A stretch of DNA of 64,000 nucleotides from the NCBI RefSeq assembly GCF_009913235.1, contig NZ_CP047897.1, forward strand, positions 3,223,001 through 3,287,000. Reading direction: 5' to 3'. Positions 1-64,000 of this stretch are shown here, in pieces. The notes below the pieces were generated by a model. That model had not been told where the DNA came from and searched no databases. It was given only the letters and a program-made list of their open reading frames with translations. Positions within the stretch are counted from its first letter, which is position 1; each line of letters opens with the position of its first letter. Made by a program: the position numbers and the translations under genes. This stretch comes from Nibribacter ruber (lineage in GTDB: Bacteria; Bacteroidota; Bacteroidia; Cytophagales; Hymenobacteraceae).

Positions 1-1
1 A

Positions 2-1786
2 AAGCAGTATGACGCTGAGGATATCATTGGCAAGCATTTCTCTACCTTTTACACGCCAGACGCCATTGCCAGAGACTATCCGGCGTATGAGCTGCGGGAG
101 GCGCAGGCCCGGGGCAGGTTTGAAGACGAAGGCTGGCGCGTACGCAAAGACGGGTCCATGTTCTGGGCCAACGTCATCATTACACCCATCTATAGAGAAG
201 ACAAGAGTCTGCTGGGTTTCTCCAAAATCACCCGAGACCTCTCTGAAAGAAAGAAGGCCGAGGATGATCTGTACAAGGCCTATGAAGAAGTAAAGGAAAG
301 CGAAGAACGTTTCAGGCTGCTGGTGGAAGGCGTGACAGACTACGCCATCTTCATGCTGGACCCTGCCGGGCGCGTAGCCACCTGGAACGAGGGCGCCAAA
401 AAGATCAAAGGGTATGAGCCCCATGAAATCATTGGCCAGTACTTCTCAAAATTCTACGGCAAGGAGGCGGTGAAAACCGGTTTCCCGGCCTATGAACTCA
501 GCGAGGCCAAAGCCAAAGGCCGCTTTGAAGACGAAGGCTGGCGCTACAGAAAAGACGGCACCGCCTTTTGGGCCAATGTGGTGATCACGGCCATTTACAA
601 CAGCAAGAAAGAACTGATCGGGTTCTCCAAAATCACCCGCGACCTCACCGAGAAAAAGCAACTGGAAGAACAACTGTTCCGGACGCACGAAGAACTGCGC
701 GAGAGCGAGGAAAAATCGCGCCTGCTCATTGACAGCGTGCAAGACTACGCCATTCTCATGTTAAACCCAGACGGGTTGATCATAAGCTGGAACGCCGGCG
801 CCGAGCGCATCAAAGGCTACAAGGCCAAAGAAGTCCTGGGCAAGCACTTTTCCACTTTTTACTCCAGAGAAGCCATTGAACGGGGGTTTCCGCAGTTTGA
901 GCTGAGCAAGGCCATCAGAGACGGTAGGTTTGAGGACGAGGGCTGGCGCATACGAAAAGACGGAACTGCATTTTGGGCCAATGTGGTCATCACCACCATC
1001 TACAGTTCAGATAACCGGTTGCTGGGCTTCGCCAAAATCACCCGGGACCTGACGGAGCGCCGTCGCAACGAAGAGCTCATGCAGAAAAACCAGGACCTGG
1101 TACGCATCAACAACGACCTGGATAATTTTGTGTACACGGCCTCCCATGACTTGAAAGCGCCTATTTCTAACCTGGAGGGACTGCTGATGGCTCTGCTGGA
1201 AGATTTAGGGCCTGAAAAGGAGGCACACCAGGCGGTGATCTCCATGATGCAACGGTCCATTACTACCCTCAAAAAAGTGATCACAGACCTGGCAGACATC
1301 ATTAAGCTGCAGCAGAGCAACGACGAGGTAGAGAACGTTTCCCTGGAGAGCCTGCTGGATGAGGTGAAAGCCAATTTGCAGGAATCCATAAAAACCACCA
1401 ACGCCGAGATTATTTTTGACGCCTCTGGGTTTGACAAATTAGCCTACTCCAGAAAAAACCTGCGCAGCATCTTGTACAACCTGGTTTCCAACGCCCTTAA
1501 ATACGCAGAGCCAGGGCGCGCGCCAATCATCAAAATCACCACTTTTGAGTCCCAGTCAGGGGATAAGCTGATTTCTGTAGAGGATAATGGCTTGGGCATA
1601 CCGGCGCACCAGACAAGCAAAATCTTTTCCATGTACAAGCGGGTGCATGACCATGTAGAAGGCTCCGGCATTGGCTTGTACCTGGTCAAAAAGATTCTGG
1701 ACAACTCAGGTGACCACATTGAGGTGAAAAGCGATGTAGGAACAGGCACCACGTTCACCATCTATTTCAGAAATAAACGTAGATAG
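2..1786 (+). CDS. Multi-PAS sensor histidine kinase (5' end outside window)
   Basis: The frame is open from the left edge, so the N-terminus is missing; 594 residues are visible. Three PAS/PAC modules follow one another, each ending in a PAC-like stretch such as RFEDEGWRxRKDGTAFWANV and ITRDLxE(R/K). They are so alike that recent internal duplication is likely. Then come a DHp domain (RINNDLDNFVYTASHDLKAP, phospho-acceptor His at visible residue 382) and an HATPase_c domain with N box (ILYNLVSNALKY), G1 box (DNGLGI) and G2 region (GSGIGLYLVKK). There is no transmembrane segment in the visible part, so it may be cytosolic. It autophosphorylates in response to a signal sensed by the PAS domains; the signal and ligand are unknown. 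No response regulator is adjacent. Its DHp sequence is nearly the same as in the kinase at 22846-25731. It ends at a strong terminator. Confidence 0.93.
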   Translation, partial: KQYDAEDIIGKHFSTFYTPDAIARDYPAYELREAQARGRFEDEGWRVRKDGSMFWANVIITPIYREDKSLLGFSKITRDLSERKKAEDDLYKAYEEVKESEERFRLLVEGVTDYAIFMLDPAGRVATWNEGAKKIKGYEPHEIIGQYFSKFYGKEAVKTGFPAYELSEAKAKGRFEDEGWRYRKDGTAFWANVVITAIYNSKKELIGFSKITRDLTEKKQLEEQLFRTHEELRESEEKSRLLIDSVQDYAILMLNPDGLIISWNAGAERIKGYKAKEVLGKHFSTFYSREAIERGFPQFELSKAIRDGRFEDEGWRIRKDGTAFWANVVITTIYSSDNRLLGFAKITRDLTERRRNEELMQKNQDLVRINNDLDNFVYTASHDLKAPISNLEGLLMALLEDLGPEKEAHQAVISMMQRSITTLKKVITDLADIIKLQQSNDEVENVSLESLLDEVKANLQESIKTTNAEIIFDASGFDKLAYSRKNLRSILYNLVSNALKYAEPGRAPIIKITTFESQSGDKLISVEDNGLGIPAHQTSKIFSMYKRVHDHVEGSGIGLYLVKKILDNSGDHIEVKSDVGTGTTFTIYFRNKRR

Positions 1787-1811
1787 GCTCTCCCACATAA
1801 AGCTGTTCCTC

Positions 1812-1871
1812 ATTAAAAGCAGATGCTCCGCCTTGGATATACACAAACCAGGCGGAGCATCTGCTTTTAAT
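1812..1871. terminator. Intrinsic terminator after histidine kinase
   Basis: A perfect 21-bp stem (1812-1832 with 1851-1871) encloses an 18-base loop. The arms are A/T-rich outside and GC-rich inside, so a T-run follows the stem on either strand. It lies 25 bp past the kinase stop. Confidence 0.85.
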
Positions 1872-1948
1872 TTATCAGGCAGTTTGCCTATAGATTAACC
1901 TGATTGCTTAGAACTCTGCAGAGACTAGGAAGTTTATGCTTGACCAGG

Positions 1949-1986
1949 CGTTTTTAGCCTCTTTTCCTGAAAACAGCCCAAAAACG
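1949..1986. repeat. 38-bp intergenic palindrome, copy 1
   Basis: Outer arms CGTTTTT and AAAAACG are intact, but the inner GCCTC and CAGCCC do not pair fully. It sits between the kinase terminator and the tsaC promoter. Confidence 0.85.
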
Positions 1987-2029
1987 GTGGCGCTGAGAAG
2001 GCATAGCTGAAAATAAGCTGAGAACGTAC

Positions 2030-2037
2030 TAGCTTTG
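2030..2037 (+). promoter_or_regulatory. Bacteroidota -7 box for tsaC
   Basis: TAGCTTTG matches TAnnTTTG exactly. No clear -33 TTTG was found. Its position means a start codon at 2035 would overlap the promoter, which favours ATG 2056 for the gene. Confidence 0.5.
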
Positions 2038-2055
2038 CATCCTTATATCAGCAAC

Positions 2056-3027
2056 ATGGCACGCATCGGCAAAGACATACCAACGGCAGTTTCATACCTA
2101 ACCCAAGGCGATTTGGTGGCCATCCCTACAGAGACGGTCTACGGGTTGGCGGCCAATGCCTATGATGAGGCCGCCGTGGTCAAAATCTTTGAAGCCAAGA
2201 ACCGCCCCGCCTTTGACCCGCTCATTGTACATACCCACTCTGTGCAGGAACTAGAAAAGATTGCCCGTGAGGTGCCAGATGTAGCCTATAAACTAGCCGA
2301 ACGCTTCATGCCCGGTCCGCTCACGCTCATCCTCCCCAAGTCTGAGCAAGTGCCGTTGCTGGTCACCTCGGGCCATGATTCTGTGGGCATCCGCATCCCC
2401 AACCACCCGCTCACGCTAGACTTACTAAAGCAGTTGCCCTTTCCGCTGGCGGCGCCCAGCGCTAACCCATTCGGTTACGTGAGCCCCACCACCGCCCAGC
2501 ACGTGCAGGACCAGCTAGACCAACGCATTCCCTATATCTTAGACGGCGGCGCCAGCAACATCGGGATTGAGTCTACTATTATAAGAGTAATAGGGGATGA
2601 GGTAGAAGTGTTACGCTTGGGCGGCTTGGCCCTGGAGGAACTGGAAGAATTAGTGCAGATTTCGCGCGCCAATATCAAAACCTCTAGCTCTAACCCAGCC
2701 GCGCCCGGCATGCTGAGCAGCCACTACAACCCTGGTAAAAAAGTCTTTTTAGGACATGTAGCTCAAAACCTAGAAAGGATAGAGGACAAATCAAGGGTAG
2801 GGATCATTTCTCTGCAACAGCAATTCTCAGCTATACCAGCGCACCATCAAATCCAGCTTTCAGAAACTGGTGATTTAAGTGAAGCCGCCCGGAATCTATT
2901 CTCTGCCTTGCGCAGGTTAGACACCCCCACAGTTGACATCATCCTAGCAGAGCGTATGCCAGAACATGGGCTAGGCCTCGCCATTAATGACCGCCTGCAG
3001 CGCGCCAGCTTTCAAGGGGAAGAGTAA
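2056..3027 (+). CDS. tsaC: L-threonylcarbamoyladenylate synthase (TsaC/Sua5, YrdC family)
   Basis: Makes threonylcarbamoyl-AMP from threonine, bicarbonate and ATP, the first step of the t6A37 modification in ANN-decoding tRNAs. The YrdC/Sua5 core is clear: IPTETVYGLAANAYDE near the N-terminus, KNRPAFDPLIVH, RFMPGPLTLILPKS, then the SVGIRIPNHP and APSANPFGYVSPT motifs. After GMLSSHYNPGKK a C-terminal Sua5 domain follows, so this is the long Sua5 form (about 323 residues) rather than the short TsaC. An in-frame ATG at 2035 overlaps the -7 box, so I start at 2056 (MARIGKDIP). The next gene begins 12 bp after the stop and is probably cotranscribed. Confidence 0.93.
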   Translation: MARIGKDIPTAVSYLTQGDLVAIPTETVYGLAANAYDEAAVVKIFEAKNRPAFDPLIVHTHSVQELEKIAREVPDVAYKLAERFMPGPLTLILPKSEQVPLLVTSGHDSVGIRIPNHPLTLDLLKQLPFPLAAPSANPFGYVSPTTAQHVQDQLDQRIPYILDGGASNIGIESTIIRVIGDEVEVLRLGGLALEELEELVQISRANIKTSSSNPAAPGMLSSHYNPGKKVFLGHVAQNLERIEDKSRVGIISLQQQFSAIPAHHQIQLSETGDLSEAARNLFSALRRLDTPTVDIILAERMPEHGLGLAINDRLQRASFQGEE

Positions 3028-3038
3028 TAATAGGAATC

Positions 3039-3593
3039 ATGAAAAGAAATTTCCTCCTACACGTCCTGCTGGCATGTTCCTCAATTACTCATTCATCTTG
3101 TCAAAGACCGAAGAAAATAAAATCCAAAGAATTTGGATTGGAGATTAAGACACATGGCCTTGGTCCAAGGTTTGAAGCTTTTATGTACAATACTGAAGTC
3201 AATGTCTATGACCAACAGCGCTTCAAAATCAACAATGGACGCTTGGATGAAAACACGCTCTATGTTTTAAAGCATCATTACAAAGATACAATTGAGGTAG
3301 TTGATACCTTGAAAGTAAAGTTTGAGGAGGACTCCGTTGATTCGCTGTATATTTTGAGTTATGCCTATCTCAAGACAATAAATATGGACAATGAGATGGA
3401 TGAAAGTGATAGAAGTAGAATAAGAGAAGATATAAAGGATGGGGCAAGCTTTTCTGTTTCACTGCTTTATAACAAGAAGATATTAGAGGCTTCGCAATGG
3501 GGGCTGAGAGGAGTAAGAAGAGCATCTGGTCAAGCAGACCAGCTTTTTGACTTCATTAATAGAAGGTTACCTGAAGAGTTTAAGTTGTATTAG
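3039..3593 (+). CDS. Hypothetical lipoprotein
   Basis: 184 residues, no family recognised. The N-terminus has two basic residues, a short hydrophobic stretch and SSC at about residues 19-21, compatible with a lipoprotein signal peptide, although the lipobox is not canonical. The mature part is charged and mixed alpha/beta in appearance. It starts 12 bp after tsaC and shares its terminator, so it is probably in the same transcript. It is visibly more A+T-rich than tsaC, which suggests a separate origin. Envelope location is inferred from the signal peptide only. Confidence 0.65.
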   Translation: MKRNFLLHVLLACSSITHSSCQRPKKIKSKEFGLEIKTHGLGPRFEAFMYNTEVNVYDQQRFKINNGRLDENTLYVLKHHYKDTIEVVDTLKVKFEEDSVDSLYILSYAYLKTINMDNEMDESDRSRIREDIKDGASFSVSLLYNKKILEASQWGLRGVRRASGQADQLFDFINRRLPEEFKLY

Positions 3594-3618
3594 CAACACT
3601 CAATTAATAAACATCTCT

Positions 3619-3656
3619 CGTTTTTAGCTTACTTTCTGGAAAACAGGCCAAAAACG
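3619..3656. repeat. 38-bp intergenic palindrome, copy 2
   Basis: Lies between convergent genes, with centre CTGGA and right arm AACAGGCCAAAAACG. It is 10 bp from the terminator hairpin that follows. Confidence 0.85.
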
Positions 3657-3666
3657 GCGTCAATAA

Positions 3667-3702
3667 AAAAGGCTCCCGTTCATCAAAGAACGGGAGCCTT
3701 TT
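3667..3702. terminator. Bidirectional terminator between convergent genes
   Basis: A 15-bp stem (3667-3681 with 3688-3702), GC-rich core with A and T tails, and a 6-base loop. It serves the lipoprotein on + and the peptidase on -. Confidence 0.85.
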
Positions 3703-3722
3703 CTTTATAAATCCAGAAACGA

Positions 3723-5921
3723 CTACAAGTTGCGCAGGATAAACTCGGTCATTTTAGTGAATAGGTGAATGGTGGTGTTGCCGCCGCTGATGCCGTGGTT
3801 CCGGTTAGGGTAGTAGGCGCTTTCAAACGGACGGTTGGCTTTCACCAAGGCGTTGGTCATCTCAATGGAGTTCTGGAAATGCACGTTGTCATCGCCAGTG
3901 CCATGAATGAGCAGGTATTTGCCTTTCAAGCGGTCTGCGTAGAATACCGGCGAGTTCTTGTCATAACCGTCTGGGTTCTCCTGGGGAGTTTTCAAGAAAC
4001 GCTCGGTATAGATGGTGTCATAGAAGCGCCAGTTGGTCACCGGGGCCACCGCAATGGCCGCTTTGAAAACATCAGCGCCTTTGGTAATGGCCAAAGAACT
4101 CATATAGCCCCCGAAGCTCCAGCCCCAGATACCAATTCTGCTTTTGTCTACATATGGCAGGTTGCCTAAATGCTTCGCGCCTTCAATCTGGTCAATTACT
4201 TCATAGTGGCCTAAGTTGCCATAGGTTACTTTCTTGAAGTCAGCGCCACGTCCGCCGGTTCCGCGGTTGTCAATTACGGCCACAATGTAGCCTTGGTTGG
4301 TTAAGTAGCTGTGCCACAGGTAGTTTCTGCCTCTCCAGCTATCCACTACTTCTTGGCTTCCCGGACCGCTGTACTGGAACATGAGCACTGGGTACTTCTT
4401 GTTCGGGTCAAAATCTGCCGGTTTGATGGTGTAGCCGTTCAGGTTAACTCCCTCCGACGTCTTGAACTGGAAAAACTCGGCCTTAGGTAGGTTGTAATTG
4501 GCTAAAGTAGTCTTCAGGCTCTCATTGCTCTCCAAGACTTTAATCTGCTTTCCGTCTGACGTATGCAGGCTTACCACCGTCGGGCTGGTGATGGTAGAGT
4601 AATAGTCCAGGTAGTATTTGAAATCACGGCTCAGGTTGATGGTGTGCGTGCCTTTGGCCGGCGTCAGGCTTTTCTTGTTCTTGCCGTTCAAGCCCATGCT
4701 GTACAGGTGACGCTCTAGAGGAGAAACCTCGGTTGAGGTGAAGTACACCAAGCCGTTCTTCTCATCTACGCCGTAGAAGTTGGCCACTTCCCAATTGCCT
4801 TTGGTGATTTGACGCACCAGCTTGCCGTTCATGTCATACAGGTACAGGTGGTTGAAGCCGTCCTTCTCTGAGCTGTGCACAAACTGCTTGCCGTTCTTCA
4901 GGTAATTCAAGTCATCAGTGATGTCAATGTAGGCTTTGTCGGTTTCCTTCAAAACCACTTTGCTTTGGCCGGTCTGGGAGTTGGCGTGCAGAATCTCCAG
5001 GGTGTTCTGCAGGCGGTTCATTCTTCTGATAGAAAGAAGGTTGGGCGTGTTGGTCCAGTTGATGCGCGGAATGTACTGGTCGGTCTCATTGCCGGTGTCC
5101 ATCTTGGTGGTCTTGCCAGACCCTAGGTCGAAGGTGTAAATGGCCACGGTGGCGTTTTTCTCACCAGCCTTCGGGTATTTGAACTTGTAGTCAGTTGGGT
5201 ACAAAGGTCCCCAGGTCTGCATGTTGTACTCTGGTACCTGGCTCTCATCGAACTTATAGAAGGCAATCTGATTGCCCTGCGGTGACCAGAAGAAAGCCTG
5301 CGCGAAGCTGAATTCCTCCTCATACACCCAGTCCGTACCGCCGTTGATGATGAAGTTCCACTTGCCGTCATTGGTCACTTGGCGCTCCTGCATAGAGGCC
5401 AAGTCTACGTAAAACAGGTTGTTATCACGCACGAAGGCCACGTACTTGTTGTCCGGCGAGAAGGTAGCATAGCTCTGCTTTCCGCCTTGGCTCAGCTTCT
5501 GCAATTTCTTGCTGGCTCGGTCATACACGTAAAAATGACCTTTACTGCTTCTGCGATAAATCGGCTCATGCTCGGTCTCAAACAAGATTTTGGTCTCATC
5601 TGTACTGAAGCTGTAGTCATCGTAGTTCAGGATTTTGCCGTCAATTTTGATGTCTTCGCCCTCAATGATGGTGCTCACCGGCTGGCCCGTGGTCACGTCT
5701 ACCTGCACTACGTCCACGCTCTGGTTTTTCTGGTCGGCTACCTGGCTGGAGTAGAACTGGCCATTGCGCATCCAGTTCACGCCGTACACCGATTTGGCCT
5801 GGAACGTGCCCTTCCGGAAGATGTCGTCTAAATCAAAGCTTCGCTTCTGCTGGGCCTGCGCCTGTAGGGCAGTACCTACCACGGCTACTGTCAACAGCCA
5901 ACGTTGTATGGTTTGTCTCAT
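3723..5921 (-). CDS. Dipeptidyl-peptidase IV family serine peptidase (S9B)
   Basis: 732 residues with a Sec signal peptide ending in LQAQAQQ, so it is periplasmic. An N-terminal DPPIV beta-propeller carries the WVYEEEF motif, the double Glu that anchors the substrate N-terminus in DPP-IV. A C-terminal alpha/beta-hydrolase domain has the triad Ser602 (GWSFGG), Asp677 (HGTGDDNVHF) and His709 (NRNHGISGG); spacings of 75 and 32 match the family. It should release X-Pro or X-Ala dipeptides from peptides imported or made in the periplasm. It is a single gene on the minus strand, closed downstream by the bidirectional terminator. Its upstream spacer of 676 bp is repeat-rich. Confidence 0.95.
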   Translation of the reverse strand: MRQTIQRWLLTVAVVGTALQAQAQQKRSFDLDDIFRKGTFQAKSVYGVNWMRNGQFYSSQVADQKNQSVDVVQVDVTTGQPVSTIIEGEDIKIDGKILNYDDYSFSTDETKILFETEHEPIYRRSSKGHFYVYDRASKKLQKLSQGGKQSYATFSPDNKYVAFVRDNNLFYVDLASMQERQVTNDGKWNFIINGGTDWVYEEEFSFAQAFFWSPQGNQIAFYKFDESQVPEYNMQTWGPLYPTDYKFKYPKAGEKNATVAIYTFDLGSGKTTKMDTGNETDQYIPRINWTNTPNLLSIRRMNRLQNTLEILHANSQTGQSKVVLKETDKAYIDITDDLNYLKNGKQFVHSSEKDGFNHLYLYDMNGKLVRQITKGNWEVANFYGVDEKNGLVYFTSTEVSPLERHLYSMGLNGKNKKSLTPAKGTHTINLSRDFKYYLDYYSTITSPTVVSLHTSDGKQIKVLESNESLKTTLANYNLPKAEFFQFKTSEGVNLNGYTIKPADFDPNKKYPVLMFQYSGPGSQEVVDSWRGRNYLWHSYLTNQGYIVAVIDNRGTGGRGADFKKVTYGNLGHYEVIDQIEGAKHLGNLPYVDKSRIGIWGWSFGGYMSSLAITKGADVFKAAIAVAPVTNWRFYDTIYTERFLKTPQENPDGYDKNSPVFYADRLKGKYLLIHGTGDDNVHFQNSIEMTNALVKANRPFESAYYPNRNHGISGGNTTIHLFTKMTEFILRNL

Positions 5922-5995
5922 TCTAGTTTGTTAGATAGTTCTCAGCCTTAAAAATAGGGATTTATTTCGGCTTTGGCCTAAGAACGATGGCAAGG

Positions 5996-6033
5996 CGTTT
6001 TTAGCTTGTTTTCTGGGAATTAGCCGAAAAATG
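5996..6033. repeat. 38-bp intergenic palindrome, copy 3 (degenerate)
   Basis: CGTTTTTAGC and the central TTTTCTGG are kept, while the right arm has drifted (AGCCGAAAAATG). It lies upstream of the DPP-IV gene. Confidence 0.6.
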
Positions 6034-6273
6034 GGTTTGATTGTTAATTGTCAATTGCTGATTGTTTAGTAAGAATAACCGCCGTCGTTGGTGTTATCAC
6101 CAATGACCTATGTTGCATCTCTAATTGCCATTACTTTCTGCTGCCGTTTGTGTGCACTTCCGTTGGCGATTCCTTCGTAGTGGCTGCTTCTTCCGGTGCG
6201 TACTCACTGCCCTGTTTCATTTGTTCCGGTAAGCGCTCACGGCCGCGGGGCCCCGTCCCGGCCCTTCGCACTG

Positions 6274-6329
6274 CTGGTGTTTGTGGGACTTTGTCCCTGC
6301 CGCCGCTGGCCGCGGCGCACAAACACCAG
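6274..6329. other. GC-rich three-way-junction-like inverted repeat
   Basis: A 12-bp closing stem (6274-6285 with 6318-6329) encloses two smaller hairpins: GGGAC/GTCCC (6285-6297) and CGCCGC/GCGGCG (6301-6317). The preceding bases (6240-6265) are also GC-rich and palindromic. The role is unknown; it could be a mobile repeat or a structured RNA. Confidence 0.45.
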
Positions 6330-6558
6330 AGGCGCTCAGGACCAGGACTGGCTTGGGTTCCAATCCTGTAAAGGCTTGATGCTTGGTTAGCTGTTTGCAG
6401 GTAATTTACTTAGCTGTCGCTGCAGAGTCATTCGTGCTACGCACGGTTTGCTCTATCTTTTACTTATTGGTTTTACTTTGAAACAGCCTCCACGAAACGC
6501 GGATTCTCCCCTTGAGGGGAGCGTAGAGGGGTGTCTACATTAGCAGGTTTTAGAAAAC

Positions 6559-6596
6559 CGTTTTTGCCCTATTTTCACCAAAACAGGCAGAAAACG
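6559..6596. repeat. 38-bp intergenic palindrome, copy 4
   Basis: It ends one base before the complement of the aldehyde dehydrogenase stop codon, so it would be the first thing transcribed after that gene. Confidence 0.85.
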
Positions 6597-6597
6597 A

Positions 6598-8040
6598 TCA
6601 CAACTTCACACAAACATTCTGCGCCTCGGTGAAGAAACGCAGAGCTTCCCAACCGCCTTCACGGCCTACGCCGCTTTGTTTCATGCCCCCGAAAGGCGTG
6701 CGCAAATCCCGGAGCAACCAAGTGTTCACCCAGACCATGCCAGCGTGCAGTTGATGCGAGACGCGATGGGCGCGGGTGAGGTCATTGGTCCAGACGGAGG
6801 CAGAGAGTCCGTATTCGGTGGCGTTGGCGTAGGAAATGGCGTCTTCCTCGGTGTCAAAAGGAATGAGCGTGACCACCGGCCCGAAGATTTCCTCGGTATT
6901 GGTCCGGCAGGAGTGAGGCAGGTTCTCAAAGACGGTGGGCTGTAGGAAAAACCCATTGGCACATCGGCCTTCCAATTGAACGCGTTGTCCGCCCGTAAGC
7001 AAAACACCGCCTTCTTCTTTGGCCAGTTCAATGTACTGCAATACTTTCTGCAGATGCGCTTCTGAGACCAGAGCGCCTTGTTTGGTGTCGGCCAACATTG
7101 GGTCACCCACGGTTAAGGTTTTGACGCGTTCTAAGAAAGCCGATTTGAATTGGTCATACAGCGGACGCTCTATTAGAATGCGCGAACCGCAAAGACAGAT
7201 TTGGCCTTGGTTGGAGAAAGCGGACTGCACGGCAGTGGCCACGGTTTTCTCAAAGTCACAATCGGCAAAGATGACAGTAGCGTTCTTTCCGCCTAACTCC
7301 AGTGACAGTTTCTTAAACAAGGGCGCGGCCGTTCTGGCAATGGTTTTCCCGGTTTGGGTGCCGCCGGTGAAGGAAATGGCTTTCACCGAAGGATGTTCGC
7401 AGAGAGGCGCGCCTACGTTGGGGCCGGTGCCGTGCACAATGTTCAAGACGCCTGCGGGCAAGCCGGCTTCTATGCACAGCTCAGACAGAAGATAAGCGGT
7501 GTAGGGCGTGATTTCTGAGGGCTTGGCGACTACGCAGTTTCCGGCGGCTATGGCAGGGGCAATCTTCCAGGTGAATAAATAAAGTGGCAAGTTCCACGGG
7601 GAAATGCAGGCCACCACACCTAAAGGTTTGCGCACCGTATAGTTTACCGCCACGCCCTCCATGAAATGCGACTCAGACGCAAAGTGCTGAATGCCCGTCC
7701 CGAAGAAATGCATGTTACTGCTGGCCCTCGGGATGTCTACGGTCTTGGCCAGCCAAAGCGGTTTACCATTGTCGGTGGTCTCAGCTTCGGCTAGTCTATC
7801 CAAGTTCTGGTCAATGAGCTCAGAGATGCGCATCAAATACCGCCCCCGCTTCTCCGCTGACAAATTGGACCACGCTAGAAATGCCTCTTCCGCCGATTTT
7901 ATCGCTTCTAAGACATCCTGCTCCCCAGAATCCGGAATCTGGGAATAGACCTCGCCGGTGGCTGGATTGATGTTAGGCAAGTACTGACCAGAAGCGGGCG
8001 CTACCAGTTTCCCGTTGATGTAATTCTGCAGGTGAAGCAT
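6598..8040 (-). CDS. Aldehyde dehydrogenase, probable 2-aminomuconate-6-semialdehyde dehydrogenase
   Basis: A full-length NAD(P)-dependent aldehyde dehydrogenase of 480 residues. NAD-site motif FTGGTQTGKTI, general-base Glu in LELGGKNA and nucleophile Cys in FSNQGQICLCGSR are present. The overall pattern (LQNYINGK start, GVVACISPWNLPLYLFTWK, CLCGSRILIE) is that of the 2-hydroxymuconic/2-aminomuconic semialdehyde dehydrogenase branch (ALDH8-like). The neighbours encode 3-hydroxyanthranilate dioxygenase, ACMS decarboxylase, kynureninase and kynurenine monooxygenase, so the likely reaction is 2-aminomuconate semialdehyde to 2-aminomuconate. A GTG start 12 bp upstream (8052) is possible; I prefer ATG 8040. 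A 38-bp palindrome follows the stop directly. Confidence 0.88.
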   Translation of the reverse strand: MLHLQNYINGKLVAPASGQYLPNINPATGEVYSQIPDSGEQDVLEAIKSAEEAFLAWSNLSAEKRGRYLMRISELIDQNLDRLAEAETTDNGKPLWLAKTVDIPRASSNMHFFGTGIQHFASESHFMEGVAVNYTVRKPLGVVACISPWNLPLYLFTWKIAPAIAAGNCVVAKPSEITPYTAYLLSELCIEAGLPAGVLNIVHGTGPNVGAPLCEHPSVKAISFTGGTQTGKTIARTAAPLFKKLSLELGGKNATVIFADCDFEKTVATAVQSAFSNQGQICLCGSRILIERPLYDQFKSAFLERVKTLTVGDPMLADTKQGALVSEAHLQKVLQYIELAKEEGGVLLTGGQRVQLEGRCANGFFLQPTVFENLPHSCRTNTEEIFGPVVTLIPFDTEEDAISYANATEYGLSASVWTNDLTRAHRVSHQLHAGMVWVNTWLLRDLRTPFGGMKQSGVGREGGWEALRFFTEAQNVCVKL

Positions 8041-8166
8041 AGGGCTAGACACAAGATGTAAGACGCAAGATTCAAGTAAATTTTAATTTAGGAAGAAAAG
8101 CAGCGCATACCGTCCCCCTTTGAAGGGGATAGGGGGATGATTTGCTCTATCTGATTTAGGCATTTT

Positions 8167-8242
8167 AGTAGGGGCAATCCCTTGTGGTTGCCCTCTTACA
8201 TTGGCTCCCGTGATAGGGCAACCACAAGGGATTGCCCCTACT
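8167..8242. repeat. GTAGGGGCAATCCC-type inverted repeat, copy 1
   Basis: Perfect 28-bp arms (8167-8194 and 8215-8242) around a 20-base loop. A second, slightly decayed member lies at 14946-15013. A 72-codon minus-strand frame across it (8083-8298) is only repeat sequence. Confidence 0.85.
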
Positions 8243-8257
8243 TTATGCATTGATTTC

Positions 8258-8295
8258 CGTTTTTGGCCTGTTTCCCAGAAAACAGGCCAAAAACG
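8258..8295. repeat. 38-bp intergenic palindrome, copy 5
   Basis: Near-perfect copy with GGCC in both arms and centre CCCAGA. It is 28 bp past the SDR stop, between SDR and aldehyde dehydrogenase. Confidence 0.88.
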
Positions 8296-8323
8296 CATTC
8301 CAGACTCACGACTCAGGACTCAA

Positions 8324-9112
8324 TCAAAGATTGCCAGTTCTTCCACCATCTACCGGCAGGTTAATACCATTGATGTAGCCAGCGGCGGGGGAGGCCAAGA
8401 ACGCGGCGGCCGATGCCACTTCATGCGCCTCGGCGAAGCGGTTGGCTGGGATTCCGGACAGCATTTCGGCTTCAATGGAAGGGCGAGGCTGGCCGGTTTT
8501 CTCCATCTTGGCTTCAATGAGCGAATGGTGGCGGGCCGTGAGCGTGGCCCCGGGCAAGACGTTGTTCACGGTAATGCCAAATGGCGCGAGTTCAAAAGAA
8601 AGTGTCTTCGCCCAGTTGGCCACGGCCCCTCTAATGGTATTGGACACGCCCAAGCCTTTGATGGGCTGTTTCACCGAGGTAGAAATGATGTTGATGATAC
8701 GTCCGTACTTGGCTTCTTTCATGTACGGTACCGTGGCCTGCGCCAGCACGTGGTTGCAAATCAAATGCGCCGCGAAGGCTTTCTCGAACTCTTCTACCTG
8801 GGCGTTGATGGCTGGTCCGCCCGCTGGTCCGCCGGTGTTGTTGACCAGAATGTGCGCCTGACCCATTTCCTGTAGGTGTGACTCTATGCGTTCCTGCACT
8901 TGGGTGGGATTAGTGAAGTCGGCTACTACGTAGCGGTGCTGTTGCCCGGCTGAGGTGGCTAGTTCTTGTACGGTTTCTTGCAAGCGGGCTTCGTTGCGGG
9001 CTACCAAGGTGACAGTGGCACCCATAGAAGCCAGTTCCACGGCAATGGCTTTTCCTATGCCTTGCGTGCTTCCGCAAACCATGGCATGCTTGTTCTGTAA
9101 ATTCAAGTCCAT
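8324..9112 (-). CDS. Short-chain dehydrogenase/reductase (SDR), atypical active site
   Basis: 262 residues from ATG 9112 (MDLNLQNKHAMV); a longer frame to 9220 runs into repeat DNA. The Rossmann motif is GSTQGIGKAIA, the NNTGG motif matches NNAG, and the C-terminal PVDGG is typical of FabG-like SDRs. The usual YxxxK catalytic pair is not there: after ISTSVKQPIKGLG the aligned stretch is VSNTIRGAV, with no Tyr or Lys at the expected places. Some SDR subfamilies with an SNxxR signature share this, so it may have another chemistry. It lies upstream of the aldehyde dehydrogenase on the same strand, 283 bp away, and may act on a kynurenine-pathway intermediate. That role is inferred from position only. 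Confidence 0.82.
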   Translation of the reverse strand: MDLNLQNKHAMVCGSTQGIGKAIAVELASMGATVTLVARNEARLQETVQELATSAGQQHRYVVADFTNPTQVQERIESHLQEMGQAHILVNNTGGPAGGPAINAQVEEFEKAFAAHLICNHVLAQATVPYMKEAKYGRIINIISTSVKQPIKGLGVSNTIRGAVANWAKTLSFELAPFGITVNNVLPGATLTARHHSLIEAKMEKTGQPRPSIEAEMLSGIPANRFAEAHEVASAAAFLASPAAGYINGINLPVDGGRTGNL

Positions 9113-9215
9113 ATGTAGGTGAGTTCTGAGTCTAAAGTATGAATGGTCAAAATAGGGAAAATTGCGGTGAAGTGCTTCTGTTCCTTTGTTGTTATTATGC
9201 AAGTTATACCCCTTT

Positions 9216-9443
9216 GTCATCCTGAAAGGACTCTGTGAGCGAACTAGATAGGCGTTAGAGTAAACGCTATTCTCCCCTTGAGGGGGGCGAAGTGGGGTGT
9301 TTACATCAGTTGATTATAGCAAAGATGGCAATGCGCAGGAGACAAGGCAGTGCCTGGTCTCTACAATTGGAACATGTGTTTAATAGTAATTGCGCTTATC
9401 CAACCGCCTGCCTAGTTCGCTCACAAGGTCCTTTCAGGAGGAC
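9216..9443 (+). mobile_element. MITE-like element, copy A (about 228 bp)
   Basis: Terminal inverted repeats of about 30 bp begin GTCATCCTGAAAGGAC at 9216 and end in its complement at 9443, followed inward by GCGAACTA. It has no reading frame. The interior carries a CCCCTTGAGGGG-type palindrome near 9273-9300 and a GAGACAAGGCAGTGCCTGGT segment near 9340-9360. The same modules occur in the opposite orientation at 40095-40325, so the two are copies of one non-autonomous element. Confidence 0.8.
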
Positions 9444-9508
9444 ATGGAAGAGAGAAAGGGTAATTTGAAGTTTAATAAAAAACACAAACAGGAGAAATTC
9501 TAATTCAT

Positions 9509-9546
9509 CGTTTTTGGCCTGTTTTCCAGAAAATAGGCTAAAAACG
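9509..9546. repeat. 38-bp intergenic palindrome, copy 6
   Basis: Good copy with centre CCAGA, about 90 bp upstream of the dioxygenase start. Confidence 0.87.
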
Positions 9547-9636
9547 GAGGTCTATCTTTTCTGAAAGAGGTTTCGTACCTTGGAACGGCCTCCTGCGTGG
9601 AAGTGCCTTCATTTTTCACCTTAGATTTTTAGCGCC

Positions 9637-10164
9637 ATGGCCATCCAATCAGCCTTCAATATTCAACAATGGATTGACGAACACCGCCACCTGCTCAAGC
9701 CTCCGGTGGGCAACCAGCAGGTATACAAAGACAACAAAGACTTTATTGTGATGGTGGTGGGCGGACCCAATTCGCGCAAAGATTACCACGTCAACAACGG
9801 CGAGGAGTTCTTCTACCAGTTGGAAGGTAATATCACGCTTAAGGTCATTGACGAAGGCGAGTTCAAAGACATCCACATCAAAGCCGGCGATATTTTCCTG
9901 CTTCCTCCTAACGTACCCCATTCCCCGCGCCGCGGCCCTAACACCGTGGGCCTGGTGATGGAACGCTACCGCGATGAAAAGGAGTTGGACGGTTTCCAGT
10001 GGTACTGCGAAAACTGCAACACCAAACTCTACGAAGAATATATTCCCGTCTCGGACATTGTAGGCCAACTGCCCGTGGTCATGGACGCCTTCTGGGCCTC
10101 AGAAGAAAAACGCACCTGCAGTAAGTGTGGGGAAGTGATGCAGAAACCAGCGCCAATACAGTAA
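9637..10164 (+). CDS. nbaC: 3-hydroxyanthranilate 3,4-dioxygenase
   Basis: A cupin enzyme of 175 residues that opens the ring of 3-hydroxyanthranilate to 2-amino-3-carboxymuconate semialdehyde. The iron ligands fall at His51, Glu57 and His95, the positions known for the Cupriavidus enzyme, and the substrate-carboxylate arginines at Arg47 and Arg99 are also present. The bacterial-type rubredoxin-like second metal site is intact, with CENC at 124-127 and CSKC at 161-164. Start ATG 9637 gives the usual length. It is alone on the plus strand, divergent from the SDR/dehydrogenase pair. Its product is the substrate of the decarboxylase encoded at 15163-16218. Confidence 0.96.
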   Translation: MAIQSAFNIQQWIDEHRHLLKPPVGNQQVYKDNKDFIVMVVGGPNSRKDYHVNNGEEFFYQLEGNITLKVIDEGEFKDIHIKAGDIFLLPPNVPHSPRRGPNTVGLVMERYRDEKELDGFQWYCENCNTKLYEEYIPVSDIVGQLPVVMDAFWASEEKRTCSKCGEVMQKPAPIQ

Positions 10165-10198
10165 ATAAGAAAGCCAGCTACCTATTCTACATTCTCCT

Positions 10199-10236
10199 TT
10201 CTGTCATCCTGAAAGGGCCTTGTAGGCGAATTAGGA
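10199..10236 (+). repeat. Solo terminal fragment of the MITE-like element
   Basis: GTCATCCTGAAAGGGCCTTG followed by GCGAATTAGG matches one end of the elements at 9216 and 40095. The rest is absent, so it is a remnant between the dioxygenase and the next gene. Confidence 0.65.
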
Positions 10237-10265
10237 AGGCAGTAGCTATAGAAATAAAATCACTC

Positions 10266-10649
10266 ATGGACACTCATCAAAGAGAGTACATCATCCATCA
10301 ATACATAGAAGGCTACAACCAGTTTGATGTAGCTAAAATGGTCGCTCACTTTGATGAAAGTATTGTCTTTGAAAACGTGTCTGGCGGTGAGGTGAACTTG
10401 TCCTTACAAGGGATAGAGGCTTTTAAACAGCAGGCCGAGCAGGCAACCGCGTATTTCTCTTCCAGAAAGCAAACGCCCATCTCTTTCCAACACCAAGCCA
10501 ACCAAACCGAAGTTACCTTAGACTATCACGCTATCCTCGCCATGGATTTCCCCACGGGCCAAAAGATAGGCGATGAGCTGGCGTTGCAGGGGAAATCTGT
10601 GTTTACTTTTTCGGGGGATAAGGTGATTAAGTTGGTGGATATAAGTTAA
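10266..10649 (+). CDS. Nuclear transport factor 2-like (SnoaL-type) protein
   Basis: 127 residues from ATG 10266; the longer frame from 10125 overlaps the dioxygenase and a MITE remnant and is rejected. The start HQREYIIHQYIEGYNQFDVAKM, followed by FDESIVFENVSGGE and a C-terminal GKSVFTFSGDKVIKLVDIS, is typical of the cone-shaped NTF2-like fold used by many small ring-binding or scaffold proteins. No catalytic pair can be named. It lies 101 bp after the dioxygenase on the same strand, so it could be cotranscribed, but a link with kynurenine breakdown is only positional. Confidence 0.78.
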   Translation: MDTHQREYIIHQYIEGYNQFDVAKMVAHFDESIVFENVSGGEVNLSLQGIEAFKQQAEQATAYFSSRKQTPISFQHQANQTEVTLDYHAILAMDFPTGQKIGDELALQGKSVFTFSGDKVIKLVDIS

Positions 10650-10743
10650 ATACTCTAGGCTATTGGGAGACTGAGTATCTACGCTTCCTGTATGCCGGGG
10701 AAAGCATAAAATATTTTTATTCTACATTTTATATCTAAAATCT

Positions 10744-12051
10744 ATGAAAGTTATCAAGGCCTTGGTCTTTGTCCTCTTTTTTTGCTCAACCGCAATGGGA
10801 CAGGACAAACAGAGTATCGTCACTACAGATATTGCTAACTTCTGGCAGGCCTATGATAAAGTGACTTCCACCAAAGACAGCGCCCAGCAATACGCCTACC
10901 TTGACCAACTGTTTCTGAGCAAAGGTTCGCCGGGCCTCAAGGCCATCATGGAAGTGAAAGACTATACAGCGCAATCGTACATTGAGGCCATGAATCAGTA
11001 TCCTCTGTTTTGGAATTCCATTAGAGCCAATACTCAGAAGGCAGATGGCTTTGGCAAAGAGATAGAGAAGGAAGTAACTAAACTAAGAAAGCTTTACCCC
11101 AGTTTAAGGCCATCCAAAGTTTACTTTACCATAGGCGCTTTTCAGTCTGGCGGTACCACCTTGCAAGACAGGGTGTTGATTGGAAGTGAATTGTCTTTGG
11201 TAGATAAATCTGTGATTACCAGTGAATTTCCGAAGAGCTTAAATCACTTAACCACTCATTTTCAGACCAATCCTATCAACGACGTTGTATTCACCAATGT
11301 GCATGAATACGTGCATACCCAGCAAAAGGCAACCACAGGAGATAACCTTCTGGCGAACACCGTCATGGAAGGAGTGGCCGAATTTGTTACCGTAAAGGCA
11401 ACTGGTAAAAAGTCTTCGTCGCCCGCAATAAAGTACGGTAGTGAAAACGCAGAGCGCGTACGGCAAAGGTTCGCAAAAGAGGCGATGAATCTGTATGTAA
11501 ACAACTGGTTTTATAACACCACAGAGAACGAGTTCAACACCAGAGACATGGGTTACTATGTGGGGTATGCTATCTGTGAGAAATATTATAACAAAGCAAA
11601 AGACAAAAAGCAGGCTATCAAAGAAATGATAGAGCTAGACTTTAATAATGAACAGGCCTTGCACCAGTTTATAGAACAGTCTGGCTATTTTACCCAAACC
11701 GTAGGCGAACTGAAGGACGAGTTTGATAAAAACAGACCCGCCGTTACACATATCACTCAGTTTAAAAACCAGGACAGAGACGTAAACCCCAGCCTGACAA
11801 CTATCACTATTCATTTCTCTACCCAGATGAGAACTAGAGGCCGGAATTTTGAAATGGGCCCCTTGGGTATGGAAAATCTGATGCGGGTGAAGAAGTTTGT
11901 AGGGTTTTCGGAGGACGGCACATCTGCTACCATTGAGGTAGAACTAAAGCCTAATCACCGCTATCAATTAGTTGTTGGGGACCAGTTCAGAAGCAAGGAC
12001 AATATTGCGCTTAAACCTTATTTAATAGACTTTACTACTTCTGGTAAGTAG
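10744..12051 (+). CDS. Secreted gluzincin-type zinc metallopeptidase
   Basis: 435 residues with a signal peptide (MKVIKALVFVLFFCSTAMGQ), so exported. A zinc-site HEYVH (HExxH) occurs in FTNVHEYVHTQQK near residue 190. Some 30 residues later EGVAEFVTV supplies a plausible third ligand Glu, as in gluzincins with the HExxH...ExxxE pattern. The C-terminal 100 residues look like a beta-sandwich (Big_5-like) domain starting at VNPSLTTITIHFS. The exact peptidase family was not identified; it resembles predicted Zn-dependent proteases of the DUF2268 type. It is a single gene with no obvious partner. Confidence 0.75.
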   Translation: MKVIKALVFVLFFCSTAMGQDKQSIVTTDIANFWQAYDKVTSTKDSAQQYAYLDQLFLSKGSPGLKAIMEVKDYTAQSYIEAMNQYPLFWNSIRANTQKADGFGKEIEKEVTKLRKLYPSLRPSKVYFTIGAFQSGGTTLQDRVLIGSELSLVDKSVITSEFPKSLNHLTTHFQTNPINDVVFTNVHEYVHTQQKATTGDNLLANTVMEGVAEFVTVKATGKKSSSPAIKYGSENAERVRQRFAKEAMNLYVNNWFYNTTENEFNTRDMGYYVGYAICEKYYNKAKDKKQAIKEMIELDFNNEQALHQFIEQSGYFTQTVGELKDEFDKNRPAVTHITQFKNQDRDVNPSLTTITIHFSTQMRTRGRNFEMGPLGMENLMRVKKFVGFSEDGTSATIEVELKPNHRYQLVVGDQFRSKDNIALKPYLIDFTTSGK

Positions 12052-12070
12052 GGACTTATTACAATATTAT

Positions 12071-12609
12071 ATGCCCAGACCTCCTGAAAATATCAATGCA
12101 GAAATAAGCCCTAGAGAATTTGAGCTTTTAGTGAAAGATTACCTAATGAACTTAGGGAAAGAGTTAAATACTTTCACTGCCACGCATGATGTTAAAATTC
12201 ATCGAGTTGACGGGGAATATCAAATAGACGTTTTTGCAGAATTTGATTTTTTAGGAGCTTCCTTCAAAGTCCTTATTGAATGCAAGAGATATAAAAATAA
12301 AGTTAAGAGAGAGGTTGTTCAGCTACTGTTTGATAAGCTAAGGGCTACTGGTTCACATAAGGGTTTAATATTTCTACTTCGGGGTTTCAAGAAGGAGCAA
12401 TCACTTTTGCAAAAGAGCATGGAATAGCCTTGATAAGAGTAATTGAAGGCAAGTATAATTATTTTACAAAGTCTTCTAGCCATCCAAACTTTCAGCCTCC
12501 GCCCTAGGCGGACACACCAAAATATGTTGGTGAGTATTGTAATGATAAGTACATAGCATACTTGCAGGATGGACATTTAGAGCCACTTAAAGAATTTCTA
12601 TTTGACTAA
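12071..12609 (+). pseudogene. Mrr-like restriction endonuclease-fold gene, frameshifted and with an internal stop
   Basis: The first 100 residues show a PD-(D/E)xK nuclease core: SPREFELLVKDYL at the start, then YQIDVFAEFDFLG and VLIECKRYK. The open frame ends at 12427 in unrelated residues. At about 12370-12375 a missing T shifts the frame. The next frame continues sensibly as STSGFQEGAITFAKEHGIAL and IRVIEGKYNYFTKSSS, reaches a TAG at 12504-12506 inside the palindrome TCCGCCCTAGGCGGA, and then reads on in the same frame as TPKYVGEYCNDKYIAYLQDG to a TAA at 12609. So one frameshift plus one nonsense codon inactivate an about 179-residue protein. It is A+T-rich compared with its neighbours. 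Confidence 0.8.
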
Positions 12610-12657
12610 CCTCTTTTTTTAATATCAGCCAATTGGTGTTCAGATATTTTTCAACAC

Positions 12658-12692
12658 AAAAGCCCGCCTTCTCTAAAGAAAGCGGGCCTTTG
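12658..12692. terminator. Terminator-like hairpin before yebC 3' end
   Basis: GC-rich stem AAAGCCCGC / GCGGGCCTTT with one bulged base and A/T tails. It is placed between the decayed nuclease gene (+) and yebC (-). Confidence 0.7.
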
Positions 12693-12702
12693 CTTTGTCT
12701 GC

Positions 12703-12740
12703 CGTTTTTAGCCTATTTCCCAGAAAACAGGCCAAAAACG
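12703..12740. repeat. 38-bp intergenic palindrome, copy 7
   Basis: Good copy with centre CCCAGA, 5 bp from the yebC stop codon and 10 bp from the terminator hairpin. Confidence 0.87.
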
Positions 12741-12745
12741 AATTG

Positions 12746-13480
12746 TTATTCCTCGTCTTCGGCGTCTTCTTTCATGTTGTGGTACACGGCCTGCACGTCT
12801 TCGTCTTCTTCCAGACGGTCCAGGAGCTTGGTCATGTCTTCTTGTTGCTCTGGCGTCAGTTCTTTGAGAACGGTTGGGTAGCGCTGTAGCTCAGAGCTTT
12901 TCACGTGAAGGCCGCGTTCTTCCAGAGCTTTCTGCATGGCGCCAAAGTCTGTGAAAGAGGTTTGGATGATAATTTCGTTTTCTTCCTCGTCCTTGTCAAT
13001 GCTCTCCAGCCCGAAGTCAATCAGGTCCAGTTCCAGCTCTTCCAAGTCCAGGCCTTCGCCGTTTAGATGGAAAACGCCTTTGCGCTCAAAGATAAAGTCG
13101 AAGGCTCCTGTACGGCCCAGTTCACCGCCAGTGCGGTTGAAGTGCATGCGCACGTTGGCCACGGTACGGTTCACGTTGTCGGTGGCGGTCTCTACCAAGA
13201 CTGCTACGCCGTGCGGGCCGTAGCCTTCATATACTACTTCAGAATAGTCGTTTTCTTCCTTGCCCTGGGCGCGCTTGATGGCGGCCTCAACGCGGTCTTT
13301 GGGCATGTTCACGCCTTTGGCGTTCTGGATGCAGACGCGCAGGCGGGAGTTGGTGTCTGGGTCAGGTCCGCCAGATTTAACGGCCATCACAATCTCTTTC
13401 CCTATGCGGGTGAACTGCTTGGACATCATGTCCCAGCGTTTCATTTTACGGGCTTTCCGAAACTCAAATGCTCTTCCCAT
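12746..13480 (-). CDS. yebC: YebC/PmpR (TACO1) family regulator
   Basis: 244 residues, full length. The family signature is clear: MGRAFEFRKARKMKRWDMMS at the start, then FTRIGKEIVMAVKSGGPDPD, ARG-like LRVCIQNAKGVNMPKDRV, IKRAQGK, and the middle-domain YEGYGPHGVAVLVE and RTGGELG. The acidic C-terminal tail (EDEDVQAVYHNMKEDAEDEE) is usual in the family. YebC proteins have been described as DNA-binding regulators and, more recently, as ribosome-associated factors that help translation through polyproline; the sequence does not decide between these. It is a single cytosolic housekeeping gene. Confidence 0.95.
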   Translation of the reverse strand: MGRAFEFRKARKMKRWDMMSKQFTRIGKEIVMAVKSGGPDPDTNSRLRVCIQNAKGVNMPKDRVEAAIKRAQGKEENDYSEVVYEGYGPHGVAVLVETATDNVNRTVANVRMHFNRTGGELGRTGAFDFIFERKGVFHLNGEGLDLEELELDLIDFGLESIDKDEEENEIIIQTSFTDFGAMQKALEERGLHVKSSELQRYPTVLKELTPEQQEDMTKLLDRLEEDEDVQAVYHNMKEDAEDEE

Positions 13481-13545
13481 TGCGGTTTTCTAAAACTGAT
13501 TGGTGCAAATATCAACAAAAACACGCTATGCCCCAAGCGTTGGGC

Positions 13546-14403
13546 TTACACGTGTTCGGCTAAATATTCCTCTAGCCGGCGCTGTCCTTTTACGGGCGCC
13601 ACGCAATCGGTTTTGGTGACGGCCACTAAAAAAGCGGCTTTCTCAAACAAAGACTTGCTCACCAGTTTTATCATGGGCAGAAAGGTGTTGGCCACCCAAT
13701 ACGGCACCTGCGGAATTTTACGGTAATGTCCCACTTTCTTGCCTACCATCCTAATCAAATCCATTCTAGAATAAGTAACCGGACCGCCCAGTTCCACCAC
13801 CGTGTCTGGAGAGATGAGGGCGTGTACGCAGGCTTCGGCCACTTCATGCTCATGGATAGGGTTGGTGATGTGGTCGCCGGGGCCTACAGAGGCCAGCTGT
13901 CCTTTGCGCGCCATGGGCACCAGTTCCAGCACCGCAGAAAACAGGGCGGGTGGTTTAATGATGGCATTGGGAATCCCGCTGTGCTGTAGCTCCCGGACAA
14001 AGTCCTCATGGGCTTTAAAATAGGCCACGCCGGGATGCTTCTCGCCGCTGAAGGCCGCCACGTAGACAAATTTCTGAATCTGGCCATGCGCCTTTGCCAG
14101 TTGCAAAACGTTGAGGTTGCCCTGATAGTCTACCTCATGAAAGCAGGATTTGCTTTTGTCTGCCAGACTCAGGCTCTTGCCCAAGGCAGAGATGATGAAG
14201 TCTACGCCCTGTACCAGTTCTGGGGCGAGTGTTTCTGGCTGCGTAGGGTCGCAGATCACTACTTCATGAACAGACTGTTGCAGTTGTTCGGCCTTTAAGG
14301 CGGTGCGTGCCGTGCCTCTTATGGTATATCCTTTCTCCCGCAGTACCTCAAGAATATGAGAACCCAAACACCCGGTGGCTCCTAAGACTAAAACTGTTTT
14401 CAT
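13546..14403 (-). CDS. NAD(P)-binding (NmrA/atypical SDR) protein
   Basis: 285 residues. The N-terminal Rossmann motif VLVLGATGCLGSHI (GxxGxxG) shows nucleotide binding. The rest follows the atypical SDR pattern (FVYVAAFSGEKHPGVAYFKA with Tyr and Lys in place, IKPPALFSAVLEL, NPIHEHEVAEACVHAL). Such proteins are reductases, isomerases or nucleotide-sensing regulators; no substrate can be assigned. It is on the minus strand between RidA and yebC, and a degenerate 38-bp palindrome separates it from RidA. Start ATG 14403 places the glycine motif at residues 8-13, as expected. Confidence 0.85.
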   Translation of the reverse strand: MKTVLVLGATGCLGSHILEVLREKGYTIRGTARTALKAEQLQQSVHEVVICDPTQPETLAPELVQGVDFIISALGKSLSLADKSKSCFHEVDYQGNLNVLQLAKAHGQIQKFVYVAAFSGEKHPGVAYFKAHEDFVRELQHSGIPNAIIKPPALFSAVLELVPMARKGQLASVGPGDHITNPIHEHEVAEACVHALISPDTVVELGGPVTYSRMDLIRMVGKKVGHYRKIPQVPYWVANTFLPMIKLVSKSLFEKAAFLVAVTKTDCVAPVKGQRRLEEYLAEHV

Positions 14404-14448
14404 AGGCCTTTCTTTTGGAGAAAACTGATACTCAATGCATAAGATATT

Positions 14449-14486
14449 TATTTTATGCTAGTTCTCCAAAAAATAGCCCAAAAACG
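14449..14486. repeat. 38-bp intergenic palindrome, copy 8 (degenerate)
   Basis: The right arm AATAGCCCAAAAACG is intact; the left arm has drifted (TATTTTATGCTAG). It ends 2 bp from the RidA stop. Confidence 0.6.
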
Positions 14487-14488
14487 AT

Positions 14489-14884
14489 TCAGCCGCAGTA
14501 CGCCGTGACCTCAATTTCTACCAGCAGTTTAGGGTCAATGAGCGCACTCACTTCCACCATGCTGGTGGCGGGTCTGATGTCTTTGAAGAACTCGCCGTGC
14601 GCCCGTCCCACTTCCTGCCATTGGCTAATGTCGGTGACAAACATCCTGGTCCGCACTACCTCTTCCAGAGACGCGCCGGCCTCTTGCAATACCTTTTCTA
14701 TCTTCTGCAGAATGCAAATGGTTTGCGCATAGACATCTCCTTCACCCATTACTTGCCCATCTTCTACGGCGGTGGTGCCGGCCACCTCAATCAAAGGCCC
14801 CACGCGTACCGCACGCGAATAGCCAACGGTTGCTTCCCAAGGCGCTCCAGAGGAGAATAATTGACGAGTTGTTTCTGTAGACAT
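14489..14884 (-). CDS. RidA/YjgF-family protein, candidate 2-aminomuconate deaminase
   Basis: 131 residues of the Rid (YjgF/YER057c/UK114) fold, with VEVAGTTAV-like core, [17 protein letters not shown] and a C-terminal [10 protein letters not shown]. Known 2-aminomuconate deaminases (NbaF/AmnD) belong to this family, and the other kynurenine-pathway genes are around it, so deamination of 2-aminomuconate to 4-oxalocrotonate is a reasonable guess. The archetypal RidA Arg in PARSxVEV is not kept: here the stretch is RPATSMVEV. So it is not an orthodox imine deaminase of the RidA subfamily. It is divergent from the ACMS decarboxylase gene. Confidence 0.82.
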
Positions 14885-14945
14885 TTTATTGATTGTTAGT
14901 TGCTGATTGTAAGTTGTTGGTGGAGTAATGTAGTGAGAAAATAAA

Positions 14946-15013
14946 GTAGGGGCAATCCCTAGTGGTTGCCCTTTACGGTGGCAGACGCGTTAGGGCAACC
15001 ACGATGCCCCTAC
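14946..15013. repeat. GTAGGGGCAATCCC-type inverted repeat, copy 2
   Basis: The left arm (14946-14972) matches copy 1 closely, while the right arm (14992-15013) lacks 5 bases of the repeat. It lies between the divergent RidA and ACMS decarboxylase genes. Confidence 0.8.
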
Positions 15014-15042
15014 ATGTTGAGACCAGCAATCAGCAATCTATC

Positions 15043-15080
15043 CGTTTTTCGCCTGTTTTCCAGAAAGTAGCCCAAAAACG
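15043..15080. repeat. 38-bp intergenic palindrome, copy 9
   Basis: Good copy, about 80 bp upstream of the decarboxylase start. Confidence 0.85.
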
Positions 15081-15162
15081 GAGGCTGAATGGAAAAGCCT
15101 TTCCGTGAAAGTGCGCAGATTTTATTATTTTGAGCATCCAATCATCTGCAGACGCTAGAATC

Positions 15163-16218
15163 ATGCATCAGTCGCTTAAAATAGACATCCACACGCACAT
15201 CTTGCCCGAACGCTGGCCGGACTTGCGCGAGCGGTATGGCTATGGCGGCTTCGTGCGATTAGAGCACCACAAGCCTTGTTGTGCGCGCATGATGATGGAT
15301 GACCGTTTCTTCAGGGAAGTGCAGGACAATACTTGGGACCCGAAAGTGCGCATGAAAGAGTGCAGTCACCACGGGGTGCAGGTGCAGGTCTTGAGCACGG
15401 TGCCGGTCATGTTCTCCTATTGGGCCAAAGCTGAACACACTTGGGACCTTTCCAAAATCCTGAACGACCACATTGCCGGCGTAGTGGCTGATTATCCCAC
15501 ACGCTTTGTAGGGCTGGGTACCCTGCCCATGCAAGACAGCAAGCTGGCCATTAAAGAGCTGGAGCGGTGCGTAAAGGAACTGGGCATGGCCGGGGTGCAG
15601 ATTGGCTCCAACGTCAATGACCTGAACCTGGATGATGACGCGCTGTTCCCCATCTTTGAAGCCGCCGCAGACCTGGGTGCCGCCATTTTTGTACACCCTT
15701 GGGACATGATGGGCGAAAAGAAGATGCGCAAGTACTGGCTCCCGTGGCTGGTAGGCATGCCCGCCGAAACCTCTCGCGCCATCTGCTCCATGATTTTTGG
15801 CGGCGTCTTGGAGCGTCTACCTAACCTACGGGTAGCCTTTGCGCACGGTGGCGGTTCTTTCCCATTCACCATTGGTCGTATTCAGCATGGCTTTGACGTG
15901 CGCCCCGATTTATGCGCCGTAGACAACAACGTGCCACCGGTTAATTATCTAGGTAAGTTCTGGATAGACTCCCTGGTGCACTGCCCCAATACGCTGGACT
16001 ATGTGGTCAAGCAGTTCGGGGCAGATAAGATTGCCTTGGGCAGTGACTATCCTTTTCCGCTGGGTGAACTAGAGCCGGGCAAACTGATTGAATCCATGCC
16101 GTATCCAGATGCGGTGAAAGAAATGCTTCTAAGTGGTTCTGCCTTGCAATGGCTGGGTCTTCAGAAAGAACAGTTCCTGCCCAATAGCCTCAAAACATCT
16201 CACAGCCCTTCTTTGTAA
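15163..16218 (+). CDS. nbaD: 2-amino-3-carboxymuconate-6-semialdehyde decarboxylase (ACMSD)
   Basis: An amidohydrolase-superfamily enzyme that removes the carboxyl group of ACMS, giving 2-aminomuconate semialdehyde and steering the pathway away from quinolinate. From ATG 15163 (MHQSLKIDIHTH) it has 351 residues. Zinc-site residues match the family: His10-x-His12, His178 (FVHPWD), His228 (AFAHGGG) and Asp295 (GSDYPFP). The same frame can be read from a TTG at 15130, which is less likely. Kynureninase follows on the same strand 273 bp later, with a large hairpin and a 38-bp palindrome between them, so cotranscription is doubtful. Confidence 0.95.
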   Translation: MHQSLKIDIHTHILPERWPDLRERYGYGGFVRLEHHKPCCARMMMDDRFFREVQDNTWDPKVRMKECSHHGVQVQVLSTVPVMFSYWAKAEHTWDLSKILNDHIAGVVADYPTRFVGLGTLPMQDSKLAIKELERCVKELGMAGVQIGSNVNDLNLDDDALFPIFEAAADLGAAIFVHPWDMMGEKKMRKYWLPWLVGMPAETSRAICSMIFGGVLERLPNLRVAFAHGGGSFPFTIGRIQHGFDVRPDLCAVDNNVPPVNYLGKFWIDSLVHCPNTLDYVVKQFGADKIALGSDYPFPLGELEPGKLIESMPYPDAVKEMLLSGSALQWLGLQKEQFLPNSLKTSHSPSL

Positions 16219-16243
16219 TACAAAAGCCTGACAAGGTTAGTAT

Positions 16244-16356
16244 TTCCTCGCTCGCCTCTGGCGAGTGTGAGCATCCCGTGGCCTCTGGCCGCTACAAAAG
16301 TTCACATCGGCCAGAGGCCTGAAGTAGCTCACACTCGCCGGAGGCGAGCGAGGGAA
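16244..16356. repeat. 113-bp nested inverted repeat
   Basis: Outer arms of about 30 bp (TCGCTCGCCTCTGGCGAGTG, 16244-16273, against 16325-16356) and inner arms GGCCTCTGGCCG / CGGCCAGAGGCC (about 16279-16320). It is directly followed by a 38-bp palindrome. It is unrelated in sequence to the other repeats here. Confidence 0.8.
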
Positions 16357-16360
16357 CCGC

Positions 16361-16398
16361 TGTTTTTTGCCTGTTTTCTAGAAAATAGGCAAAAAACA
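16361..16398. repeat. 38-bp intergenic palindrome, copy 10
   Basis: Almost perfect palindrome (one mismatch), centre CTAG, with TG/CA at the ends instead of CG/CG. It lies between ACMSD and kynU. Confidence 0.88.
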
Positions 16399-16491
16399 GA
16401 TTCCCGCAATCTGTTAAAGAATGTATGGTTGTCTAGCCTCTGTTAGGTAATTTAGCCAGCTATTCCAATAGACTATTAGTAGACTTATCAG

Positions 16492-17775
16492 ATGACCTTT
16501 CAAAATACGTTGGCCTTTGCCCAGGCCCAGGATGCGGCAGATTCATTGCGCGGTTTCAGGGAGCAGTTTCACATACCGCAGCACAACGGGCAAGACACCG
16601 TTTACCTCTGCGGAAACTCTTTAGGTCTTCAGCCCAAATCTGCCAGAGCCTCGGTAGAGGAGGAGATGCACAAATGGGCCACTTTGGGCGTAGAAGGCCA
16701 CTTTAAAGGAGACACGCCTTGGTTCACCTACCACAAAGCCCTGGCCGAGCCCACCGCCCGCATTGTAGGCGCCAAGCCAGAGGAGGTCATCGTCATGAAC
16801 CAACTCACCGTGAACCTGCACTTGATGTTGGTATCGTTTTATCAGCCCAAAGAAGGACGCTACAAAATTCTAACCGAAGCCGGCGCTTTCCCCAGTGACC
16901 AATATGCCTTGGAGACGCAGGTGAAATTCCATGGCTACAACCCAGAAGACGCCATCATAGAAATCTCTCCGCGCGAAGGAGAGACTACCTGGCGCAACGA
17001 AGACATTCTGCAAGCCATACAGGAACACGGGAATGAGCTAGCTTTGGTGATGATGGGCGGTGTGCATTACTATACCGGTCAGGTGTTTGACATGGCGGCC
17101 ATCACCAAAGCGGCGCATGCCGTGGGCGCTTTGTGTGGCTTTGATTTGGCGCATGCTGCGGGCAACGTGCCCTTGCAGTTGCATGACTGGGACGTGGACT
17201 TTGCCGTGTGGTGTACTTATAAATACATGAACTCGGGGCCGGGCGGAACTTCAGGTGCCTTTGTGCATGAGCGTCACGCCAATAACCCAGACCTGCCGCG
17301 CTTTGCCGGCTGGTGGGGACATGATCAGCAAGAGCGTTTCCAGATGAAGAAGGGTTTTATTCCCATGGCCGGCGCCGAAGGCTGGCAACTCTCCAATGCG
17401 CAAATCTTGCCTTTGGCCGTGCACAAAGCGTCCTTGGCCTTGTTTGAAGAAGCCGGCATGGAGAACCTACGCGCTAAGAGTGAGCGATTGACTGCTTACC
17501 TGGAATTCTTAATCAAAGAGCTGAACCAACCCAAAGAATTGCTGGAGATCATCACGCCGTCTGGACCAGAAGCCAGAGGGTGCCAGATTTCTTTGCTCGT
17601 GAACCAGAACGGCCGCCAGTTGTTTGACACGCTCATGGCTAACGGCTTCATCCTGGACTGGCGCGAGCCAAACGTGATTAGAGTCGCCCCAACGCCCATG
17701 TACAACACCTTTGAGGACGTGTATAGGTTCGGGCAGTTTTTGGCGGCCCACTTTGAAATAATGAATAATGATTAG
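16492..17775 (+). CDS. kynU: Kynureninase
   Basis: A PLP enzyme of 427 residues that cleaves kynurenine or 3-hydroxykynurenine to (3-hydroxy)anthranilate and alanine. Family motifs are in order: YLCGNSLGLQPKSA near residue 38, NQLTVNLHLML, EAGAFPSDQYA, GFDLAHAAGN (PLP-ring Asp), and WCTYKYMNSGPG with the Schiff-base Lys244. FAGWWGHDQQERFQM is also typical of kynureninase. ATG 16492 gives a normal length. With the monooxygenase at 21393 and dioxygenase at 9637 it makes the upper part of the kynurenine route. No tryptophan dioxygenase or formamidase gene is in the window. Confidence 0.97.
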   Translation: MTFQNTLAFAQAQDAADSLRGFREQFHIPQHNGQDTVYLCGNSLGLQPKSARASVEEEMHKWATLGVEGHFKGDTPWFTYHKALAEPTARIVGAKPEEVIVMNQLTVNLHLMLVSFYQPKEGRYKILTEAGAFPSDQYALETQVKFHGYNPEDAIIEISPREGETTWRNEDILQAIQEHGNELALVMMGGVHYYTGQVFDMAAITKAAHAVGALCGFDLAHAAGNVPLQLHDWDVDFAVWCTYKYMNSGPGGTSGAFVHERHANNPDLPRFAGWWGHDQQERFQMKKGFIPMAGAEGWQLSNAQILPLAVHKASLALFEEAGMENLRAKSERLTAYLEFLIKELNQPKELLEIITPSGPEARGCQISLLVNQNGRQLFDTLMANGFILDWREPNVIRVAPTPMYNTFEDVYRFGQFLAAHFEIMNND

Positions 17776-17991
17776 TGACTAATGATTAATAATAACAATT
17801 AACGGTGGACGGCCATCATAGCTGAAGTGATATTACTTCCATGCTGAACGATGGTAAATACGGTGGCTCTTGTTGGTGTTGTCACCAACAAGCAAAGGAC
17901 AGGAACCATTGCGCAGAATGGTCAGCCATACCAAGAGGTAGAGAAATGCCACCATCCCACTATTAGTCACTAATCATTATTCATTAATCAT

Positions 17992-18059
17992 TATAAAAAA
18001 TGCTTCCGTTTTTGGGCTGTTTTCTAGAAAACAGCCCAAAAACGGAAGCATTTTTTATA
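17992..18059. repeat. 68-bp perfect palindrome built around a 38-bp element
   Basis: Every base from 17992 pairs with its partner up to 18059, with no loop (centre CTAG at 18024-18027). The core 18007-18044 is a 38-bp family member; the outer 15 bp (TATAAAAAATGCTTC) are specific to this site. The A-run before and T-run after would make it a bidirectional terminator for kynU. Confidence 0.92.
18007..18044. repeat. 38-bp intergenic palindrome, copy 11 (perfect)
   Basis: Both arms carry GGGCTG/CAGCCC and pair fully. It forms the core of the 68-bp palindrome. Confidence 0.92.
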
Positions 18060-18111
18060 GGTATTTATACGAGGCCCTCGTATAAGACTCTCACTAAACC
18101 AAACAGCACCT

Positions 18112-19365
18112 ATGGATTTGTACCTTCTCACGTTTGTAGTCATTGGCGCGGCGGCATTGACCATGGCCTGGCTCCCTACGTTGTTCCAGAAGGTGCCGCT
18201 CTCGTATTCCATCCTTTTTATTGTGGTGGGGCTTTTAATCTACCAGTTGCCCTTAGGCTTGCCAGACCCAGACCCACTCCGCAAGAATGACTTGGTGTTG
18301 CGTCTCTCAGAACTATGCGTCATCATCACGTTAATGGGCACGGGCATCAAAATCAACAGAAGGCTTACCTGGCAAAACTGGCGCGTGCCCTTGCGGCTGG
18401 TGAGTTGGACCATGCTGTTGTGTATTGCGGGCTTGGTGGCTTTGGCTACGTTCTGGCTGAACATGCCGCTGGCCTCGGCGGTGTTGTTAGGCGCCGCGCT
18501 GGCACCCACAGACCCCGTGCTGGCCGCCGATGTGCAGGTAGGGCCGCCCAGCGAGGAAGTGGAAGACCATACCCGGTTTTCGCTCACGGCAGAGGCGGGT
18601 TTGAATGACGGCATGGCCTTCCCGTTTACCTGGTTGGCTATTGCCTTGGCCCTAGCAGCGCAGGGCGAAGGGGAGGCTGGCTGGCTGGGGCATTGGCTGA
18701 GCTATGACGTGCTGTACCGCATTATGGTAGGCGTGGGCGTAGGGTTTCTCATTGGCAAGCTTCTGGCGTACCTTATCTTTAAGCTTCCCAGAAAAGGCGC
18801 CCTCCCCGAGACTCATGACGGTTTTGTGGCCATCTCTACCACGCTTCTGGTCTACGGCCTCACCGAGTTTCTGCACGGTTACGGGTTCATAGCGGTGTTC
18901 ATTACGGGTCTTACCATCAAGAATTCAGAAAAGGACACCACCTACCACCGCGAGATGCATGATTTCACAGATCAGATAGAGCGCATGCTGGTAGTGATTG
19001 TCCTGATTCTCTTCGGCGGAAGTCTGGGGCATGGCTTATTGGCCGCGCTCACCTGGCAGGGTGCCTTGGTAGGGTTGGCGTTTATCTTCATCATTCGTCC
19101 TCTGGCCGGGATGATTGGTTTGCTGGGCAGCAACGTGCACCAGAGGGAGCGGTGGGCCATCAGCTTTTTCGGGATTAGGGGGATAGGCTCCATCTTTTAC
19201 CTGTCCTTTGCCTTCGCGCACGCAAAATTTTTAAACCCAGACGAGATCTGGGCCATAGCCGGTTTCACTATTTTGCTCTCCATTATCACGCACGGTATTC
19301 TGGCCACGCCCATCATGCGCTACCTGGACAACCGCCGAAACCCGGAAGACATACGCGTTGAGTAA
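18112..19365 (+). CDS. Na+/H+ antiporter, CPA1/NhaP type
   Basis: An integral membrane protein of 417 residues with about 12 hydrophobic segments. The ion-binding motif APTDPVLAADV (around residue 140) and the following TAEAGLNDGMAFPFTW (with the GLND-type Asp) are hallmarks of cation:proton antiporters of the CPA1/NhaP group. It would exchange Na+ or K+ for H+ across the inner membrane. ATG 18112 puts the first transmembrane helix directly at the N-terminus. The alkB-like gene follows with an 8-base gap, so the two form an operon, although no functional link is evident. Confidence 0.93.
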   Translation: MDLYLLTFVVIGAAALTMAWLPTLFQKVPLSYSILFIVVGLLIYQLPLGLPDPDPLRKNDLVLRLSELCVIITLMGTGIKINRRLTWQNWRVPLRLVSWTMLLCIAGLVALATFWLNMPLASAVLLGAALAPTDPVLAADVQVGPPSEEVEDHTRFSLTAEAGLNDGMAFPFTWLAIALALAAQGEGEAGWLGHWLSYDVLYRIMVGVGVGFLIGKLLAYLIFKLPRKGALPETHDGFVAISTTLLVYGLTEFLHGYGFIAVFITGLTIKNSEKDTTYHREMHDFTDQIERMLVVIVLILFGGSLGHGLLAALTWQGALVGLAFIFIIRPLAGMIGLLGSNVHQRERWAISFFGIRGIGSIFYLSFAFAHAKFLNPDEIWAIAGFTILLSIITHGILATPIMRYLDNRRNPEDIRVE

Positions 19366-19372
19366 ATTTCCT

Positions 19373-19987
19373 ATGCCACTTTCAACAGCATTCACCGCGC
19401 AGTTTGCCAGCCAGGCATTGCCCATGCCAGATGCCGAAGTGTACCTGGTTCCAGACTTTATTCCGGTAAAGGACCAACCTAAGCTGTGGGAGGCTCTTCA
19501 AAACGAAGTGGCTTGGCGGCAGGAGGAAATCAAGTTCTTTGGCAAGTCCATTCCGCAGCCCAGGCTCACGGCTTGGTACGGCGATGCCGGAAAATCCTAC
19601 ACCTATTCGGGTCTGACCTGGCAACCACTCCCCTGGATTCCAATCTTAGCCCAACTGCGCGATCAACTCTTTGCCTGCACCGGTGTTTCCTTCAACAGCG
19701 TTTTGCTTAATCTGTATAGAAACGGCCAGGACAGCATGGGCTGGCACGCAGATGATGAACCAGAACTAGGACCCAATCCTGTCATAGCTTCTCTCAGCTT
19801 AGGCCAGGAACGGAGCTTTCACTTCAGGCACCGCACTCAAAAAGAATTAAAGCAGAAACTGGCGCTACCCTCCGGCAGCCTCCTCTTAATGGCCGGCCAA
19901 ACCCAGCATCACTGGCAACACCAAGTCCCTAAATCTGCCAAGCCCCTTGAGCCCAGGATTAACCTGACGTTTAGGGTGATTAGGTGA
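19373..19987 (+). CDS. AlkB-like Fe(II)/2-oxoglutarate dioxygenase
   Basis: 204 residues from ATG 19373; a TTG at 19358 overlapping the antiporter stop is the alternative. Iron ligands His125-x-Asp127 (GWHADDEPELG) and His183 (HHWQHQVP), plus the 2-oxoglutarate-binding RINLTFR at the C-terminus, define the AlkB family. NLYRNGQDSMGWHADDE and SLSLGQERSFHFRH are the usual surrounding motifs. It most resembles AlkB homologues that oxidatively remove alkyl groups from DNA or RNA bases. The alkyltransferase Ogt is encoded nearby at 20784-21290. It is likely translated from the antiporter transcript. Confidence 0.93.
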   Translation: MPLSTAFTAQFASQALPMPDAEVYLVPDFIPVKDQPKLWEALQNEVAWRQEEIKFFGKSIPQPRLTAWYGDAGKSYTYSGLTWQPLPWIPILAQLRDQLFACTGVSFNSVLLNLYRNGQDSMGWHADDEPELGPNPVIASLSLGQERSFHFRHRTQKELKQKLALPSGSLLLMAGQTQHHWQHQVPKSAKPLEPRINLTFRVIR

Positions 19988-20057
19988 ATTTGAAAATTTG
20001 GAGATATGAAAATTGGAAGTTGATTTCTCAGAATAGAATAATGTAAAAGGGCATCTT

Positions 20058-20095
20058 CGTTTTTAGCCTATTTTCAAGAAAACAGGCTAAAAACG
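20058..20095. repeat. 38-bp intergenic palindrome, copy 12
   Basis: Lies between the convergent alkB-like and membrane-protein genes. Inner arms are AGCCTA / CAGGCT. Confidence 0.85.
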
Positions 20096-20138
20096 GTAAT
20101 GTGTATTCTAGTAAAAGGAAGGGAAGCTGCGAGAACAT

Positions 20139-20735
20139 CTAATTGGTGCCTTTGCAGTAGCCATAGTAAAACGGCAATGCAAGCAGGGTGCCGTCATTGA
20201 CTTTTCTGTTAATAGTCAAGATGCGGTTATGGTTGTCCATAAATAGTTTGTCACTAAAATGAGCTGGCTTTTTGCCTCTGAAGTCCAAGATTAAAGTGTC
20301 TCCTTTTTGAATGTAAGAACCTAAGAAAAACTCGTCATAGAAAAACGCTCCAGTTGCATGAAGCTCAAATGTATTCTCTTCCCTAAGCTTAAAAGTTGCT
20401 TGATTCTGTGTGCCTTCATAACAAGCTCTAAAAAGTATTTTGCCATACGCCTTCTCCAAATCAATATTTAATGGATTGAAGAAGAAGTCTAGAAGAGTTA
20501 GTGTAAGTAGTAGCAGGGGAATATATGCCTTGGCATCGATGGGTGGTTTCCCTTTGGCTAGTTTATAAAGCTCACTTATGACTCTGACGCAAATCAAAAT
20601 AAAGAATAACAGCATTAGCAGGTGAAAAAGAACCACCCACAAACTGCCTACGTGCCGCACCCAAACAGGCTGTAGCCTTAGAACGCTGATGAAGAGGATT
20701 GAAAGAAGTAGGGTTCTGGTAATTACTTGTGTCAA
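20139..20735 (-). CDS. Hypothetical membrane protein
   Basis: 198 residues, family not recognised. Three hydrophobic segments (about 7-24, 28-54, 70-88) are followed by an about 110-residue soluble, beta-looking part (FKLREENTFELHATGAFFYD, KGDTLILDFRGKK) that probably faces the periplasm. The start appears to be TTG at 20735: a stop lies a few codons upstream and no early ATG exists. It is A+T-richer than its neighbours. It sits downstream of ogt on the same strand with a 48-bp gap. Confidence 0.6.
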   Translation of the reverse strand: MTQVITRTLLLSILFISVLRLQPVWVRHVGSLWVVLFHLLMLLFFILICVRVISELYKLAKGKPPIDAKAYIPLLLLTLTLLDFFFNPLNIDLEKAYGKILFRACYEGTQNQATFKLREENTFELHATGAFFYDEFFLGSYIQKGDTLILDFRGKKPAHFSDKLFMDNHNRILTINRKVNDGTLLALPFYYGYCKGTN

Positions 20736-20783
20736 CCTGTTATGTGTTCATTTGTTCAACCATTCAATCTATCCATCATTCAA

Positions 20784-21290
20784 TCAAAATTCCAGAGCAG
20801 TCTGGTACACGCCGCTCAGTTTGGCCTCATGTTCCAGCAGCCATTTCTTGCGCCAGAGGCCGCCGGCATAGCCTACCAATTCTCCCTTCCCGCCGATGAC
20901 GCGGTGACAGGGAACGATGACCAGCCAGGGGTTGGCGCCGTTGGCCACGCCCACTGCCCGCACCGCACCCGGGTTCTCAAAGCGTTTGGCCAACCCTAAA
21001 TACGTGTCTGTCTTACCCATAGGAATCTGTTGTAAGGCCTGCCAGACTTGTTGTTGGAAAGCAGTTCCTTGTGGCTGTAATGGCAAGTCAAACGTAGAGC
21101 GCTCGCCGGCGAAGTAGGCGTTCAGTTGCGCTTCGGCTTCTCTTAAGATGGCCGGAATAACGTCCGAATCCGTTTTTTGCTCATTTTCTGGAAAACTCAC
21201 CGAAACCAGCTGCGTGTCATTGGCGGTCAGGCGAAGGGTGCCCAAAGGGCTGGGCAGGTGCAACACAAACGGAGCGGCGGCAGTAGGCAT
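20784..21290 (-). CDS. ogt: Methylated-DNA--protein-cysteine methyltransferase
   Basis: Repairs O6-alkylguanine by transferring the alkyl group to its own Cys128 in PCHRVIG; 168 residues from ATG 21290 (a TTG at 21317 is less likely). The methyltransferase domain reads GTAFQQQVWQALQQIPMGKT, then NPGAVRAVGVANGANPW and VPCHRVIGGKGELVGYAGGL. The N-terminal ribonuclease-H-like part contains VSFPENEQKTDS. That segment is encoded by a degenerate copy of the 38-bp palindrome (21171-21208), so a repeat seems to have become part of the coding sequence in a poorly conserved loop. It is divergent from kmo. Confidence 0.95.
   Translation of the reverse strand: MPTAAAPFVLHLPSPLGTLRLTANDTQLVSVSFPENEQKTDSDVIPAILREAEAQLNAYFAGERSTFDLPLQPQGTAFQQQVWQALQQIPMGKTDTYLGLAKRFENPGAVRAVGVANGANPWLVIVPCHRVIGGKGELVGYAGGLWRKKWLLEHEAKLSGVYQTALEF
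21171..21208. repeat. 38-bp palindrome, copy 13, inside ogt coding sequence
   Basis: CGTTTTTTGC, then TCATTTTCTGGAAAACTCAC and CGAAACC: left arm and centre match the family, while the right arm is partly lost. It is read in frame as FPENEQKTD. Confidence 0.6.
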
Positions 21291-21392
21291 GATGGATAAT
21301 TCAGGAAATTTAACCAAGTTTAACCTTTCTAGCCGTAGAGCCCTACTATTTACGGGCTTTGCCCTCTGAAAATTTACCTGGACCCAATTTTT

Positions 21393-22742
21393 ATGGAGAA
21401 AGAACCTCAGTTAAGCGTGATGGGTGGCGGCCTGGTGGGCTGTTTGCTGTCTTTGTACCTGGCCAAGCAAGGGTACAAGGTAGAGGTGTATGAGCGTAGG
21501 GCGGACCTGCGCAGCGCAGAACTGGCGGGTGGCCGTTCCATCAACCTGGCCTTGAGTGACCGGGGCTGGCGCGCATTGGAGACCATTGGCATTGCAGAAG
21601 ACATCAAGAAGGTGGCCATTCCCATGTACCGCCGCGTGATGCATGACGTGCAGGGCAACCTTTCCTTTCAGCCGTACGGGCAGGCGGGGCAGGCCATCTA
21701 TTCGGTGAGCCGGGGTGGCTTGAACATGGCCTTGTTGGACCTGGCAGAAGCGCAGCCCAACGTAAACCTCCATTTTCAACAGCAGGTACTGGAGGTAGAA
21801 CTCAAAACCAATGAAGTCACGCTCTTAGACAACGCCACCGGGCAAGAGCATACCATACAGCCAGACGTTTTGTTTGCCGCAGACGGTGCTTTCTCCATGG
21901 TGCGGCTGTCCATGCAAAAGACGGACCGGTTCAACTATGAGCAGAGCTACCTGGACTATGGCTACAAAGAACTCACCATTCCGCCGGCGGCAGACGGTTC
22001 CTGGCAACTAGAGAAGAACGCCCTGCACATCTGGCCCCGTGGCCAATACATGATGATTGCGCTGCCCAACGTAGACGGTACCTTTACCTGCACCCTGTTC
22101 TTTCCTTATGACGGCGAGGTCTCTTTCAAAGAGCTGCAGACGCCTGAGCAGGTAGAAAGCTTTTTCCAGAAGGTGTTTCCAGACGCCACGGCCCTCATGC
22201 CAGAACTAACCCAGGAATTCTTTGAGAACCCGGTAGGCTCCCTGGTGACGGTCAAGTGTTTCCCGTGGAGCCATTCAGATAAAGTAGTATTGTTAGGCGA
22301 TGCCGCCCACGCCATTGTGCCCTTCTACGGACAGGGCATGAACGCCGGCTTTGAAGACTGCACCATCCTGCGCGGCCTCTTAGAAGAGCACGGTTCTGAC
22401 TGGAAGACCATTTTCAAGACCTTCCAAGAGCTTCGCAAGCCCAACACAGACGCCATCGCAGACCTGGCCGTGTACAATTTCATTGAGATGCGGGACAAAG
22501 TGGCTGATCCAAGATTCCTGCTTCAAAAGAAGATAGAATCCAAGATTACCGCGCAATACCCAGATGCCTGGCTGCCCTTGTACAGCATGGTCACGTTTTC
22601 GCCGGATTTACCATATTCTCAGGCGCTGGCCAACGGGCAGCGGCAGGAGGAAATCATGCGGCAGCTGATGGTGCACATAGCCACTGAGGCAGATTATGAC
22701 AAACCAGAAGTGCAAGCCTACCTACAAAGCCAACTTGCGTAG
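21393..22742 (+). CDS. kmo: Kynurenine 3-monooxygenase
   Basis: An FAD-dependent aromatic hydroxylase of 449 residues converting kynurenine to 3-hydroxykynurenine with NADPH and O2. The FAD dinucleotide motif is VMGGGLVGCLLSLYLAKQG at the N-terminus, followed by GGRSINLALSDRGWRALE, the region that distinguishes KMO. The second FAD motif VVLLGDAAHAIVPFYGQGMN is intact. Bacterial KMOs have this length. It is last in the scattered kynurenine set, divergent from ogt and followed by a 38-bp palindrome. It supplies the substrate that kynureninase turns into 3-hydroxyanthranilate. Confidence 0.97.
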   Translation: MEKEPQLSVMGGGLVGCLLSLYLAKQGYKVEVYERRADLRSAELAGGRSINLALSDRGWRALETIGIAEDIKKVAIPMYRRVMHDVQGNLSFQPYGQAGQAIYSVSRGGLNMALLDLAEAQPNVNLHFQQQVLEVELKTNEVTLLDNATGQEHTIQPDVLFAADGAFSMVRLSMQKTDRFNYEQSYLDYGYKELTIPPAADGSWQLEKNALHIWPRGQYMMIALPNVDGTFTCTLFFPYDGEVSFKELQTPEQVESFFQKVFPDATALMPELTQEFFENPVGSLVTVKCFPWSHSDKVVLLGDAAHAIVPFYGQGMNAGFEDCTILRGLLEEHGSDWKTIFKTFQELRKPNTDAIADLAVYNFIEMRDKVADPRFLLQKKIESKITAQYPDAWLPLYSMVTFSPDLPYSQALANGQRQEEIMRQLMVHIATEADYDKPEVQAYLQSQLA

Positions 22743-22751
22743 GCACTTTTT

Positions 22752-22789
22752 CGTTTTTAGGCTATTTCCCAGAAAAGAGGCCAAAAACA
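22752..22789. repeat. 38-bp intergenic palindrome, copy 14
   Basis: Begins 9 bp after the kmo stop. Left arm CGTTTTTAGGCT, right arm AGGCCAAAAACA. Confidence 0.82.
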
Positions 22790-22845
22790 CCTGGCGGCGC
22801 TTCCACTCTCTGGCCGGTTAGCGGCAGAGCAACCTATTCCCCTAC

Positions 22846-25731
22846 ATGATCATATCACGGCTAAAAGACTATTACCTGGCCATCGGCTCCTTTGTACTGG
22901 TGCTGGGGATAACGCTGTATGCGTATTACGTCTCCAAGTCCAGTGACCAGGAACGCGACGCCAAGCTGTTTGAGCTGCGCACCCAGCTAGTGAAAACTTC
23001 GCTGGAGCGGCGCATGGGCCATTACGTGCAGATCTTGAAGGGCGTGAAAGGCCTGTTTCTTTCCTCAGACTCCGTCACGCGCCTTGATTTCAAGCAGTAC
23101 CAGCAGTCGCTGGAGGTAGAGAAGAACTACCCGGGCATGCAGGGCATCGGCTTTGCCGCCATGTTAACCCCAGAGCAGGTGCCCTTGCTGGAGCAGCGCA
23201 TACGGGCAGAAGGGTTTGCGGGGTTTGAGGTAAAGCCCAAAGACCTTCGGCCAGAATATTCTACCATTCTGTACATTGAACCCATGGACGTGCGCAACAT
23301 GCGCGCCTTTGGGTTTGACATGTACAGTGAGCCCACCCGCCGCGAAGCCATGGAAGCCGCCCGTGACTTCGGGAAGCCCGGCATGACCGGCAAGGTGAAG
23401 CTGGTGCAGGAGTTTGTGAAAGGCGTGCAGGCCGGTTTCCTGATTTACCTGCCCGTCTATAACACCAGAGATTCGCTTGCCACCATAGAGGAGCGCCGCG
23501 CCCACCTCAAGGGGTTTGTGTATGCTCCGTTCAGGGCCAAGGACTTGATTGAGGGCACCCTGCGGGATGACTTCACAGACGTGACCATTCATATCTATGA
23601 CGGGAAGGAGATACGGGACGAAGACCTGCTCTACAGCAATGACACCAGCCAGACCAAGCTAGACGCCAGCGGCCGCAGGCTGTTCAGGACGGAGCAGGTG
23701 CGTCTGGCGGGCCGTACCTGGACGCTGGCCTTCAAGCCCACGCGGGCTTTCTCTAACAACCCCGGCATAGACGAGCACAACCTCATTCTGCTGGCGGGCA
23801 GCATCATTAGTTTGCTCATCTTCTTTGTCACCTGGTCTTTGCTCCGGTACCTGCAGTCTAACCAGCTCACAGAGCTCATCACCAAGAATACCACGGCTGG
23901 CTTGTTTTTGCTGGACAATTACGGCTACTGCACCTTCCAGAACCCGGCGGCGTACCGGCTGTTGGGCATTGACATGGAGGACCTGCGCAAGAAACCTTTT
24001 CAGGACGTGGTGCACTCTACCTTAGACAAAACGCCCCAGGCCTCTCCGTATACTTCGCTCACGCCCGTCAGCTTTGAAGACACCTACCTTTGCCAGGACG
24101 GCAAAAGCATTCCTGTGTCCTGTTCTGTGCGTTCTGTGCGGCAGCGCGGCGAGGTGGTGGGCTATATTCTGGAAGTGCGCAACGTAGCCGAAGAGCGCCG
24201 CGCCCAGCAGGCCCTTTTGGAAAGCGAGGCCCGTTTCAGGAACATGGCAGACAACACCCCGGTCATGGTCTGGATGACAGACGCCCAAAAGCAGTGCACC
24301 TACGTGAACCGCCAGTGGCTGGAGTTCACGGGCTCTACCCTGGAGGAGAACATGGGCCGCGGTTGGGAGCAGTTTGTGCACCCAGAAGACAAGGAGGTCG
24401 CCTATAAAGCCTATGCCGCCTCCATTGAGTTCCACCAGGAGTTCAGGAGCGAGTACCGCCTGCGCCGGCAGGACGGGGAGTACCGGTGGGTGTTGAACAC
24501 GGGCAGCCCGAGGTTTGAGAACGAAGACGTGTTTTTGGGCTACATAGGCTCAGTGTCTGACATTACAGAGCGCATAGCCATCGTGAACCGCCTCAAGAGC
24601 AACGCCGAGATGCTGCAGCGCATTTTCATGCAGGTACCCGCCATTGTGGGACTGGTGCGGTTGCAGGACATGACGTACACGCTGGTCAATTCGTACCTGA
24701 GCGAGCTGTATGGCGGCAAGGCCAAAGTAGGCGGAGACGCCTTTGCCGCACTGCCGCCTTCGCAGCGAGAGCCGTTCAGGAAAATCCTCCACATTGTAGC
24801 CCAGTCCGGGAAAGCCTATATTGCCCAGGGGGTGCCCGTTACATTTGATGCCGAAGCCCCAGCCCAGGAAGACGTCATCCGTTTCTTCAACATCGTCTAT
24901 GAACCCATTCTGGATGACCAGAACCAGGTAGAATCTGTCCTGACCTTTGCCGTAGAAGTGACCGAGCAGGTGAAAAGCCGCGAGCAGTTGGCCTTCATCA
25001 ATGAGGAACTGGTCAAGAAGAACGAGGAGCTGCTGCGCATCAACAATGACCTGGACAACTTTGTGTACACGGCCTCGCATGACCTGCGCTCACCGCTCTC
25101 TAACCTGGAAGCCCTCACCACCGCGCTCATTGACAACGCCTCCACCAAAGACGAGCACGAAGAAGACCAGGTTCTCCTGAAGATGGTGGCCGCCTCTATT
25201 GGCAAGCTCAAAGGCACCATCATGGATCTCACCGAGATTACCAAGGTGCAGAAGAACATGGAAAGCCAGCAGGCCGAGGAGCTTCTCTTTGCCGAGGTGC
25301 TGGCCGGCGTAGAGGAAGACATTGCCCCCATGATTCATGAAGCCAAGGCCCGGATTAACGCTTCCTTTGAAGTGCCTTCCCTCCAGTATGCCCGCAAAAA
25401 CCTGCGCAGCATTCTGTACAACCTGGTGTCTAACGCCGTCAAGTACCGTGACCCCGCCCAAGATCCCGTAGTGAACCTGACTACCAAACGAGAGGGAGGC
25501 TACATTGTGCTCACGGTCCAGGACAATGGTCTGGGCATTAGAAAAGACCAGCAGGGCAAGCTCTTCAGCATGTTCCGGCGGTTGCACTCGCATGTAGAAG
25601 GCACGGGCATTGGGCTCTACATTGTCAAGCGCATTATTGAGAACAACGAGGGACGCATTGAGGTAGACTCTGAGCCCGGCAAAGGCACCACCTTCTCTGT
25701 GTATTTCAAGGATTCCGTAAAAGAGTCCTGA
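22846..25731 (+). CDS. CHASE-domain PAS sensor histidine kinase
   Basis: 961 residues. Transmembrane helix 1 (about 11-29) and helix 2 (about 315-336) bracket a periplasmic CHASE domain (about 55-260) with the typical YPGMQGIGFAAML and GKPGMTGKVKLVQE stretches, so it senses a small extracellular ligand. Three PAS modules follow (about 343-455, 455-578, 580-705), the second with a clear PAS/PAC sequence (VNRQWLEFTG, YRLRRQDGEYRWVLNTG). The DHp His is His745 in YTASHDLRSPLSNLE, and the HATPase domain (about 830-955) has LYNLVSNAVKY, DNGLGI and GTGIGLYIVKR. No response regulator is adjacent. DHp and ATPase parts are close to those of the kinase at the left edge. Confidence 0.95.
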   Translation: MIISRLKDYYLAIGSFVLVLGITLYAYYVSKSSDQERDAKLFELRTQLVKTSLERRMGHYVQILKGVKGLFLSSDSVTRLDFKQYQQSLEVEKNYPGMQGIGFAAMLTPEQVPLLEQRIRAEGFAGFEVKPKDLRPEYSTILYIEPMDVRNMRAFGFDMYSEPTRREAMEAARDFGKPGMTGKVKLVQEFVKGVQAGFLIYLPVYNTRDSLATIEERRAHLKGFVYAPFRAKDLIEGTLRDDFTDVTIHIYDGKEIRDEDLLYSNDTSQTKLDASGRRLFRTEQVRLAGRTWTLAFKPTRAFSNNPGIDEHNLILLAGSIISLLIFFVTWSLLRYLQSNQLTELITKNTTAGLFLLDNYGYCTFQNPAAYRLLGIDMEDLRKKPFQDVVHSTLDKTPQASPYTSLTPVSFEDTYLCQDGKSIPVSCSVRSVRQRGEVVGYILEVRNVAEERRAQQALLESEARFRNMADNTPVMVWMTDAQKQCTYVNRQWLEFTGSTLEENMGRGWEQFVHPEDKEVAYKAYAASIEFHQEFRSEYRLRRQDGEYRWVLNTGSPRFENEDVFLGYIGSVSDITERIAIVNRLKSNAEMLQRIFMQVPAIVGLVRLQDMTYTLVNSYLSELYGGKAKVGGDAFAALPPSQREPFRKILHIVAQSGKAYIAQGVPVTFDAEAPAQEDVIRFFNIVYEPILDDQNQVESVLTFAVEVTEQVKSREQLAFINEELVKKNEELLRINNDLDNFVYTASHDLRSPLSNLEALTTALIDNASTKDEHEEDQVLLKMVAASIGKLKGTIMDLTEITKVQKNMESQQAEELLFAEVLAGVEEDIAPMIHEAKARINASFEVPSLQYARKNLRSILYNLVSNAVKYRDPAQDPVVNLTTKREGGYIVLTVQDNGLGIRKDQQGKLFSMFRRLHSHVEGTGIGLYIVKRIIENNEGRIEVDSEPGKGTTFSVYFKDSVKES

Positions 25732-25750
25732 GTCCTGAGTCAAATGTGTG

Positions 25751-25792
25751 AAACCAGAAGGCCCGATGATCAATCACCGGGCCTTCTGGTTT
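25751..25792. terminator. Intrinsic terminator after CHASE kinase
   Basis: A 15-bp stem (25751-25765 with 25778-25792) whose right arm runs into the T-run of a 38-bp element. Confidence 0.85.
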
Positions 25793-25825
25793 TTGGGCTG
25801 TTTTCTGGAAATCATGCCAGAAACG
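25788..25825. repeat. 38-bp palindrome, copy 15, overlapping a terminator
   Basis: GGTTTTTGGGCTGTTTTCTG is followed by a weaker right arm (ATGCCAGAAACG). Its first 5 bases are also the terminator's right arm. Confidence 0.72.
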
Positions 25826-25931
25826 GAATAAATGGCTATCTAGAGATTCCTTTTGTCATGGTACAAGCGCCCGCTTGCGCCATGAGCCACCAAACTACAG
25901 CTCCATTTAGACAAGTCCAGAGAGGTGCTGC

Positions 25932-26495
25932 CTATAAATCCTTGGCCACCAGGTCTGGGTCAATTTTCTGCAGTACTTTCTGAATCATGCGCTGGTCCAT
26001 GTTGCCTTCCACCAACAGAAGCAGGAAGCCATTGCTCCGTTGGCCAAACACCGCTAGTTCCTTTACTTTCTCCTGCTCTTCCTTTACACGCAGTTCCAAA
26101 CCTGCTGGTCCGTTCAAGGGCAAAGAGCTATAGGATGGGGTCTTGAACACATTCTGAATCTCGGGTAAGAGACTGTTGGTCAAAAAGCGCTGGCCTTTGT
26201 TGTTCTCAGGGGCATAGGTGAGCATGCGTACGCTTCTAATACCCTGTAACATGGCCTTGGTAGAGTCATCCAGCTGACTGCCAATCAGGCGCGCCGCCAA
26301 CCCCACCGGAATGCTGTTGCCCTTAAAGCCGGGCTGGTTGCGGTACTTGTCATAGAATTCCAGGCTGGTTTGGGCCGGCGGCAGTTTGCTGGTGCTGCTA
26401 CAGGCCTGCGCACCCAGCAATACCGCCGTGCACAGGAATAGAAGGTACTTTCTGATGTGAAGATTTGTCGTTATAACGGAGGTGGACGTTGCCAT
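25932..26495 (-). CDS. DUF4252-like lipoprotein
   Basis: 187 residues from ATG 26495. The longer frame to 26552 reads through a 38-bp palindrome (peptide FGLFSVKQAKND) and is rejected. The signal peptide ends in LLGAQACSS, a lipobox with Cys as lipidation site, so it is anchored in the envelope. The mature part (DSTKAMLQGIRSVRMLTYAP, LRVKEEQEKVKELAVFGQRS, LLLLVEGNMDQRMIQKVLQK) resembles the DUF4252 family of Bacteroidota; this match is from memory of the pattern. The function is unknown. It is downstream of the GNAT gene on the same strand. Confidence 0.7.
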   Translation of the reverse strand: MATSTSVITTNLHIRKYLLFLCTAVLLGAQACSSTSKLPPAQTSLEFYDKYRNQPGFKGNSIPVGLAARLIGSQLDDSTKAMLQGIRSVRMLTYAPENNKGQRFLTNSLLPEIQNVFKTPSYSSLPLNGPAGLELRVKEEQEKVKELAVFGQRSNGFLLLLVEGNMDQRMIQKVLQKIDPDLVAKDL

Positions 26496-26503
26496 AGGAA
26501 TGT

Positions 26504-26541
26504 CGTTTTTAGCCTGTTTTACGGAAAACAGCCCAAAAACG
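26504..26541. repeat. 38-bp intergenic palindrome, copy 16
   Basis: Fits between the GNAT stop (26553) and the lipoprotein start (26495) on the minus strand, 8 bp upstream of the start codon, so it lies in the 5' leader of the lipoprotein if the two genes are cotranscribed. Confidence 0.85.
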
Positions 26542-26552
26542 GTCAGAAGCAC

Positions 26553-27017
26553 CTACTTCTGGTCCAGGAAAGCGGCGGTCTGGTAGGCATTGGGCGTGTG
26601 CAACTGCATGAACGGCTCAGCAGAAGGCAGCGGCGTAAACCCGAACTGGGCATACAGGCTGTGCGCGTCTCTGGTGGCTAATAGCCAGCGCCTCAGCCCT
26701 TGTAGTTGTGGGTGTGCTTGCAAGGCTTCCAGCATCCATTTAGACAATCCCTGGCCGCGCGATTCTTCCAGTACAAACACATCGCAGAGGTAGGCAAAGG
26801 TGGCAAAATCAGTGATGAGGCGGGCGAAGGCTACTTGCTTTTCTTGATGATACACGCCCACGCACAGTGAATTTTCTATGGCGCGTTCCACCACCTCTCT
26901 GGGAATACCCGGCGACCAATAACTCTTCGCCAGATACCCATGAATGACGTCCAGTTGCAGTCGCGCTTTGTCAAAACTCAGCAGGAAATCAAGGGGTCGG
27001 TGTTGGTTCAGGTCCAT
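26553..27017 (-). CDS. GNAT-family N-acetyltransferase
   Basis: 154 residues. The acetyl-CoA-binding motif A is LCDVFVLEESRGQGLSKWM (R/QxxGxG/A pattern), preceded by the beta-strand VAFARLITDFATFAYL and followed by LLATRDAHSLYAQFGFTPL, the usual motif B region. The compact architecture fits small-molecule or amino-group acetyltransferases of the ElaA/YvbK type; the substrate cannot be read from sequence. It is a cytosolic enzyme, followed by the DUF4252-like lipoprotein gene. Confidence 0.88.
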   Translation of the reverse strand: MDLNQHRPLDFLLSFDKARLQLDVIHGYLAKSYWSPGIPREVVERAIENSLCVGVYHQEKQVAFARLITDFATFAYLCDVFVLEESRGQGLSKWMLEALQAHPQLQGLRRWLLATRDAHSLYAQFGFTPLPSAEPFMQLHTPNAYQTAAFLDQK

Positions 27018-27052
27018 GGAGACAAGATAAGAGGCCTGCCCCTTTTAAGCAA

Positions 27053-27994
27053 CTACAAACTCTGGATGACCAGCAGGCTAGAAATGCCCAAACCCAGCCA
27101 TAACAAAATACCCAGCAAGAATGGTCTGATGCCCACTTGCCGCAAGGTTTCCTTGGCTAGGCCGGCGCCTACCAGAAACAGCGTCAAAGTTAGGCCGCGT
27201 TTTGCCGCAAAGGTGATGCCTTCATACAGCGGTTCAAGTTTGATGGGGCCGTAGCTGCCAATGAGCATGGTGAGTACAAAACCGCCAATAAAGTAAGGAA
27301 TAGACACCTTGGCGCCAGACTGTTTAAAGGCGAAGGCCGTGAAAAACGCCAGCGGAATAATCCACAGCGCGCGGGCCAGTTTAACCGTGGTGGCTATGCG
27401 CAAGGCTTCTTCACCGTACGTCTGCGCTGCGCCAACTACGGAGCTGGTGTCATGAATGGCCAGCGCCGCCCACAAGCCAAAGTCTGCCTGCGTCATCTGC
27501 AACAGGTTGCCAATCCAAGGAAATACTAGCAAAGCCACCGAATTGAGTACGAACACCGTCCCCAATGCCATAGTCATCTGCTTTTCTTCGGCGTGAATGA
27601 GCGGTGAGACGGCGGCAATGGCGCTCCCGCCGCAAATAGCCGTCCCTGCACTCACCAGATACGCCGTCTTGTAATCTACGCCCAGCCATTTGCCCAGCAG
27701 GTAGCCCGCTGTCAAAGTAAGTATAATGGACGCCACCGTTAACAGCAGTCCTTCCTGACTCGCCTGCAAAGCCTGTTGCGCGTTTATCCCAAAGCCCAGC
27801 CCGATGATAGAATACTGCAACAGTTTCTTGGTGAGTTTGGACGTGAGCGGCCTAAACGGATTGCCCACGGTATTGGCCAAAATGGCTCCTGCGGCCAACG
27901 CTACCGGCGGAGATACCCAAGGCGTGAGACACGCCGCGCCCACTACAATGAAAATGGCTCTGGAAATAGTAGGGGAAGAAAGCGCGAGGGACAT
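27053..27994 (-). CDS. YeiH/UPF0324 family membrane protein, putative anion exporter
   Basis: 313 residues with about ten hydrophobic segments. I start at ATG 27994 (MSLALSSP); the frame extends to 28054 but the extra 20 residues are not family-like. Typical stretches are GAILANTVGNPFRP, GLGFGINAQQALQ, GVDYKTAYLVSAGTAICGGS, and AIHDTSSVVGAAQTYGEEAL. Homologues are called putative sulfate exporters, or UPF0324, and are often next to a LysR gene (yeiE/yeiH pair), exactly as here. Transport of sulfate, sulfite or taurine-derived anions is suggested by family context but not shown by the sequence. Confidence 0.9.
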   Translation of the reverse strand: MSLALSSPTISRAIFIVVGAACLTPWVSPPVALAAGAILANTVGNPFRPLTSKLTKKLLQYSIIGLGFGINAQQALQASQEGLLLTVASIILTLTAGYLLGKWLGVDYKTAYLVSAGTAICGGSAIAAVSPLIHAEEKQMTMALGTVFVLNSVALLVFPWIGNLLQMTQADFGLWAALAIHDTSSVVGAAQTYGEEALRIATTVKLARALWIIPLAFFTAFAFKQSGAKVSIPYFIGGFVLTMLIGSYGPIKLEPLYEGITFAAKRGLTLTLFLVGAGLAKETLRQVGIRPFLLGILLWLGLGISSLLVIQSL

Positions 27995-28065
27995 GGATGT
28001 TTTAGAAAAGATACCACAAAAGTACCTTCCTTGTATGCCCTGCACAAATGACAAATGGTGATTCG

Positions 28066-28965
28066 CTATTCCGGTAGGTTATACTGACGCAAACAGAACT
28101 GCTGGAAAAGCTGGGAGAGTCCCTGGGGCTGGCCCACTGGTTGCACAAACCAAAACGACCGTTTCAAACTGAACCCATCAGGGAGAAGCGTCACCAATTT
28201 ACCGGTTTCTAACTCCTGCTGGATAGAATACCTTGACAAGAGCGCCACACAGTCTGAATGCTGAAGAAAGGACTTGATGGTCTCTGAGCTTCCTAAATCT
28301 AAGACCACATTCAAATCAGGGAGACGAAGTTGATGTGCACGCAGGGCTTCTTCAATCACTTCCAGCGTACCTGAGCCGCGCTCCCGCAAAACCAACGGTT
28401 GCAAAGCCAGTTCTGGCAAAGTAATGCTCCCCGCTTGGGTGAGAGCGTGTCCGGCACGGACCACGGGCACTAACTCGTCGGGCAGGAAAGGCGTGTACTG
28501 GAGTTCTCTTCTATGGCTGTGGCCCTCTACAATGCCCAGGTCAATGTCCTGGTGGATGAGCGCCTGTTCCATGGCCTCGGTATTGCCATTGAGCAAAGAC
28601 AACTTCACGTGCGGGTACCGCTGATGAAACGCCGACAGCACCGGTGCCATCACGTACTGCGCAATGGTGGTACTGGCACCCAGTCGTAAATGGCCGCTTA
28701 CCTGGTCTTTGAGCTTGCCCATGGCGAAGGCCACTTCTTCCTGCAAGGCATGCGCGCGCTCAGCAAAAGCCAGCATAGTCTCACCGGCGGTCGTAAGCTG
28801 GATGCGGTTGCCCTTGCGCAGGAACAAACGCAAACCTACTTCGGCTTCCAGTTCCTGCACGCGCTTGGTGGCCGCTGGCTGCGTGATGAACAGCTCACCG
28901 GCCGCCTTGGTAAAGCTCAGGTGCTTGGCCACGCTTCTAAAAACCTTCCACCTGAAATCTAGCAT
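28066..28965 (-). CDS. LysR-type transcriptional regulator (CysB/YeiE-like)
   Basis: 299 residues. The N-terminal winged helix-turn-helix reads VFRSVAKHLSFTKAAGELFI then TQPAATKRVQELEAEVGLRL. A periplasmic-binding-protein-like effector domain starts near residue 90 (GHLRLGASTTIAQYVMAPVL). It is upstream of yeiH on the same strand with a 71-bp gap, so it probably controls yeiH expression and its own. LysR genes are usually divergent from their target; here they are collinear. An oxyanion or sulfur compound is a likely effector by analogy with CysB-type relatives. Confidence 0.92.
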   Translation of the reverse strand: MLDFRWKVFRSVAKHLSFTKAAGELFITQPAATKRVQELEAEVGLRLFLRKGNRIQLTTAGETMLAFAERAHALQEEVAFAMGKLKDQVSGHLRLGASTTIAQYVMAPVLSAFHQRYPHVKLSLLNGNTEAMEQALIHQDIDLGIVEGHSHRRELQYTPFLPDELVPVVRAGHALTQAGSITLPELALQPLVLRERGSGTLEVIEEALRAHQLRLPDLNVVLDLGSSETIKSFLQHSDCVALLSRYSIQQELETGKLVTLLPDGFSLKRSFWFVQPVGQPQGLSQLFQQFCLRQYNLPE

Positions 28966-29073
28966 GCTTTTTTATTGAGAGATTGAATGGTTGAATGATT
29001 GAGAGAATGGGGTGATGTGGAATGAATTAACAATTAACAATTAACAATCAGCAATCAACAATCAACAATCAAT

Positions 29074-29110
29074 CGTTTTTGCCTGTTTTCTGGAAAGTAA
29101 GCAAAAAACG
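29074..29110. repeat. 38-bp-type intergenic palindrome, copy 17 (37 bp)
   Basis: Four bases from the LytTR regulator stop. Inner arms are TGCCTG / AAGCAA. It follows an array of AACAATC-type words (29023-29073). Confidence 0.82.
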
Positions 29111-29114
29111 GATG

Positions 29115-29903
29115 CTACTGGTCCAGCCAGGCTCTAAAGGTAGAAACCCGTTCGCGGCTCACCAAGACTTCTTCTTGGGTGTGTTGCCTGAGCACTAGTT
29201 TGAGGCGGCTGTTGGTGTAATGGATGATGTCTTTGATGGCTTGCAACTGCACCAGGTAGCCGCGGTTCACCCTGAAGAACTGTTGCGGGTTGACCAGTTG
29301 CTCTAGTTGGTCCATGGTGTAGTCTAGGGCAAAGCGACGGTTGTCTGCGGTCTGCAAAAAGGTGGCTTTCTCGAAGCTGTAAAAAAAGTCAATCTCCTCT
29401 ATCGGAATGGCCCGCAGATGCTCACCTACCTTCAACACAAACCTATTCTTATACGCCCGCGCCGAAGGGCTTTGCAGTTGTTGCAAGGCCTGCTGAAGCA
29501 AGTGTAGAGAGGCATCTGGCGCTGGTGTAGGGCTTGAAGAAGTGGTAAGCCGTTGCAGTTTCTGGAGGGCCTTGGTCAGGTCCTCGTCGTCAATGGGTTT
29601 TAAGAGGTAGTCAATGCTGTTGGCTTTGAAGGCGCGCAGGGCATACGCATCATAGGCGGTGGTGAAGATGATGGGGCATTGCACATCTACCTGTTCCAAG
29701 ATCTCAAAGCTCAATCCATCGCCTAGTTGAATGTCAAAGAAGGCCAAGTCTGGCAGAGGATGCTCCTTGAAATACTGCACCGCCTCCTGCACCGAAGCCA
29801 GCGTAGCCACCACGGTAAGCGGCACCTGGGTTTGGGCCTGCAGGAGTTGCGCCAGACGATTGGCAGCCAGAGGTTCATCTTCTAAGATAAGGGCACGGAG
29901 CAT
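29115..29903 (-). CDS. LytTR-type response regulator
   Basis: 262 residues. The receiver domain (1-120) has the acidic pair EDE at 8-10, the phospho-acceptor Asp57 in AFFDIQLGDG and the Lys in YLLKPIDDEDL. The LytTR DNA-binding domain (about 155-262) shows KVGEHLRAIPIEEIDFFYSF and FFRVNRGYLVQLQAIKDI, as in AgrA/LytR. It lies directly downstream of the LytS-like kinase (73 bp), its obvious partner. LytTR regulators bind imperfect direct repeats; I could not define a site here. Confidence 0.95.
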   Translation of the reverse strand: MLRALILEDEPLAANRLAQLLQAQTQVPLTVVATLASVQEAVQYFKEHPLPDLAFFDIQLGDGLSFEILEQVDVQCPIIFTTAYDAYALRAFKANSIDYLLKPIDDEDLTKALQKLQRLTTSSSPTPAPDASLHLLQQALQQLQSPSARAYKNRFVLKVGEHLRAIPIEEIDFFYSFEKATFLQTADNRRFALDYTMDQLEQLVNPQQFFRVNRGYLVQLQAIKDIIHYTNSRLKLVLRQHTQEEVLVSRERVSTFRAWLDQ

Positions 29904-29936
29904 TTAGTAATGGCTGATGGTTAATGGCTGGTGGTT

Positions 29937-29974
29937 CGTTTTTGGGCTGTTTTCTGGAAAAGAGGCGAAAAACG
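29937..29974. repeat. 38-bp intergenic palindrome, copy 18
   Basis: One base from the kinase stop, in the 73-bp gap between the LytS-like kinase and LytTR regulator genes. If these are one operon the element is transcribed between them. Confidence 0.85.
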
Positions 29975-29975
29975 G

Positions 29976-31019
29976 TTATTGGAACGTGAGCAAGGGCAAT
30001 TGAACGATGAAGTATGAAGGCGTGGGCAGAACTTCTACCGGTCTGTTAGTGAGCATCTGGTAACGGGCCTGGATGTTGGGCAGACCCAGGCCGCTAGGTG
30101 GCTCATGCTGGGTTTTGGGTTGCAGATTGTTTTCTATTCGCAGGGTATCGCCTTCTACCGTCACCTGAATGTGTAATGGCTCTTTTGCCAGTATTTTGTT
30201 GTGTTTGATAGCGTTTTCCAGAAGCATCTGCAGGGCCAGCGGCGGCACGTAAAAGCCAGGCGGGACGTTGTCTGGAAGCGTCACCTGCAGCCCTTCGGCG
30301 TGCCGAATCTGCTGTAAAAACACGTAGCGCTGGGCAAAGGCCAGTTCTTCTTCTAACTCCACTACCTCTTTGTGCTGTGAGTCCAGAACGTAGCGGTATA
30401 CCTCAGACAACTGCTTGATGAACTTGACAGCCAAATCGGGCGACGGATGGACCAGGCTGGTGAGCGCGTTTAGGCTGTTGAACAGAAAATGCGGGTTCAC
30501 TTGGTTTTTGAGGGCCTCATATTGCGAGAGGGCATTTTCTTTCTGGAAACGTTCTGCCTTGACGGCCGCTTCGCGCCAGCTTCGCAAAAAGGAGACGGCG
30601 TACACAGACAGGGTGATGAAGAACGTGACCAGCAACTGCGTGAGCATGGTCCACCTGAACCTAGTAGAAAGCAAAAGCTCCGCTGAGAGGCCGTTTAGCA
30701 ACACAATGTACACCCAGTTGACCAGCAGGATGGCCACCGCCGAGAAGAGGGTGGTAGCGACAATGGTAATCAAAAACCGCTTACCTGGATTGTCTACCCA
30801 CGTGACTACCCGGTTAAGGGCGCTGCCTATAAACCCATTGCCCAGCCAGAGGCTAGAAAACAGCAGAAAGGCATAGGTAAAGTTTCTGACTACCCAGATG
30901 CCGTCAGAGAAGCAGTTGGCGCACAGCAGCATCATGTTCAGGAGGGCGAAGCCAGAAAAGACAGCCACCCATTTCAAGACAGATTTTACGTGCAGGTCTG
31001 GGATAGCGAAGTTAGCCAT
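29976..31019 (-). CDS. LytS/YpdA-type histidine kinase
   Basis: 347 residues. Four transmembrane helices (about 13-33, 44-63, 83-108, 124-146) form the sensor. The His_kinase (PF06580) domain has the acceptor His177 in KNQVNPHFLFNSLNALTSLV, and the ATPase domain the N box PPLALQMLLENAIKHNKI and GLGLPNIQARY. It belongs to the class that always works with LytTR regulators, and one is encoded just downstream. The signal is unknown. A TPR protein and a TonB receptor lie upstream on the same strand. Confidence 0.94.
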   Translation of the reverse strand: MANFAIPDLHVKSVLKWVAVFSGFALLNMMLLCANCFSDGIWVVRNFTYAFLLFSSLWLGNGFIGSALNRVVTWVDNPGKRFLITIVATTLFSAVAILLVNWVYIVLLNGLSAELLLSTRFRWTMLTQLLVTFFITLSVYAVSFLRSWREAAVKAERFQKENALSQYEALKNQVNPHFLFNSLNALTSLVHPSPDLAVKFIKQLSEVYRYVLDSQHKEVVELEEELAFAQRYVFLQQIRHAEGLQVTLPDNVPPGFYVPPLALQMLLENAIKHNKILAKEPLHIQVTVEGDTLRIENNLQPKTQHEPPSGLGLPNIQARYQMLTNRPVEVLPTPSYFIVQLPLLTFQ

Positions 31020-31085
31020 GGCAGAAAGGTAAAGATTTTTAAGGATTCCTGCGCCCTGCAGAAAGCAAAGGCGCAGGATGGAAGG

Positions 31086-31718
31086 TTACTCGCATTTGGC
31101 CAACAGGCTCTTGGCGCTGTTCATGCCCCAGCTTGGTGACAGGCTGTTGGCAAGCTGATACGCGCTGAATTTCTCCACGGCAGTAGTTAAAATAGGCTTG
31201 GCCACGTCTTTGCCACCACCTACCATTTTGGGCATGTGCAGGTAATGCTGACCCAACAAGAAATAGGCTCTTGGGTTCTCAGGGTTCAAGGCTTTGGCTT
31301 TCTCCAAAGCAGCCACGGTAAGGCCAGAATACTTCATCCCCCGGCTCATAGGCGATACAGATAATCTGGCTTGGTGCAGATACCCCTGCAGAACGTGCAA
31401 TTCAGATTCTTTGGGCTCCAAGACCAATGCCTTGTCCAGATACGTTTGTGCCTGGTCCAGCACGGCGTCCTTCTGGGGCTCTTCCTTCAGCTGAAAGCTC
31501 AGCACAATATGCGCATAAGTGGCATAGTAAGACGGTAGCCAAGCCTTAGGTTCAGCGGTGGCAATACGGCTGATTTTGTTGGCAACGGCTTGGGTTTCTT
31601 CGGGAGTCTGGGAGGCTTTCAACTCAGTGAGCGCCTCGCCCAGCGCGACTTGGTAATTTCCCTGAGCCTGTACTAAAAAGGTGATGAAGAATACTGGTAA
31701 TAAGAGTAGTTTTTTCAT
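31086..31718 (-). CDS. Secreted TPR-like protein
   Basis: 210 residues with a signal peptide (MKKLLLLPVFFITFLVQAQG), so periplasmic. The mature protein is helical with TPR-like spacing: LDQAQTYLDKALVLEPKESE and ALEKAKALNPENPRAYFLLG are good matches to the TPR pattern. Two or three repeats are recognisable. TPR proteins usually mediate protein contacts, so partnership with the TonB receptor next door is possible. The gene lies between that receptor and the LytS/LytTR pair on the same strand. Confidence 0.8.
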   Translation of the reverse strand: MKKLLLLPVFFITFLVQAQGNYQVALGEALTELKASQTPEETQAVANKISRIATAEPKAWLPSYYATYAHIVLSFQLKEEPQKDAVLDQAQTYLDKALVLEPKESELHVLQGYLHQARLSVSPMSRGMKYSGLTVAALEKAKALNPENPRAYFLLGQHYLHMPKMVGGGKDVAKPILTTAVEKFSAYQLANSLSPSWGMNSAKSLLAKCE

Positions 31719-31778
31719 GATAGTAAAGTTTAAATTGTTGGATTGCTGATTGTTAATTGTTGGTCAGTTCTGTTGAAG

Positions 31779-31816
31779 CGTTTTTAGCCTGATTTCTGGA
31801 AAAGAAGCCAAAAACG
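31779..31816. repeat. 38-bp intergenic palindrome, copy 19
   Basis: Between the TonB receptor stop and the TPR gene start. Centre CTGGA. Confidence 0.85.
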
Positions 31817-31860
31817 GATGGAGGCAGGCTATTTATTCTCTCATTCACTCAATCACTCAT

Positions 31861-34014
31861 TCAATCATTAATGGAGATGAGCAGGGCCACCAGCGCGAAG
31901 CGTTTGGCGCTAGGCAGAATGGGTTGGGCGGCAAACTGACCGTCTTGCCCGGGCGTGGAGGCGTAGCGGTACCCGAACACATTGTTGAAACCTAACAGGT
32001 TGCTGCAGCTGCCGTGCAGAATCACGCTGTGGCCTTTGACCGTGGTGAGGTAGCTGGCGTTCAGGCTCAGATCCAGGTAGTTTCTGGTGCGTCCCTGCAT
32101 GAAACCTTCCTGGTTGGGATTGTGGAATGGTCGTCCGCTGGTGTAGCTGAAAGTGGTGCCCACGTAGGTTTTGATGGGGTCAATCATCTGTTTGTATACC
32201 AGATTCACGTTGTGGGTAGAGGCGAAGGACGGGCGCGCCAACTCTGGATAGCCTTTGTACAGGCGCTTGCTGTCCAGGAACGAGTAAGAAATCCAGTAAT
32301 CGCCTTTCTTGATGGTTTCCTGGTCTCTAAAGAAAAACTCCACGCCTCTTGCATAACCATGGCCGCCGTTAGTAATCTGCGTGGCGTTCTGCAACTCAGG
32401 GGCGTTGTACCTGATGAGGTTCTGGTACTGCTTGTGGTAGCCTTCTACCCTAAGCGTGCGTTTGCCAAAAGTGCGCTGATAGTTTAAGATGTAATGCACG
32501 GCCTTCTCAAAGGTGAGCGGCTGTTGGTACTTGAGGTAGTCCTGCTCTGGGGTCTGGTAAAAGTGACCATAAGCGAAGGAAACCTGTCCGTCTTTTCCAG
32601 CTTGGTACGCCAGTGCCAGCCTAGGCGACAAGGCATGTTTGCTCAGAAACTGAGACTGTTCAAAGCGCAAGCCCGGTCTGGCCACTAGTTTACTCCCTAA
32701 GTACACATCTGCCTCCGCGAAGCCCGCTATGTTCTGCTCCTTCACCAAGCCGTGACGTGTTTCCGTTTCTGGGTCCTGTTGATAGGTCTGGTCATAATTA
32801 CTCAATTGTGTCTCCAGGCCGGTGCGCAAGGTCACTGCGTGCCCCAAGTCTCTAATCACAACGGCCTTTCCATTCCAGGTATGCGTGCCGGTGTTCACGT
32901 CTGTGGTGCCAGCTGTTATGTCTAGGTTAGTATAAGTGTAGGTAGTGCCGGTTTGCAAGGTCCATTTCTCCTGAAAGACTTCTTCATAGGTGCTGTTGAG
33001 AAACAGATTTTGGTTGGATAGGTTAATCTGGGTAGGCGTTTCTGGCGCATTGATGTCATCCTGAATAAGGCTGAAGTCACTGCTGGCATAGGTGCCGTAC
33101 AGTTTAAACATACCCGTAGCCGACGTCTTTTGTCTGAATACCACGCTCCCGGATTTGGTCTCGGGCATCTTGATCCAGTCCTGGCGCTGAGGCACCAGAC
33201 TCATGTACGGTTGCAGGTTGGTGTACTCCCCAGACACGGCCAGTGACGTATTCTCCCAGCGCTTGGTGCGGGAAAGGCTGGCGCCCACGCTCATCAAAGA
33301 GATACCGGTTTGCGACTCCTCGGCTAAGTCCTGGCTTTGCAACAGCAGGGCAGAGGAAAGCGCCTGGCCGTACTCCGCAGAATACCCACCAGAACTAAAC
33401 GCCATGCCACTAAACAGAAACGGCGAGAAGCGGCCGCGGGCTGGTACGTCTGGCACGCTGGCGTTGTAAGGGTTGGCCACCGGCAGGCCATCAATAAAGG
33501 TTTTGGTTTCATAACTGTCGCCGCCGCGCACGAAGAGCTTTCCTTCTTCGCCCACTTTCTGGGTGCCGGGCAGGGCATTGATGGCGCCCATGATGTCAGC
33601 AGCGGCTCCGGCGGTGGTGACAATGTCTCTGGAGTTAAGCAGGGCCGCGCGCTTCTCATCACTGGCCTCAAACGCCCCCGCCGAAATCTGTACCGCCTGC
33701 AATTGACGGTAGTCTGGCTTCAAGACCAAAGCCAAGTGAGCCAATGGCTGGTCCAGGTTGACAGACTTTTCTAAGGTGATATAGCCCAGGTAGCTAATGA
33801 CAAGTGCCTGCGTTCCAGTGCTTTTGGTTTTAAAGGAGAAGGAACCGGCCGCATCTGTAGAAGCTCCGTCATACGCACCCTTCAGCATGACATTGGCGCC
33901 AATGATAGGCTGACCATCTGGGTCTTTCACCTGGCCTTTCACCAGCGTTTGGGCTAGTAGCTGATGGCTAGTCAGGAGCAGTAGGACGAAGAGAAGGAGC
34001 GTAGCGGTTTTCAT
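31861..34014 (-). CDS. TonB-dependent receptor with carboxypeptidase-regulatory N-domain
   Basis: An outer-membrane transporter of 717 residues. Signal peptide to LLAQT, then a CarboxypepD_reg-like beta-sandwich (about 25-105: VKGQVKDPDGQPIIGANVML), a plug domain (about 110-235) with GQKVGEEGKLFVRGGDSYET and TFIDGLPVANPYN, and a 22-strand-type barrel. It is shorter than SusC proteins and has no SusD partner, so it is more like metal- or small-ligand receptors (iron chelates, cobalamin, copper). Energy would come from TonB-ExbBD encoded elsewhere. Upstream of a TPR protein and a LytS/LytTR pair, all on the minus strand. Confidence 0.92.
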   Translation of the reverse strand: MKTATLLLFVLLLLTSHQLLAQTLVKGQVKDPDGQPIIGANVMLKGAYDGASTDAAGSFSFKTKSTGTQALVISYLGYITLEKSVNLDQPLAHLALVLKPDYRQLQAVQISAGAFEASDEKRAALLNSRDIVTTAGAAADIMGAINALPGTQKVGEEGKLFVRGGDSYETKTFIDGLPVANPYNASVPDVPARGRFSPFLFSGMAFSSGGYSAEYGQALSSALLLQSQDLAEESQTGISLMSVGASLSRTKRWENTSLAVSGEYTNLQPYMSLVPQRQDWIKMPETKSGSVVFRQKTSATGMFKLYGTYASSDFSLIQDDINAPETPTQINLSNQNLFLNSTYEEVFQEKWTLQTGTTYTYTNLDITAGTTDVNTGTHTWNGKAVVIRDLGHAVTLRTGLETQLSNYDQTYQQDPETETRHGLVKEQNIAGFAEADVYLGSKLVARPGLRFEQSQFLSKHALSPRLALAYQAGKDGQVSFAYGHFYQTPEQDYLKYQQPLTFEKAVHYILNYQRTFGKRTLRVEGYHKQYQNLIRYNAPELQNATQITNGGHGYARGVEFFFRDQETIKKGDYWISYSFLDSKRLYKGYPELARPSFASTHNVNLVYKQMIDPIKTYVGTTFSYTSGRPFHNPNQEGFMQGRTRNYLDLSLNASYLTTVKGHSVILHGSCSNLLGFNNVFGYRYASTPGQDGQFAAQPILPSAKRFALVALLISIND

Positions 34015-34142
34015 AGCGGTTGCGGTTAGGTTCTGAGCAAAGGTGCACCGCCAGCAAAGGCTATGAAATTAAAAGAGGATGAACTGTAGAGAGAGATGGA
34101 TGAACTGTCAAAGAGTGGGGATGGATCTTTCCCAAGAAAGGT

Positions 34143-34180
34143 CGTTTTTAGTCTATTTTTGGCAAAACAGGCTAAAAATG
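34143..34180. repeat. 38-bp intergenic palindrome, copy 20
   Basis: Upstream of the TonB receptor and downstream of the lipocalin-like gene. The centre TTTTTGGCAAAA is unlike most copies. Confidence 0.8.
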
Positions 34181-34262
34181 GGGTTCACGTTGCCTAGCTA
34201 TGTAAAGATTATCCTTTAAATTGGATTCGTTGAAGTAGGGCTTGGTCTGAATATGACCTAAA

Positions 34263-34290
34263 AAAAGCGAAGCCGGTAGACTTCGCTTTT
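34263..34290. terminator. Terminator of the lipocalin-like gene
   Basis: A 10-bp stem AAAAGCGAAG / CTTCGCTTTT with an 8-base loop, just past the stop on the minus strand. Confidence 0.75.
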
Positions 34291-34308
34291 AAAGCAGTGA
34301 GAAAAGGC

Positions 34309-34722
34309 TTATCGCTTTTTTAGTTCGTATCTGTCGGTCCAGACACCTTCTTCACCAGGATAGGTAGACATTTCTTTTTTCTCTATGACCAAGTCTTTGG
34401 CCGTGAACGTGACTACGTTGTACGTGCGCACCCGGCCTGGATCGTCATTGTAAGTCAGGTTGAATTTTTTGTTGGCCTCATCATACACATATTTTCCTTC
34501 ATCAGGGAAACCTTCAAAATTGAAAGTGAAGTCCCCGTTGCTTTCAAACTCAATATAACCTACATCTAAGTCTGTGTCATTAACGGTTCCGTCTGGCTCA
34601 ATCTCCTGGTACTTATCAATATTCCAAATACCTACAATGTTGGCTGCCGCTGGATCATCATCTTTAGAATCGCAGGCAGTGAAGACAAAAAGAGTCAATA
34701 AGAAGAACAAGATTTTTTTCAT
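34309..34722 (-). CDS. Lipocalin-like lipoprotein
   Basis: 137 residues. Lipoprotein signal peptide MKKILFFLLTLFVFTACDSK with lipobox Cys17 and acidic residues after it, which in Bacteroidota can be a surface-export signal. The mature domain (IVGIWNIDKYQEIEPDG, IEFESNGDFTFNF, EGKYVYDEANKKFNLTY) follows the lipocalin-like pattern of an eight-stranded barrel with a GxW motif. The ligand is unknown. It is a single gene on the minus strand with its own terminator. Confidence 0.8.
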   Translation of the reverse strand: MKKILFFLLTLFVFTACDSKDDDPAAANIVGIWNIDKYQEIEPDGTVNDTDLDVGYIEFESNGDFTFNFEGFPDEGKYVYDEANKKFNLTYNDDPGRVRTYNVVTFTAKDLVIEKKEMSTYPGEEGVWTDRYELKKR

Positions 34723-34894
34723 GTGTACTAAGGATTAAGTGAAACAAAGACACGCAGCCAGACAAGGCAACCCAAAATAACGTCATCAATATTAATTTTG
34801 CTATACTTATTATTTGGTATTATTGTCATGTTATTTATAACTGTTGGAGGATGTTGGATGTGGGTCTAGAGCTGAGCAAAGTCCGGAAGTTTAT

Positions 34895-34932
34895 TGTTTT
34901 TAGGCTATTTTCATCAAAACAGGCTAAAAACG
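34895..34932. repeat. 38-bp intergenic palindrome, copy 21
   Basis: Left TGTTTTTAGGCT, right CAGGCTAAAAACG. Two bases from the terminator hairpin at 34934. Confidence 0.82.
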
Positions 34933-34933
34933 A

Positions 34934-34960
34934 AAGAGCCCGCTTTAAGGGCGGGCTCTT
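34934..34960. terminator. Terminator of the Ala/Lys-rich gene
   Basis: A 10-bp stem AAGAGCCCGC / GCGGGCTCTT at 34934-34943 and 34951-34960, just past the stop at 34986 on the minus strand. Confidence 0.75.
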
Positions 34961-34985
34961 CTAAAATATATGGACTTGAAAACTG

Positions 34986-35429
34986 TTAGGCCTTTTTCTT
35001 TTCTCTGGCGGCGGCTTTCTTATCGGCTTCTTTTTGTTTAGCGGCAGCGGCTTTCTCCTTGGCGGCTAGCTTTTTGGCCTCGGCCTTTTGCTTGGCTTCA
35101 GCGGTTTTGGCTTTTTCTTTCTCTTTGGCGGCTAGCGCTTTTTGCTTGTCAGCGGCTTTCTTCTCAGCAACTTTTGCTTTGGCGGCGGCGGCCTTTTCTT
35201 TGGAGGCTAGTTTTTTGGCGGCTTCTTTTTCTTTGAGAGCGGCAGTCTTGGCTTTCTCTTTTTCTTTGGCGGCCTGGGCTTTGGCTAGGCCTTCGGCTTT
35301 TTTCTCAGCAGCCTTTTGCTTGGCCAGTTCTTTCTTTTCTTTCTCCTTGTCTTTTGAAGACTGAGCCTGCGCACTGCCCACAACAAGGGCCAACACCAAC
35401 AGCAGAGAGGTTGCGTACTTCTTCAACAT
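34986..35429 (-). CDS. Secreted Ala/Lys/Glu-rich repeat protein
   Basis: 147 residues. After a signal peptide (MLKKYATSLLLVLALVVGSA, cleaved near AQAQ) the whole mature chain consists of Ala, Lys, Glu and Gln in short repeats such as KEKEKAKTAALKEKEAAKKL, predicted to be one long charged helix or coiled coil. No domain is recognisable. Such chains occur in TonB/TolA-like linkers and in periplasmic spacers. The opposite strand is open for 101 codons because of the composition, but it is hydrophobic nonsense and not called. It ends at a strong terminator. Confidence 0.75.
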   Translation of the reverse strand: MLKKYATSLLLVLALVVGSAQAQSSKDKEKEKKELAKQKAAEKKAEGLAKAQAAKEKEKAKTAALKEKEAAKKLASKEKAAAAKAKVAEKKAADKQKALAAKEKEKAKTAEAKQKAEAKKLAAKEKAAAAKQKEADKKAAAREKKKA

Positions 35430-35552
35430 AGTAATTAAGGGTTTTGTGTTATTCTGCTAAAAGTAGAAACTTCTAAAGAAAGTTTCACCAAGTGTGCTTT
35501 TATAAAATTGAGGTGTACCGCCTGTAAGCCTTTAGCCCTCAATTAGAAAATC

Positions 35553-35590
35553 CGTTTTTGGCTTGTTTTCAGGAAAAGAAGCCAAAAACG
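35553..35590. repeat. 38-bp intergenic palindrome, copy 22
   Basis: 12 bp downstream of the PH-like gene stop (35603, minus strand). Inner arms GGCTTG / AAGCCA. Confidence 0.82.
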
Positions 35591-35602
35591 AACCACTAGC
35601 CT

Positions 35603-36046
35603 CTACTGGACCCGTTTCTCTATCTCGGCCAGCAGGTCTTGGTAATGGTCCAGTGTGTTCGGGATGAAGAGGGTCTTGGGTGGGGCTGTAGAAATAAGCT
35701 GAACCCCCTTCTTTGTCGTTTTGATGTCCGTCAGGTGGTGGGTCTCCAGGCTGGCCGTGGCTTGGCCGTTCACTACTTTTTGCACTTCAGCGTCTGTCAC
35801 CACAAAATACTGCTTGCGCAGAATGGCTTCTAACAGCCGGACCATGTAATAACCCACAAGCCCCGTAAGGAGCATGCTGCCTAAAAGAAAGAGGATGGCA
35901 GTAGTAGTGCTCAGCCCCAAGGTTTTGCCTATAAACAGAATATAGACAAGGGTAAGGCAAATAAACGCCCCCAGCAAGGCGAAAAAGGTAATCTGCTTTT
36001 TCTTGAGTTGCTGGATGGTACGCTCACTGTAGGCGAATCTGGTCAT
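35603..36046 (-). CDS. Two-TM protein with PH-like domain
   Basis: 147 residues from ATG 36046 (MTRFAYSERTIQ); the frame goes on to 36118 but that part overlaps simple repeats. Two transmembrane helices (about 20-40 and 46-70) are followed by a cytosolic, PH/YcxB-like beta region (QYFVVTDAEVQKVVNG, HHLTDIKTTKKGVQLISTAP, FIPNTLDHYQDLLAEI). The closest parallel in the window is the protein at 40556-41026, which has the same layout. Role unknown. It lies downstream of asnS on the same strand (99 bp). Confidence 0.65.
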   Translation of the reverse strand: MTRFAYSERTIQQLKKKQITFFALLGAFICLTLVYILFIGKTLGLSTTTAILFLLGSMLLTGLVGYYMVRLLEAILRKQYFVVTDAEVQKVVNGQATASLETHHLTDIKTTKKGVQLISTAPPKTLFIPNTLDHYQDLLAEIEKRVQ

Positions 36047-36145
36047 TAGGCTGGTTGATTTTGCTGCAAAAAAGAAGTGAGAGAACGTTAGCACTTCTGC
36101 TTCCATTCTCTCACTCATTCAATCTCTCAATCTATCAATTTCAAT

Positions 36146-37534
36146 TTAAAACTCAGCGCTCTTAGGGAAGCGTGGGAAAGGAATCACGTCTCTGATGTTG
36201 CCCATGCCGGTCACAAACAGTAACAGACGCTCGAAACCAAGGCCAAAACCGCTGTGCGGCACAGAACCAAAACGGCGAGTGTCCAGGTACCACCACATTT
36301 CTTTCTCTGGGATGTTGAGCTCCTGCATGCGGGCTACCAGTTTGTCATAGTTTTCCTCGCGCTGAGAACCGCCAATGATTTCGCCAATGCCCGGGAACAA
36401 CACGTCCATGGCGCGCACGGTCTTGTTGTCATCGTTGAGCTTCATGTAGAAAGACTTCACCTCTTTAGGGTAGTTGGTCAAAATCACCGGTTTCTTGAAG
36501 TGCTTCTCTACCAGATAACGCTCATGCTCGCTCTGCAAGTCGGTGCCCCAGTCAACCTTGTACTCAAACTTCTGCTTGGCATCGCGCAGAATGGCTACGG
36601 CTTCAGAATAGGTCAGGCGCTGAAAGTCATGCTCCACCACAAAGTTTAGGCGGGCCAAGAGTTCCTTGTCATACATGTCGTTCAGGAACTGCAGGTCGTC
36701 CAGGCAATGGTCTAGGGCATAGCGCACCAGGTAGCGCAAGAAGTCCTCGGCCAGGTCCATGTTATCTTCCAGGTCATAGAAAGCCATCTCTGGCTCCACC
36801 ATCCAGAACTCAGCTAAGTGACGGCTGGTATTGGAGTTCTCGGCTCTAAACGTTGGGCCAAACGTGTAAATCTCAGAAAGCGCCATAGCACAAACCTCGC
36901 CCTCCAACTGGCCAGAAACGGTCAGGTTGGTTGACTTACCAAAAAAGTCTTGAGAGAAATCTACTTGTCCGTCCTCGGTGCGTGGTGGGTTGATTGGGTC
37001 TAGGGTGGTTACTCTGAACATCTCACCGGCGCCCTCGGCGTCTGAAGCCGTGATGACCGGGGTGTGCACATAGAAGAAACCGTTGTGGTTAAAGTAACGG
37101 TGAATGGCAAAGGCCATGGCGTGCCGAATGCGCAATACTGCGCCAAAGGTGTTGGTGCGCGGGCGCAAATGAGCAATCTCCCGGAGGAACTCCAAGGAGT
37201 GGCCTTTCTTCTGCAACGGATAGGTCTCTGGGTCTGCCAAGCCAATCACCTCAATGGTGCGAGCCTGAATCTCTACAGACTGGCCTTTGCCCTGGCTTTC
37301 TACCAAAGTACCTAAAACAGAAACGCTGGCGCCGGTGGTCACATCGCGCAGAGATTCATCTGTAAACAGATTCATGTCTGCCACCACCTGTATATTATGA
37401 ATGGTAGAACCGTCATTGACGGCAATAAACGTCACATACTTGTTTCCGCGCTTAGTGCGCACCCAACCTTTCAATAAAACTTCGTGGCCTCTCTCCGCAG
37501 ATTGGAGCAATGCTTTTACTTTTGTTCTTTTCAT
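36146..37534 (-). CDS. asnS: Asparaginyl-tRNA synthetase
   Basis: A class IIb synthetase of 462 residues that charges tRNA-Asn. An N-terminal OB-fold anticodon-binding domain (about 15-105: [20 protein letters not shown]) is followed by the catalytic core with motif 2 ([20 protein letters not shown]) and motif 3 ([20 protein letters not shown]). The insert [15 protein letters not shown] is typical of bacterial AsnRS rather than AspRS. Presence of asnS suggests direct Asn-tRNA formation. Its promoter -7 box lies at 37590-37597 inside the loop of an inverted word repeat, and rpoN is divergent. Confidence 0.97.
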
Positions 37535-37555
37535 ATTCTTGAGCGTATCACTTTA

Positions 37556-37676
37556 GTGCGTATCAGGTAGCACGTATCAAGTATCAGGACAAAGGTAACA
37601 GGTAACCGTACAAAGTATGAAGAACTTATAAAAAGAAGTCTTGCTACCTGATACTTGCTACGTGATACCTGGTGCC
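37556..37676. repeat. Inverted array of TATCAGGTAGCA-type words between asnS and rpoN
   Basis: 37556-37588 carries variants of GTATCAGGTAGCAC and GTATCAAGTATCAG; 37642-37676 carries their complements (GCTACCTGATACTTGC, TACGTGATACCTGG). The arms are imperfect and the loop contains the asnS -7 box. Confidence 0.7.
37590..37597 (-). promoter_or_regulatory. Bacteroidota -7 box for asnS
   Basis: On the minus strand TACCTTTG, an exact TAnnTTTG, about 55 bp before the start codon. No -33 box at the right distance. Confidence 0.5.
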
Positions 37677-37704
37677 CTTGGCACGAAATTCAAAATTAAC
37701 CTTT

Positions 37705-37737
37705 TTTGCAAAGCCGTAGTAAAAAACCATAACTTTG
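37705..37737 (+). promoter_or_regulatory. Promoter of rpoN
   Basis: -33 TTTG at 37705-37708, then 21 bases, then TAACTTTG at 37730-37737 (exact TAnnTTTG). The start ATG 37775 is about 30 bp past the expected transcription start. Confidence 0.6.
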
Positions 37738-37774
37738 GCCTAGTCCGCGCTTGTGGGGCCGGTGCCGTTCGCCT

Positions 37775-39259
37775 ATGCAGAGACTTGACTTAAAACAGCT
37801 TTTATCCCAGAAATTATCACCCCAGCAGATACAGTTCATAAAACTGTTGCAGGTGCCTACCGCCGAGTTGGAGGCCCGCATCAAAGAAGAACTGGAAATC
37901 AACCCTGCGCTGGAAGAAGGTGACGTAGCCGATGATGCCCCCGCCGAGGAGGACACCTCATCAGACGCGGACGAGGATTTCGACAATACCGAAGAAGATT
38001 ACGCCGAGGAGGAGATGCGCCGTGACGATGACGACGGCGACCTCAACCTGGAAGAATATATGTCTGACGATGACATTGCCGGCTATAAAATGCAAGGCGA
38101 TGGACCCGGCGAAGAGGAAGACCGTGAAATGCCCATTGCGTTCACCGGCTCTTTGACAGATTCCCTCATGGACCAGCTGGGTTTTCTCAACCTCAATGAG
38201 AAGCAACATGCCATTGGCGTGCAATTGATTGGAAGCATTGACGAGGAAGGCTACATACGCCGCGACTTGCAGGCCATCTCCAATGACCTGGCTTTCTCGC
38301 AGAACATAGAAGCTAGTCCCGAAGAAATTGAAGACGTCCTACGCCGCATCCAGGCCTTTGACCCGCCCGGCATTGCCGCCCGCGATTTGCAGGAATGCTT
38401 ACTCTTGCAACTAGAGCGCCGTGACCCAGACGAAATCACCGAGGTGGCGGAGCAAATCATCCATGACACCTTTGACGAGTTCACCAAGAAGCACTACCCG
38501 CGTATTCAGCAAAAGCTGGAGCTGGAGGACTATGAGTTGAAGTCGGCGATAGACTTAATTCTAAAACTCAATCCCAAGCCCGGCGGAAGCGGTGGTGCCA
38601 CGCGCGTGCAGTACGTGATTCCAGACTTCATCATCACCAATGAAGAAGGCCAGTTGCAGTTGTCTCTGAACGCCCGCAATGCCCCAGATTTGCGTATCTC
38701 CCGCTCTTATGCAGACATGTTTGACGCCTATGACAAAAGCTCCAAGACAGACAAAAAGCTGAAGGAGACGGTCACGTTTGTGAAGCAGAAGCTGGACTCT
38801 GCTAAGTGGTTTATTGACGCCATTAAACAGCGCCAGAATACCCTTTTGCGCACCATGGAATCCATCATGAAGCGCCAGTATGAGTATTTCCTGGACGGCG
38901 ATGAAAGCAAACTGCGTCCCATGATTCTGAAAGACATCGCTGAGGACATTGGCATGGACATTTCTACCGTCAGCCGGGTAGCCAACAGTAAGAGCGTGCA
39001 AACGGAGTTCGGGATTATTCCATTGAAGTTCTTCTTCTCTGAAGGCATTGCCACCGATGCCGGCGAGGAAGCCAGTAGCCGTGAGGTGAAAGCCATTCTC
39101 AAGGACATTATTGAGAAAGAGAACAAGCGCAAGCCGCTCTCTGATGACAAGATTGAAAAGATGCTCAATGAGAAAGGCTACAACATTGCCCGCCGCACCG
39201 TGGCCAAATACCGTGAGCAACTCAACATACCAGTAGCCCGCCTTCGCAAGGAGTTGTAA
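37775..39259 (+). CDS. rpoN: RNA polymerase sigma-54 factor
   Basis: 494 residues from ATG 37775 (MQRLDLKQLLSQKLSPQQIQ); the frame could be extended to a TTG at 37751, which overlaps the promoter region. Region I (activator-interacting) is Gln/Leu-rich, the following acidic linker (DDAPAEEDTSSDADEDFDN) is typical, and the core-binding domain and helix-turn-helix (DISTVSRVANSKSVQTEFGI) come next. The RpoN box ARRTVAKYREQLNIPVARLR, which reads the -24 element, ends the protein. It directs polymerase to -24/-12 promoters with enhancer-binding ATPases; none is encoded in this window. The last five codons lie in a 48-bp palindrome. Confidence 0.97.
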   Translation: MQRLDLKQLLSQKLSPQQIQFIKLLQVPTAELEARIKEELEINPALEEGDVADDAPAEEDTSSDADEDFDNTEEDYAEEEMRRDDDDGDLNLEEYMSDDDIAGYKMQGDGPGEEEDREMPIAFTGSLTDSLMDQLGFLNLNEKQHAIGVQLIGSIDEEGYIRRDLQAISNDLAFSQNIEASPEEIEDVLRRIQAFDPPGIAARDLQECLLLQLERRDPDEITEVAEQIIHDTFDEFTKKHYPRIQQKLELEDYELKSAIDLILKLNPKPGGSGGATRVQYVIPDFIITNEEGQLQLSLNARNAPDLRISRSYADMFDAYDKSSKTDKKLKETVTFVKQKLDSAKWFIDAIKQRQNTLLRTMESIMKRQYEYFLDGDESKLRPMILKDIAEDIGMDISTVSRVANSKSVQTEFGIIPLKFFFSEGIATDAGEEASSREVKAILKDIIEKENKRKPLSDDKIEKMLNEKGYNIARRTVAKYREQLNIPVARLRKEL

Positions 39260-39287
39260 GGCGCGCCTTACAACTCCTTGCGAAGGC
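39240..39287. terminator. 48-bp perfect palindrome covering the end of rpoN
   Basis: Bases 39240-39263 pair completely with 39264-39287 with no loop. The left half is the last rpoN codons (LRKEL) plus the stop; the right half is their inverted copy. As RNA it would be a 22-bp or longer hairpin, probably slowing or ending transcription. No U-tract follows directly. Confidence 0.7.
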
Positions 39288-39402
39288 CAATTAGAAATTA
39301 AAAATTAGAAATTATTTTTAACCAAATTTACAGCTAAGCTAAAGTTGAAAAGTCCTTTGTCGAGTGCCCATTCCTAATTTCTAATTTTTAATTTCTAATT
39401 AA
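39288..39402. repeat. Inverted array of AATTAGAAATT-type words
   Basis: ATTAGAAATTAAAAATTAG at 39290-39308 is mirrored by CTAATTTTTAATTTCTAAT at about 39381-39399. The enclosed part has no feature. It lies between rpoN and the PAP2-like gene. Confidence 0.7.
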
Positions 39403-39406
39403 CGAA

Positions 39407-40027
39407 GTGAATTCCCGCCTAGCGATGGTTTTGTCAGTGGTGTTTCATCCGCTGCTGCTGCCTTCGTACTTGTTCGCCCTCATTCTGTTTTACTTACCCG
39501 TAGGAGCCCTGACGTTCCCTATGGAAGGGCGGCGCCTGGTCTGGATTATGGTATTTATCACCACCTTCGTGATTCCGGGGTTGGGAGCGTATGCCATGCG
39601 TAGGTCTGGGCAGATTTCATCGCTGACCCTGGAAAGCCGGGCAGACCGGCGCTGGCCGTTGCTGTTTGCCGCCGCCTGTTACACCGTCACCACCGTGCTG
39701 TTTTACCGCCAGAGCTACTTTGACGACCTTTTCTTTTACGTGATGGCCATTATCACCGCTTCGGTGTATATGACGCTGGTCATCAATCAGTTCTGGAAAA
39801 TCAGCGCGCACGCCATAGGGGTAGGAGGGGCCTTGGGTATTTTGGTGCTGCTCTATGACTGGCTCCCCGAACCTTATTTGTTTTATCCTGCGGTAGCCAG
39901 TATTGTCATTGCCGGGGCCGTCCTCTCCGCACGTCTGGCCTTGGGCGCCCACAACGCCAAACAAGTCTACACGGGCTTTATCCTAGGCTTTCTGCTAGGC
40001 GTCATTCTCTGGGGATTGCCGTTTTAA
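39407..40027 (+). CDS. PAP2-like integral membrane protein
   Basis: 206 residues with six hydrophobic segments. Two stretches, KISAHAIGVGGALG and LGAHNAKQVYTGFILGF, resemble the membrane-embedded motifs 2 and 3 of PAP2 (lipid phosphatase) proteins. The phosphatase residues are only partly conserved: SAH and a GAHNxxQVxxG-like pattern appear, but no KxxxxxxRP motif. It may be a degenerate PAP2-fold membrane protein, common in Bacteroidota, rather than an active phosphatase. The start is GTG 39407 or ATG 39425. It is downstream of rpoN with 147 bp of repeat DNA between. Confidence 0.7.
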   Translation: MNSRLAMVLSVVFHPLLLPSYLFALILFYLPVGALTFPMEGRRLVWIMVFITTFVIPGLGAYAMRRSGQISSLTLESRADRRWPLLFAAACYTVTTVLFYRQSYFDDLFFYVMAIITASVYMTLVINQFWKISAHAIGVGGALGILVLLYDWLPEPYLFYPAVASIVIAGAVLSARLALGAHNAKQVYTGFILGFLLGVILWGLPF

Positions 40028-40094
40028 AGAGACGTAAGACACAAGATATAAGACGCAAGGCCTACTAGTACAGCCGCACTAGCCAAATTCATTT

Positions 40095-40325
40095 GTCATC
40101 CTGAAAGGACCTTGCATGCGAACTTGATTGGCTGGTGACTAAGCGCGATTATAATTAAATACAAATTCCCTTTTGTAGAGACCAGGCACTGCCTTGTCTC
40201 CCGCGCGTTGCCTTCTGCTGCTGATTTAACCTGCTGATGCAAACACCCCCCTTCGCCCCCCTCAAGGGGGGAGTCTGCGTTTATTTAACGGCTAATCAAG
40301 TTCGCTCGCAAGGTCCTTTCAGGAC
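40095..40325 (-). mobile_element. MITE-like element, copy B (about 231 bp)
   Basis: Begins GTCATCCTGAAAGGACCTTG and ends in its near complement GCAAGGTCCTTTCAGGAC. Inside, AGAGACCAGGCACTGCCTTG and a CCCCCCTCAAGGGGGG palindrome match copy A (9216-9443) after reverse complementing, so the two are oppositely oriented members of one family. No reading frame. Confidence 0.82.
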
Positions 40326-40431
40326 GTAAGGGAAAGTAATGTAGAGGAAGAGCCAAAGTAGGAAGGCCTTTTAAATACCAATCCAAGAATTTAGTTAGCA
40401 ATCAGCGATTTACAATCCACCATCATATTTT

Positions 40432-40469
40432 CGTTTTCAGCCTGATTCCCAGAAAACAGGCCAAAAACG
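40432..40469. repeat. 38-bp intergenic palindrome, copy 23
   Basis: Centre CCCAGA. Its last 7 bases (AAAAACG) also form the left arm of the terminator that follows. Confidence 0.82.
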
Positions 40470-40510
40470 GGGAGGCCCTGAAGAATTGTCTTCACGGTCT
40501 CCCCGTTTTT
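40463..40510. terminator. Terminator sharing an arm with palindrome copy 23
   Basis: Stem AAAAACGGGGAG (40463-40474) with CTCCCCGTTTTT (40499-40510), plus further pairing inside. It serves the PAP2-like gene (+) and the gene at 40556 (-). Confidence 0.8.
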
Positions 40511-40555
40511 AATATGCTTAACTCGCGACTCAAGACTCTGAACTCGCGACTAATT

Positions 40556-41026
40556 TTAAAGGCTTACTCCTTTTTGTTTGCCAGCCTGCCGGATGACTTC
40601 GCGCACGGTTTCCAGGTGTTCTTCGGGCACGTCTTCTAACAGGATTTCGCCGGTTTGGCCGGTGGAAAGGCGGTAGATGAGTTTGTCTGGTTGTACGCGC
40701 AACAGGTGAATGCTGTCCCAGGGGAGGGTGTAGGGCGCTTCGTTGGGTTCCAGTTTGAGTTCTATCTGCTGATCATCTACCTGCACGTAGCTCTGGCCCG
40801 AGGGGCGTCTTTTCCGGAGGAGCACGGTCAGGTAAGAAACTCCCAGTGCCATCTGGATGGCTGGCAGCACGTAGTCAAAAAGCGGGGCCTGCTGGCTAGA
40901 GGTGTACGCGGTGAACATACCAATGCAGCCCACCACCAGAAAGATGGCAGCCATGGCAGAATAAAGCCAAGACAGCGTTGACCTGTCCTCATGTGGGGGA
41001 GACAAGTTCAAAAAGAAAGGCTCCAT
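40556..41026 (-). CDS. Two-TM protein with PH-like domain
   Basis: 156 residues, unnamed family. Two transmembrane helices (about 22-42 and 52-70) are followed by a beta-rich cytosolic part (SYVQVDDQQIELKLEPNEAP, SIHLLRVQPDKLIYRLSTGQ, EILLEDVPEEHLETVREVI) resembling PH/YcxB-type domains. Its layout equals that of the protein at 35603-36046. The stop codon of a small 58-residue membrane-protein gene lies 14 bp upstream, so the two are an operon. Role unknown. Confidence 0.7.
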   Translation of the reverse strand: MEPFFLNLSPPHEDRSTLSWLYSAMAAIFLVVGCIGMFTAYTSSQQAPLFDYVLPAIQMALGVSYLTVLLRKRRPSGQSYVQVDDQQIELKLEPNEAPYTLPWDSIHLLRVQPDKLIYRLSTGQTGEILLEDVPEEHLETVREVIRQAGKQKGVSL

Positions 41027-41040
41027 AGGGTACGGTATTA

Positions 41041-41217
41041 TTATTTCTGTTTACGGTTTCTGAAGGCCATCATAAACTTGAGCACTACAAAGACGATGAA
41101 CCCAATAAAAGACATCAAAGGCACCACAATGTTGGGATGCTCCAGGTTGCGCATAAGAATCAAAAAGGAAACTACCAGCATGCCGTTCAAAAGCATGTTT
41201 GCGTTACGAGCATTCAT
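41041..41217 (-). CDS. Small two-TM protein (58 residues)
   Basis: A short gene on the minus strand, ATG 41215-41217 to TAA 41041-41043. The product begins MNARNANMLLNGMLVVSFL and ends KFMMAFRNRKQK. It has two hydrophobic segments (LLNGMLVVSFLILM and VPLMSFIGFIVFVVLKF) and a basic tail, as in small inner-membrane proteins. Codon use and the spacing of 14 bp to the next gene (40556-41026) support it as a real, cotranscribed gene. No family is recognised. Confidence 0.65.
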   Translation of the reverse strand: MNARNANMLLNGMLVVSFLILMRNLEHPNIVVPLMSFIGFIVFVVLKFMMAFRNRKQK

Positions 41218-41309
41218 AAAAGCGGAATAGGGTAATTAGTAAAGATACACAATTGCGCTGAACAGTGAACAGGGTTTTCAGGAAACAATGAGCAGGCCAA
41301 AGTAAATTC

Positions 41310-41347
41310 CGTTTTTGGCTAGTTTCCCAGAAAAGAAGCCAAAAACG
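41310..41347. repeat. 38-bp intergenic palindrome, copy 24
   Basis: Between the small membrane gene and the M28 terminator, with centre CCCAGA and inner arms GGCTAG / AAGCCA. Confidence 0.83.
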
Positions 41348-41364
41348 AAGCCTCGTTTACAAAA

Positions 41365-41402
41365 CAAAGGCCCGATGCTCTGGAAAGAACATCGGGCCTT
41401 TG
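41365..41402. terminator. Terminator of the M28 peptidase gene
   Basis: A 13-bp stem (41365-41377 with 41390-41402), core AAAGGCCCGATG, with a 12-base loop. It is 24 bp past the stop on the minus strand. Confidence 0.82.
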
Positions 41403-41425
41403 GGATTTAATGTAAAACGTAAACC

Positions 41426-42979
41426 TTATGACTGCGGCTTCGGCATGGGTTTGCGCGGCAGTTTCTCGGTGCGGTTGGCGGTCTGGTACACAAAGTTGGC
41501 GACAATCACCGAGGCTTGCTTCAGATCCTCAGGCTGCAATCTGTCATAAGTGTCCATGTTGGTGTGGTGGGTACGGGTGTTGTACTCAATCTCATCTTGG
41601 ATGAACTGGAAACCCGGTACGCCCAGCGCGTCAAAAGACAGGTGGTCGGTGCCGCCGGTGTTGCGGTTGGTCACGGTAGTAGCGCCCATGGCGTTGAACG
41701 GCTTCAGCCACTCAGAGAACAATGGAGCCACAGCCTCATTGCCTTGGGTATAAATACCTCTGATTTTACCGGTACCGTTGTCTAAGTTGTAGTACGCCGA
41801 GATTTTCTCTTGCTCTGGCAATACCTGCTTGGTTTTGGCATCTCCAATGTGTTTCTGGGCATACCCTCGCGAACCGTGCAGGCCTTGCTCTTCGCCACCC
41901 CAAAGCGCGATGCGGATGGTGCGCTTGGGCTGAAGGTTCAAGGCTTTGATAATGCGTACGGCTTCCATCATCACAGCTACACCTGCGGCGTTGTCTGTAG
42001 CGCCGGTGGCGGCGTGCCAGGAGTCAATGTGGCCACCCAGCATTACCACTTCATTTTTTAGCTTTTTGTCCGTGCCTGGGATCTCAGCAATGACGTTGTA
42101 GCCTTGTGGGTCTTCGGTTAAGAAACGGGTTTTGCTTTCCAGTTCAATCTCCACCGGAATGCCTGCGCTCAACAGACGGCTCATGCGGGCCAGATCTTCC
42201 TGGGCAATCTCAAACTCTGGCAAAGCAGGCTTGGCGTCCATAGCGTATGGTGCACCATTAGTTGTGAAGAACGTGCCGTGTGAACCACCGCGTGAGCTCA
42301 AAATAGCAGCGGCACCTTCTGATTGAATCATCTCATTCATCTTGGTCACAAAGGCGCGGCGCGCGCGCATCTGGGCCATACGCTCATCGCTCATAGGGGC
42401 GCGTCCTTCAGTAGGAGCAACGGGTTCGGCCATCTTGTGCAAGGCCTCGTCTGTGTAGCGGCTTCCGTCTGCGGCAAAAGTGGTTTTGATAGGATTGGTG
42501 ACTTCGGCCATCACAATTTTGCCTTTGAGCTTGCCGGCATATTGGGCCAGGTCTTCTTCTTTGGTGGCTTTCACCAACACCACTTGTCCTTTTACCGGGC
42601 CGTTGGTGCTAGGCGTCCAAGCCTTAGGCGAGCCGATCATGGGCTGGTAGTACGGTTTGGTCAGGGCCAGATACGACTTCTCTACTTCCCAGCCTTTGCC
42701 AAACGTTCCCCACGGTTCAATGGTCGCGTTCTTCAGGCCCCAGGAGGCCAGTTTTTCTTTGGTCCATTGGTTGGCTTTGGCCAGACCGGTAGAGCCCGAT
42801 AGGCGTGGTCCGTTCACGTCTGTGAGGTAGAACGCAATGTCCATCACTTGTGACTTTTGCAGACCTTCCTGCTTGATTTTTTCAACGATGGCCGCGTCCA
42901 GGGGCTCGGCTTTTTGTTGGGCCAATGCCGGAAACGCCAAGAAAGCGGCCCCCAGCAAAAGGGTATAGGTTTTGTTCAT
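41426..42979 (-). CDS. Secreted M28 family zinc metallopeptidase
   Basis: 517 residues from ATG 42979 (MNKTYTLLLGAAFLAFPALA), a signal peptide; the frame extends to 43048 without good reason. A PA-like insert (about 130-230) precedes the M28 domain. Its co-catalytic zinc residues are in GGHIDSWHAATGATDNAAG (His, Asp), WGGEEQGLHGSRGYA (Glu pair), YYNLDNGTG (Asp) and THHTNMDTYD (His). Homologues are aminopeptidases or glutamate-carboxypeptidase-like enzymes acting on peptides in the periplasm. It is followed by a strong terminator. A small membrane protein gene lies upstream. Confidence 0.93.
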   Translation of the reverse strand: MNKTYTLLLGAAFLAFPALAQQKAEPLDAAIVEKIKQEGLQKSQVMDIAFYLTDVNGPRLSGSTGLAKANQWTKEKLASWGLKNATIEPWGTFGKGWEVEKSYLALTKPYYQPMIGSPKAWTPSTNGPVKGQVVLVKATKEEDLAQYAGKLKGKIVMAEVTNPIKTTFAADGSRYTDEALHKMAEPVAPTEGRAPMSDERMAQMRARRAFVTKMNEMIQSEGAAAILSSRGGSHGTFFTTNGAPYAMDAKPALPEFEIAQEDLARMSRLLSAGIPVEIELESKTRFLTEDPQGYNVIAEIPGTDKKLKNEVVMLGGHIDSWHAATGATDNAAGVAVMMEAVRIIKALNLQPKRTIRIALWGGEEQGLHGSRGYAQKHIGDAKTKQVLPEQEKISAYYNLDNGTGKIRGIYTQGNEAVAPLFSEWLKPFNAMGATTVTNRNTGGTDHLSFDALGVPGFQFIQDEIEYNTRTHHTNMDTYDRLQPEDLKQASVIVANFVYQTANRTEKLPRKPMPKPQS

Positions 42980-43066
42980 GGTTAGGTTGGAGTGTGGGAT
43001 TAAAGAAATTGGAGTAGGAAAGAAACAGAAAAAAAGTGCAAATGGCAACCTCTGTTTACGGGACGG

Positions 43067-43405
43067 TCACTTATGCAGGAAGGAATAGAAACCTCTTTCA
43101 TTGGCCTTAGAAACCATGGAAGCCAGGCAAATGATAAATGTGATGATGGTGAAAAGGTAACCTATGGCAATAAAACCAACCGCTGCTGTCACGCATCCAG
43201 AACTTGCTTCCATTACTGCGGAATTATTTACCATCTCACCCGCTGCTACCATCGTGGCTAGCCAAGGCGTTATCATCCCAACTGCACAAATGCAAAAATA
43301 TAGGATGGCAAATGTGCGGAGTCGTGTTTTCTTAGGCGTGAATCTCATAGTCAAACCTGTCAGAACCAAAGGTGAAAGTGCAAGGAATAAGGGCTGGGAA
43401 AACAT
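43067..43405 (-). CDS. Hypothetical small membrane protein
   Basis: 112 residues, family not recognised. Three to four hydrophobic stretches (about 5-20, 30-55, 72-98) suggest an inner-membrane protein; an inner ATG at 43348 (MRFTPKK) would drop the first segment. The opposite strand is also open for about 100 codons at 43164-43475 but with a poor composition. It is upstream of the M28 gene on the same strand, with an 87-bp gap. The coding call is moderate. Confidence 0.5.
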   Translation of the reverse strand: MFSQPLFLALSPLVLTGLTMRFTPKKTRLRTFAILYFCICAVGMITPWLATMVAAGEMVNNSAVMEASSGCVTAAVGFIAIGYLFTIITFIICLASMVSKANERGFYSFLHK

Positions 43406-43522
43406 AGAAAACCACTTAGAAGAAAAGAAATATGTGACACGTATTGCCTTTAATACGCAGTGGTTCTCTTGGTAACCTTACCTCTTGGCACTGCCACTGC
43501 AAATCTGTACTTTTGGTAAAAC

Positions 43523-43560
43523 CGTTTTTGACCCCATTTCCACAAAACAGCCCAAAAACA
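43523..43560. repeat. 38-bp palindrome, copy 25, next to a start codon
   Basis: Ends two bases before ATG 43563 of the enoyl-CoA hydratase gene. The right arm CAGCCCAAAAACA replaces any usual ribosome-binding region. Confidence 0.8.
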
Positions 43561-43562
43561 AC

Positions 43563-44345
43563 ATGTCTGAGCAAATTCTACAATATAGCGTCACCAATGG
43601 CATAGCCACCATTACTTTAAATCGTCCAGAGGTGTTCAACGCCTTTGACGACCAGCAGAGCTATGAACTGCAAGACGCCCTCAAGCACGTGACCAGAGAC
43701 GTGAATGTGCGCGTGGTGATTTTGACCGGTGCAGGCCGAGCCTTCTGCAGCGGCCAGGATTTAAAAGCCATTGCTGGCGCCGAGAAACGCTCCCTCGCTG
43801 ACAGCCTGTACAAGCGCTACAACCCCATCATCAGAGCCATGCGCGAACTGCCCAAGCCTATCATTTGCCGTCTGAACGGTGTGGCCGCGGGCGCCGGTTG
43901 TTCTCTGGCGTTGGCTTGTGATTATGTGGTGGCCAGCACCGAAGCTAGTTTGATTGAGGTGTTTGTAAACGTAGGACTAGTGTTAGACTCAGGTTCTTCC
44001 TACTTCTTGCCGCGTCTGGTGGGCATGCGCAAAGCCTTTGAATTGAGCACACTGGGCACCAAAGTAAAAGCCGAGGAAGCTTTGCGTCTGGGATTAGTAA
44101 ACCAAGTAGTGGCCCCAGAAGAACTGGACGCCGCCGTGCAGGAGATTGCCGACCGTTATGCCAGTGCGCCTACCAAAGCCATTGGCCTGATGAAGAAGAT
44201 GCTGAACAAATCCTTTGAGTCTAGCCTGGATGAGATGCTGGACTATGAAGCCTACTGCCAGGAGATTGCAGGTAACTCAGCGGACAACCGCGAGGGGGTG
44301 GCCGCCTTCAATGAAAAGCGTAAACCAGTCTTCACCGGCGAATAG
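43563..44345 (+). CDS. Enoyl-CoA hydratase/isomerase, PaaG-like
   Basis: A crotonase-fold enzyme of 260 residues. The frame is open from 43485 but those first residues translate a 38-bp palindrome, so ATG 43563 (MSEQILQYSV) is the start. The oxyanion-hole glycines are in FCSGQDLKAI and RLNGVAAGAGCSLALACDY. The acidic residue in GLVLDSGSSYFLPRLVG corresponds to that of PaaG (ring-1,2-epoxyphenylacetyl-CoA isomerase), which differs from classical hydratases. It may act in aromatic-acid or beta-oxidation breakdown, but no other paa gene is nearby. The translated region is followed at once by another 38-bp element. Confidence 0.9.
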   Translation: MSEQILQYSVTNGIATITLNRPEVFNAFDDQQSYELQDALKHVTRDVNVRVVILTGAGRAFCSGQDLKAIAGAEKRSLADSLYKRYNPIIRAMRELPKPIICRLNGVAAGAGCSLALACDYVVASTEASLIEVFVNVGLVLDSGSSYFLPRLVGMRKAFELSTLGTKVKAEEALRLGLVNQVVAPEELDAAVQEIADRYASAPTKAIGLMKKMLNKSFESSLDEMLDYEAYCQEIAGNSADNREGVAAFNEKRKPVFTGE

Positions 44346-44383
44346 CGTTTTTAGGCTATTTTACAAAAAACAACCCAAAAACG
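44346..44383. repeat. 38-bp intergenic palindrome, copy 26
   Basis: Starts on the base after the stop codon of the hydratase. Its final ACG is shared with the terminator stem. Confidence 0.8.
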
Positions 44384-44424
44384 AAGAGAGCCCGTGTCTT
44401 GCAAAAGGCGCGGGCTCTCTTCGT
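44381..44424. terminator. Terminator of the hydratase gene
   Basis: A 14-bp stem (44381-44394 with 44411-44424), core AGAGAGCCCG, followed by T-rich bases. It overlaps the end of palindrome copy 26. Confidence 0.8.
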
Positions 44425-44558
44425 TTAAAATCTATTTTGCAGAATCAGAAGAATCTGCCTTTGCAAGCAAGAATAGTACCTATGATAACCATCCTATACA
44501 AAGCCCGTAAAAATAGCCAGCAGGTACCGCCTGTATGCCATATGTACAAAATACCACT

Positions 44559-45128
44559 ATGAAAAAAAGATTGTGTTTTCTTCTGTGCAGCGCGTGTATG
44601 TTCATGATGAGTAGCTGCGGTGGATCTTCAGACTCCACTTCTGTAGACGCCGCCGGGAAACACAATGAAGATCTTCTGGAAACCACCGGCAAAGATGAGA
44701 AAGCCGGCTGGTTTGTAGCAGAAGCGGCCAGCGCCGGTATGTTAGAGGCAGAACTGGGCCGCCTGGCCAGCAGCAAAGCCAACGCGCCACAGGTGAAAGC
44801 ATTGGGGCAGACGCTGCTCAACCACCACACCCAAACCAACGGCCAGCTAAGACAGATTGCAGACCTCAAGAACCTGATGCTGCCCACCCAGATGGGCGAC
44901 GACCAGCAGGAGAATTACAACGAGGTCATGAGCAAGAACGGCCCGGCGTTTGACAAAGCCTACCTAGAGGGCATCATCCAACATCATAAGAAATCCATTA
45001 AGGAGTATGAAGAGATGGCGCAGGAAGGAACAGACGTAGAACTGAAAGCCTTTGCCTCCAAGAGCCTTCCTATGCTGCGGGCCCATCTGGCACAGGCAGA
45101 GCAGCTGGAAGATCAACTAAACCTCTAA
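44559..45128 (+). CDS. DUF4142 lipoprotein 1 of 4
   Basis: 189 residues from ATG 44559 (MKKRLCFLLC); the 8 codons before it are not kept. Lipoprotein signal with Cys in MMSSCGGSS. The DUF4142 domain follows: WFVAEAASAGMLEAELGRLA, VKALGQTLLNHHTQTNGQLR, FDKAYLEGIIQHHKKSIKEY, FASKSLPMLRAHLAQAEQLE. This is a four-helix, ferritin-like fold with a conserved His-rich pattern that could bind metal; the family role is unknown. First of four consecutive paralogues. The next starts 19 bp later. Confidence 0.9.
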   Translation: MKKRLCFLLCSACMFMMSSCGGSSDSTSVDAAGKHNEDLLETTGKDEKAGWFVAEAASAGMLEAELGRLASSKANAPQVKALGQTLLNHHTQTNGQLRQIADLKNLMLPTQMGDDQQENYNEVMSKNGPAFDKAYLEGIIQHHKKSIKEYEEMAQEGTDVELKAFASKSLPMLRAHLAQAEQLEDQLNL

Positions 45129-45147
45129 TCAACCCAACCACAGCAGC

Positions 45148-45714
45148 ATGATGAAGAATTGGATCTACGCCCTTGGGGTGGCAGGAATACTATGCACCGC
45201 TAGCGGGTGCGCCACCCTTGGAATTGGAACAGACGGAACGCCCGCAGACACCGGCACCGGAACAGGAACCCCCTCCACCAAACAGGCAGACCAGGCGTTT
45301 GTCTCCAGCGCCGCCAGCAGCGGACAATTGGAGGTGCGGTTAAGCGAGGTGGCGGTGCAGAAAGCGGTGACCATAGAAGTGCGCGAGTTCTCGCGGCTCA
45401 TGGTGCAGCACCATACCAAAGCCAACAGTGAACTGCAGGGTCTGGCGCGGCAGCATGGGCTTACTTTTTCCACCACGCTGCAGGCAGACCACCAGGCTAT
45501 TTATGAACGGGTGTCTAAACTGACAGGGGCCGCGTTTGAGAAAGCGTACGCCAGTGAGATGGAAGCCGCGCACCGGCAAGACGTGGTATTGTACCAGGCA
45601 GCTTCTTCCGGAGTGACGTTGAACACTCCTTTGCGGGGCTTCGCCTTAAAGACGCTGCCGGTGTTGCAGGGGCATTTGCGCCTGGCCACGCAATTAAAGA
45701 ACGTACTCAACTAA
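45148..45714 (+). CDS. DUF4142 lipoprotein 2 of 4
   Basis: 188 residues. Lipoprotein signal to ASGCATLG, a Gly/Thr-rich linker (TPADTGTGTGTPSTKQADQA), then the DUF4142 domain with FVSSAASSGQLEVRLSEVAV, SRLMVQHHTKANSELQGLAR, FEKAYASEMEAAHRQDVVLY and LKTLPVLQGHLRLATQLKNV. Only two His of the metal-like pattern stay in the first motif (QHHTK). It overlaps nothing, lies 19 bp after paralogue 1 and 58 bp before paralogue 3. Divergence among the four is high, so duplication is not recent. Confidence 0.88.
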   Translation: MMKNWIYALGVAGILCTASGCATLGIGTDGTPADTGTGTGTPSTKQADQAFVSSAASSGQLEVRLSEVAVQKAVTIEVREFSRLMVQHHTKANSELQGLARQHGLTFSTTLQADHQAIYERVSKLTGAAFEKAYASEMEAAHRQDVVLYQAASSGVTLNTPLRGFALKTLPVLQGHLRLATQLKNVLN

Positions 45715-45772
45715 ACGCTCACGGCACAGGTGTTGACCTGAAAACCACCAGCTTACGTAAACACCAGATACT

Positions 45773-46447
45773 ATGAGAAACTTAAAACATATATGGATGG
45801 GCGCACTAGCCGCAGGAGCCTTGGCAGGCTGCAGCAGAATAGACGCGTCCACCGCCAATACCGTACCCACCACAGACGGCTACACCAACAACGTGATGTC
45901 TACCAATGATGCGGCCGGCGTGACCAAAGAATCTGGCAGCGCGGGGTACATGACCACCACAACCACTGGCGTGCCGCCCGCCACCATGCAATATGACAAC
46001 CGCCCCCTCACCGAGGAACGGTTCCTGACTGAGGCCGCCAGCAGCAGCCTGCTGGAAGTAGCCCTGGGGCGCCTGGCCGTGCAAAAGGCCATGGATCCAG
46101 AAGTGAAGCAGTTTGGCCAGACCATGATAGACTACCACGCCAAGGCCAGACAGGACCTGAAGACCGTGGCAGACGGCATGAACCTGGACCTGCCCGTCAC
46201 TATGATTCCCAGACACCAGAAACTGCTAGGCAAACTGCAGGACGAGTCTGGCGCCTCTTTTGACAGAAAATACATGGACGCCATGGAAGAAGCACACAAA
46301 GAAGACCTGGCCAAGTTTGAGATGGTCAGCAACTCGGCGGCTTCTACCAGCGTGCGGGCCTTCGCCATCAGAACCTTGCCCATCCTGAGAGTCCACACCC
46401 ACCGCGCCGACCAGTTGGAAGACAAGGTAGAAAGAGCCGGCAATTAA
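45773..46447 (+). CDS. DUF4142 lipoprotein 3 of 4
   Basis: 224 residues, the longest of the set. Lipoprotein signal to ALAGCSRI. A 70-residue Thr/Asn/Ser-rich linker (DGYTNNVMSTNDAAGVTKES) separates it from the domain, which shows RFLTEAASSSLLEVALGRLA, FGQTMIDYHAKARQDLKTVA, FDRKYMDAMEEAHKEDLAKF and IRTLPILRVHTHRADQLEDK. The linker would let the domain stand away from the membrane. The last helix is extended with an extra His (HTH). Confidence 0.88.
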   Translation: MRNLKHIWMGALAAGALAGCSRIDASTANTVPTTDGYTNNVMSTNDAAGVTKESGSAGYMTTTTTGVPPATMQYDNRPLTEERFLTEAASSSLLEVALGRLAVQKAMDPEVKQFGQTMIDYHAKARQDLKTVADGMNLDLPVTMIPRHQKLLGKLQDESGASFDRKYMDAMEEAHKEDLAKFEMVSNSAASTSVRAFAIRTLPILRVHTHRADQLEDKVERAGN

Positions 46448-46502
46448 CCGGCGGCCATACAGTGCTTACACCATTGAACACCTAACCATTAATACTACTT
46501 CT

Positions 46503-47144
46503 ATGAAAAAAACATTGTTCTTCTTTGCCGCCGGCGCCATGCTATTTGGCGCGGCCTGTACCAGCACCACTACAGACGCAGACACCAACACCACCGCAGA
46601 AACCACCACAGACGCCACGGCCACCACAACCACAGAGACTACGACCACTACTACTGCTGATGCCAGCAGCACAGACAACGCCAGCGGCATGCTGGACGCC
46701 ACCACCATTGCCAACATGAATGACGCCACCTTCATGATGACGGCGGCCAGCAGCAACATGCTGGAAATAGAGGCGGGTAAACTGGCAGCCCAGCAAGCCA
46801 CCAACGCCGAGGTGAAACGCTTCGCGCAGATGATGGTAGACCATCACACCAAAGCCAGCCAGGAACAGATGACCATTGCATCGCAGATGAACGTGACCTT
46901 GCCTACGGCCCTAATGCCCATGCACCAGACCATGTTGGATAAGCTGCAGAACAAAACCGGCAAAGACTTTGACGAAGAATACATGGACATGATGGAAGTA
47001 GCCCATAAAATGGACATCGCGCTGTTTGAGGCCAAGAGCAACAATGCCCAGGAGCCAACCGTGAAAGCGTTTGCCGCCAAGGGCCTGCCCATGCTCAAGT
47101 CACACCAAGAGATGGCCACCAAGATTGAAGACCAGGTAGACTAA
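46503..47144 (+). CDS. DUF4142 lipoprotein 4 of 4
   Basis: 213 residues. Lipoprotein signal to GAACTSTT. The linker is almost pure Thr/Ala/Asp (TTTDADTNTTAETTTDATAT and on), reminiscent of an O-glycosylated stalk. DUF4142 domain: FMMTAASSNMLEIEAGKLAA, FAQMMVDHHTKASQEQMTIA, FDEEYMDMMEVAHKMDIALF, AAKGLPMLKSHQEMATKIED. The Met-rich domain (more Met than its siblings) is a point of difference. It ends the array and is followed by a terminator and a 38-bp element. Confidence 0.9.
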   Translation: MKKTLFFFAAGAMLFGAACTSTTTDADTNTTAETTTDATATTTTETTTTTTADASSTDNASGMLDATTIANMNDATFMMTAASSNMLEIEAGKLAAQQATNAEVKRFAQMMVDHHTKASQEQMTIASQMNVTLPTALMPMHQTMLDKLQNKTGKDFDEEYMDMMEVAHKMDIALFEAKSNNAQEPTVKAFAAKGLPMLKSHQEMATKIEDQVD

Positions 47145-47170
47145 ACCCCACCTGCTTTGATCATCTGCAA

Positions 47171-47204
47171 GAAGGCCAACCGGAGGAGTCTCTGGTTGGC
47201 CTTC
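47171..47204. terminator. Terminator of the DUF4142 array
   Basis: An 11-bp stem GAAGGCCAACC / GGTTGGCCTTC (47171-47181 with 47194-47204); its T-run is supplied by the palindrome element that starts at 47204. Confidence 0.82.
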
Positions 47205-47241
47205 GTTTTTAGGCTATTTCCTGGAAAACAAGCCAAAAACG
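47204..47241. repeat. 38-bp intergenic palindrome, copy 27
   Basis: Abuts the terminator stem. Inner arms AGGCTA / AAGCCA. Confidence 0.82.
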
Positions 47242-47425
47242 ACTGAGGAGATAAAAGAAAAGGCGTCCTTCATCCGGCCTTGGTCAAGAGTCTTACAAAG
47301 TTCTGGGAAGGCGAAAGGGCCTGCGCCGCGTTCAGGGAAAGACAGAACTCGGCATTGCCGGAAATTTGTGCCGGTTGCCTAAGATAAACTCCTGAAACAG
47401 GGTGTCGTATAAACCCCAAATTCTT

Positions 47426-47433
47426 TACCTTTG
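47426..47433 (+). promoter_or_regulatory. Bacteroidota -7 box for the small lipoprotein
   Basis: TACCTTTG, exact TAnnTTTG, 21 bp before ATG 47455. No clear -33. Confidence 0.5.
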
Positions 47434-47454
47434 CCGCAACACATTACAAGATAT

Positions 47455-47748
47455 ATGAAAAAGATAATGCCATTTTTTGTGGCTGGCGCCTTATTGATGG
47501 GCTCGGCTTGTAATACTTACACAGCCTCCACAGATGTAGATGATAAGGGTACAGGCTATGCGTTGACAGGCCAGGAAACCGAAGCCGGTCAAAACAACAG
47601 CGCTGCCGTTGCTGAATCCAACAGCAAAGCCATGCTGGCCAACCCAGATACGCAGTCTCCTAAAGACTCTACCGGTACTGACTCTGCTGCTGTGGCAAAA
47701 GATACTACCGCTGCTTCGGCTAAGAAAGACACTGCCGCTAAGAAGTAG
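47455..47748 (+). CDS. Small Ala/Ser/Thr-rich lipoprotein
   Basis: 97 residues from ATG 47455. Signal peptide MKKIMPFFVAGALLMGSACN with lipobox Cys19. The rest has no domain: a polar, Ala/Ser/Thr/Lys-rich tail (DSTGTDSAAVAKDTTAASAK) typical of unfolded or stalk-like lipoproteins. Its signal peptide is similar to that of DUF4142 paralogue 4, so it may derive from such a gene after loss of the domain. It is convergent with uvrA, with a strong terminator between. Confidence 0.72.
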   Translation: MKKIMPFFVAGALLMGSACNTYTASTDVDDKGTGYALTGQETEAGQNNSAAVAESNSKAMLANPDTQSPKDSTGTDSAAVAKDTTAASAKKDTAAKK

Positions 47749-47841
47749 GCCCATCTCCTGATTTCTGGTAATTACCTGTTGGAAGGTTAACCAGGAAGGA
47801 GTGATTTTAAGGCGATGCACTTTGAGCGCCTTTATTCTGAA

Positions 47842-47884
47842 ACAGAAAGCCCTTCCCGTATCATGTACGGGAAGGGCTTTCTGT
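47842..47884. terminator. Bidirectional terminator between small lipoprotein and uvrA
   Basis: A 19-bp perfect stem (47842-47860 with 47866-47884), with a 5-base loop and A/T tails. It serves both convergent genes. Confidence 0.85.
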
Positions 47885-47892
47885 TATACATT

Positions 47893-47930
47893 CGTTTTTG
47901 GGCTGTTTTCAGAGAAACAGCCCAAAAACG
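47893..47930. repeat. 38-bp intergenic palindrome, copy 28
   Basis: Fully paired inner arms GGGCTG / CAGCCC. It touches the uvrA stop codon at 47931. Confidence 0.87.
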
Positions 47931-50900
47931 CTACTCGGTTTTCTTCTTTTTGGGGCCGGGCTTTTTCTTCTCCTTCACCTCTGAACTGGTAGAACCATCC
48001 ACGTTTTCCTCTTTCTTTTTGCGGCCTCTGGGCTTCTTCTCCTTCACTTCTTCCACAGGCGCATCGTCAAAGGTGTCTTCTGGTTCATCGGCTACAAACT
48101 TGGGCGCGTCTACGTACAGGCTGGTACTCAGCTCGTCCTTTAAGAAGCGTGAGGTATGGCCTAAACCGGTGGCGGCTACTTCTTCTGGCGTTCCTTGGGC
48201 TACAATAGAGCCGCCCTTGGCACCGCCTTCTGGTCCTATGTCAATCACATGGTCCGCTACTTTAATCAGGTCCATGTTGTGCTCAATGATGAGTACGGAA
48301 TTGCCTTTGTCTACCAGACGGTTTAAGACGTCTGAGAGGTGTTCAATGTCCTGGAAGTGAAGACCCGTGGTAGGTTCATCTAGAATGTACAGCGTGCGGC
48401 CCGTGTCTTTCTTGGAAAGCTCCGTCGCCAGTTTGACGCGCTGTGCTTCACCACCAGAAAGGGTAGTCGCCTGTTGGCCCAGGGTGATATAGCCTAAGCC
48501 TACATCATTTAGGGTCTTAATCTTGCGCAGGATTCTAGGCTGGTGCTCAAAGAACTCCACCGCCTGCTCTACGGTCATGTCCAGAATATCCGTTACCGAC
48601 TTGCCTTTGAACCTTACTTCTAGGGTTTCGCGGTTGTAGCGCTTGCCTTTGCAGGTCTCACACGGCACGTATACGTCTGGCATGAAGTTCATCTCAATGG
48701 TACGCATACCGGCACCCTCACAGGTCTCACAGCGGCCACCTTTCACATTAAAGGAGAACCTGCCCGCCGCATAGCCTCTAATCTTGGCCTCGGGCATAGA
48801 CGCGAACAAGCTTCTAATCTCGGTGAACACACCAGTATAAGTGGCCGGGTTAGAGCGCGGCGTACGTCCGATTGGGCTTTGATCTACTTCAATGACCTTG
48901 TCAATATGGTTCAGGCCTTCAATACCCTTGAACGGAAGCGGCTCACGCTTGGCATGGAAGAAATGCTTGTTCAGGATGGGGTACAACGTGTCATGAATCA
49001 ACGACGATTTTCCACTCCCCGAAACCCCGGTCACGCAAATCAACTTACCCAAAGGCAGTTCCAGCGTTACGTCTTTCAGGTTGTGGCCAGTGGCTCCGCG
49101 CAGAATAACAGACTTACCATTGCCTTCACGCTTTTGACGGCGCACGGGAATACCTCTTCTATAGCTTAAATAGTCTGCGGTGGTGGTACCGCTTTCCATC
49201 ATTTCTTGAGGCGTACCAGCGGTTACAATCTGTCCGCCGTGAATACCCGCTCCCGGACCAATATCCACCACGTAATCGGCGGCCAGAATCATGTCTTTGT
49301 CGTGCTCTACTACCACCACTGAGTTGCCCAGGTCACGTAAGTCCTGCAAAGCCTTAATCAGCTTTTCATTGTCACGCTGGTGCAAACCAATGCTAGGTTC
49401 ATCCATGATGTAGAGCACACCCACCAACTGCGTACCAATCTGCGTGGCCAATCTAATCCGTTGGCTTTCACCACCAGACAGTGTTCGCACGGAGCGGTGC
49501 AAATGCAGGTATTCCAATCCCACGTCTACCAGGAAACCAATCCGCTTGCGGATCTCTTTCAGAAGCTCGCGGGCGATGAGGTTCTGGCGGTCATTGAGGC
49601 GGTCTTCCAGGTTGGCAATCCAGTCAGCGAGCTGTTGGATGTCCATTTCAGACAGTTGCCCAATGTGGGTGTTGTCCAGTTTGAAGTGCAGGGATTCCTT
49701 CTTCAAGCGGTAGCCGTTACACTCGGGGCAGGTGCTCTGCTGGGTGTATTCCTGAATCCAGGCGCGCACGTTGTCAGAGTCAGACTCCAGTTGTTTCTTC
49801 AAGAAGTTGATGACACCCTCAAACACGAACGGCTCTTTCTTGCCTTTGGGGTCTTCCTCTTCAAAACCGTACATGAGCTGGTGCCACGCTTCCTCAGGGA
49901 TGTCCTCAATGGGAGCCATCAAAGAAAGCTTATGACGCTTGAGCAGGGCCTGTATCTGCGAGAAAATCCAGATGTCGCGGTACTCGCCTAGCGGCGCAAT
50001 CCCGCCCCGGCTAATGCTCACGCTTTTGCTGGGTACTATGGATTCCTCGGTTAGTTCCTGGATTTCGCCCAAGCCATTACACACTGGGCACGCGCCGTAG
50101 GGTGAGTTGAAGGAGAAGGTATTTGGGGCCGGATCATCATACGCAATGCCCGTGGCCGGGTCCATCAAGTGACGGGAATAGAACTGCGTCTCGTTGGTGT
50201 CGGCGTCCATGGCCAGGGCGGTGCCTTTGCCGTGTTGCAACGCGTTCTGGATAGAGGTAGACAGGCGGTAGCGGTCCTCAGCAGACGGTACCAGCTTGTC
50301 AATCACAATCTCAATGTCGTGGATTTTGTAGCGGTCCACCTGCATTTTGGGCGTGAGTTCCACCAGTTCGCCGTCAATGCGGGCACGCAGGAACCCCATC
50401 TTGCGTATCTGCTCAAACAGCTCGCGGTAATGGCCCTTACGGCCTTTCACCACAGGCGCCAGAATGATGGTGCGCTTGCCGTTGAAGTACTCCATGATGT
50501 GATTCACAATCTGGTCGTCAGACTGCTTCACCATCTTCTCACCGGTCTCATAACTGAAGGCCTCGGCGGTACGGGCGTATAGCAGACGCAGGAAGTCATA
50601 AATCTCAGTGATGGTGCCCACGGTGGAGCGCGGGTTGCGCGACGTGGTTTTCTGCTCGATAGAAATCACCGGCGAAAGCCCTTCAATCTTGTCTACGTTG
50701 GGACGTTCCATGCCCCCCAGAAAGGAGCGGGCGTAGGCCGAAAACGTCTCCATGTAGCGGCGCTGGCCCTCGGCGTAGATGGTGTCAAAGGCCAGGGAGG
50801 ATTTTCCCGAGCCCGAGATACCCGTGAAGACCACCAACTCATTGCGCGGTATCTTCAGGCTGATGTTCTTGAGGTTGTGCTCCCGGGCCCCGTACACTTC

Positions 50901-50975
50901 AATGAAGGGCACATCCACGGTGGTTGAGGTATGTTTGTTGGCTACCTGCGTAGCATCCGTATCTTTTGGCGTCAT
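47931..50975 (-). CDS. uvrA: Excinuclease ABC subunit A
   Basis: 1014 residues. Damage-recognition ATPase of nucleotide excision repair. The two ABC modules have Walker [11 protein letters not shown] and [10 protein letters not shown], signature LSGGESQR and LSGGEAQR, and zinc modules ([24 protein letters not shown] with CETCKGKR). The [19 protein letters not shown] region matches UvrA. It is about 70 residues longer than usual: an N-terminal extension of about 20 and a C-terminal tail of about 60 with two basic, AT-hook-like patches (KKPRGRKKK and [10 protein letters not shown]) separated by an acidic linker. The tail could add DNA affinity. Promoter box at 50999. Confidence 0.97.
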
Positions 50976-50998
50976 CCGATTTGGTTCGGTTTAAAGAG

Positions 50999-51006
50999 CA
51001 AAGGTA
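50999..51006 (-). promoter_or_regulatory. Bacteroidota -7 box for uvrA
   Basis: Minus-strand TACCTTTG, exact TAnnTTTG, about 24 bp before the start codon; a very short leader would follow. Confidence 0.5.
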
Positions 51007-51113
51007 GGCATTCCCGCGCTACCATGACACCGGGCAATCCATCTCTTCTTAACCGAATTTGTAAAGGAATAGTTTAGCGGAAGATGATTGTTCTTTGTGA
51101 AGATGGGTAGATG

Positions 51114-51151
51114 CGTTTTTGGCCTGCTTTGGTGAAAAGAGGCTGAAAATG
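51114..51151. repeat. 38-bp intergenic palindrome, copy 29 (diverged)
   Basis: CGTTTTTGGCCTGCTTTGGT, then GAAAAGAGGCTGAAAATG. Lies between the uvrA promoter and the Imm11-like gene. Confidence 0.7.
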
Positions 51152-51186
51152 GTCAGGTTTGAGCCTTTTGCTAATAAGTTGACTAT

Positions 51187-51999
51187 TTAGTCTTCCCACA
51201 CTAAAAATGGATCTTTGATGTAGTGTAAGTTTTTGAAAGAAGTCTTGATTTCCCCAGGCAGAGAACTATCAAACCCAGTGATATTCTCCTTTTTTAATTG
51301 ATTTAAAAGCTTGGGTGAGATATAGGTTCTCCAAGATAAGTGAGGAATTCTAAATAAATCAAGCGTAAAGTCAAAGTTGTTGCCGAACGTAATTTTATCT
51401 GTTTCTATATTCATCACATCTTCAGGGACAACAGAAACCATCTCCTCATTATTCTCTGTGGAGTAGAACTTTACTTTTTGTTTTTCACCTTTAAAATAAA
51501 TAAAAAACTGTCGGAGTTGATTCGCGTTTTCCAGTGTGAATGTTACTTTCTGCTTGCTTCGGGTAATGCCCCAAAATTTTGTCTTAGAGTAATCAATAAA
51601 GTCCAAGTAGTCATTTGCATACTCAGTATCGAAAAAGAGATTATAATATTTTTTATTAATAGGGAAGTTTAATTCAAAGCCAAGCCATTTTTTTTGTTGA
51701 TATAACTTAATGTCAAAAAAATTATGTGGCGGTAAGTTGTGAGTTTTAAAAATTTCTTTTGTCTTCTCAGATATTATAAGTCCATCGGCAATTGAATGGA
51801 TAAAGTCGTTTCGCTTGTTAAATTGTTCATCATCATAAATAGCTTGCTTTAACAGTGGAGTAAAACTAGGAAACTTTCCCGTTGACCGTAGTTCATCTCT
51901 ATATCTGGACATGCCATTTCTACCATACCAATCATAATTAGATGGAGCCTCGGCTGCTGACTCATCTGAAACACTGAGAGCAAAGTACTTACTATTCAT
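51187..51999 (-). CDS. Hypothetical protein, possibly Imm11/DUF1629-like
   Basis: 270 residues, strongly A+T-rich compared with everything around it. The C-terminal third, FRIPHLSWRTYISPKLLNQL followed by KKENITGFDSSLPG, recalls the end of Imm11 (DUF1629) immunity proteins, where a receptor-like strand precedes an ISxxLxxxLxxxxITG helix. No signal peptide, so cytosolic. If right, it may neutralise a polymorphic toxin acquired together with it, but no toxin gene is adjacent. Assignment is from general pattern only and could be wrong. Base composition suggests transfer. Confidence 0.5.
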   Translation of the reverse strand: MNSKYFALSVSDESAAEAPSNYDWYGRNGMSRYRDELRSTGKFPSFTPLLKQAIYDDEQFNKRNDFIHSIADGLIISEKTKEIFKTHNLPPHNFFDIKLYQQKKWLGFELNFPINKKYYNLFFDTEYANDYLDFIDYSKTKFWGITRSKQKVTFTLENANQLRQFFIYFKGEKQKVKFYSTENNEEMVSVVPEDVMNIETDKITFGNNFDFTLDLFRIPHLSWRTYISPKLLNQLKKENITGFDSSLPGEIKTSFKNLHYIKDPFLVWED

Positions 52000-52036
52000 A
52001 AATCACTATTTAATTTACTAAAAACGGTAATTACCC

Positions 52037-53155
52037 TTATAAAACCACTCCACTCAAATGCTCCAGCCATTCGCCTGTCAAGGTCAAATAGCTTCTGGCA
52101 ACATCTGCCGTCAAACAGGAATGTACGGGTAACACCCCCACCAAACCGCCTTGCTGAAAATGATGCATCAATTTTGGCGTGGTGCGCACAATGCCGTGCT
52201 CCTGCGAGAGAGAGACCACTGCCGTATTGGGTAGAGATTCTCCCCAACCTTTCTCCGTCAACGGCACTACCAAGCCGAAGATGTTGCCCTCAGGCAAAGG
52301 CAAAACGTCCTTGGAGAAATGCACGGAGCCACCGTAGAGAATGACCTCGTTTCGGTCTGGGTGCAGGGCTACGATGGGGCAGGCCAGTGCTACGGCAATG
52401 TCTTGTAACTGGCAGGAGCCGATTTGGTGCTGGGTGAGGTCATAGAAGACGTAGTTGCCGGGGCGTATCTCATCTATGCCCGAGAAGTCTTCCATCACAC
52501 TGCAACACGGCGTGTCGCCAATGGAGAGTTGCAGGTGAGGCCAATCACCTAAGTAGCGCTCTTTCAAGCTGCGCATCTTGTCCAAGGTCTGCTGATGGAC
52601 GGCGGCAATCTGCTCTTGGCCGCGGGCTTTGTACGAATGCCCGGCATGCGCCAGAAACCCCTGGAACCTATGAGCCGAGGGTTGCTTTAATTCTTGTAGA
52701 ACCGCATCCAACGTGGCGGTGTCTTCGGCTTTGATGCCGGTGCGACCGTAGCCAGTGTCTACCTTAATCCAAAGATGAACTGGGTGTTGCAGATGCTCGC
52801 GTAGAAAAACGACATCGTCTGCAGAGGTAATTACCAGGTGCAAGGTAATCTGCTGGGCCAGTTCTTGAATCTGGGGCAACTGGCGGCGGTTCAACGGGAA
52901 GGCCACGGTAATATCCTGCCAACCGTGCCGCGCGAAGTACTGCGCCATCTTCACCGAGGAGACCGTGATGGCTGTGGTGCCAGCTTCTTTAAACCATTCG
53001 CCTACCTGCCAACTTTGGTGCGTCTTAAAATGCGGACGCAGGCGCACGCCGGCACGCTGGGCTTTCTGGGCCATGCGCTGGATGTTGGCCTTGGCAATCT
53101 GCTCATTCAAGAGCAGGGTAGGTTCAGAAATTTGGTTAAGAAAAGAAGTAGCCAT
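52037..53155 (-). CDS. D-threonine aldolase/D-serine dehydratase-like PLP enzyme
   Basis: 372 residues from ATG 53155 (MATSFLNQIS); a TTG at 53167 is the alternative. Fold-type III PLP enzyme: the Schiff-base Lys is in RLRPHFKTHQSW near residue 45, and the C-terminal metal-site His-x-Cys pattern in VLPVHSCLTAD is typical of D-threonine aldolases and DSD1-like D-serine dehydratases. It cleaves D-3-hydroxyamino acids, or dehydrates D-serine; the sequence does not decide between these. Its start is 19 bp from the stop of the gliding-domain gene upstream, so they are likely cotranscribed. Confidence 0.85.
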   Translation of the reverse strand: MATSFLNQISEPTLLLNEQIAKANIQRMAQKAQRAGVRLRPHFKTHQSWQVGEWFKEAGTTAITVSSVKMAQYFARHGWQDITVAFPLNRRQLPQIQELAQQITLHLVITSADDVVFLREHLQHPVHLWIKVDTGYGRTGIKAEDTATLDAVLQELKQPSAHRFQGFLAHAGHSYKARGQEQIAAVHQQTLDKMRSLKERYLGDWPHLQLSIGDTPCCSVMEDFSGIDEIRPGNYVFYDLTQHQIGSCQLQDIAVALACPIVALHPDRNEVILYGGSVHFSKDVLPLPEGNIFGLVVPLTEKGWGESLPNTAVVSLSQEHGIVRTTPKLMHHFQQGGLVGVLPVHSCLTADVARSYLTLTGEWLEHLSGVVL

Positions 53156-53173
53156 GGCGTAAAGCAACAGAAT

Positions 53174-55909
53174 TTACCGGACAATCTCCACCCAACCTTT
53201 GAGCAGGCGTCCGTCCTGGCTATGGGCTAAATGATAATAGTAAACGCCATCAGAAAAGCCCTTGCCTTCCCATTCATTGCGGTAATCCTTGGTGTAATAC
53301 ACGCGCTTGCCCCAACGGTCATAGACAGACAATTCCCAGCGTGCCACATCAGTGTTATTCTTAGGATCCAGCAAGCCCATGATGAAGAAGTTGTCGTTGA
53401 TGCCGTCACCGTTAGGAGTGAAAATGTTAGGAATGAACAAGCCGCCCACGCAGTCTTTCGTCTTGATGGTGAGGATATCTGATTCAATACAAATGTCTTG
53501 CAAAGAGACCGTTACGCGGTACGTGCCAGGCTTGGTCACGTCTAGCGTGGCGTTGGTGGAGCCGTCAGACCATAAATAGGTTACGTCAGGGAGTTCCTTG
53601 CCAATGGTGAGTACATCACCGTAGCAGAGGGTGGTGTCATTGCCTAGTTCAATAGTAGGCGGCGTGAGGTAGTAGACCTTAATCTCATCACGGGTGGTGC
53701 AGTTGAACTCATTGGTGACGTCTACCCAGTAGGTGCCTTGCTCAGTTACGGTAAACGTGGGTAGGGTAGAGCCGTCTTGCCATCTGTAAGTAGCATTAGG
53801 CCTTTCTACAGACATTAGTTTGGTTTTGCCTAAGCAAAGGGTTACATCTGGTCCCAGATTGACCACGGGCAGCGGATTAAAGAGCACGTTTACCTCGTCT
53901 CTGGAGGTACAGCCGTTGATGGTTACTTCCTGCCAGTAGGTACCTGAGACCGCGGGAGAAATGGTAGCCGTAGTAGCGCCCGTTGACCATTTATAACTAG
54001 CCCCAGCCTGGGCTGTGCCTAGCGTAAGTGGATCTTGAGCACAAAGCACGCGGTCAGGACCTAGGTTCACCAAGGGCAAAGGCTTGTATGCAATGGTAAT
54101 GGCATCTGAGGTAGAACAACCTTCAGCATTGGTAACTTTTACTTCATAACGGCCCGGTTTAGTGACGGTATAGGTGGGACCGGTGCTGCCGTCTTGCCAG
54201 AGGTAGGTGAAGGAGTTTCCGGAGGCAGGTGTAGCGTTCAGAACGGTTGTTTCCCCTTCGCAGAGGGACAGGTTGGCGCCTAGATCAAAAGCCGGTACCG
54301 GAAGCAAAGAGACTATCACCTCATCTGTTTGAGTGCAGCCAGTACTGGACGTTACCTGCACACTATATGTGCCCGGTGTGGAGGTAGTAATGGTGGGGGT
54401 GGTAGCACCATTGCTCCAAAGGTAGGCGGTGGCGTCTGAAGTGGTGGCATCCAGCAAGGTTAACGTGCCGGGGCAGATTTGACGGTCGGGTCCCAGGTTC
54501 ACGTTGGGCAAGGGTTGCACTACAAACTCAATGGTATACTCTTCCAGGGTGTTGATAAATTTACGGGTGAGCTTCACTTTATACTTGCCCGGCGCCGTAA
54601 ACGTATGGTTGCCAATGGTTTCATTGGAGCTGTTTAAGATGCCCGAGGCTGGGTCTCCAAACTCCCAGACTGTAGACTGCGGCGCAGGCGAATTAGGCCC
54701 CATGTTCAGTGTAAAGGTGGTTTCCTCTCCAAAGCAAGTATTGGCCATTTTCAGCTCGCCGTCATAGTAGAAAAAGCTTTGCATAAACACTGGCAGGCCG
54801 CACATGCTGAGCCGGCCTCCTAAGTACACGCCTCGGTCTACATACATGCAACCCGGGCCACGCACCTCAGGAGCATTGATTACGCCCAGGTGCTCACTGG
54901 TAGGGCGGGCCACATACACCTTTCCATCTGGGCCCTGTTGCAAGCTACCGCCCACGTAGCGGGTGGCCCCATCTTGGCCTATAGCTGAAATAAGCAATGT
55001 AGAGCCTGCAATGGCTGCTGCATTACCTGCCTTCAAGTCTACCTGGAAAAGCTGTTGGTTTCCAGTGGTGGTAAAGTAAAGAAGGGAGCCGCTGGGCGAG
55101 AACTCTGTTCCGTACCCTTGATGAATGCCTGTGACTTTGATGGCATTGGAGACCAGGCCGGTATTGGCGTCAAAATCATATACCTCTGCCCCCACGGCCT
55201 TTGAAGCGACTGCCAGTTTTGTGCCGTCTGGGGAAAACTTCATGCAGCCAATGGCTCCAGTGCCCGCAGGGTCAGCGGAATGAACGCCTCCTGCAGAACT
55301 GCTAATGCCAGGTCTGATCCCATAGGCATCTATTTTATACGCCAGAAACACGTCAGACCCAAACCGGTGTGCCAAGACCCAATACGCCTGTTCTGTAGGG
55401 TGCCGTATTGCAGTTAGCATCTCAGAAACCTGAGCTGTTAGATAAATGTTTTTACTGGTCACATCCCCTAAGCCACCTGCCAGTGACATGTCCACGATGC
55501 TGTATCTGAGTCCATTGGGCCGGGCGTTGTTGTCATTGGTGAATACGAAGTATTGTTGGGGCTTGCCAGGAGCGGGGATGACTACGGCGGCCTGCGCCGT
55601 AGAACTGTTACCCAGCAGGCCTGTGCCGTTGGGCATGGGCTGGTGGTTGCGGTTCCAGACGGTGAGGCCGTCTGTGTAAAACAAGAGGTTTCCTTGCTGG
55701 TCAGAGAAAGTGGCGCAACCTTCCGTGGTGTTCATGGCGCTGTTGAGCAGGGGAGAAGGGGTACCTGAACTGAAGTCCAGGCCGGCAGCATTGCCAAAAT
55801 ACCAGTTGTTGCTTTGCCTCTGGGCAGACGCCGTCTGTAGCAGACAACAGAGCAGGCAGAACGCGGCAAGCCCACTGGCCACCCGCCTCAAGAAAGTAAA
55901 AAAGTGCAC
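53174..55909 (-). CDS. T9SS-secreted protein with Ig-like repeats and gliding C-terminal domain
   Basis: 911 residues from GTG 55909, which gives a proper signal peptide ending in LLQTASAQ; the frame extends upstream to GTG 55972. Order: an N-terminal propeller-like part (about 30-380, WYFGNAAGLDF, GCMKFSPDGTKLAVASKAVG), a PKD-type domain (about 385-465, TFTAPGKYKVKLTRKF), five to six Ig-like repeats of about 75 residues each with NLGPDxxLC and a YLWSDGSTxxTxxVTxPGTY core, and the CHU_C gliding-motility-associated C-terminal domain (FIPNIFTPNGDGINDNFFI, VYDRWGKRVY, DGVYYYHLAHS). The CHU_C domain is a type IX secretion signal, so it is exported to the surface. Function: adhesion or gliding-associated surface protein by analogy. 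Confidence 0.9.
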   Translation of the reverse strand: MHFFTFLRRVASGLAAFCLLCCLLQTASAQRQSNNWYFGNAAGLDFSSGTPSPLLNSAMNTTEGCATFSDQQGNLLFYTDGLTVWNRNHQPMPNGTGLLGNSSTAQAAVVIPAPGKPQQYFVFTNDNNARPNGLRYSIVDMSLAGGLGDVTSKNIYLTAQVSEMLTAIRHPTEQAYWVLAHRFGSDVFLAYKIDAYGIRPGISSSAGGVHSADPAGTGAIGCMKFSPDGTKLAVASKAVGAEVYDFDANTGLVSNAIKVTGIHQGYGTEFSPSGSLLYFTTTGNQQLFQVDLKAGNAAAIAGSTLLISAIGQDGATRYVGGSLQQGPDGKVYVARPTSEHLGVINAPEVRGPGCMYVDRGVYLGGRLSMCGLPVFMQSFFYYDGELKMANTCFGEETTFTLNMGPNSPAPQSTVWEFGDPASGILNSSNETIGNHTFTAPGKYKVKLTRKFINTLEEYTIEFVVQPLPNVNLGPDRQICPGTLTLLDATTSDATAYLWSNGATTPTITTSTPGTYSVQVTSSTGCTQTDEVIVSLLPVPAFDLGANLSLCEGETTVLNATPASGNSFTYLWQDGSTGPTYTVTKPGRYEVKVTNAEGCSTSDAITIAYKPLPLVNLGPDRVLCAQDPLTLGTAQAGASYKWSTGATTATISPAVSGTYWQEVTINGCTSRDEVNVLFNPLPVVNLGPDVTLCLGKTKLMSVERPNATYRWQDGSTLPTFTVTEQGTYWVDVTNEFNCTTRDEIKVYYLTPPTIELGNDTTLCYGDVLTIGKELPDVTYLWSDGSTNATLDVTKPGTYRVTVSLQDICIESDILTIKTKDCVGGLFIPNIFTPNGDGINDNFFIMGLLDPKNNTDVARWELSVYDRWGKRVYYTKDYRNEWEGKGFSDGVYYYHLAHSQDGRLLKGWVEIVR

Positions 55910-56009
55910 AACAAAGGGTTTAGATAGAATTGGGGTGACAAATCTAAGAAAGCCGAGGGGCAATTGAAACACCCGTCAATGCTTTTTAGCGCACATTCTC
56001 AATCACTTA

Positions 56010-56047
56010 TGGTTTTAGCCTGTTTTCCTGAAAATGAGCCAAAAACG
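56010..56047. repeat. 38-bp intergenic palindrome, copy 30 (diverged)
   Basis: TGGTTTTAGCCTGTTTTCCT and ATGAGCCAAAAACG; the left end has lost CG. It lies between the T9SS gene and the PepSY gene. Confidence 0.75.
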
Positions 56048-56097
56048 CCTTTTCTGGATTATCCCCAGCTTTAGAACGAGGATAGGGTAGGAAGGGA

Positions 56098-56724
56098 TTA
56101 TTTTGCGCGCATCGGCCTGGCGGGCTTGGCACTTTTTGAAGAAGAAGGAACTGCCCCTTGCTTCATACGTTTTGGTCCGTACCAGAGCCAGAAGCCTGTT
56201 ATGGTGAAGATAAGCAGGGCCAAGCCCATGATGGTGCTGTACATGACCTTTAACGTGCCGCTGTCCAGGCCAAAGATTCGGTCCAGAATGGTACCGTCAT
56301 GCAGGTGCTCAACAAAATCGGCGCGGCGGGTCTCCAGGTGCAGAGCTTTGCCGGTGGCGGCGTCCAGCTGCACGCCCAGATAGTCTTCCACAAACAGGAA
56401 TTTAACGGTGCCCTTGTCTGGTCGCATGTCAATACGGTCAAGGGTTAGGCTAGAAGCGTTTCTGCCCAGGGAGTCTTGCATGGTTTGAAAGGCGCTCTGG
56501 GTGAGGCTGTCCACGGGGAGCCAGTCTTGCAGGTTGGTTGAAGAGCCAGCGTGGGTTTTAGCCAGAAGGAGGCCGCCCGTGTGCTTCTTCCAGCCCAGCA
56601 GCAGGCCTGTGATGGAAATGACAAAGAAGAACACAAACAGTAAGGCTCCCGTGAGACGGTGCACTTTTCTAAAATCGCGCAAGACGCGCGCCTGTTTCTG
56701 TCTTTTGGTACTGTCTGTGGTCAT
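56098..56724 (-). CDS. PepSY-associated transmembrane protein
   Basis: 208 residues. Transmembrane helix 1 (about 27-46, GALLFVFFFVISITGLLLGW), a periplasmic PepSY-like part (about 60-150, with DYLGVQLDAATGKALHLETR and FVEHLHDGTILDRIFG), and helix 2 (about 160-182). Members of this family are often partners of iron-siderophore uptake or of ferric reductase, where the histidines may bind haem or metal. HLHDGTIL is the most telling motif. It is a single gene here. Function is inferred from the family only. Confidence 0.88.
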   Translation of the reverse strand: MTTDSTKRQKQARVLRDFRKVHRLTGALLFVFFFVISITGLLLGWKKHTGGLLLAKTHAGSSTNLQDWLPVDSLTQSAFQTMQDSLGRNASSLTLDRIDMRPDKGTVKFLFVEDYLGVQLDAATGKALHLETRRADFVEHLHDGTILDRIFGLDSGTLKVMYSTIMGLALLIFTITGFWLWYGPKRMKQGAVPSSSKSAKPARPMRAK

Positions 56725-56790
56725 GAGGCGTAAAACCGGCTTTATAGACTAACGCAAAAACAGCGGCTTTCATGCAAAGATGGCAAACAT

Positions 56791-57531
56791 CTAAGAGATC
56801 CATTGGCCAGCTGTCTTTTTAATTACCCATTTATTCTTCACTTTCTCTACCGTTAACACATCGCCTGTGCCGCAATTGCCATCGCAGTGGAATTCATAAT
56901 ACAGCCAGGCTTTGGTCTGATCTTTATTATAAATCACTTTTGAGAACTGCATGCGGCCTACTTCGCAGTTGTTCTTATCCCGTCTGTAGTCTTTGATGTC
57001 TGCTACTTTGAACGTGCACGTTGAAAAGTCTTTGGCCGTGAAATCTGTCTGCTGAGTTTGCAGGGTATAGAGATAATGAGGTTTCCAATCCGGTGCTTCA
57101 AAACCGAAGTGACGCCTAAAAAACCGTTCTGTGCTGTCTTTCGCGTAATATCTAAGCATGTCCTCAAAGTGGTGCTTGCCATTCCAGGTGGTGTCAAGGT
57201 AAAGCGTACACCATTTTTCTGGCCGTTTAAAAATGGCACGCTGGCGTTGGCTGTATAAGGCATAGACCTTTCTGAGTTTTTCATAGGTCTTGGTTGAGTC
57301 TTCTGGTTCATATAAGTTATGTATCTCACTTACAGAGTCTACAAAACTTTCTCCCAAATACAGGTGGTAGAAATTGTTTTCCACCAGTTCAATCAACACA
57401 TCATTGTATAATTGCAACGTAGGGTTGCTGGTCTGGTAGGTACACTCCTTCAAGATGAGTTTAGGCGGCTGAGGCTGTTGGCAGGAAAGTAAGAGCAGAA
57501 AGCTAAGGGAGAGGAGTAGAGCGTTTCTCAT
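56791..57531 (-). CDS. Hypothetical lipoprotein
   Basis: 246 residues. Signal peptide MRNALLLSLSFLLLLSCQQP with lipobox Cys17. The mature region has no recognised family; it is rich in aromatic and charged residues and has an even Cys distribution (Cys at EFHCDGNCGTG and others, possibly disulphides). It may bind a surface ligand. It is on the same strand as the PepSY gene, 66 bp upstream of it. Coding quality is good, function unknown. Confidence 0.72.
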   Translation of the reverse strand: MRNALLLSLSFLLLLSCQQPQPPKLILKECTYQTSNPTLQLYNDVLIELVENNFYHLYLGESFVDSVSEIHNLYEPEDSTKTYEKLRKVYALYSQRQRAIFKRPEKWCTLYLDTTWNGKHHFEDMLRYYAKDSTERFFRRHFGFEAPDWKPHYLYTLQTQQTDFTAKDFSTCTFKVADIKDYRRDKNNCEVGRMQFSKVIYNKDQTKAWLYYEFHCDGNCGTGDVLTVEKVKNKWVIKKTAGQWIS

Positions 57532-57629
57532 AGGAGTGAGGTAGGTGAGTGATTGGAAGATGCACGCTTGCCATCATTTCCATAAGTAAGCCGAGCTTAT
57601 TTAATAACATCAGCCAATTGCACAAAACC

Positions 57630-57664
57630 AAAAGAGCCCGAAACTTTCGTTTTCGGGCTCTTTT
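57630..57664. terminator. Terminator of the LOG-family gene
   Basis: A 14-bp stem (57630-57643 with 57651-57664), core GAGCCCGAAA, with a 7-base loop. The right arm is also the left part of palindrome copy 31. Confidence 0.82.
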
Positions 57665-57685
57665 CTGGAAAACAGGCCAAAAATG
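57648..57685. repeat. 38-bp palindrome, copy 31, fused with a terminator
   Basis: CGTTTTCGGGCTCTTTTCTG then GAAAACAGGCCAAAAATG. Its left arm is taken from the terminator hairpin, so the two structures exclude each other. Confidence 0.75.
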
Positions 57686-57704
57686 GCCCGTAATGATTTC
57701 TCTC

Positions 57705-58568
57705 CTAGAAGTTGGGAGACAACAGGTACTTGCTGTAGAAATCGTCAATCACCTTTACGGCGTCAGTGGCGTTGTCTACCAGGTGTACCAGGTCCATGTC
57801 TTCTGGGCTGATGTTGCTTTCCTGGTGCAACATGACGTCTCTGATCCAGTCAAACATGCCCTGCCAGTAGGCTTTGCCCACCAACACAATAGGGAAACGG
57901 CCAATTTTCTTGGTCTGGATGAGGGTGATGGCTTCAAACAACTCGTCCAACGTTCCAAAACCACCGGGCATGCCAATGAAGCCCTGAGCGTATTTCACAA
58001 ACATCACCTTGCGCACAAAGAAGTAGTCAAAGTTGATGAGCTTGTCTGGGTCAATGTAAATGTTGTTGAACTGCTCAAACGGCAAGTGGATGTTCAAGCC
58101 CACAGATCGTCCGCCTTCTGAGTGCGCACCTTTGTTACCGGCTTCCATGATGCCCGGTCCACCGCCCGTGATCACGCCGTAACCATGGCGTACCAGCTTG
58201 GCGGCAATCTCCTCTGCCATGATGTAATAAGGGTTGTCTGCCTTGGTACGGGCACTGCCGAAGATAGACACGCAAGGTCCAATCTTGGCCATCTTCTCAA
58301 AGCCTTCCACAAACTCAGACATCACCTTGAAGATCTGCCAGGAGTCGGCTATTTTAATCTCGTTCCAGTTCTTGTCTGTGAACGCCTCTCTAATGCGCTT
58401 GTCATCCTCAGAGATCTGGGGCACCTCGCGCTTGGCTAGCTTTTTGGCCTCTTGCAGAGAGCTTGCTTTGTTGTCATTGGCATCTGGTTGAACAATGGTC
58501 TGGCCACTGCCCACGTTGCTTACCTCGTCTTGCAACTTGGTTTTGCTGGTTTTTCTCAACTTCGTCAT
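57705..58568 (-). CDS. LOG-family nucleotide phosphoribohydrolase
   Basis: 287 residues from ATG 58568 (MTKLRKTSKT); a TTG at 58580 is less likely. A LOG (lonely guy, TIGR00730-like) domain sits in the C-terminal two thirds: VSIFGSARTKADNPYYIMAE, GVITGGGPGIMEAGNKGAHS, and the signature PGGFGTLDELFEAITLIQTK. Such proteins release the base from nucleoside 5'-monophosphates (cytokinin type or AMP). The first 80 residues are a charged, low-complexity extension not seen in short LOGs. It is cytosolic. Palindrome copy 32 begins 14 bp upstream of the start codon. Confidence 0.9.
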   Translation of the reverse strand: MTKLRKTSKTKLQDEVSNVGSGQTIVQPDANDNKASSLQEAKKLAKREVPQISEDDKRIREAFTDKNWNEIKIADSWQIFKVMSEFVEGFEKMAKIGPCVSIFGSARTKADNPYYIMAEEIAAKLVRHGYGVITGGGPGIMEAGNKGAHSEGGRSVGLNIHLPFEQFNNIYIDPDKLINFDYFFVRKVMFVKYAQGFIGMPGGFGTLDELFEAITLIQTKKIGRFPIVLVGKAYWQGMFDWIRDVMLHQESNISPEDMDLVHLVDNATDAVKVIDDFYSKYLLSPNF

Positions 58569-58581
58569 AATAGCTTTCAAT

Positions 58582-58619
58582 CGTTTTTGCCCTGTTTTCT
58601 GGAAAATACGCCAAAAACA
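58582..58619. repeat. 38-bp intergenic palindrome, copy 32
   Basis: Just upstream of the LOG start codon on the minus strand, so in its leader. Left arm CGTTTTTGCCCTG, right GCCAAAAACA. Confidence 0.8.
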
Positions 58620-58800
58620 GAGCGGGTACTACAATAGGATGTTGGCCTCTGGCCCCGCGGGGAGAAAGCCGGTAGCGTGCACAGATAGAGGCCGGTGCGC
58701 CTTTGGTTAGGGTTGCCTGAAACAAAAATGTGAGACGCAGACACCGGCAGGACCTTTTCCAAGATCCAGCAGAAGCGTTTCACACTAAGATCCAGGGACG

Positions 58801-60054
58801 TTATTTTGACCGGATGGCCACCACGGGGTCAAGGTGGGAAGCAATCACCGCCGGGATGATACCCGACAGGACCCCGATCACGACCGATACGCCCAACCCT
58901 AACAGGATGTTGCCGGGCGTAAGGATAATTTCCAGCGTTCCCATGGGAATGAAGGTGATCAGAGACACCAACAAGATGCCCACGCCACCGCCAATCAAAC
59001 TCAGGAACACAGACTCAAACAGGAACTGGAACAAGATGAAGAAGTTCTTAGCCCCCAGAGATTTTTGAATGCCTATGATGTTGGTGCGCTCTTTCACAGA
59101 CACGAACATGATGTTGGCAATACCAAAGCCGCCCACCAAGATGGAGAAGCCGCCAATCACCCAGCCTGCCAGACCAATGATGGAGAACAGGTTGCTGATC
59201 TCGTCCTGCATCATCTCTGAGCGGTTCACGGCAAAGCTATCATCTTGGTAAGGCTTTAAGCCCCGTATGGTGCGCATTTTGCCGCGCACCTCATACTCCA
59301 GGTTCTTGAGGCCAGGGTCGTCTACCCGGCCTTTGATCATGAGCGACGGCTGCACGCCTCTGGGGCCGCCGGCAAACATCTTCCCAAACGCACCAAACGG
59401 CACGTAGGAGTTCTTGTCATTGGTGGGCAGACCTTCAAACAGACCGGCACCCTGTTTCTCCATGATACCGATGACCGTAAACCGCTGGCCCGCTACTTTG
59501 ATGGTTTTTCCTACCCCGTTGCCCTGCGGAAACAGGTTCTGGGCCACCTCATGGCCAATGATGATCACGTTGCGGGAGCCTTCTATCTCTTGTTGCGTGA
59601 AAAAACGGCCTATTTGTATGGGCACCTCGGCCACCTGGTTAAAGTTTAAAGACACGCCCTGCATCATAATGCCGGTCATGCTGTTGTTGAGGTACTTAAA
59701 GGTATTGCCGCCGCGCCGGGACACAATGGCCACGCCCTCGTCGTTCTCTAAGGTTTCATCTAAGTAGCGGTACTCGCGCACGGTGGCGGGTGGGCGCTTC
59801 ATGTACTCCCACCAGGGCATGTCATCGCCTTTAAAAATCCAGGGCCACTTTTCAATGTAGATGATGCGCTCGCCTACAAAGCTCATGCTCTGCCTAATGC
59901 TTCGCTCTAAAGAGTCCACCACCGTAAAAACAGAGATGATGGCAAAAATGCCTATGGTCACGCCCAGCAATGAGAGTAACGTACGCAACAGATTGGACCT
60001 CAGGGCCTGCATCGCGAAGCGTAAACTTTCAAAAACCAGACGTAAATAGATCAT
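58801..60054 (-). CDS. ABC transporter permease (MacB/FtsX type)
   Basis: 417 residues. N-terminal helix (about 20-42), a large periplasmic MacB-like core domain (about 45-280, with QMGRFFTQQEIEGSRNVIII-like ENVIIG region and GQRFTVIGIMEKQG), then three more helices near the C-terminus in the FtsX domain (NIIGIQKSLGAKNFFILFQF). It would work with an ATPase of the MacB/LolD type, not present next to it, in export of antibiotics, peptides or lipoproteins. Gene order differs from a classical macAB cluster. Divergent from queA. Confidence 0.9.
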   Translation of the reverse strand: MIYLRLVFESLRFAMQALRSNLLRTLLSLLGVTIGIFAIISVFTVVDSLERSIRQSMSFVGERIIYIEKWPWIFKGDDMPWWEYMKRPPATVREYRYLDETLENDEGVAIVSRRGGNTFKYLNNSMTGIMMQGVSLNFNQVAEVPIQIGRFFTQQEIEGSRNVIIIGHEVAQNLFPQGNGVGKTIKVAGQRFTVIGIMEKQGAGLFEGLPTNDKNSYVPFGAFGKMFAGGPRGVQPSLMIKGRVDDPGLKNLEYEVRGKMRTIRGLKPYQDDSFAVNRSEMMQDEISNLFSIIGLAGWVIGGFSILVGGFGIANIMFVSVKERTNIIGIQKSLGAKNFFILFQFLFESVFLSLIGGGVGILLVSLITFIPMGTLEIILTPGNILLGLGVSVVIGVLSGIIPAVIASHLDPVVAIRSK

Positions 60055-60111
60055 TCTACTCCTTATAGTAACTTAGTTGGCTAAAAGTAAAATAAATTAA
60101 GACAATCTGCC

Positions 60112-60119
60112 TACCTTTG
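60112..60119 (+). promoter_or_regulatory. Bacteroidota -7 box for queA
   Basis: TACCTTTG, exact TAnnTTTG, 41 bp before ATG 60161. No convincing -33 box. Confidence 0.5.
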
Positions 60120-60160
60120 CCCTCTATTTTTGTAGATATTTTAATACCGTAATATTAAAT

Positions 60161-61207
60161 ATGAAGTTATCAGAGTTCAGATTTGAGTTGCCAGAAGATC
60201 TATTGGCCACTCACCCGGCCACCAATCGCGACGAGGCCCGCATGATGGTCCTGCACCGTGACAGTGGCAAGATTGAGCACAAAATCTTCAAAGACATTAT
60301 TGGCTATTTTGACGAAGGCGACGTGATGGTGACCAACAACACCAAAGTGTTTCCGGCGCGCATGTACGGCAATAAGGAGAAGACCGGTGCCAAGATTGAG
60401 GTGTTCTTGCTACGTGAACTGGACAAGCGCATTCACCTGTGGGACGTACTGGTAGACCCGGCGCGCAAGATACGGGTAGGCAACAAACTCTATTTTGGGG
60501 AAAGCGACCTGGTAGCCGAAGTCATTGACAACACTACCTCTAGAGGCCGTACCATCAAGTTCTTGTTTGACGGCACGGATGAGGAGTTCTACAAGACCAT
60601 TCATGACCTAGGCGAGACCCCCTTGCCTAAATACATCAAGCGCGAGCCAGAGCCAGAAGACCAAGAGCGTTACCAGACGGTGTACGCAGAGATCACCGGC
60701 GCCGTGGCCGCCCCAACCGCCGGTCTGCACTTCACCAAAGAGGTGTTGAAGCGCCTGGAGTTGAAAGGCGTGGACGTGGCGCCTATCACCTTGCACGTAG
60801 GTTTGGGTACTTTCCGTCCGGTAGACGTAGAAGACCTGACCAAGCACAAGATGGACTCTGAGCAGTTCTTCGTGACGGAGGAGACCGCCAACGTGGTCAA
60901 CAAAGCCCTGGACGCCAAGAAACGCGTGTGTGCCATTGGTACCACGTCTATGCGCGCCATGGAGTCTTCGGTGTCTGCCAACAGCCGCCTGAAGCCCAAT
61001 GAAGGCTGGACGGACAAGTTCATCTTCCCTCCGTATGACTTCAAAATCGCCAACAGCTTAATCACCAACTTCCACATGCCGGAGTCTACGCTGCTCATGA
61101 TGGCAGCGGCCTTTGGCGGCTATGACCTGGTCATGGAAGCCTACAGAACCGCCATCAAGGAAGAGTATAAGTTCTTCAGCTACGGTGACGTGATGTTGAT
61201 TCTGTAA
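60161..61207 (+). CDS. queA: S-adenosylmethionine:tRNA ribosyltransferase-isomerase
   Basis: 348 residues. Transfers and isomerises the ribosyl part of SAM to preQ1-modified tRNA, giving epoxyqueuosine. Family motifs: [20 protein letters not shown] at the start, [61 protein letters not shown] and the C-terminal [19 protein letters not shown]. It is a stand-alone gene with its own promoter and terminator. Normal length. The organism therefore uses the queuosine pathway at least from preQ1. Confidence 0.97.
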
Positions 61208-61213
61208 ATATTC

Positions 61214-61251
61214 CGTTTTTAGCCTCTTTTGGCGAAAACAACCCAAAAACG
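61214..61251. repeat. 38-bp palindrome, copy 33, sharing an arm with a terminator
   Basis: Begins 6 bases after the queA stop. The last AAAAACG is also the left arm of the queA terminator. Confidence 0.8.
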
Positions 61252-61276
61252 CCCTGGCCTTGGTCAGGGCGTTTTT
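61245..61276. terminator. Terminator of queA
   Basis: A 12-bp stem AAAAACGCCCTG / CAGGGCGTTTTT with an 8-base loop and T-rich tail. Confidence 0.88.
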
Positions 61277-61322
61277 GTTTTATTCTCAAGCGGTTAGCGG
61301 TTGTAAAAAATAAATCTGCTTC

Positions 61323-61354
61323 TTTGCAGGGGCTGGCAAGAGGCTGTACCTTTA
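61323..61354 (+). promoter_or_regulatory. Promoter of the right-edge kinase
   Basis: -33 TTTG (61323-61326), 20 bases, then TACCTTTA (61347-61354), one mismatch to TAnnTTTG. The leader to ATG 61539 is about 180 bases. Confidence 0.45.
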
Positions 61355-61538
61355 TAGGGTTATTTCTGAGGCGGCCTCACCGCAGATAGTGTAGGTTGGT
61401 TGGCAGAGGTGATGTTGGGCTGTGCCCGGCCTGTGACTATCCCCCTTGAACAGACCAGTAAGCCTTTTTCTGCCGCTCAACGGGCAAAGAAGGAACGCGG
61501 CCCTCTATTTTAGTGTAGAGGTAATATAGGTAAGGTAT

Positions 61539-64000
61539 ATGTTTGCAGATGACGCTCTTCTTTCCACTCCCTCCGGGACCAGGAAAAGCCAGAAACAGGA
61601 CTTGGTGAAAGAGCTGGAGGCCGCCAAAAAGCGCCTTCAGCAGCTGCAGGAAGAATTGTATCTGGCCAAAGGCGAGTTGTACCTGTTCACTGAGCATGGC
61701 ATTCTGCAGTCTCCGGGTACGGCGGCCCAACAAGAGCTGGACCTCAACGAGTACCAACGCATTGTCTCTCTGGAGCGCTTAGGCAAAGAAGTGCTGGAGA
61801 TGAACGCCTCGCCCAAATACTCGCTCAAAGACACCATTACCTTCTACCTTTCTGGCATTGAGAAGATACACAGGGGTATGCTCATGTCCTTTATGCGGCT
61901 GGAAGGCGACAAGCTCTACAGTTTTGCCGCGCCCAGCCTGCCCCAGAGCTATTGTGACCTGCTCAACGGTTCTACCATTGGAGACAACGTGGGCTCCTGC
62001 GGCACGGCGGCTTTTGTCAAAGAGAAGATAATAGCCGTAGACATAGCCAATGACCGGCGTTGGGAAGACTACAAAGACTTGGCGCTGCCCTATGGCCTGA
62101 AAGCCAGCTGGTCTTTCCCCATTAAAGGCTCCACCCAGCAGGTATTGGGCACGCTGGCCGTGTACTACAAACAAATAAAGGCGCCTACCCCCGCCGAAGA
62201 AAGCTCCCTGGAGAGCATCAAGAACTTGCTGCAGCTCATTCTGGAGAACAAGCTAGCCGAAGAGGCGCTGCGCCACAGCAATGAGCGGTACCATTTTGCC
62301 ACCTCGGCCACCCATGACGCCATCTATGACTGGGACGTGGTCACCAACAGCCTGTACTGGGGCGTAGGGTTTGAGAAAGTATTTGGCGTGGAGCGCACTC
62401 CGCAGACTTCTACCATTGCCTTTTGGACCAGCCTGCTGCACCCTTTAGACAGAGACCGCATTATCGCCTCGCTAGAAACCGCCTTGCAGGACAGCCAGTC
62501 AGATAAGTGGCAGATTGAATACCGGTCCCTGAGAAGCGATGGCACTACCGTGTTCATTGAAGAGCGCGGCTTCATCATACGGGACGATGCCGGTAAGGCC
62601 ACCAGGATGGTAGGCGCGGTGCAGAACATCACAGAACGGAAAAAGGCCGAGCAGGAACTGCGCAAACTCTCCTTCATTGCCAAGGAAACCATCAACGGGG
62701 TGCTCATCATTCACCTGGACGGTGCCCTGCACTGGATCAATGACGCCTTTACCAGAATGATGGGCTGGACCCTGGACGAAGTAAAAGGCAAGACCCCCAG
62801 CAGCCTCATGAACGGCCCCGATACCGACTTGGCTACCATTGACCAGGTGCACGCCCACATGGACAGCCGTCAGCCATTTGAGTGCGAACTGATGCAGTAC
62901 TCCAAAACCAAACAGCCGTATTGGTTTAGGTTGCAGATACAGCCCCTGGAGGACGCCAACGCAGAGGTAGACATGTTCTTTGTGCTGCTCACAGACATCA
63001 CCCAGAAAAAGGCCGAGGAGCAACAGCTGCGCCTGCTGGAGTCTGTGATCACCAACGCCAAAGATTCCATTGCCGTGAGCAAGGTGCCTGCCGTGCCGGG
63101 CGGCCTGCTGGAGACCATTTTCGTGAACCCGGCCTTTACGCAGGTAACCGGCTACACAGCAGAAGACGTGTTGGGCAAGGAGCTCAAAATGCTGGGCGGT
63201 CCCATAGTGGATGCCGCCCAGGGAGAGGCTCTCTTCCAGCTGGAGCAGGCAATCCAGACGGGTACGCCCTGTGAGATTGAACTGATCAACTACAAAAAGA
63301 ACGGAGAGAAGTACTGGGCGCACCTGGAGGCTATTCCTATCTACAACAAAACCGGTGAGCATGCCCATTGGCTGTTCGTGCACCAGGACATAACAGCTCG
63401 TAAGAACTATCAGGCAGAGCGCGAGGTCCTCATTGCCGAACTCACCCAGAACAACGCAGATTTAAAGCAATTCTCCTTCATCACGTCTCATAACCTGCGC
63501 GCGCCGCTCTCTAACTTGGTGGGCATCTCCAACCTGATAGACATGCAGGCCATCCCAGAGGGCAGAAACCGGGTGCTCATTGAGAAGTTCAAGGAATCTA
63601 CCGTGCAGCTGAACCACATCATTGACGACCTGCTGGAGATTCTGGTCATCAAGAACAACGTGGTCCTCCAGAAAGAACCGCTTTCTCTATCAGAAGCCTA
63701 CACCAGAGTGCAGAACTCCCTGGACCGGCTCCTGCAAGAAGTGCAGGGCCAGGTGCACCGGGACTTCACCGCCGGGGATGAGGTGCACTTTAACGCCGGC
63801 TACCTGCACAGCATCTTATTGAACCTGCTTTCCAACGCCATCAAGTACCGTTCTCCCCAGCGGCCGCTGCGCGTACAGGTGAAAACAGAGCGCACCCCAG
63901 ATGCCCTGGTGCTCACTTTCACAGATAATGGCCTTGGAATAGATTTAAACCGCTACAGAGACCGTATCTTTGGCCTGTACCAGCGCTTCCATGACAACCC
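61539..64000 (+). CDS. GAF/PAS sensor histidine kinase (3' end outside window)
   Basis: The frame is open from ATG 61539 to the right edge; 820 residues are visible. A short coiled-coil start (KELEAAKKRLQQLQEELYLA) is followed by a GAF domain (about 95-212, with LNGSTIGDNVGSCGTAAFVK and VLGTLAVYYKQ), and three PAS modules (about 247-370, 376-492, 497-622; PAC ends NITERKKAEQEL, DITQKKAEEQ, DITARKNY). DHp His651 is in FSFITSHNLRAPLSNLVGIS, and the HATPase N box LLNLLSNAIKYRSP and G1 DNGLGIDL are in view; the G2 box is cut off. No transmembrane helix, so cytosolic. The signal is unknown and no regulator is adjacent. Confidence 0.93.
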   Translation, partial: MFADDALLSTPSGTRKSQKQDLVKELEAAKKRLQQLQEELYLAKGELYLFTEHGILQSPGTAAQQELDLNEYQRIVSLERLGKEVLEMNASPKYSLKDTITFYLSGIEKIHRGMLMSFMRLEGDKLYSFAAPSLPQSYCDLLNGSTIGDNVGSCGTAAFVKEKIIAVDIANDRRWEDYKDLALPYGLKASWSFPIKGSTQQVLGTLAVYYKQIKAPTPAEESSLESIKNLLQLILENKLAEEALRHSNERYHFATSATHDAIYDWDVVTNSLYWGVGFEKVFGVERTPQTSTIAFWTSLLHPLDRDRIIASLETALQDSQSDKWQIEYRSLRSDGTTVFIEERGFIIRDDAGKATRMVGAVQNITERKKAEQELRKLSFIAKETINGVLIIHLDGALHWINDAFTRMMGWTLDEVKGKTPSSLMNGPDTDLATIDQVHAHMDSRQPFECELMQYSKTKQPYWFRLQIQPLEDANAEVDMFFVLLTDITQKKAEEQQLRLLESVITNAKDSIAVSKVPAVPGGLLETIFVNPAFTQVTGYTAEDVLGKELKMLGGPIVDAAQGEALFQLEQAIQTGTPCEIELINYKKNGEKYWAHLEAIPIYNKTGEHAHWLFVHQDITARKNYQAEREVLIAELTQNNADLKQFSFITSHNLRAPLSNLVGISNLIDMQAIPEGRNRVLIEKFKESTVQLNHIIDDLLEILVIKNNVVLQKEPLSLSEAYTRVQNSLDRLLQEVQGQVHRDFTAGDEVHFNAGYLHSILLNLLSNAIKYRSPQRPLRVQVKTERTPDALVLTFTDNGLGIDLNRYRDRIFGLYQRFHDN

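What the first reader, a model, noticed from the sequence alone, without database searches (positions are those of the whole stretch)
1949..61251. A 38-bp palindrome repeated in nearly every spacer
I count 33 copies of a 37-38-bp inverted repeat (left arm near CGTTTTTRGCCTRTTTTC, right arm its complement). They are spread over 60 kb, about one per 2 kb, and all but one are outside genes. Some copies keep pairing by paired changes (18007 and 47893: GGGCTG with CAGCCC), others have mismatched arms, so the DNA sequence, the hairpin, or both could be selected. Many touch a stop codon (6598, 14489, 29976, 44345, 47931). They could be transcription terminators, nucleoid or regulator binding sites, or a self-spreading REP/RPE-type repeat. 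I know of no named family with this consensus.
Basis: seen in the sequence. Interest (0 to 1): 0.88.

Follow-up and report, generated by a model that had tools for sequence, protein, structure and literature searches.

The report
Genus-wide palindromic chromosome marks in Rufibacter
Rufibacter bacteria carry many hundreds of copies of a 38-letter DNA palindrome, evenly spread along the chromosome at positions kept from species to species but spelled in different 'dialects', as if an unknown protein uses them to recognise or organise the cell's own DNA.

Summary
In detail: 33 copies, all 18+2+18 bp. They belong to an estimated 1,700 sites in this 4.35 Mb genome (487 in 1.26 Mb sampled; none in shuffled DNA). 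All 16 Rufibacter genomes searched have the motif; none of 104 other genomes of the family, nor 394 other Bacteroidota genomes, has it. Here the hairpin is not what is kept: arms pair no better than permuted arms (n=487), though 8 of 15 congeners show a weak excess. Half-sites alone are rare. Positions are ancestral: 27 of 33 window sites have a partner in the nearest species, often at the same distance from the stop codon. The consensus shifts between species (firm in about half the genus). Sites avoid genes and promoters, favour convergent gaps, are more even than a one-per-gap null, and are missing or sparse in a metal-resistance island and two large secondary contigs. Information is 51 bits where 11 would locate them. 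Best reading: sites of an unidentified dimeric DNA-binding factor, kept by selection or molecular drive. The closest functional analogue is the DNA-uptake-sequence dialect; chromosome organisation is the main rival. Terminators, REP/RAYT repeats and a ParB paralogue are disfavoured. The factor was not identified, and type IV pilus ATPases were not found.

The parts
1949..1986 (.). 38-bp dyad site
   Evidence: partner in G007
3619..3656 (.). 38-bp dyad site, followed by a terminator-like hairpin at 3667-3702
5996..6033 (.). 38-bp dyad site; flank conserved in G007
6559..6596 (.). 38-bp dyad site, 1 nt from stop of 6598-8040(-); no G007 partner found
8258..8295 (.). 38-bp dyad site; none in the orthologous gap of G007
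9509..9546 (.). 38-bp dyad site in a divergent gap; a site in 10 of 10 orthologous gaps
12703..12740 (.). 38-bp dyad site, 5 nt from stop; 2-5 nt from stop in 10 of 10 congeners with the gene
14449..14486 (.). 38-bp dyad site (weak left arm), 2 nt from stop; 2-11 nt in 8 of 8 congeners with the gene
15043..15080 (.). 38-bp dyad site in a divergent gap; a site in 8 of 8 orthologous gaps
16361..16398 (.). 38-bp dyad site; none in G007, a site in 6 of 10 orthologous gaps
18007..18044 (.). 38-bp dyad site at the apex of a longer inverted repeat ending in T6 (terminator-like); a site in 9 of 9 orthologous gaps
20058..20095 (.). 38-bp dyad site in a convergent gap; no G007 partner found
21171..21208 (.). 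weak in-gene site (29 bits) in 20784-21290(-); at the same place in 10 of 12 orthologue rows
22752..22789 (.). 38-bp dyad site; a site in 11 of 14 orthologous gap rows, mostly 8-9 nt from stop
25788..25825 (.). 38-bp dyad site abutting a terminator hairpin
26504..26541 (.). 38-bp dyad site (58 bits) near a doubtful start codon
29073..29110 (.). 38-bp dyad site
29937..29974 (.). 38-bp dyad site, 1 nt from stop; a site in 7 of 7 orthologous gap rows (5 species)
31779..31816 (.). 38-bp dyad site; a site in 5 of 6 orthologous gaps
34143..34180 (.). 38-bp dyad site
34895..34932 (.). 38-bp dyad site abutting a terminator hairpin; no G007 partner found
35553..35590 (.). 38-bp dyad site; no G007 partner found
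40432..40469 (.). 38-bp dyad site
41310..41347 (.). 38-bp dyad site; partner in G007 (the six other orthologous gap rows are over 1.9 kb wide and say little)
43523..43560 (.). 38-bp dyad site near a doubtful start codon; partner in G007
44346..44383 (.). 38-bp dyad site directly after a stop codon; its AAAAACG end overlaps a terminator-like hairpin (44379-44426)
47204..47241 (.). 38-bp dyad site; its CGTTTTT follows a terminator hairpin as the T-tract
47893..47930 (.). 38-bp dyad site directly after the stop of 47931-50975(-), uvrA
51114..51151 (.). 38-bp dyad site
56010..56047 (.). 38-bp dyad site
57648..57685 (.). 38-bp dyad site; left arm overlaps the 3' arm of a hairpin at 57630-57664
58582..58619 (.). 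38-bp dyad site
61214..61251 (.). 38-bp dyad site 6 nt after a stop codon; right end overlaps a terminator-like inverted repeat (61234-61287)

Best explanation
Shown: the palindromes are double-stranded, dyad-symmetric sites, an estimated 1,700 in this genome, present in every Rufibacter genome searched and in no other genus sampled. They are inherited in place and, at least in about half the genus, are spelled in one shared dialect per species. Inferred with high confidence: each is bound by a dimer of one sequence-specific DNA-binding factor, one subunit per half-site. In each half the factor would read GSC in the major groove and the two flanking T-tracts, with a flexible TG/CA/TA step at the centre; when its specificity drifts, the whole set follows. 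Inferred with moderate confidence (my pick, about 0.4): the sites work as self-DNA marks in the manner of DNA uptake sequences. DNA carrying the local dialect would be taken up or recombined preferentially, so good copies spread by allele replacement at their own loci. That would explain the excess information, the dialects, the retreat to permissive places and the depletion in acquired DNA. Not shown: any binding, uptake or transformation.
For: Restriction: 16 of 16 Rufibacter, 0 of 104 other genomes of the family, 0 of 394 other Bacteroidota genomes (a few are in both sets), 0 viral contigs. Dialects: G013 CGTTTTcGGGCTCATTTC (33 sites), G005 CGTTTAGGGGCTnTTTTT (43), G001 (52) and G006 (35) others, with 0 hits in shuffled or reversed chromosome DNA at 15 bits. 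Positions: own versus G007, site in both gaps 19, own only 2, G007 only 0, neither 10 (Fisher 1.5e-6); versus 14 other species 57, 13, 12, 41 (5e-11). Distance from stop: own versus G007 rho 0.92, n=22; versus others rho 0.37, n=104. Constraint: own versus G007 differ at 5.6% in strong columns, 34% in weak ones, 32% at codon position 3. Protein-like: arms independent overall, n=487, p=0.87; 9 solo half-sites against 351 half hits in full sites. Information 50.8 bits versus 11.3 needed. Spacing CV 0.70 versus 0.81, p=0.001. The one site-free stretch of 60 is an island (0 versus 6.8 expected). Large second contigs: G013 3 sites per 80 kb versus 32 per 80 kb of chromosome; R. tibetensis 1 per 40 kb versus 16 per 40 kb (20 bits). 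[quoted passage not shown] dialects (PMC3630211, passages). ComEC and DprA in 16 of 16; comEC itself holds in-gene sites at two fixed places, in 16 of 16 and 15 of 16 genomes at 12 bits or more. Riemerella columbina, also Bacteroidota, prefers its own DNA (PMC7965970, passages).
Against: No type IV pilus/T2SS ATPase over the cut-off in any of 16 genomes, though the control rings in 14 of 14; every DUS/USS system I can recall uses type IV pili. Riemerella transformation needs ComEC, DprA, ComF, RecA and proteins of unknown function, some predicted at the surface (PMC8459023, passages), so this weakens rather than kills the idea. DUS are short and work as single copies; this site is an obligate 38-bp palindrome. 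Competence is unproven in Rufibacter. Chromosome organisation would explain most of the pattern. In-gene conservation is not special to comEC. Arms pair slightly better than permuted (one-sided p below 0.05) in 8 of 15 congeners, and single columns deviate in own (column 7 z +3.7, 15 z +4.1, 13 z -4.2; half-scores correlate, rho 0.20). Between own and G007, whole sites are no more identical (83%) than aligned flank columns (82%), although the flanks fall to 51% once gaps count. The third R. tibetensis contig (7.5 kb) has 2 sites and is not depleted. The profiles of G002, G004, G009, G012, G014 and G015 are weak and partly noise (3-17 hits in shuffled, 5-14 in reversed DNA), so 'one dialect per species' is firm only for about half the genus.
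Confidence: 0.42

Rival explanations
1. Chromosome-organising sites: an abundant dimeric, DNA-bending or bridging nucleoid protein docks about every 2.6 kb, mainly between genes, to shape or insulate the chromosome or handle transcription-driven supercoils. Convergent gaps, where positive supercoils gather, are fullest.
For: Near-uniform density along the chromosome and even spacing; occupancy of 80-400 bp gaps: convergent 78 of 94, co-directional 180 of 345, divergent 40 of 116; phased A/T tracts (sequence) and a central TG/CA/TA step in 337 of 487 sites; depleted on two large second contigs; obligate dyad.
Against: 51 bits is over four times what locating the sites needs; I recall no nucleoid protein whose thousand-odd sites change dialect between sister species; one ParB per genome in the 14 Rufibacter searched, as in most sister genomes, so no Noc-like ParB paralogue. 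The factor was not found.
Confidence: 0.35
2. A REP/REPIN/MITE-type repeat that once spread by transposition, perhaps into terminator hairpins, and is now inherited.
For: Short, palindromic and mostly intergenic; 49 of 486 sites have at least 5 of 7 flanking pairs complementary against about 10 expected, i.e. they sit at the apex of longer hairpins; Y1_Tnp genes in 15 of 16 Rufibacter; weak arm pairing excess in 8 of 15 congeners; identical pairs 28 versus 15.1+-6.4 among sites of 53 bits or more.
Against: G007 has 469 sites with at most 2 mismatches but no Y1_Tnp match at E 0.001; the three own Y1_Tnp loci show only 1-2 sites each; near-identical pairs are hardly commoner than in column-shuffled data once site quality is matched, and their flanks are unrelated; no overall arm covariation in own; no clean empty site in the 4 differing gaps aligned; the acquired island has none.
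Confidence: 0.12
3. Transcription terminators or road-blocks at gene ends.
For: Pile-up at stop codons and convergent gaps; 20 of 202 flanks facing an incoming gene have a hairpin whose T-tract is the site's CGTTTTT.
Against: Ordinary terminators stand beside the sites; strong sites lie inside long reading frames (e.g. 57 and 50 bits in 1158- and 1250-aa genes) and mid-way between divergent genes; arms do not covary overall.
Confidence: 0.05
4. Binding sites of a global transcription regulator.
For: Dimeric-looking operator.
Against: Sites keep away from starts (13 of 99 co-directional sites within 40 nt against 29.9 expected) and lie near gene ends.
Confidence: 0.04

Closest known systems
DNA uptake sequences (DUS) of Neisseriaceae and uptake signal sequences (USS) of Pasteurellaceae
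   Same: Hundreds to thousands of copies, about one per 1-3 kb, core genome, permissive places, absent from recent acquisitions, highly conserved, dialects, often in or next to terminators (PMC2397512, PMC3630211, passages).
   Different: DUS are 10-12 nt and work singly, with a type IV pilus receptor; here an obligate 38-bp dyad, 51 bits, mostly outside genes, no pilus ATPase found, uptake untested.
REP / BIME / REPIN elements with RAYT transposases, and CGTC repeats incl. Rickettsia RPE
   Same: 20-40 bp palindromes in many copies, extragenic.
   Different: No GTAG or CGTC tag in the consensus, no overall hairpin covariation here, no clear copy families, no transposase detected in G007; positions conserved across a genus.
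HIP1 of cyanobacteria
   Same: Highly iterated, clade-limited palindrome.
   Different: HIP1 is GCGATCGC (8 bp; start of the abstract of PMC4390886 in the listing); this is 38 bp, degenerate in fixed columns, and mainly intergenic.
parS / NBS / matS sites of ParB, Noc, MatP (recalled, no call)
   Same: Palindromic chromosome-organising sites read by dimers.
   Different: Far fewer sites, regional, no dialect shift that I recall; no extra ParB here.

Membership tests
DUS/USS | Highly over-represented sequence spread through the core genome at about 1-2 kb spacing | tested here: met
   487 sites in 1.264 Mb (one per 2.6 kb), 0 in shuffle; even spacing
DUS/USS | Absent or rare in recently acquired DNA | tested here: met
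   one island 0 versus 6.8 expected (P 0.001, not corrected for 61 stretches); G013 second contig 3 per 80 kb versus 32; R. tibetensis second contig 1 per 40 kb versus 16; its 7.5 kb third contig has 2 and is not depleted
DUS/USS | Dialects that differ between related species | tested here: met
   firm for G000/G007, G013, G005, G001, G006
DUS/USS | Short non-palindromic core active as a single copy | tested here: not met
   half-sites alone rare: 9 against 351 within full sites
DUS/USS | Type IV pilus machinery with a DNA-binding minor pilin | tested here: not met
   PF00437 over cut-off in none of 16 genomes; the pilin itself was not searched
DUS/USS | Raises uptake or transformation | not testable with these tools
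   needs an experiment
REP/RAYT | GTAG (or CGTC) tag at one end of the palindrome | tested here: not met
   symmetric ends CGTTTTT/AAAAACG; flanks little conserved beyond 1-2 nt; tags per PMC3733652, passages
REP/RAYT | Hairpin maintained by compensatory change | tested here: not met
   own: 14.09 versus 14.13 paired of 18, n=487, p=0.87; in congeners a weak excess in 8 of 15 (p 0.001-0.043), none in G007, G013, G005, G001, G006, G014, G009
REP/RAYT | Cognate Y1 transposase in the genome | tested here: not met
   none at E 0.001 in G007, which has 469 close copies
REP/RAYT | Copies related by duplication | tested here: not met
   within score strata identical pairs 28 versus 15.1+-6.4, 27 versus 24.2+-6.9, 1 versus 0.5; flanks of close pairs 16.4 versus 15.8 of 60
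Intrinsic terminator | Stable hairpin followed by a T-tract, replacing other terminators | tested here: not met
   no conserved T-tract after the 38 bp; ordinary terminators coexist; a minority sits at a terminator apex
ParB/Noc site family | A ParB paralogue reading the site | tested here: not met
   1 ParB_N gene in each of the 14 Rufibacter among the 60 genomes searched
Rfam RNA families | Match to a described structured RNA | tested here: not met
   0 matches at gathering score in the window

The most novel reading that the evidence does not exclude
A self-recognition code in Bacteroidota: a palindromic, dimer-read, dialect-forming DNA uptake (or self-DNA licensing) sequence, working without type IV pili, that isolates Rufibacter species genetically and fills the chromosome through molecular drive; its drift in situ at over a thousand loci would be one of the largest cases of a DNA-binding specificity and its sites evolving together.
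Probability: 0.35. Interest if true: 0.95.

Novelty: new variant of a known kind. Interest (0 to 1): 0.86.

Why it matters
About 1.5% of the chromosome (1,677 x 38 bp by the estimate) is held in a code that one unknown factor probably reads, and the code changes between sister species while positions stay put. Either it is an uptake-sequence system in Bacteroidota, where Riemerella transformation depends on proteins of unknown function, or it is a nucleoid protein with far more and far more specific sites than any I can recall. Both make open questions testable in bacteria from soil and water: how binding specificity changes when over a thousand sites must follow, and what keeps species' gene pools apart.

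Tried and rejected
Hairpin/RNA reading: pair counts and permutations gave nothing in favour for the own genome; one search gave one-sided p below 0.05 in 8 of 15 congeners (G012 0.001, G010 0.005, G015, G004, G008, G003, G002, G011 0.025-0.043; excess 0.4-0.75 of 18 pairs), which I ascribe, without proof, to copies at terminator apices. Rfam: nothing. REP/RAYT: Y1_Tnp searches and copy-family tests (63, 64). In one search close pairs exceeded column shuffling (28 identical versus 2.7); one search showed this comes mostly from unequal site quality: within strata 28 versus 15.1+-6.4 (53 bits and up), 27 versus 24.2+-6.9 (57 and up), 1 versus 0.5 (46-57); at 5-6 differences the top strata still show a modest excess. 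Empty sites between own and G007: the 4 gaps that differ are too diverged for a clean boundary. Sister genera: the long palindromes printed for 25 loci (counts) do not fit the pattern and many look like terminators. Noc-like ParB: one gene per Rufibacter genome. Orientation by central TG versus CA: slight arm asymmetry and 92 versus 60 relative to gene direction, not pursued.

The binding protein could not be sought systematically: it needs whole proteomes of several genera. The gene finder in the scripts is a simple in-frame hexamer model, so start codons and small genes are uncertain. Shuffle controls are first-order Markov, one shuffle per sequence.

Rows dropped: the 34th weak hit; gaps under 60 or over 900 bp and all but one row per species; six window sites without a G007 partner; sites under 30 bits; congener sites under 12 bits.
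Full report
What is there. The window lies in a 4.35 Mb single-contig genome. Its genes (T9SS sorting domain, a SusC/RagA protein, RpoN, UvrA) point to Bacteroidota. G009 is R. tibetensis by its 235,438-bp second contig, the length of plasmid record NZ_CP012644. All 33 copies are real, 38 bp each.

How many, and how sure. In 1.264 Mb (window plus 60 stretches) I count 487 sites of 18 bits or more and 498 of 5 bits or more; shuffled DNA gives 0 at 5 bits. That scales to about 1,677 per genome, one per 2.6 kb, along the whole chromosome (7.57 per 20 kb, variance 6.22). The pattern count is 894 at two mismatches with a zero backward control.

What is conserved. Columns 1-7, 9, 12, 14-17 and their mirrors are strong. 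In this genome the two arms vary independently overall: 82.7% of cells paired against 83.1% shuffled over the 33 copies; 14.20 versus 14.12 of 18, p=0.15, n=185; 14.09 versus 14.13, p=0.87, n=487. Single columns deviate both ways (7 and 15 up, 13 down) and the two half-scores correlate weakly (rho 0.20), so some sites are better than others on both sides. In 8 of 15 congeners arms pair slightly better than permuted (p 0.001-0.043), in 7 not, among them G007, G013, G005, G001 and G006 with clear dialects. So sequence, not the folded strand, carries most of the constraint. Solo half-sites: 9, at least two pairs of them only 20 bp apart and probably the halves of sites with an indel, against 351 half hits within full sites. 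The centre is TG, CA or TA in 337 of 487. T-tracts at 3-7 and 14-17 and A-tracts at 22-25 and 32-36 are roughly helically phased within each arm, so the site is probably bent; that is inference. Total information is 50.8 bits where 11.3 suffice to locate the sites; 43-56 bits in G007, G013, G005, G001, G006, 18-42 in the others from smaller samples.

Where they lie. Of 185 sites in the first 464 kb, 168 are intergenic, 2 partly and 15 inside predicted genes although 84% of the DNA is coding. In the full sample, occupancy of 80-400 bp gaps is 78 of 94 convergent, 180 of 345 co-directional and 40 of 116 divergent. In co-directional gaps the median is 31 nt from the stop (82 expected) and 110 nt from the start (82 expected). 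Given one site per gap, spacing is still more even than chance (CV 0.703 versus 0.805, p=0.001). Of 31 sites inside complete predicted genes, 19 lie more than 150 nt from the start; these are denser in genes of 3 kb or more (5 in 101 kb versus 14 in 934 kb, p=0.03). Ten hosts scanned include a histidine kinase, a C25 peptidase, TilS, a Mur ligase and an HhH-GPD protein, no common theme.

Terminators. 23 of 368 flanks have a strong hairpin abutting the site (0 of 368 shuffled flanks, 1 of 366 at 40 nt away), 20 of them facing an incoming gene, so the site's own CGTTTTT serves as T-tract. Another group sits at the apex of longer inverted repeats (49 of 486 with at least 5 of 7 flank pairs, about 10 expected). 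In other gaps the site lies between the stop and an ordinary terminator. Sites thus share permissive ground with terminators but most are not terminators.

Relatives. A relaxed genus pattern occurs in 16 of 16 Rufibacter (6 to 693 exact copies) and 0 of 104 other genomes of the family; 0 of 394 other Bacteroidota genomes (a few shared); 0 viral contigs. De novo profiles show the same 38-bp dyad with a different consensus: firm for G013, G005, G001 and G006 and, close to own, G007; weaker and partly noise for G002, G004, G009, G012, G014 and G015. In a seven-gene tree the own species, G007, G013, G001, G008 and G006 group together (support 0.999; several inner nodes poorly supported) while G005 lies elsewhere.

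Descent in place. For gaps of 60-900 bp with both flanking genes conserved, own against G007: site in both 19, own only 2, G007 only 0, neither 10; own against 14 others: 57, 13, 12, 41. Distances from the stop are kept in many cases: for the gene ending at 12746, 5 nt here and 2-5 nt in 10 of 10 congeners; for the gene ending at 14489, 2 nt here and 2-11 nt in 8 of 8; own versus G007 rho 0.92 and median difference 1 nt (n=22); versus others rho 0.37, median difference 22 nt against 36 permuted (n=104). 27 of 33 window sites have a G007 partner; strong columns differ at 5.6%, weak at 34%, codon third positions at 32%. Taken whole, sites are 83% identical between the two, aligned flank columns 82%, flanks with gaps 51%: the constraint lies in the strong columns and in the absence of indels. 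Copies show little sign of duplicate families once site quality is matched.

Acquired DNA. The only one of 60 stretches of 20 kb with no site (6.8 expected, P=0.001, about 0.07 after allowing for 61 stretches) carries RND efflux, metal P-type ATPases, MerT, an integrase-core gene and a HerA/SIR2 pair. The 155 kb second contig of G013 (metal resistance genes; not proven to be a plasmid) has 3 sites of 20 bits in 80 kb sampled against 32 in 80 kb of chromosome; the R. tibetensis second contig has 1 in 40 kb against 16 in 40 kb, but its 7.5 kb third contig has 2.

What it does. [quoted passage not shown] The excess information and dialect shift at fixed loci follow naturally from drive. Machinery: ComEC 16 of 16, DprA 16 of 16, but no type IV pilus ATPase over the cut-off in any. 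In Riemerella, another Bacteroidota, transformation needs ComEC, DprA, ComF, RecA and proteins of unknown function (PMC8459023, passages), and R. columbina prefers its own DNA (PMC7965970, passages). So a pilus-free uptake code is possible but unproven. In the course of this test I found that comEC itself contains sites at two fixed places, near nt 1740 in 16 of 16 genomes (22-58 bits) and near nt 195 in 15 of 16 (20-55 bits; cut-off 12 bits; the reversed loci gave 3 hits in all 16), while ComEC is 53-66% identical outside G007. Two in-gene sites in one 2.1 kb gene are rare here (0.04 expected, P about 0.0007 at the own rate), but in-gene sites of other genes are also conserved in place and I had not predicted this, so it is suggestive only. 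The main rival is a chromosome-organising dimer, which the obligate dyad and the convergent-gap preference suit well and the excess information suits badly.

Literature. Searches on Rufibacter with 'palindromic' and with 'genome' and 'intergenic', extragenic palindromes in Bacteroidetes, Bacteroidetes nucleoid proteins with palindromic sites and uptake sequences in Bacteroidetes listed no account of this family by title or abstract; only open-licence papers were searched.

Noticed in passing
L245:9817-11907 and orthologues in L246-L260: comEC carries in-gene sites at the same two places in 16 of 16 and 15 of 16 Rufibacter genomes, mostly in species dialect.
   Followed up: partly
L227 (own genome 2.69-2.71 Mb): Metal-resistance island with RND efflux, P-type ATPases, MerT, an integrase-core gene and a HerA/SIR2 pair that looks like a defence module (the last point is recall).
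   Followed up: partly
window 5895-5996: About 100 bp directly before the site at 5996 is nearly identical between own and G007 while the rest of the gap aligns poorly; a possible leader or regulatory RNA, no Rfam match.
   Followed up: no
window 16243-16356: 49-nt imperfect inverted repeat just before the site at 16361, absent from G007; perhaps another repeat family.
   Followed up: no
window 8167-8242 and roughly 14900-15040: AGTAGGGGCAATCCC...GGTTGCCC-type inverted repeat and a similar sequence in the other gap, possibly a second dispersed repeat.
   Followed up: no
window 9390-9503: Small 37-codon reading frame with some coding signal ending 5 nt before the site at 9509 in a divergent gap.
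   Followed up: no
all 16 Rufibacter genomes: Three in-gene sites of window orthologues are kept at one codon position in many species (6598-8040 nt 891 in 8 of 9, 8324-9112 nt 225 in 7 of 10, 20784-21290 nt 85-94 in 10 of 12 rows), two of them absent from own and G007.
   Followed up: no
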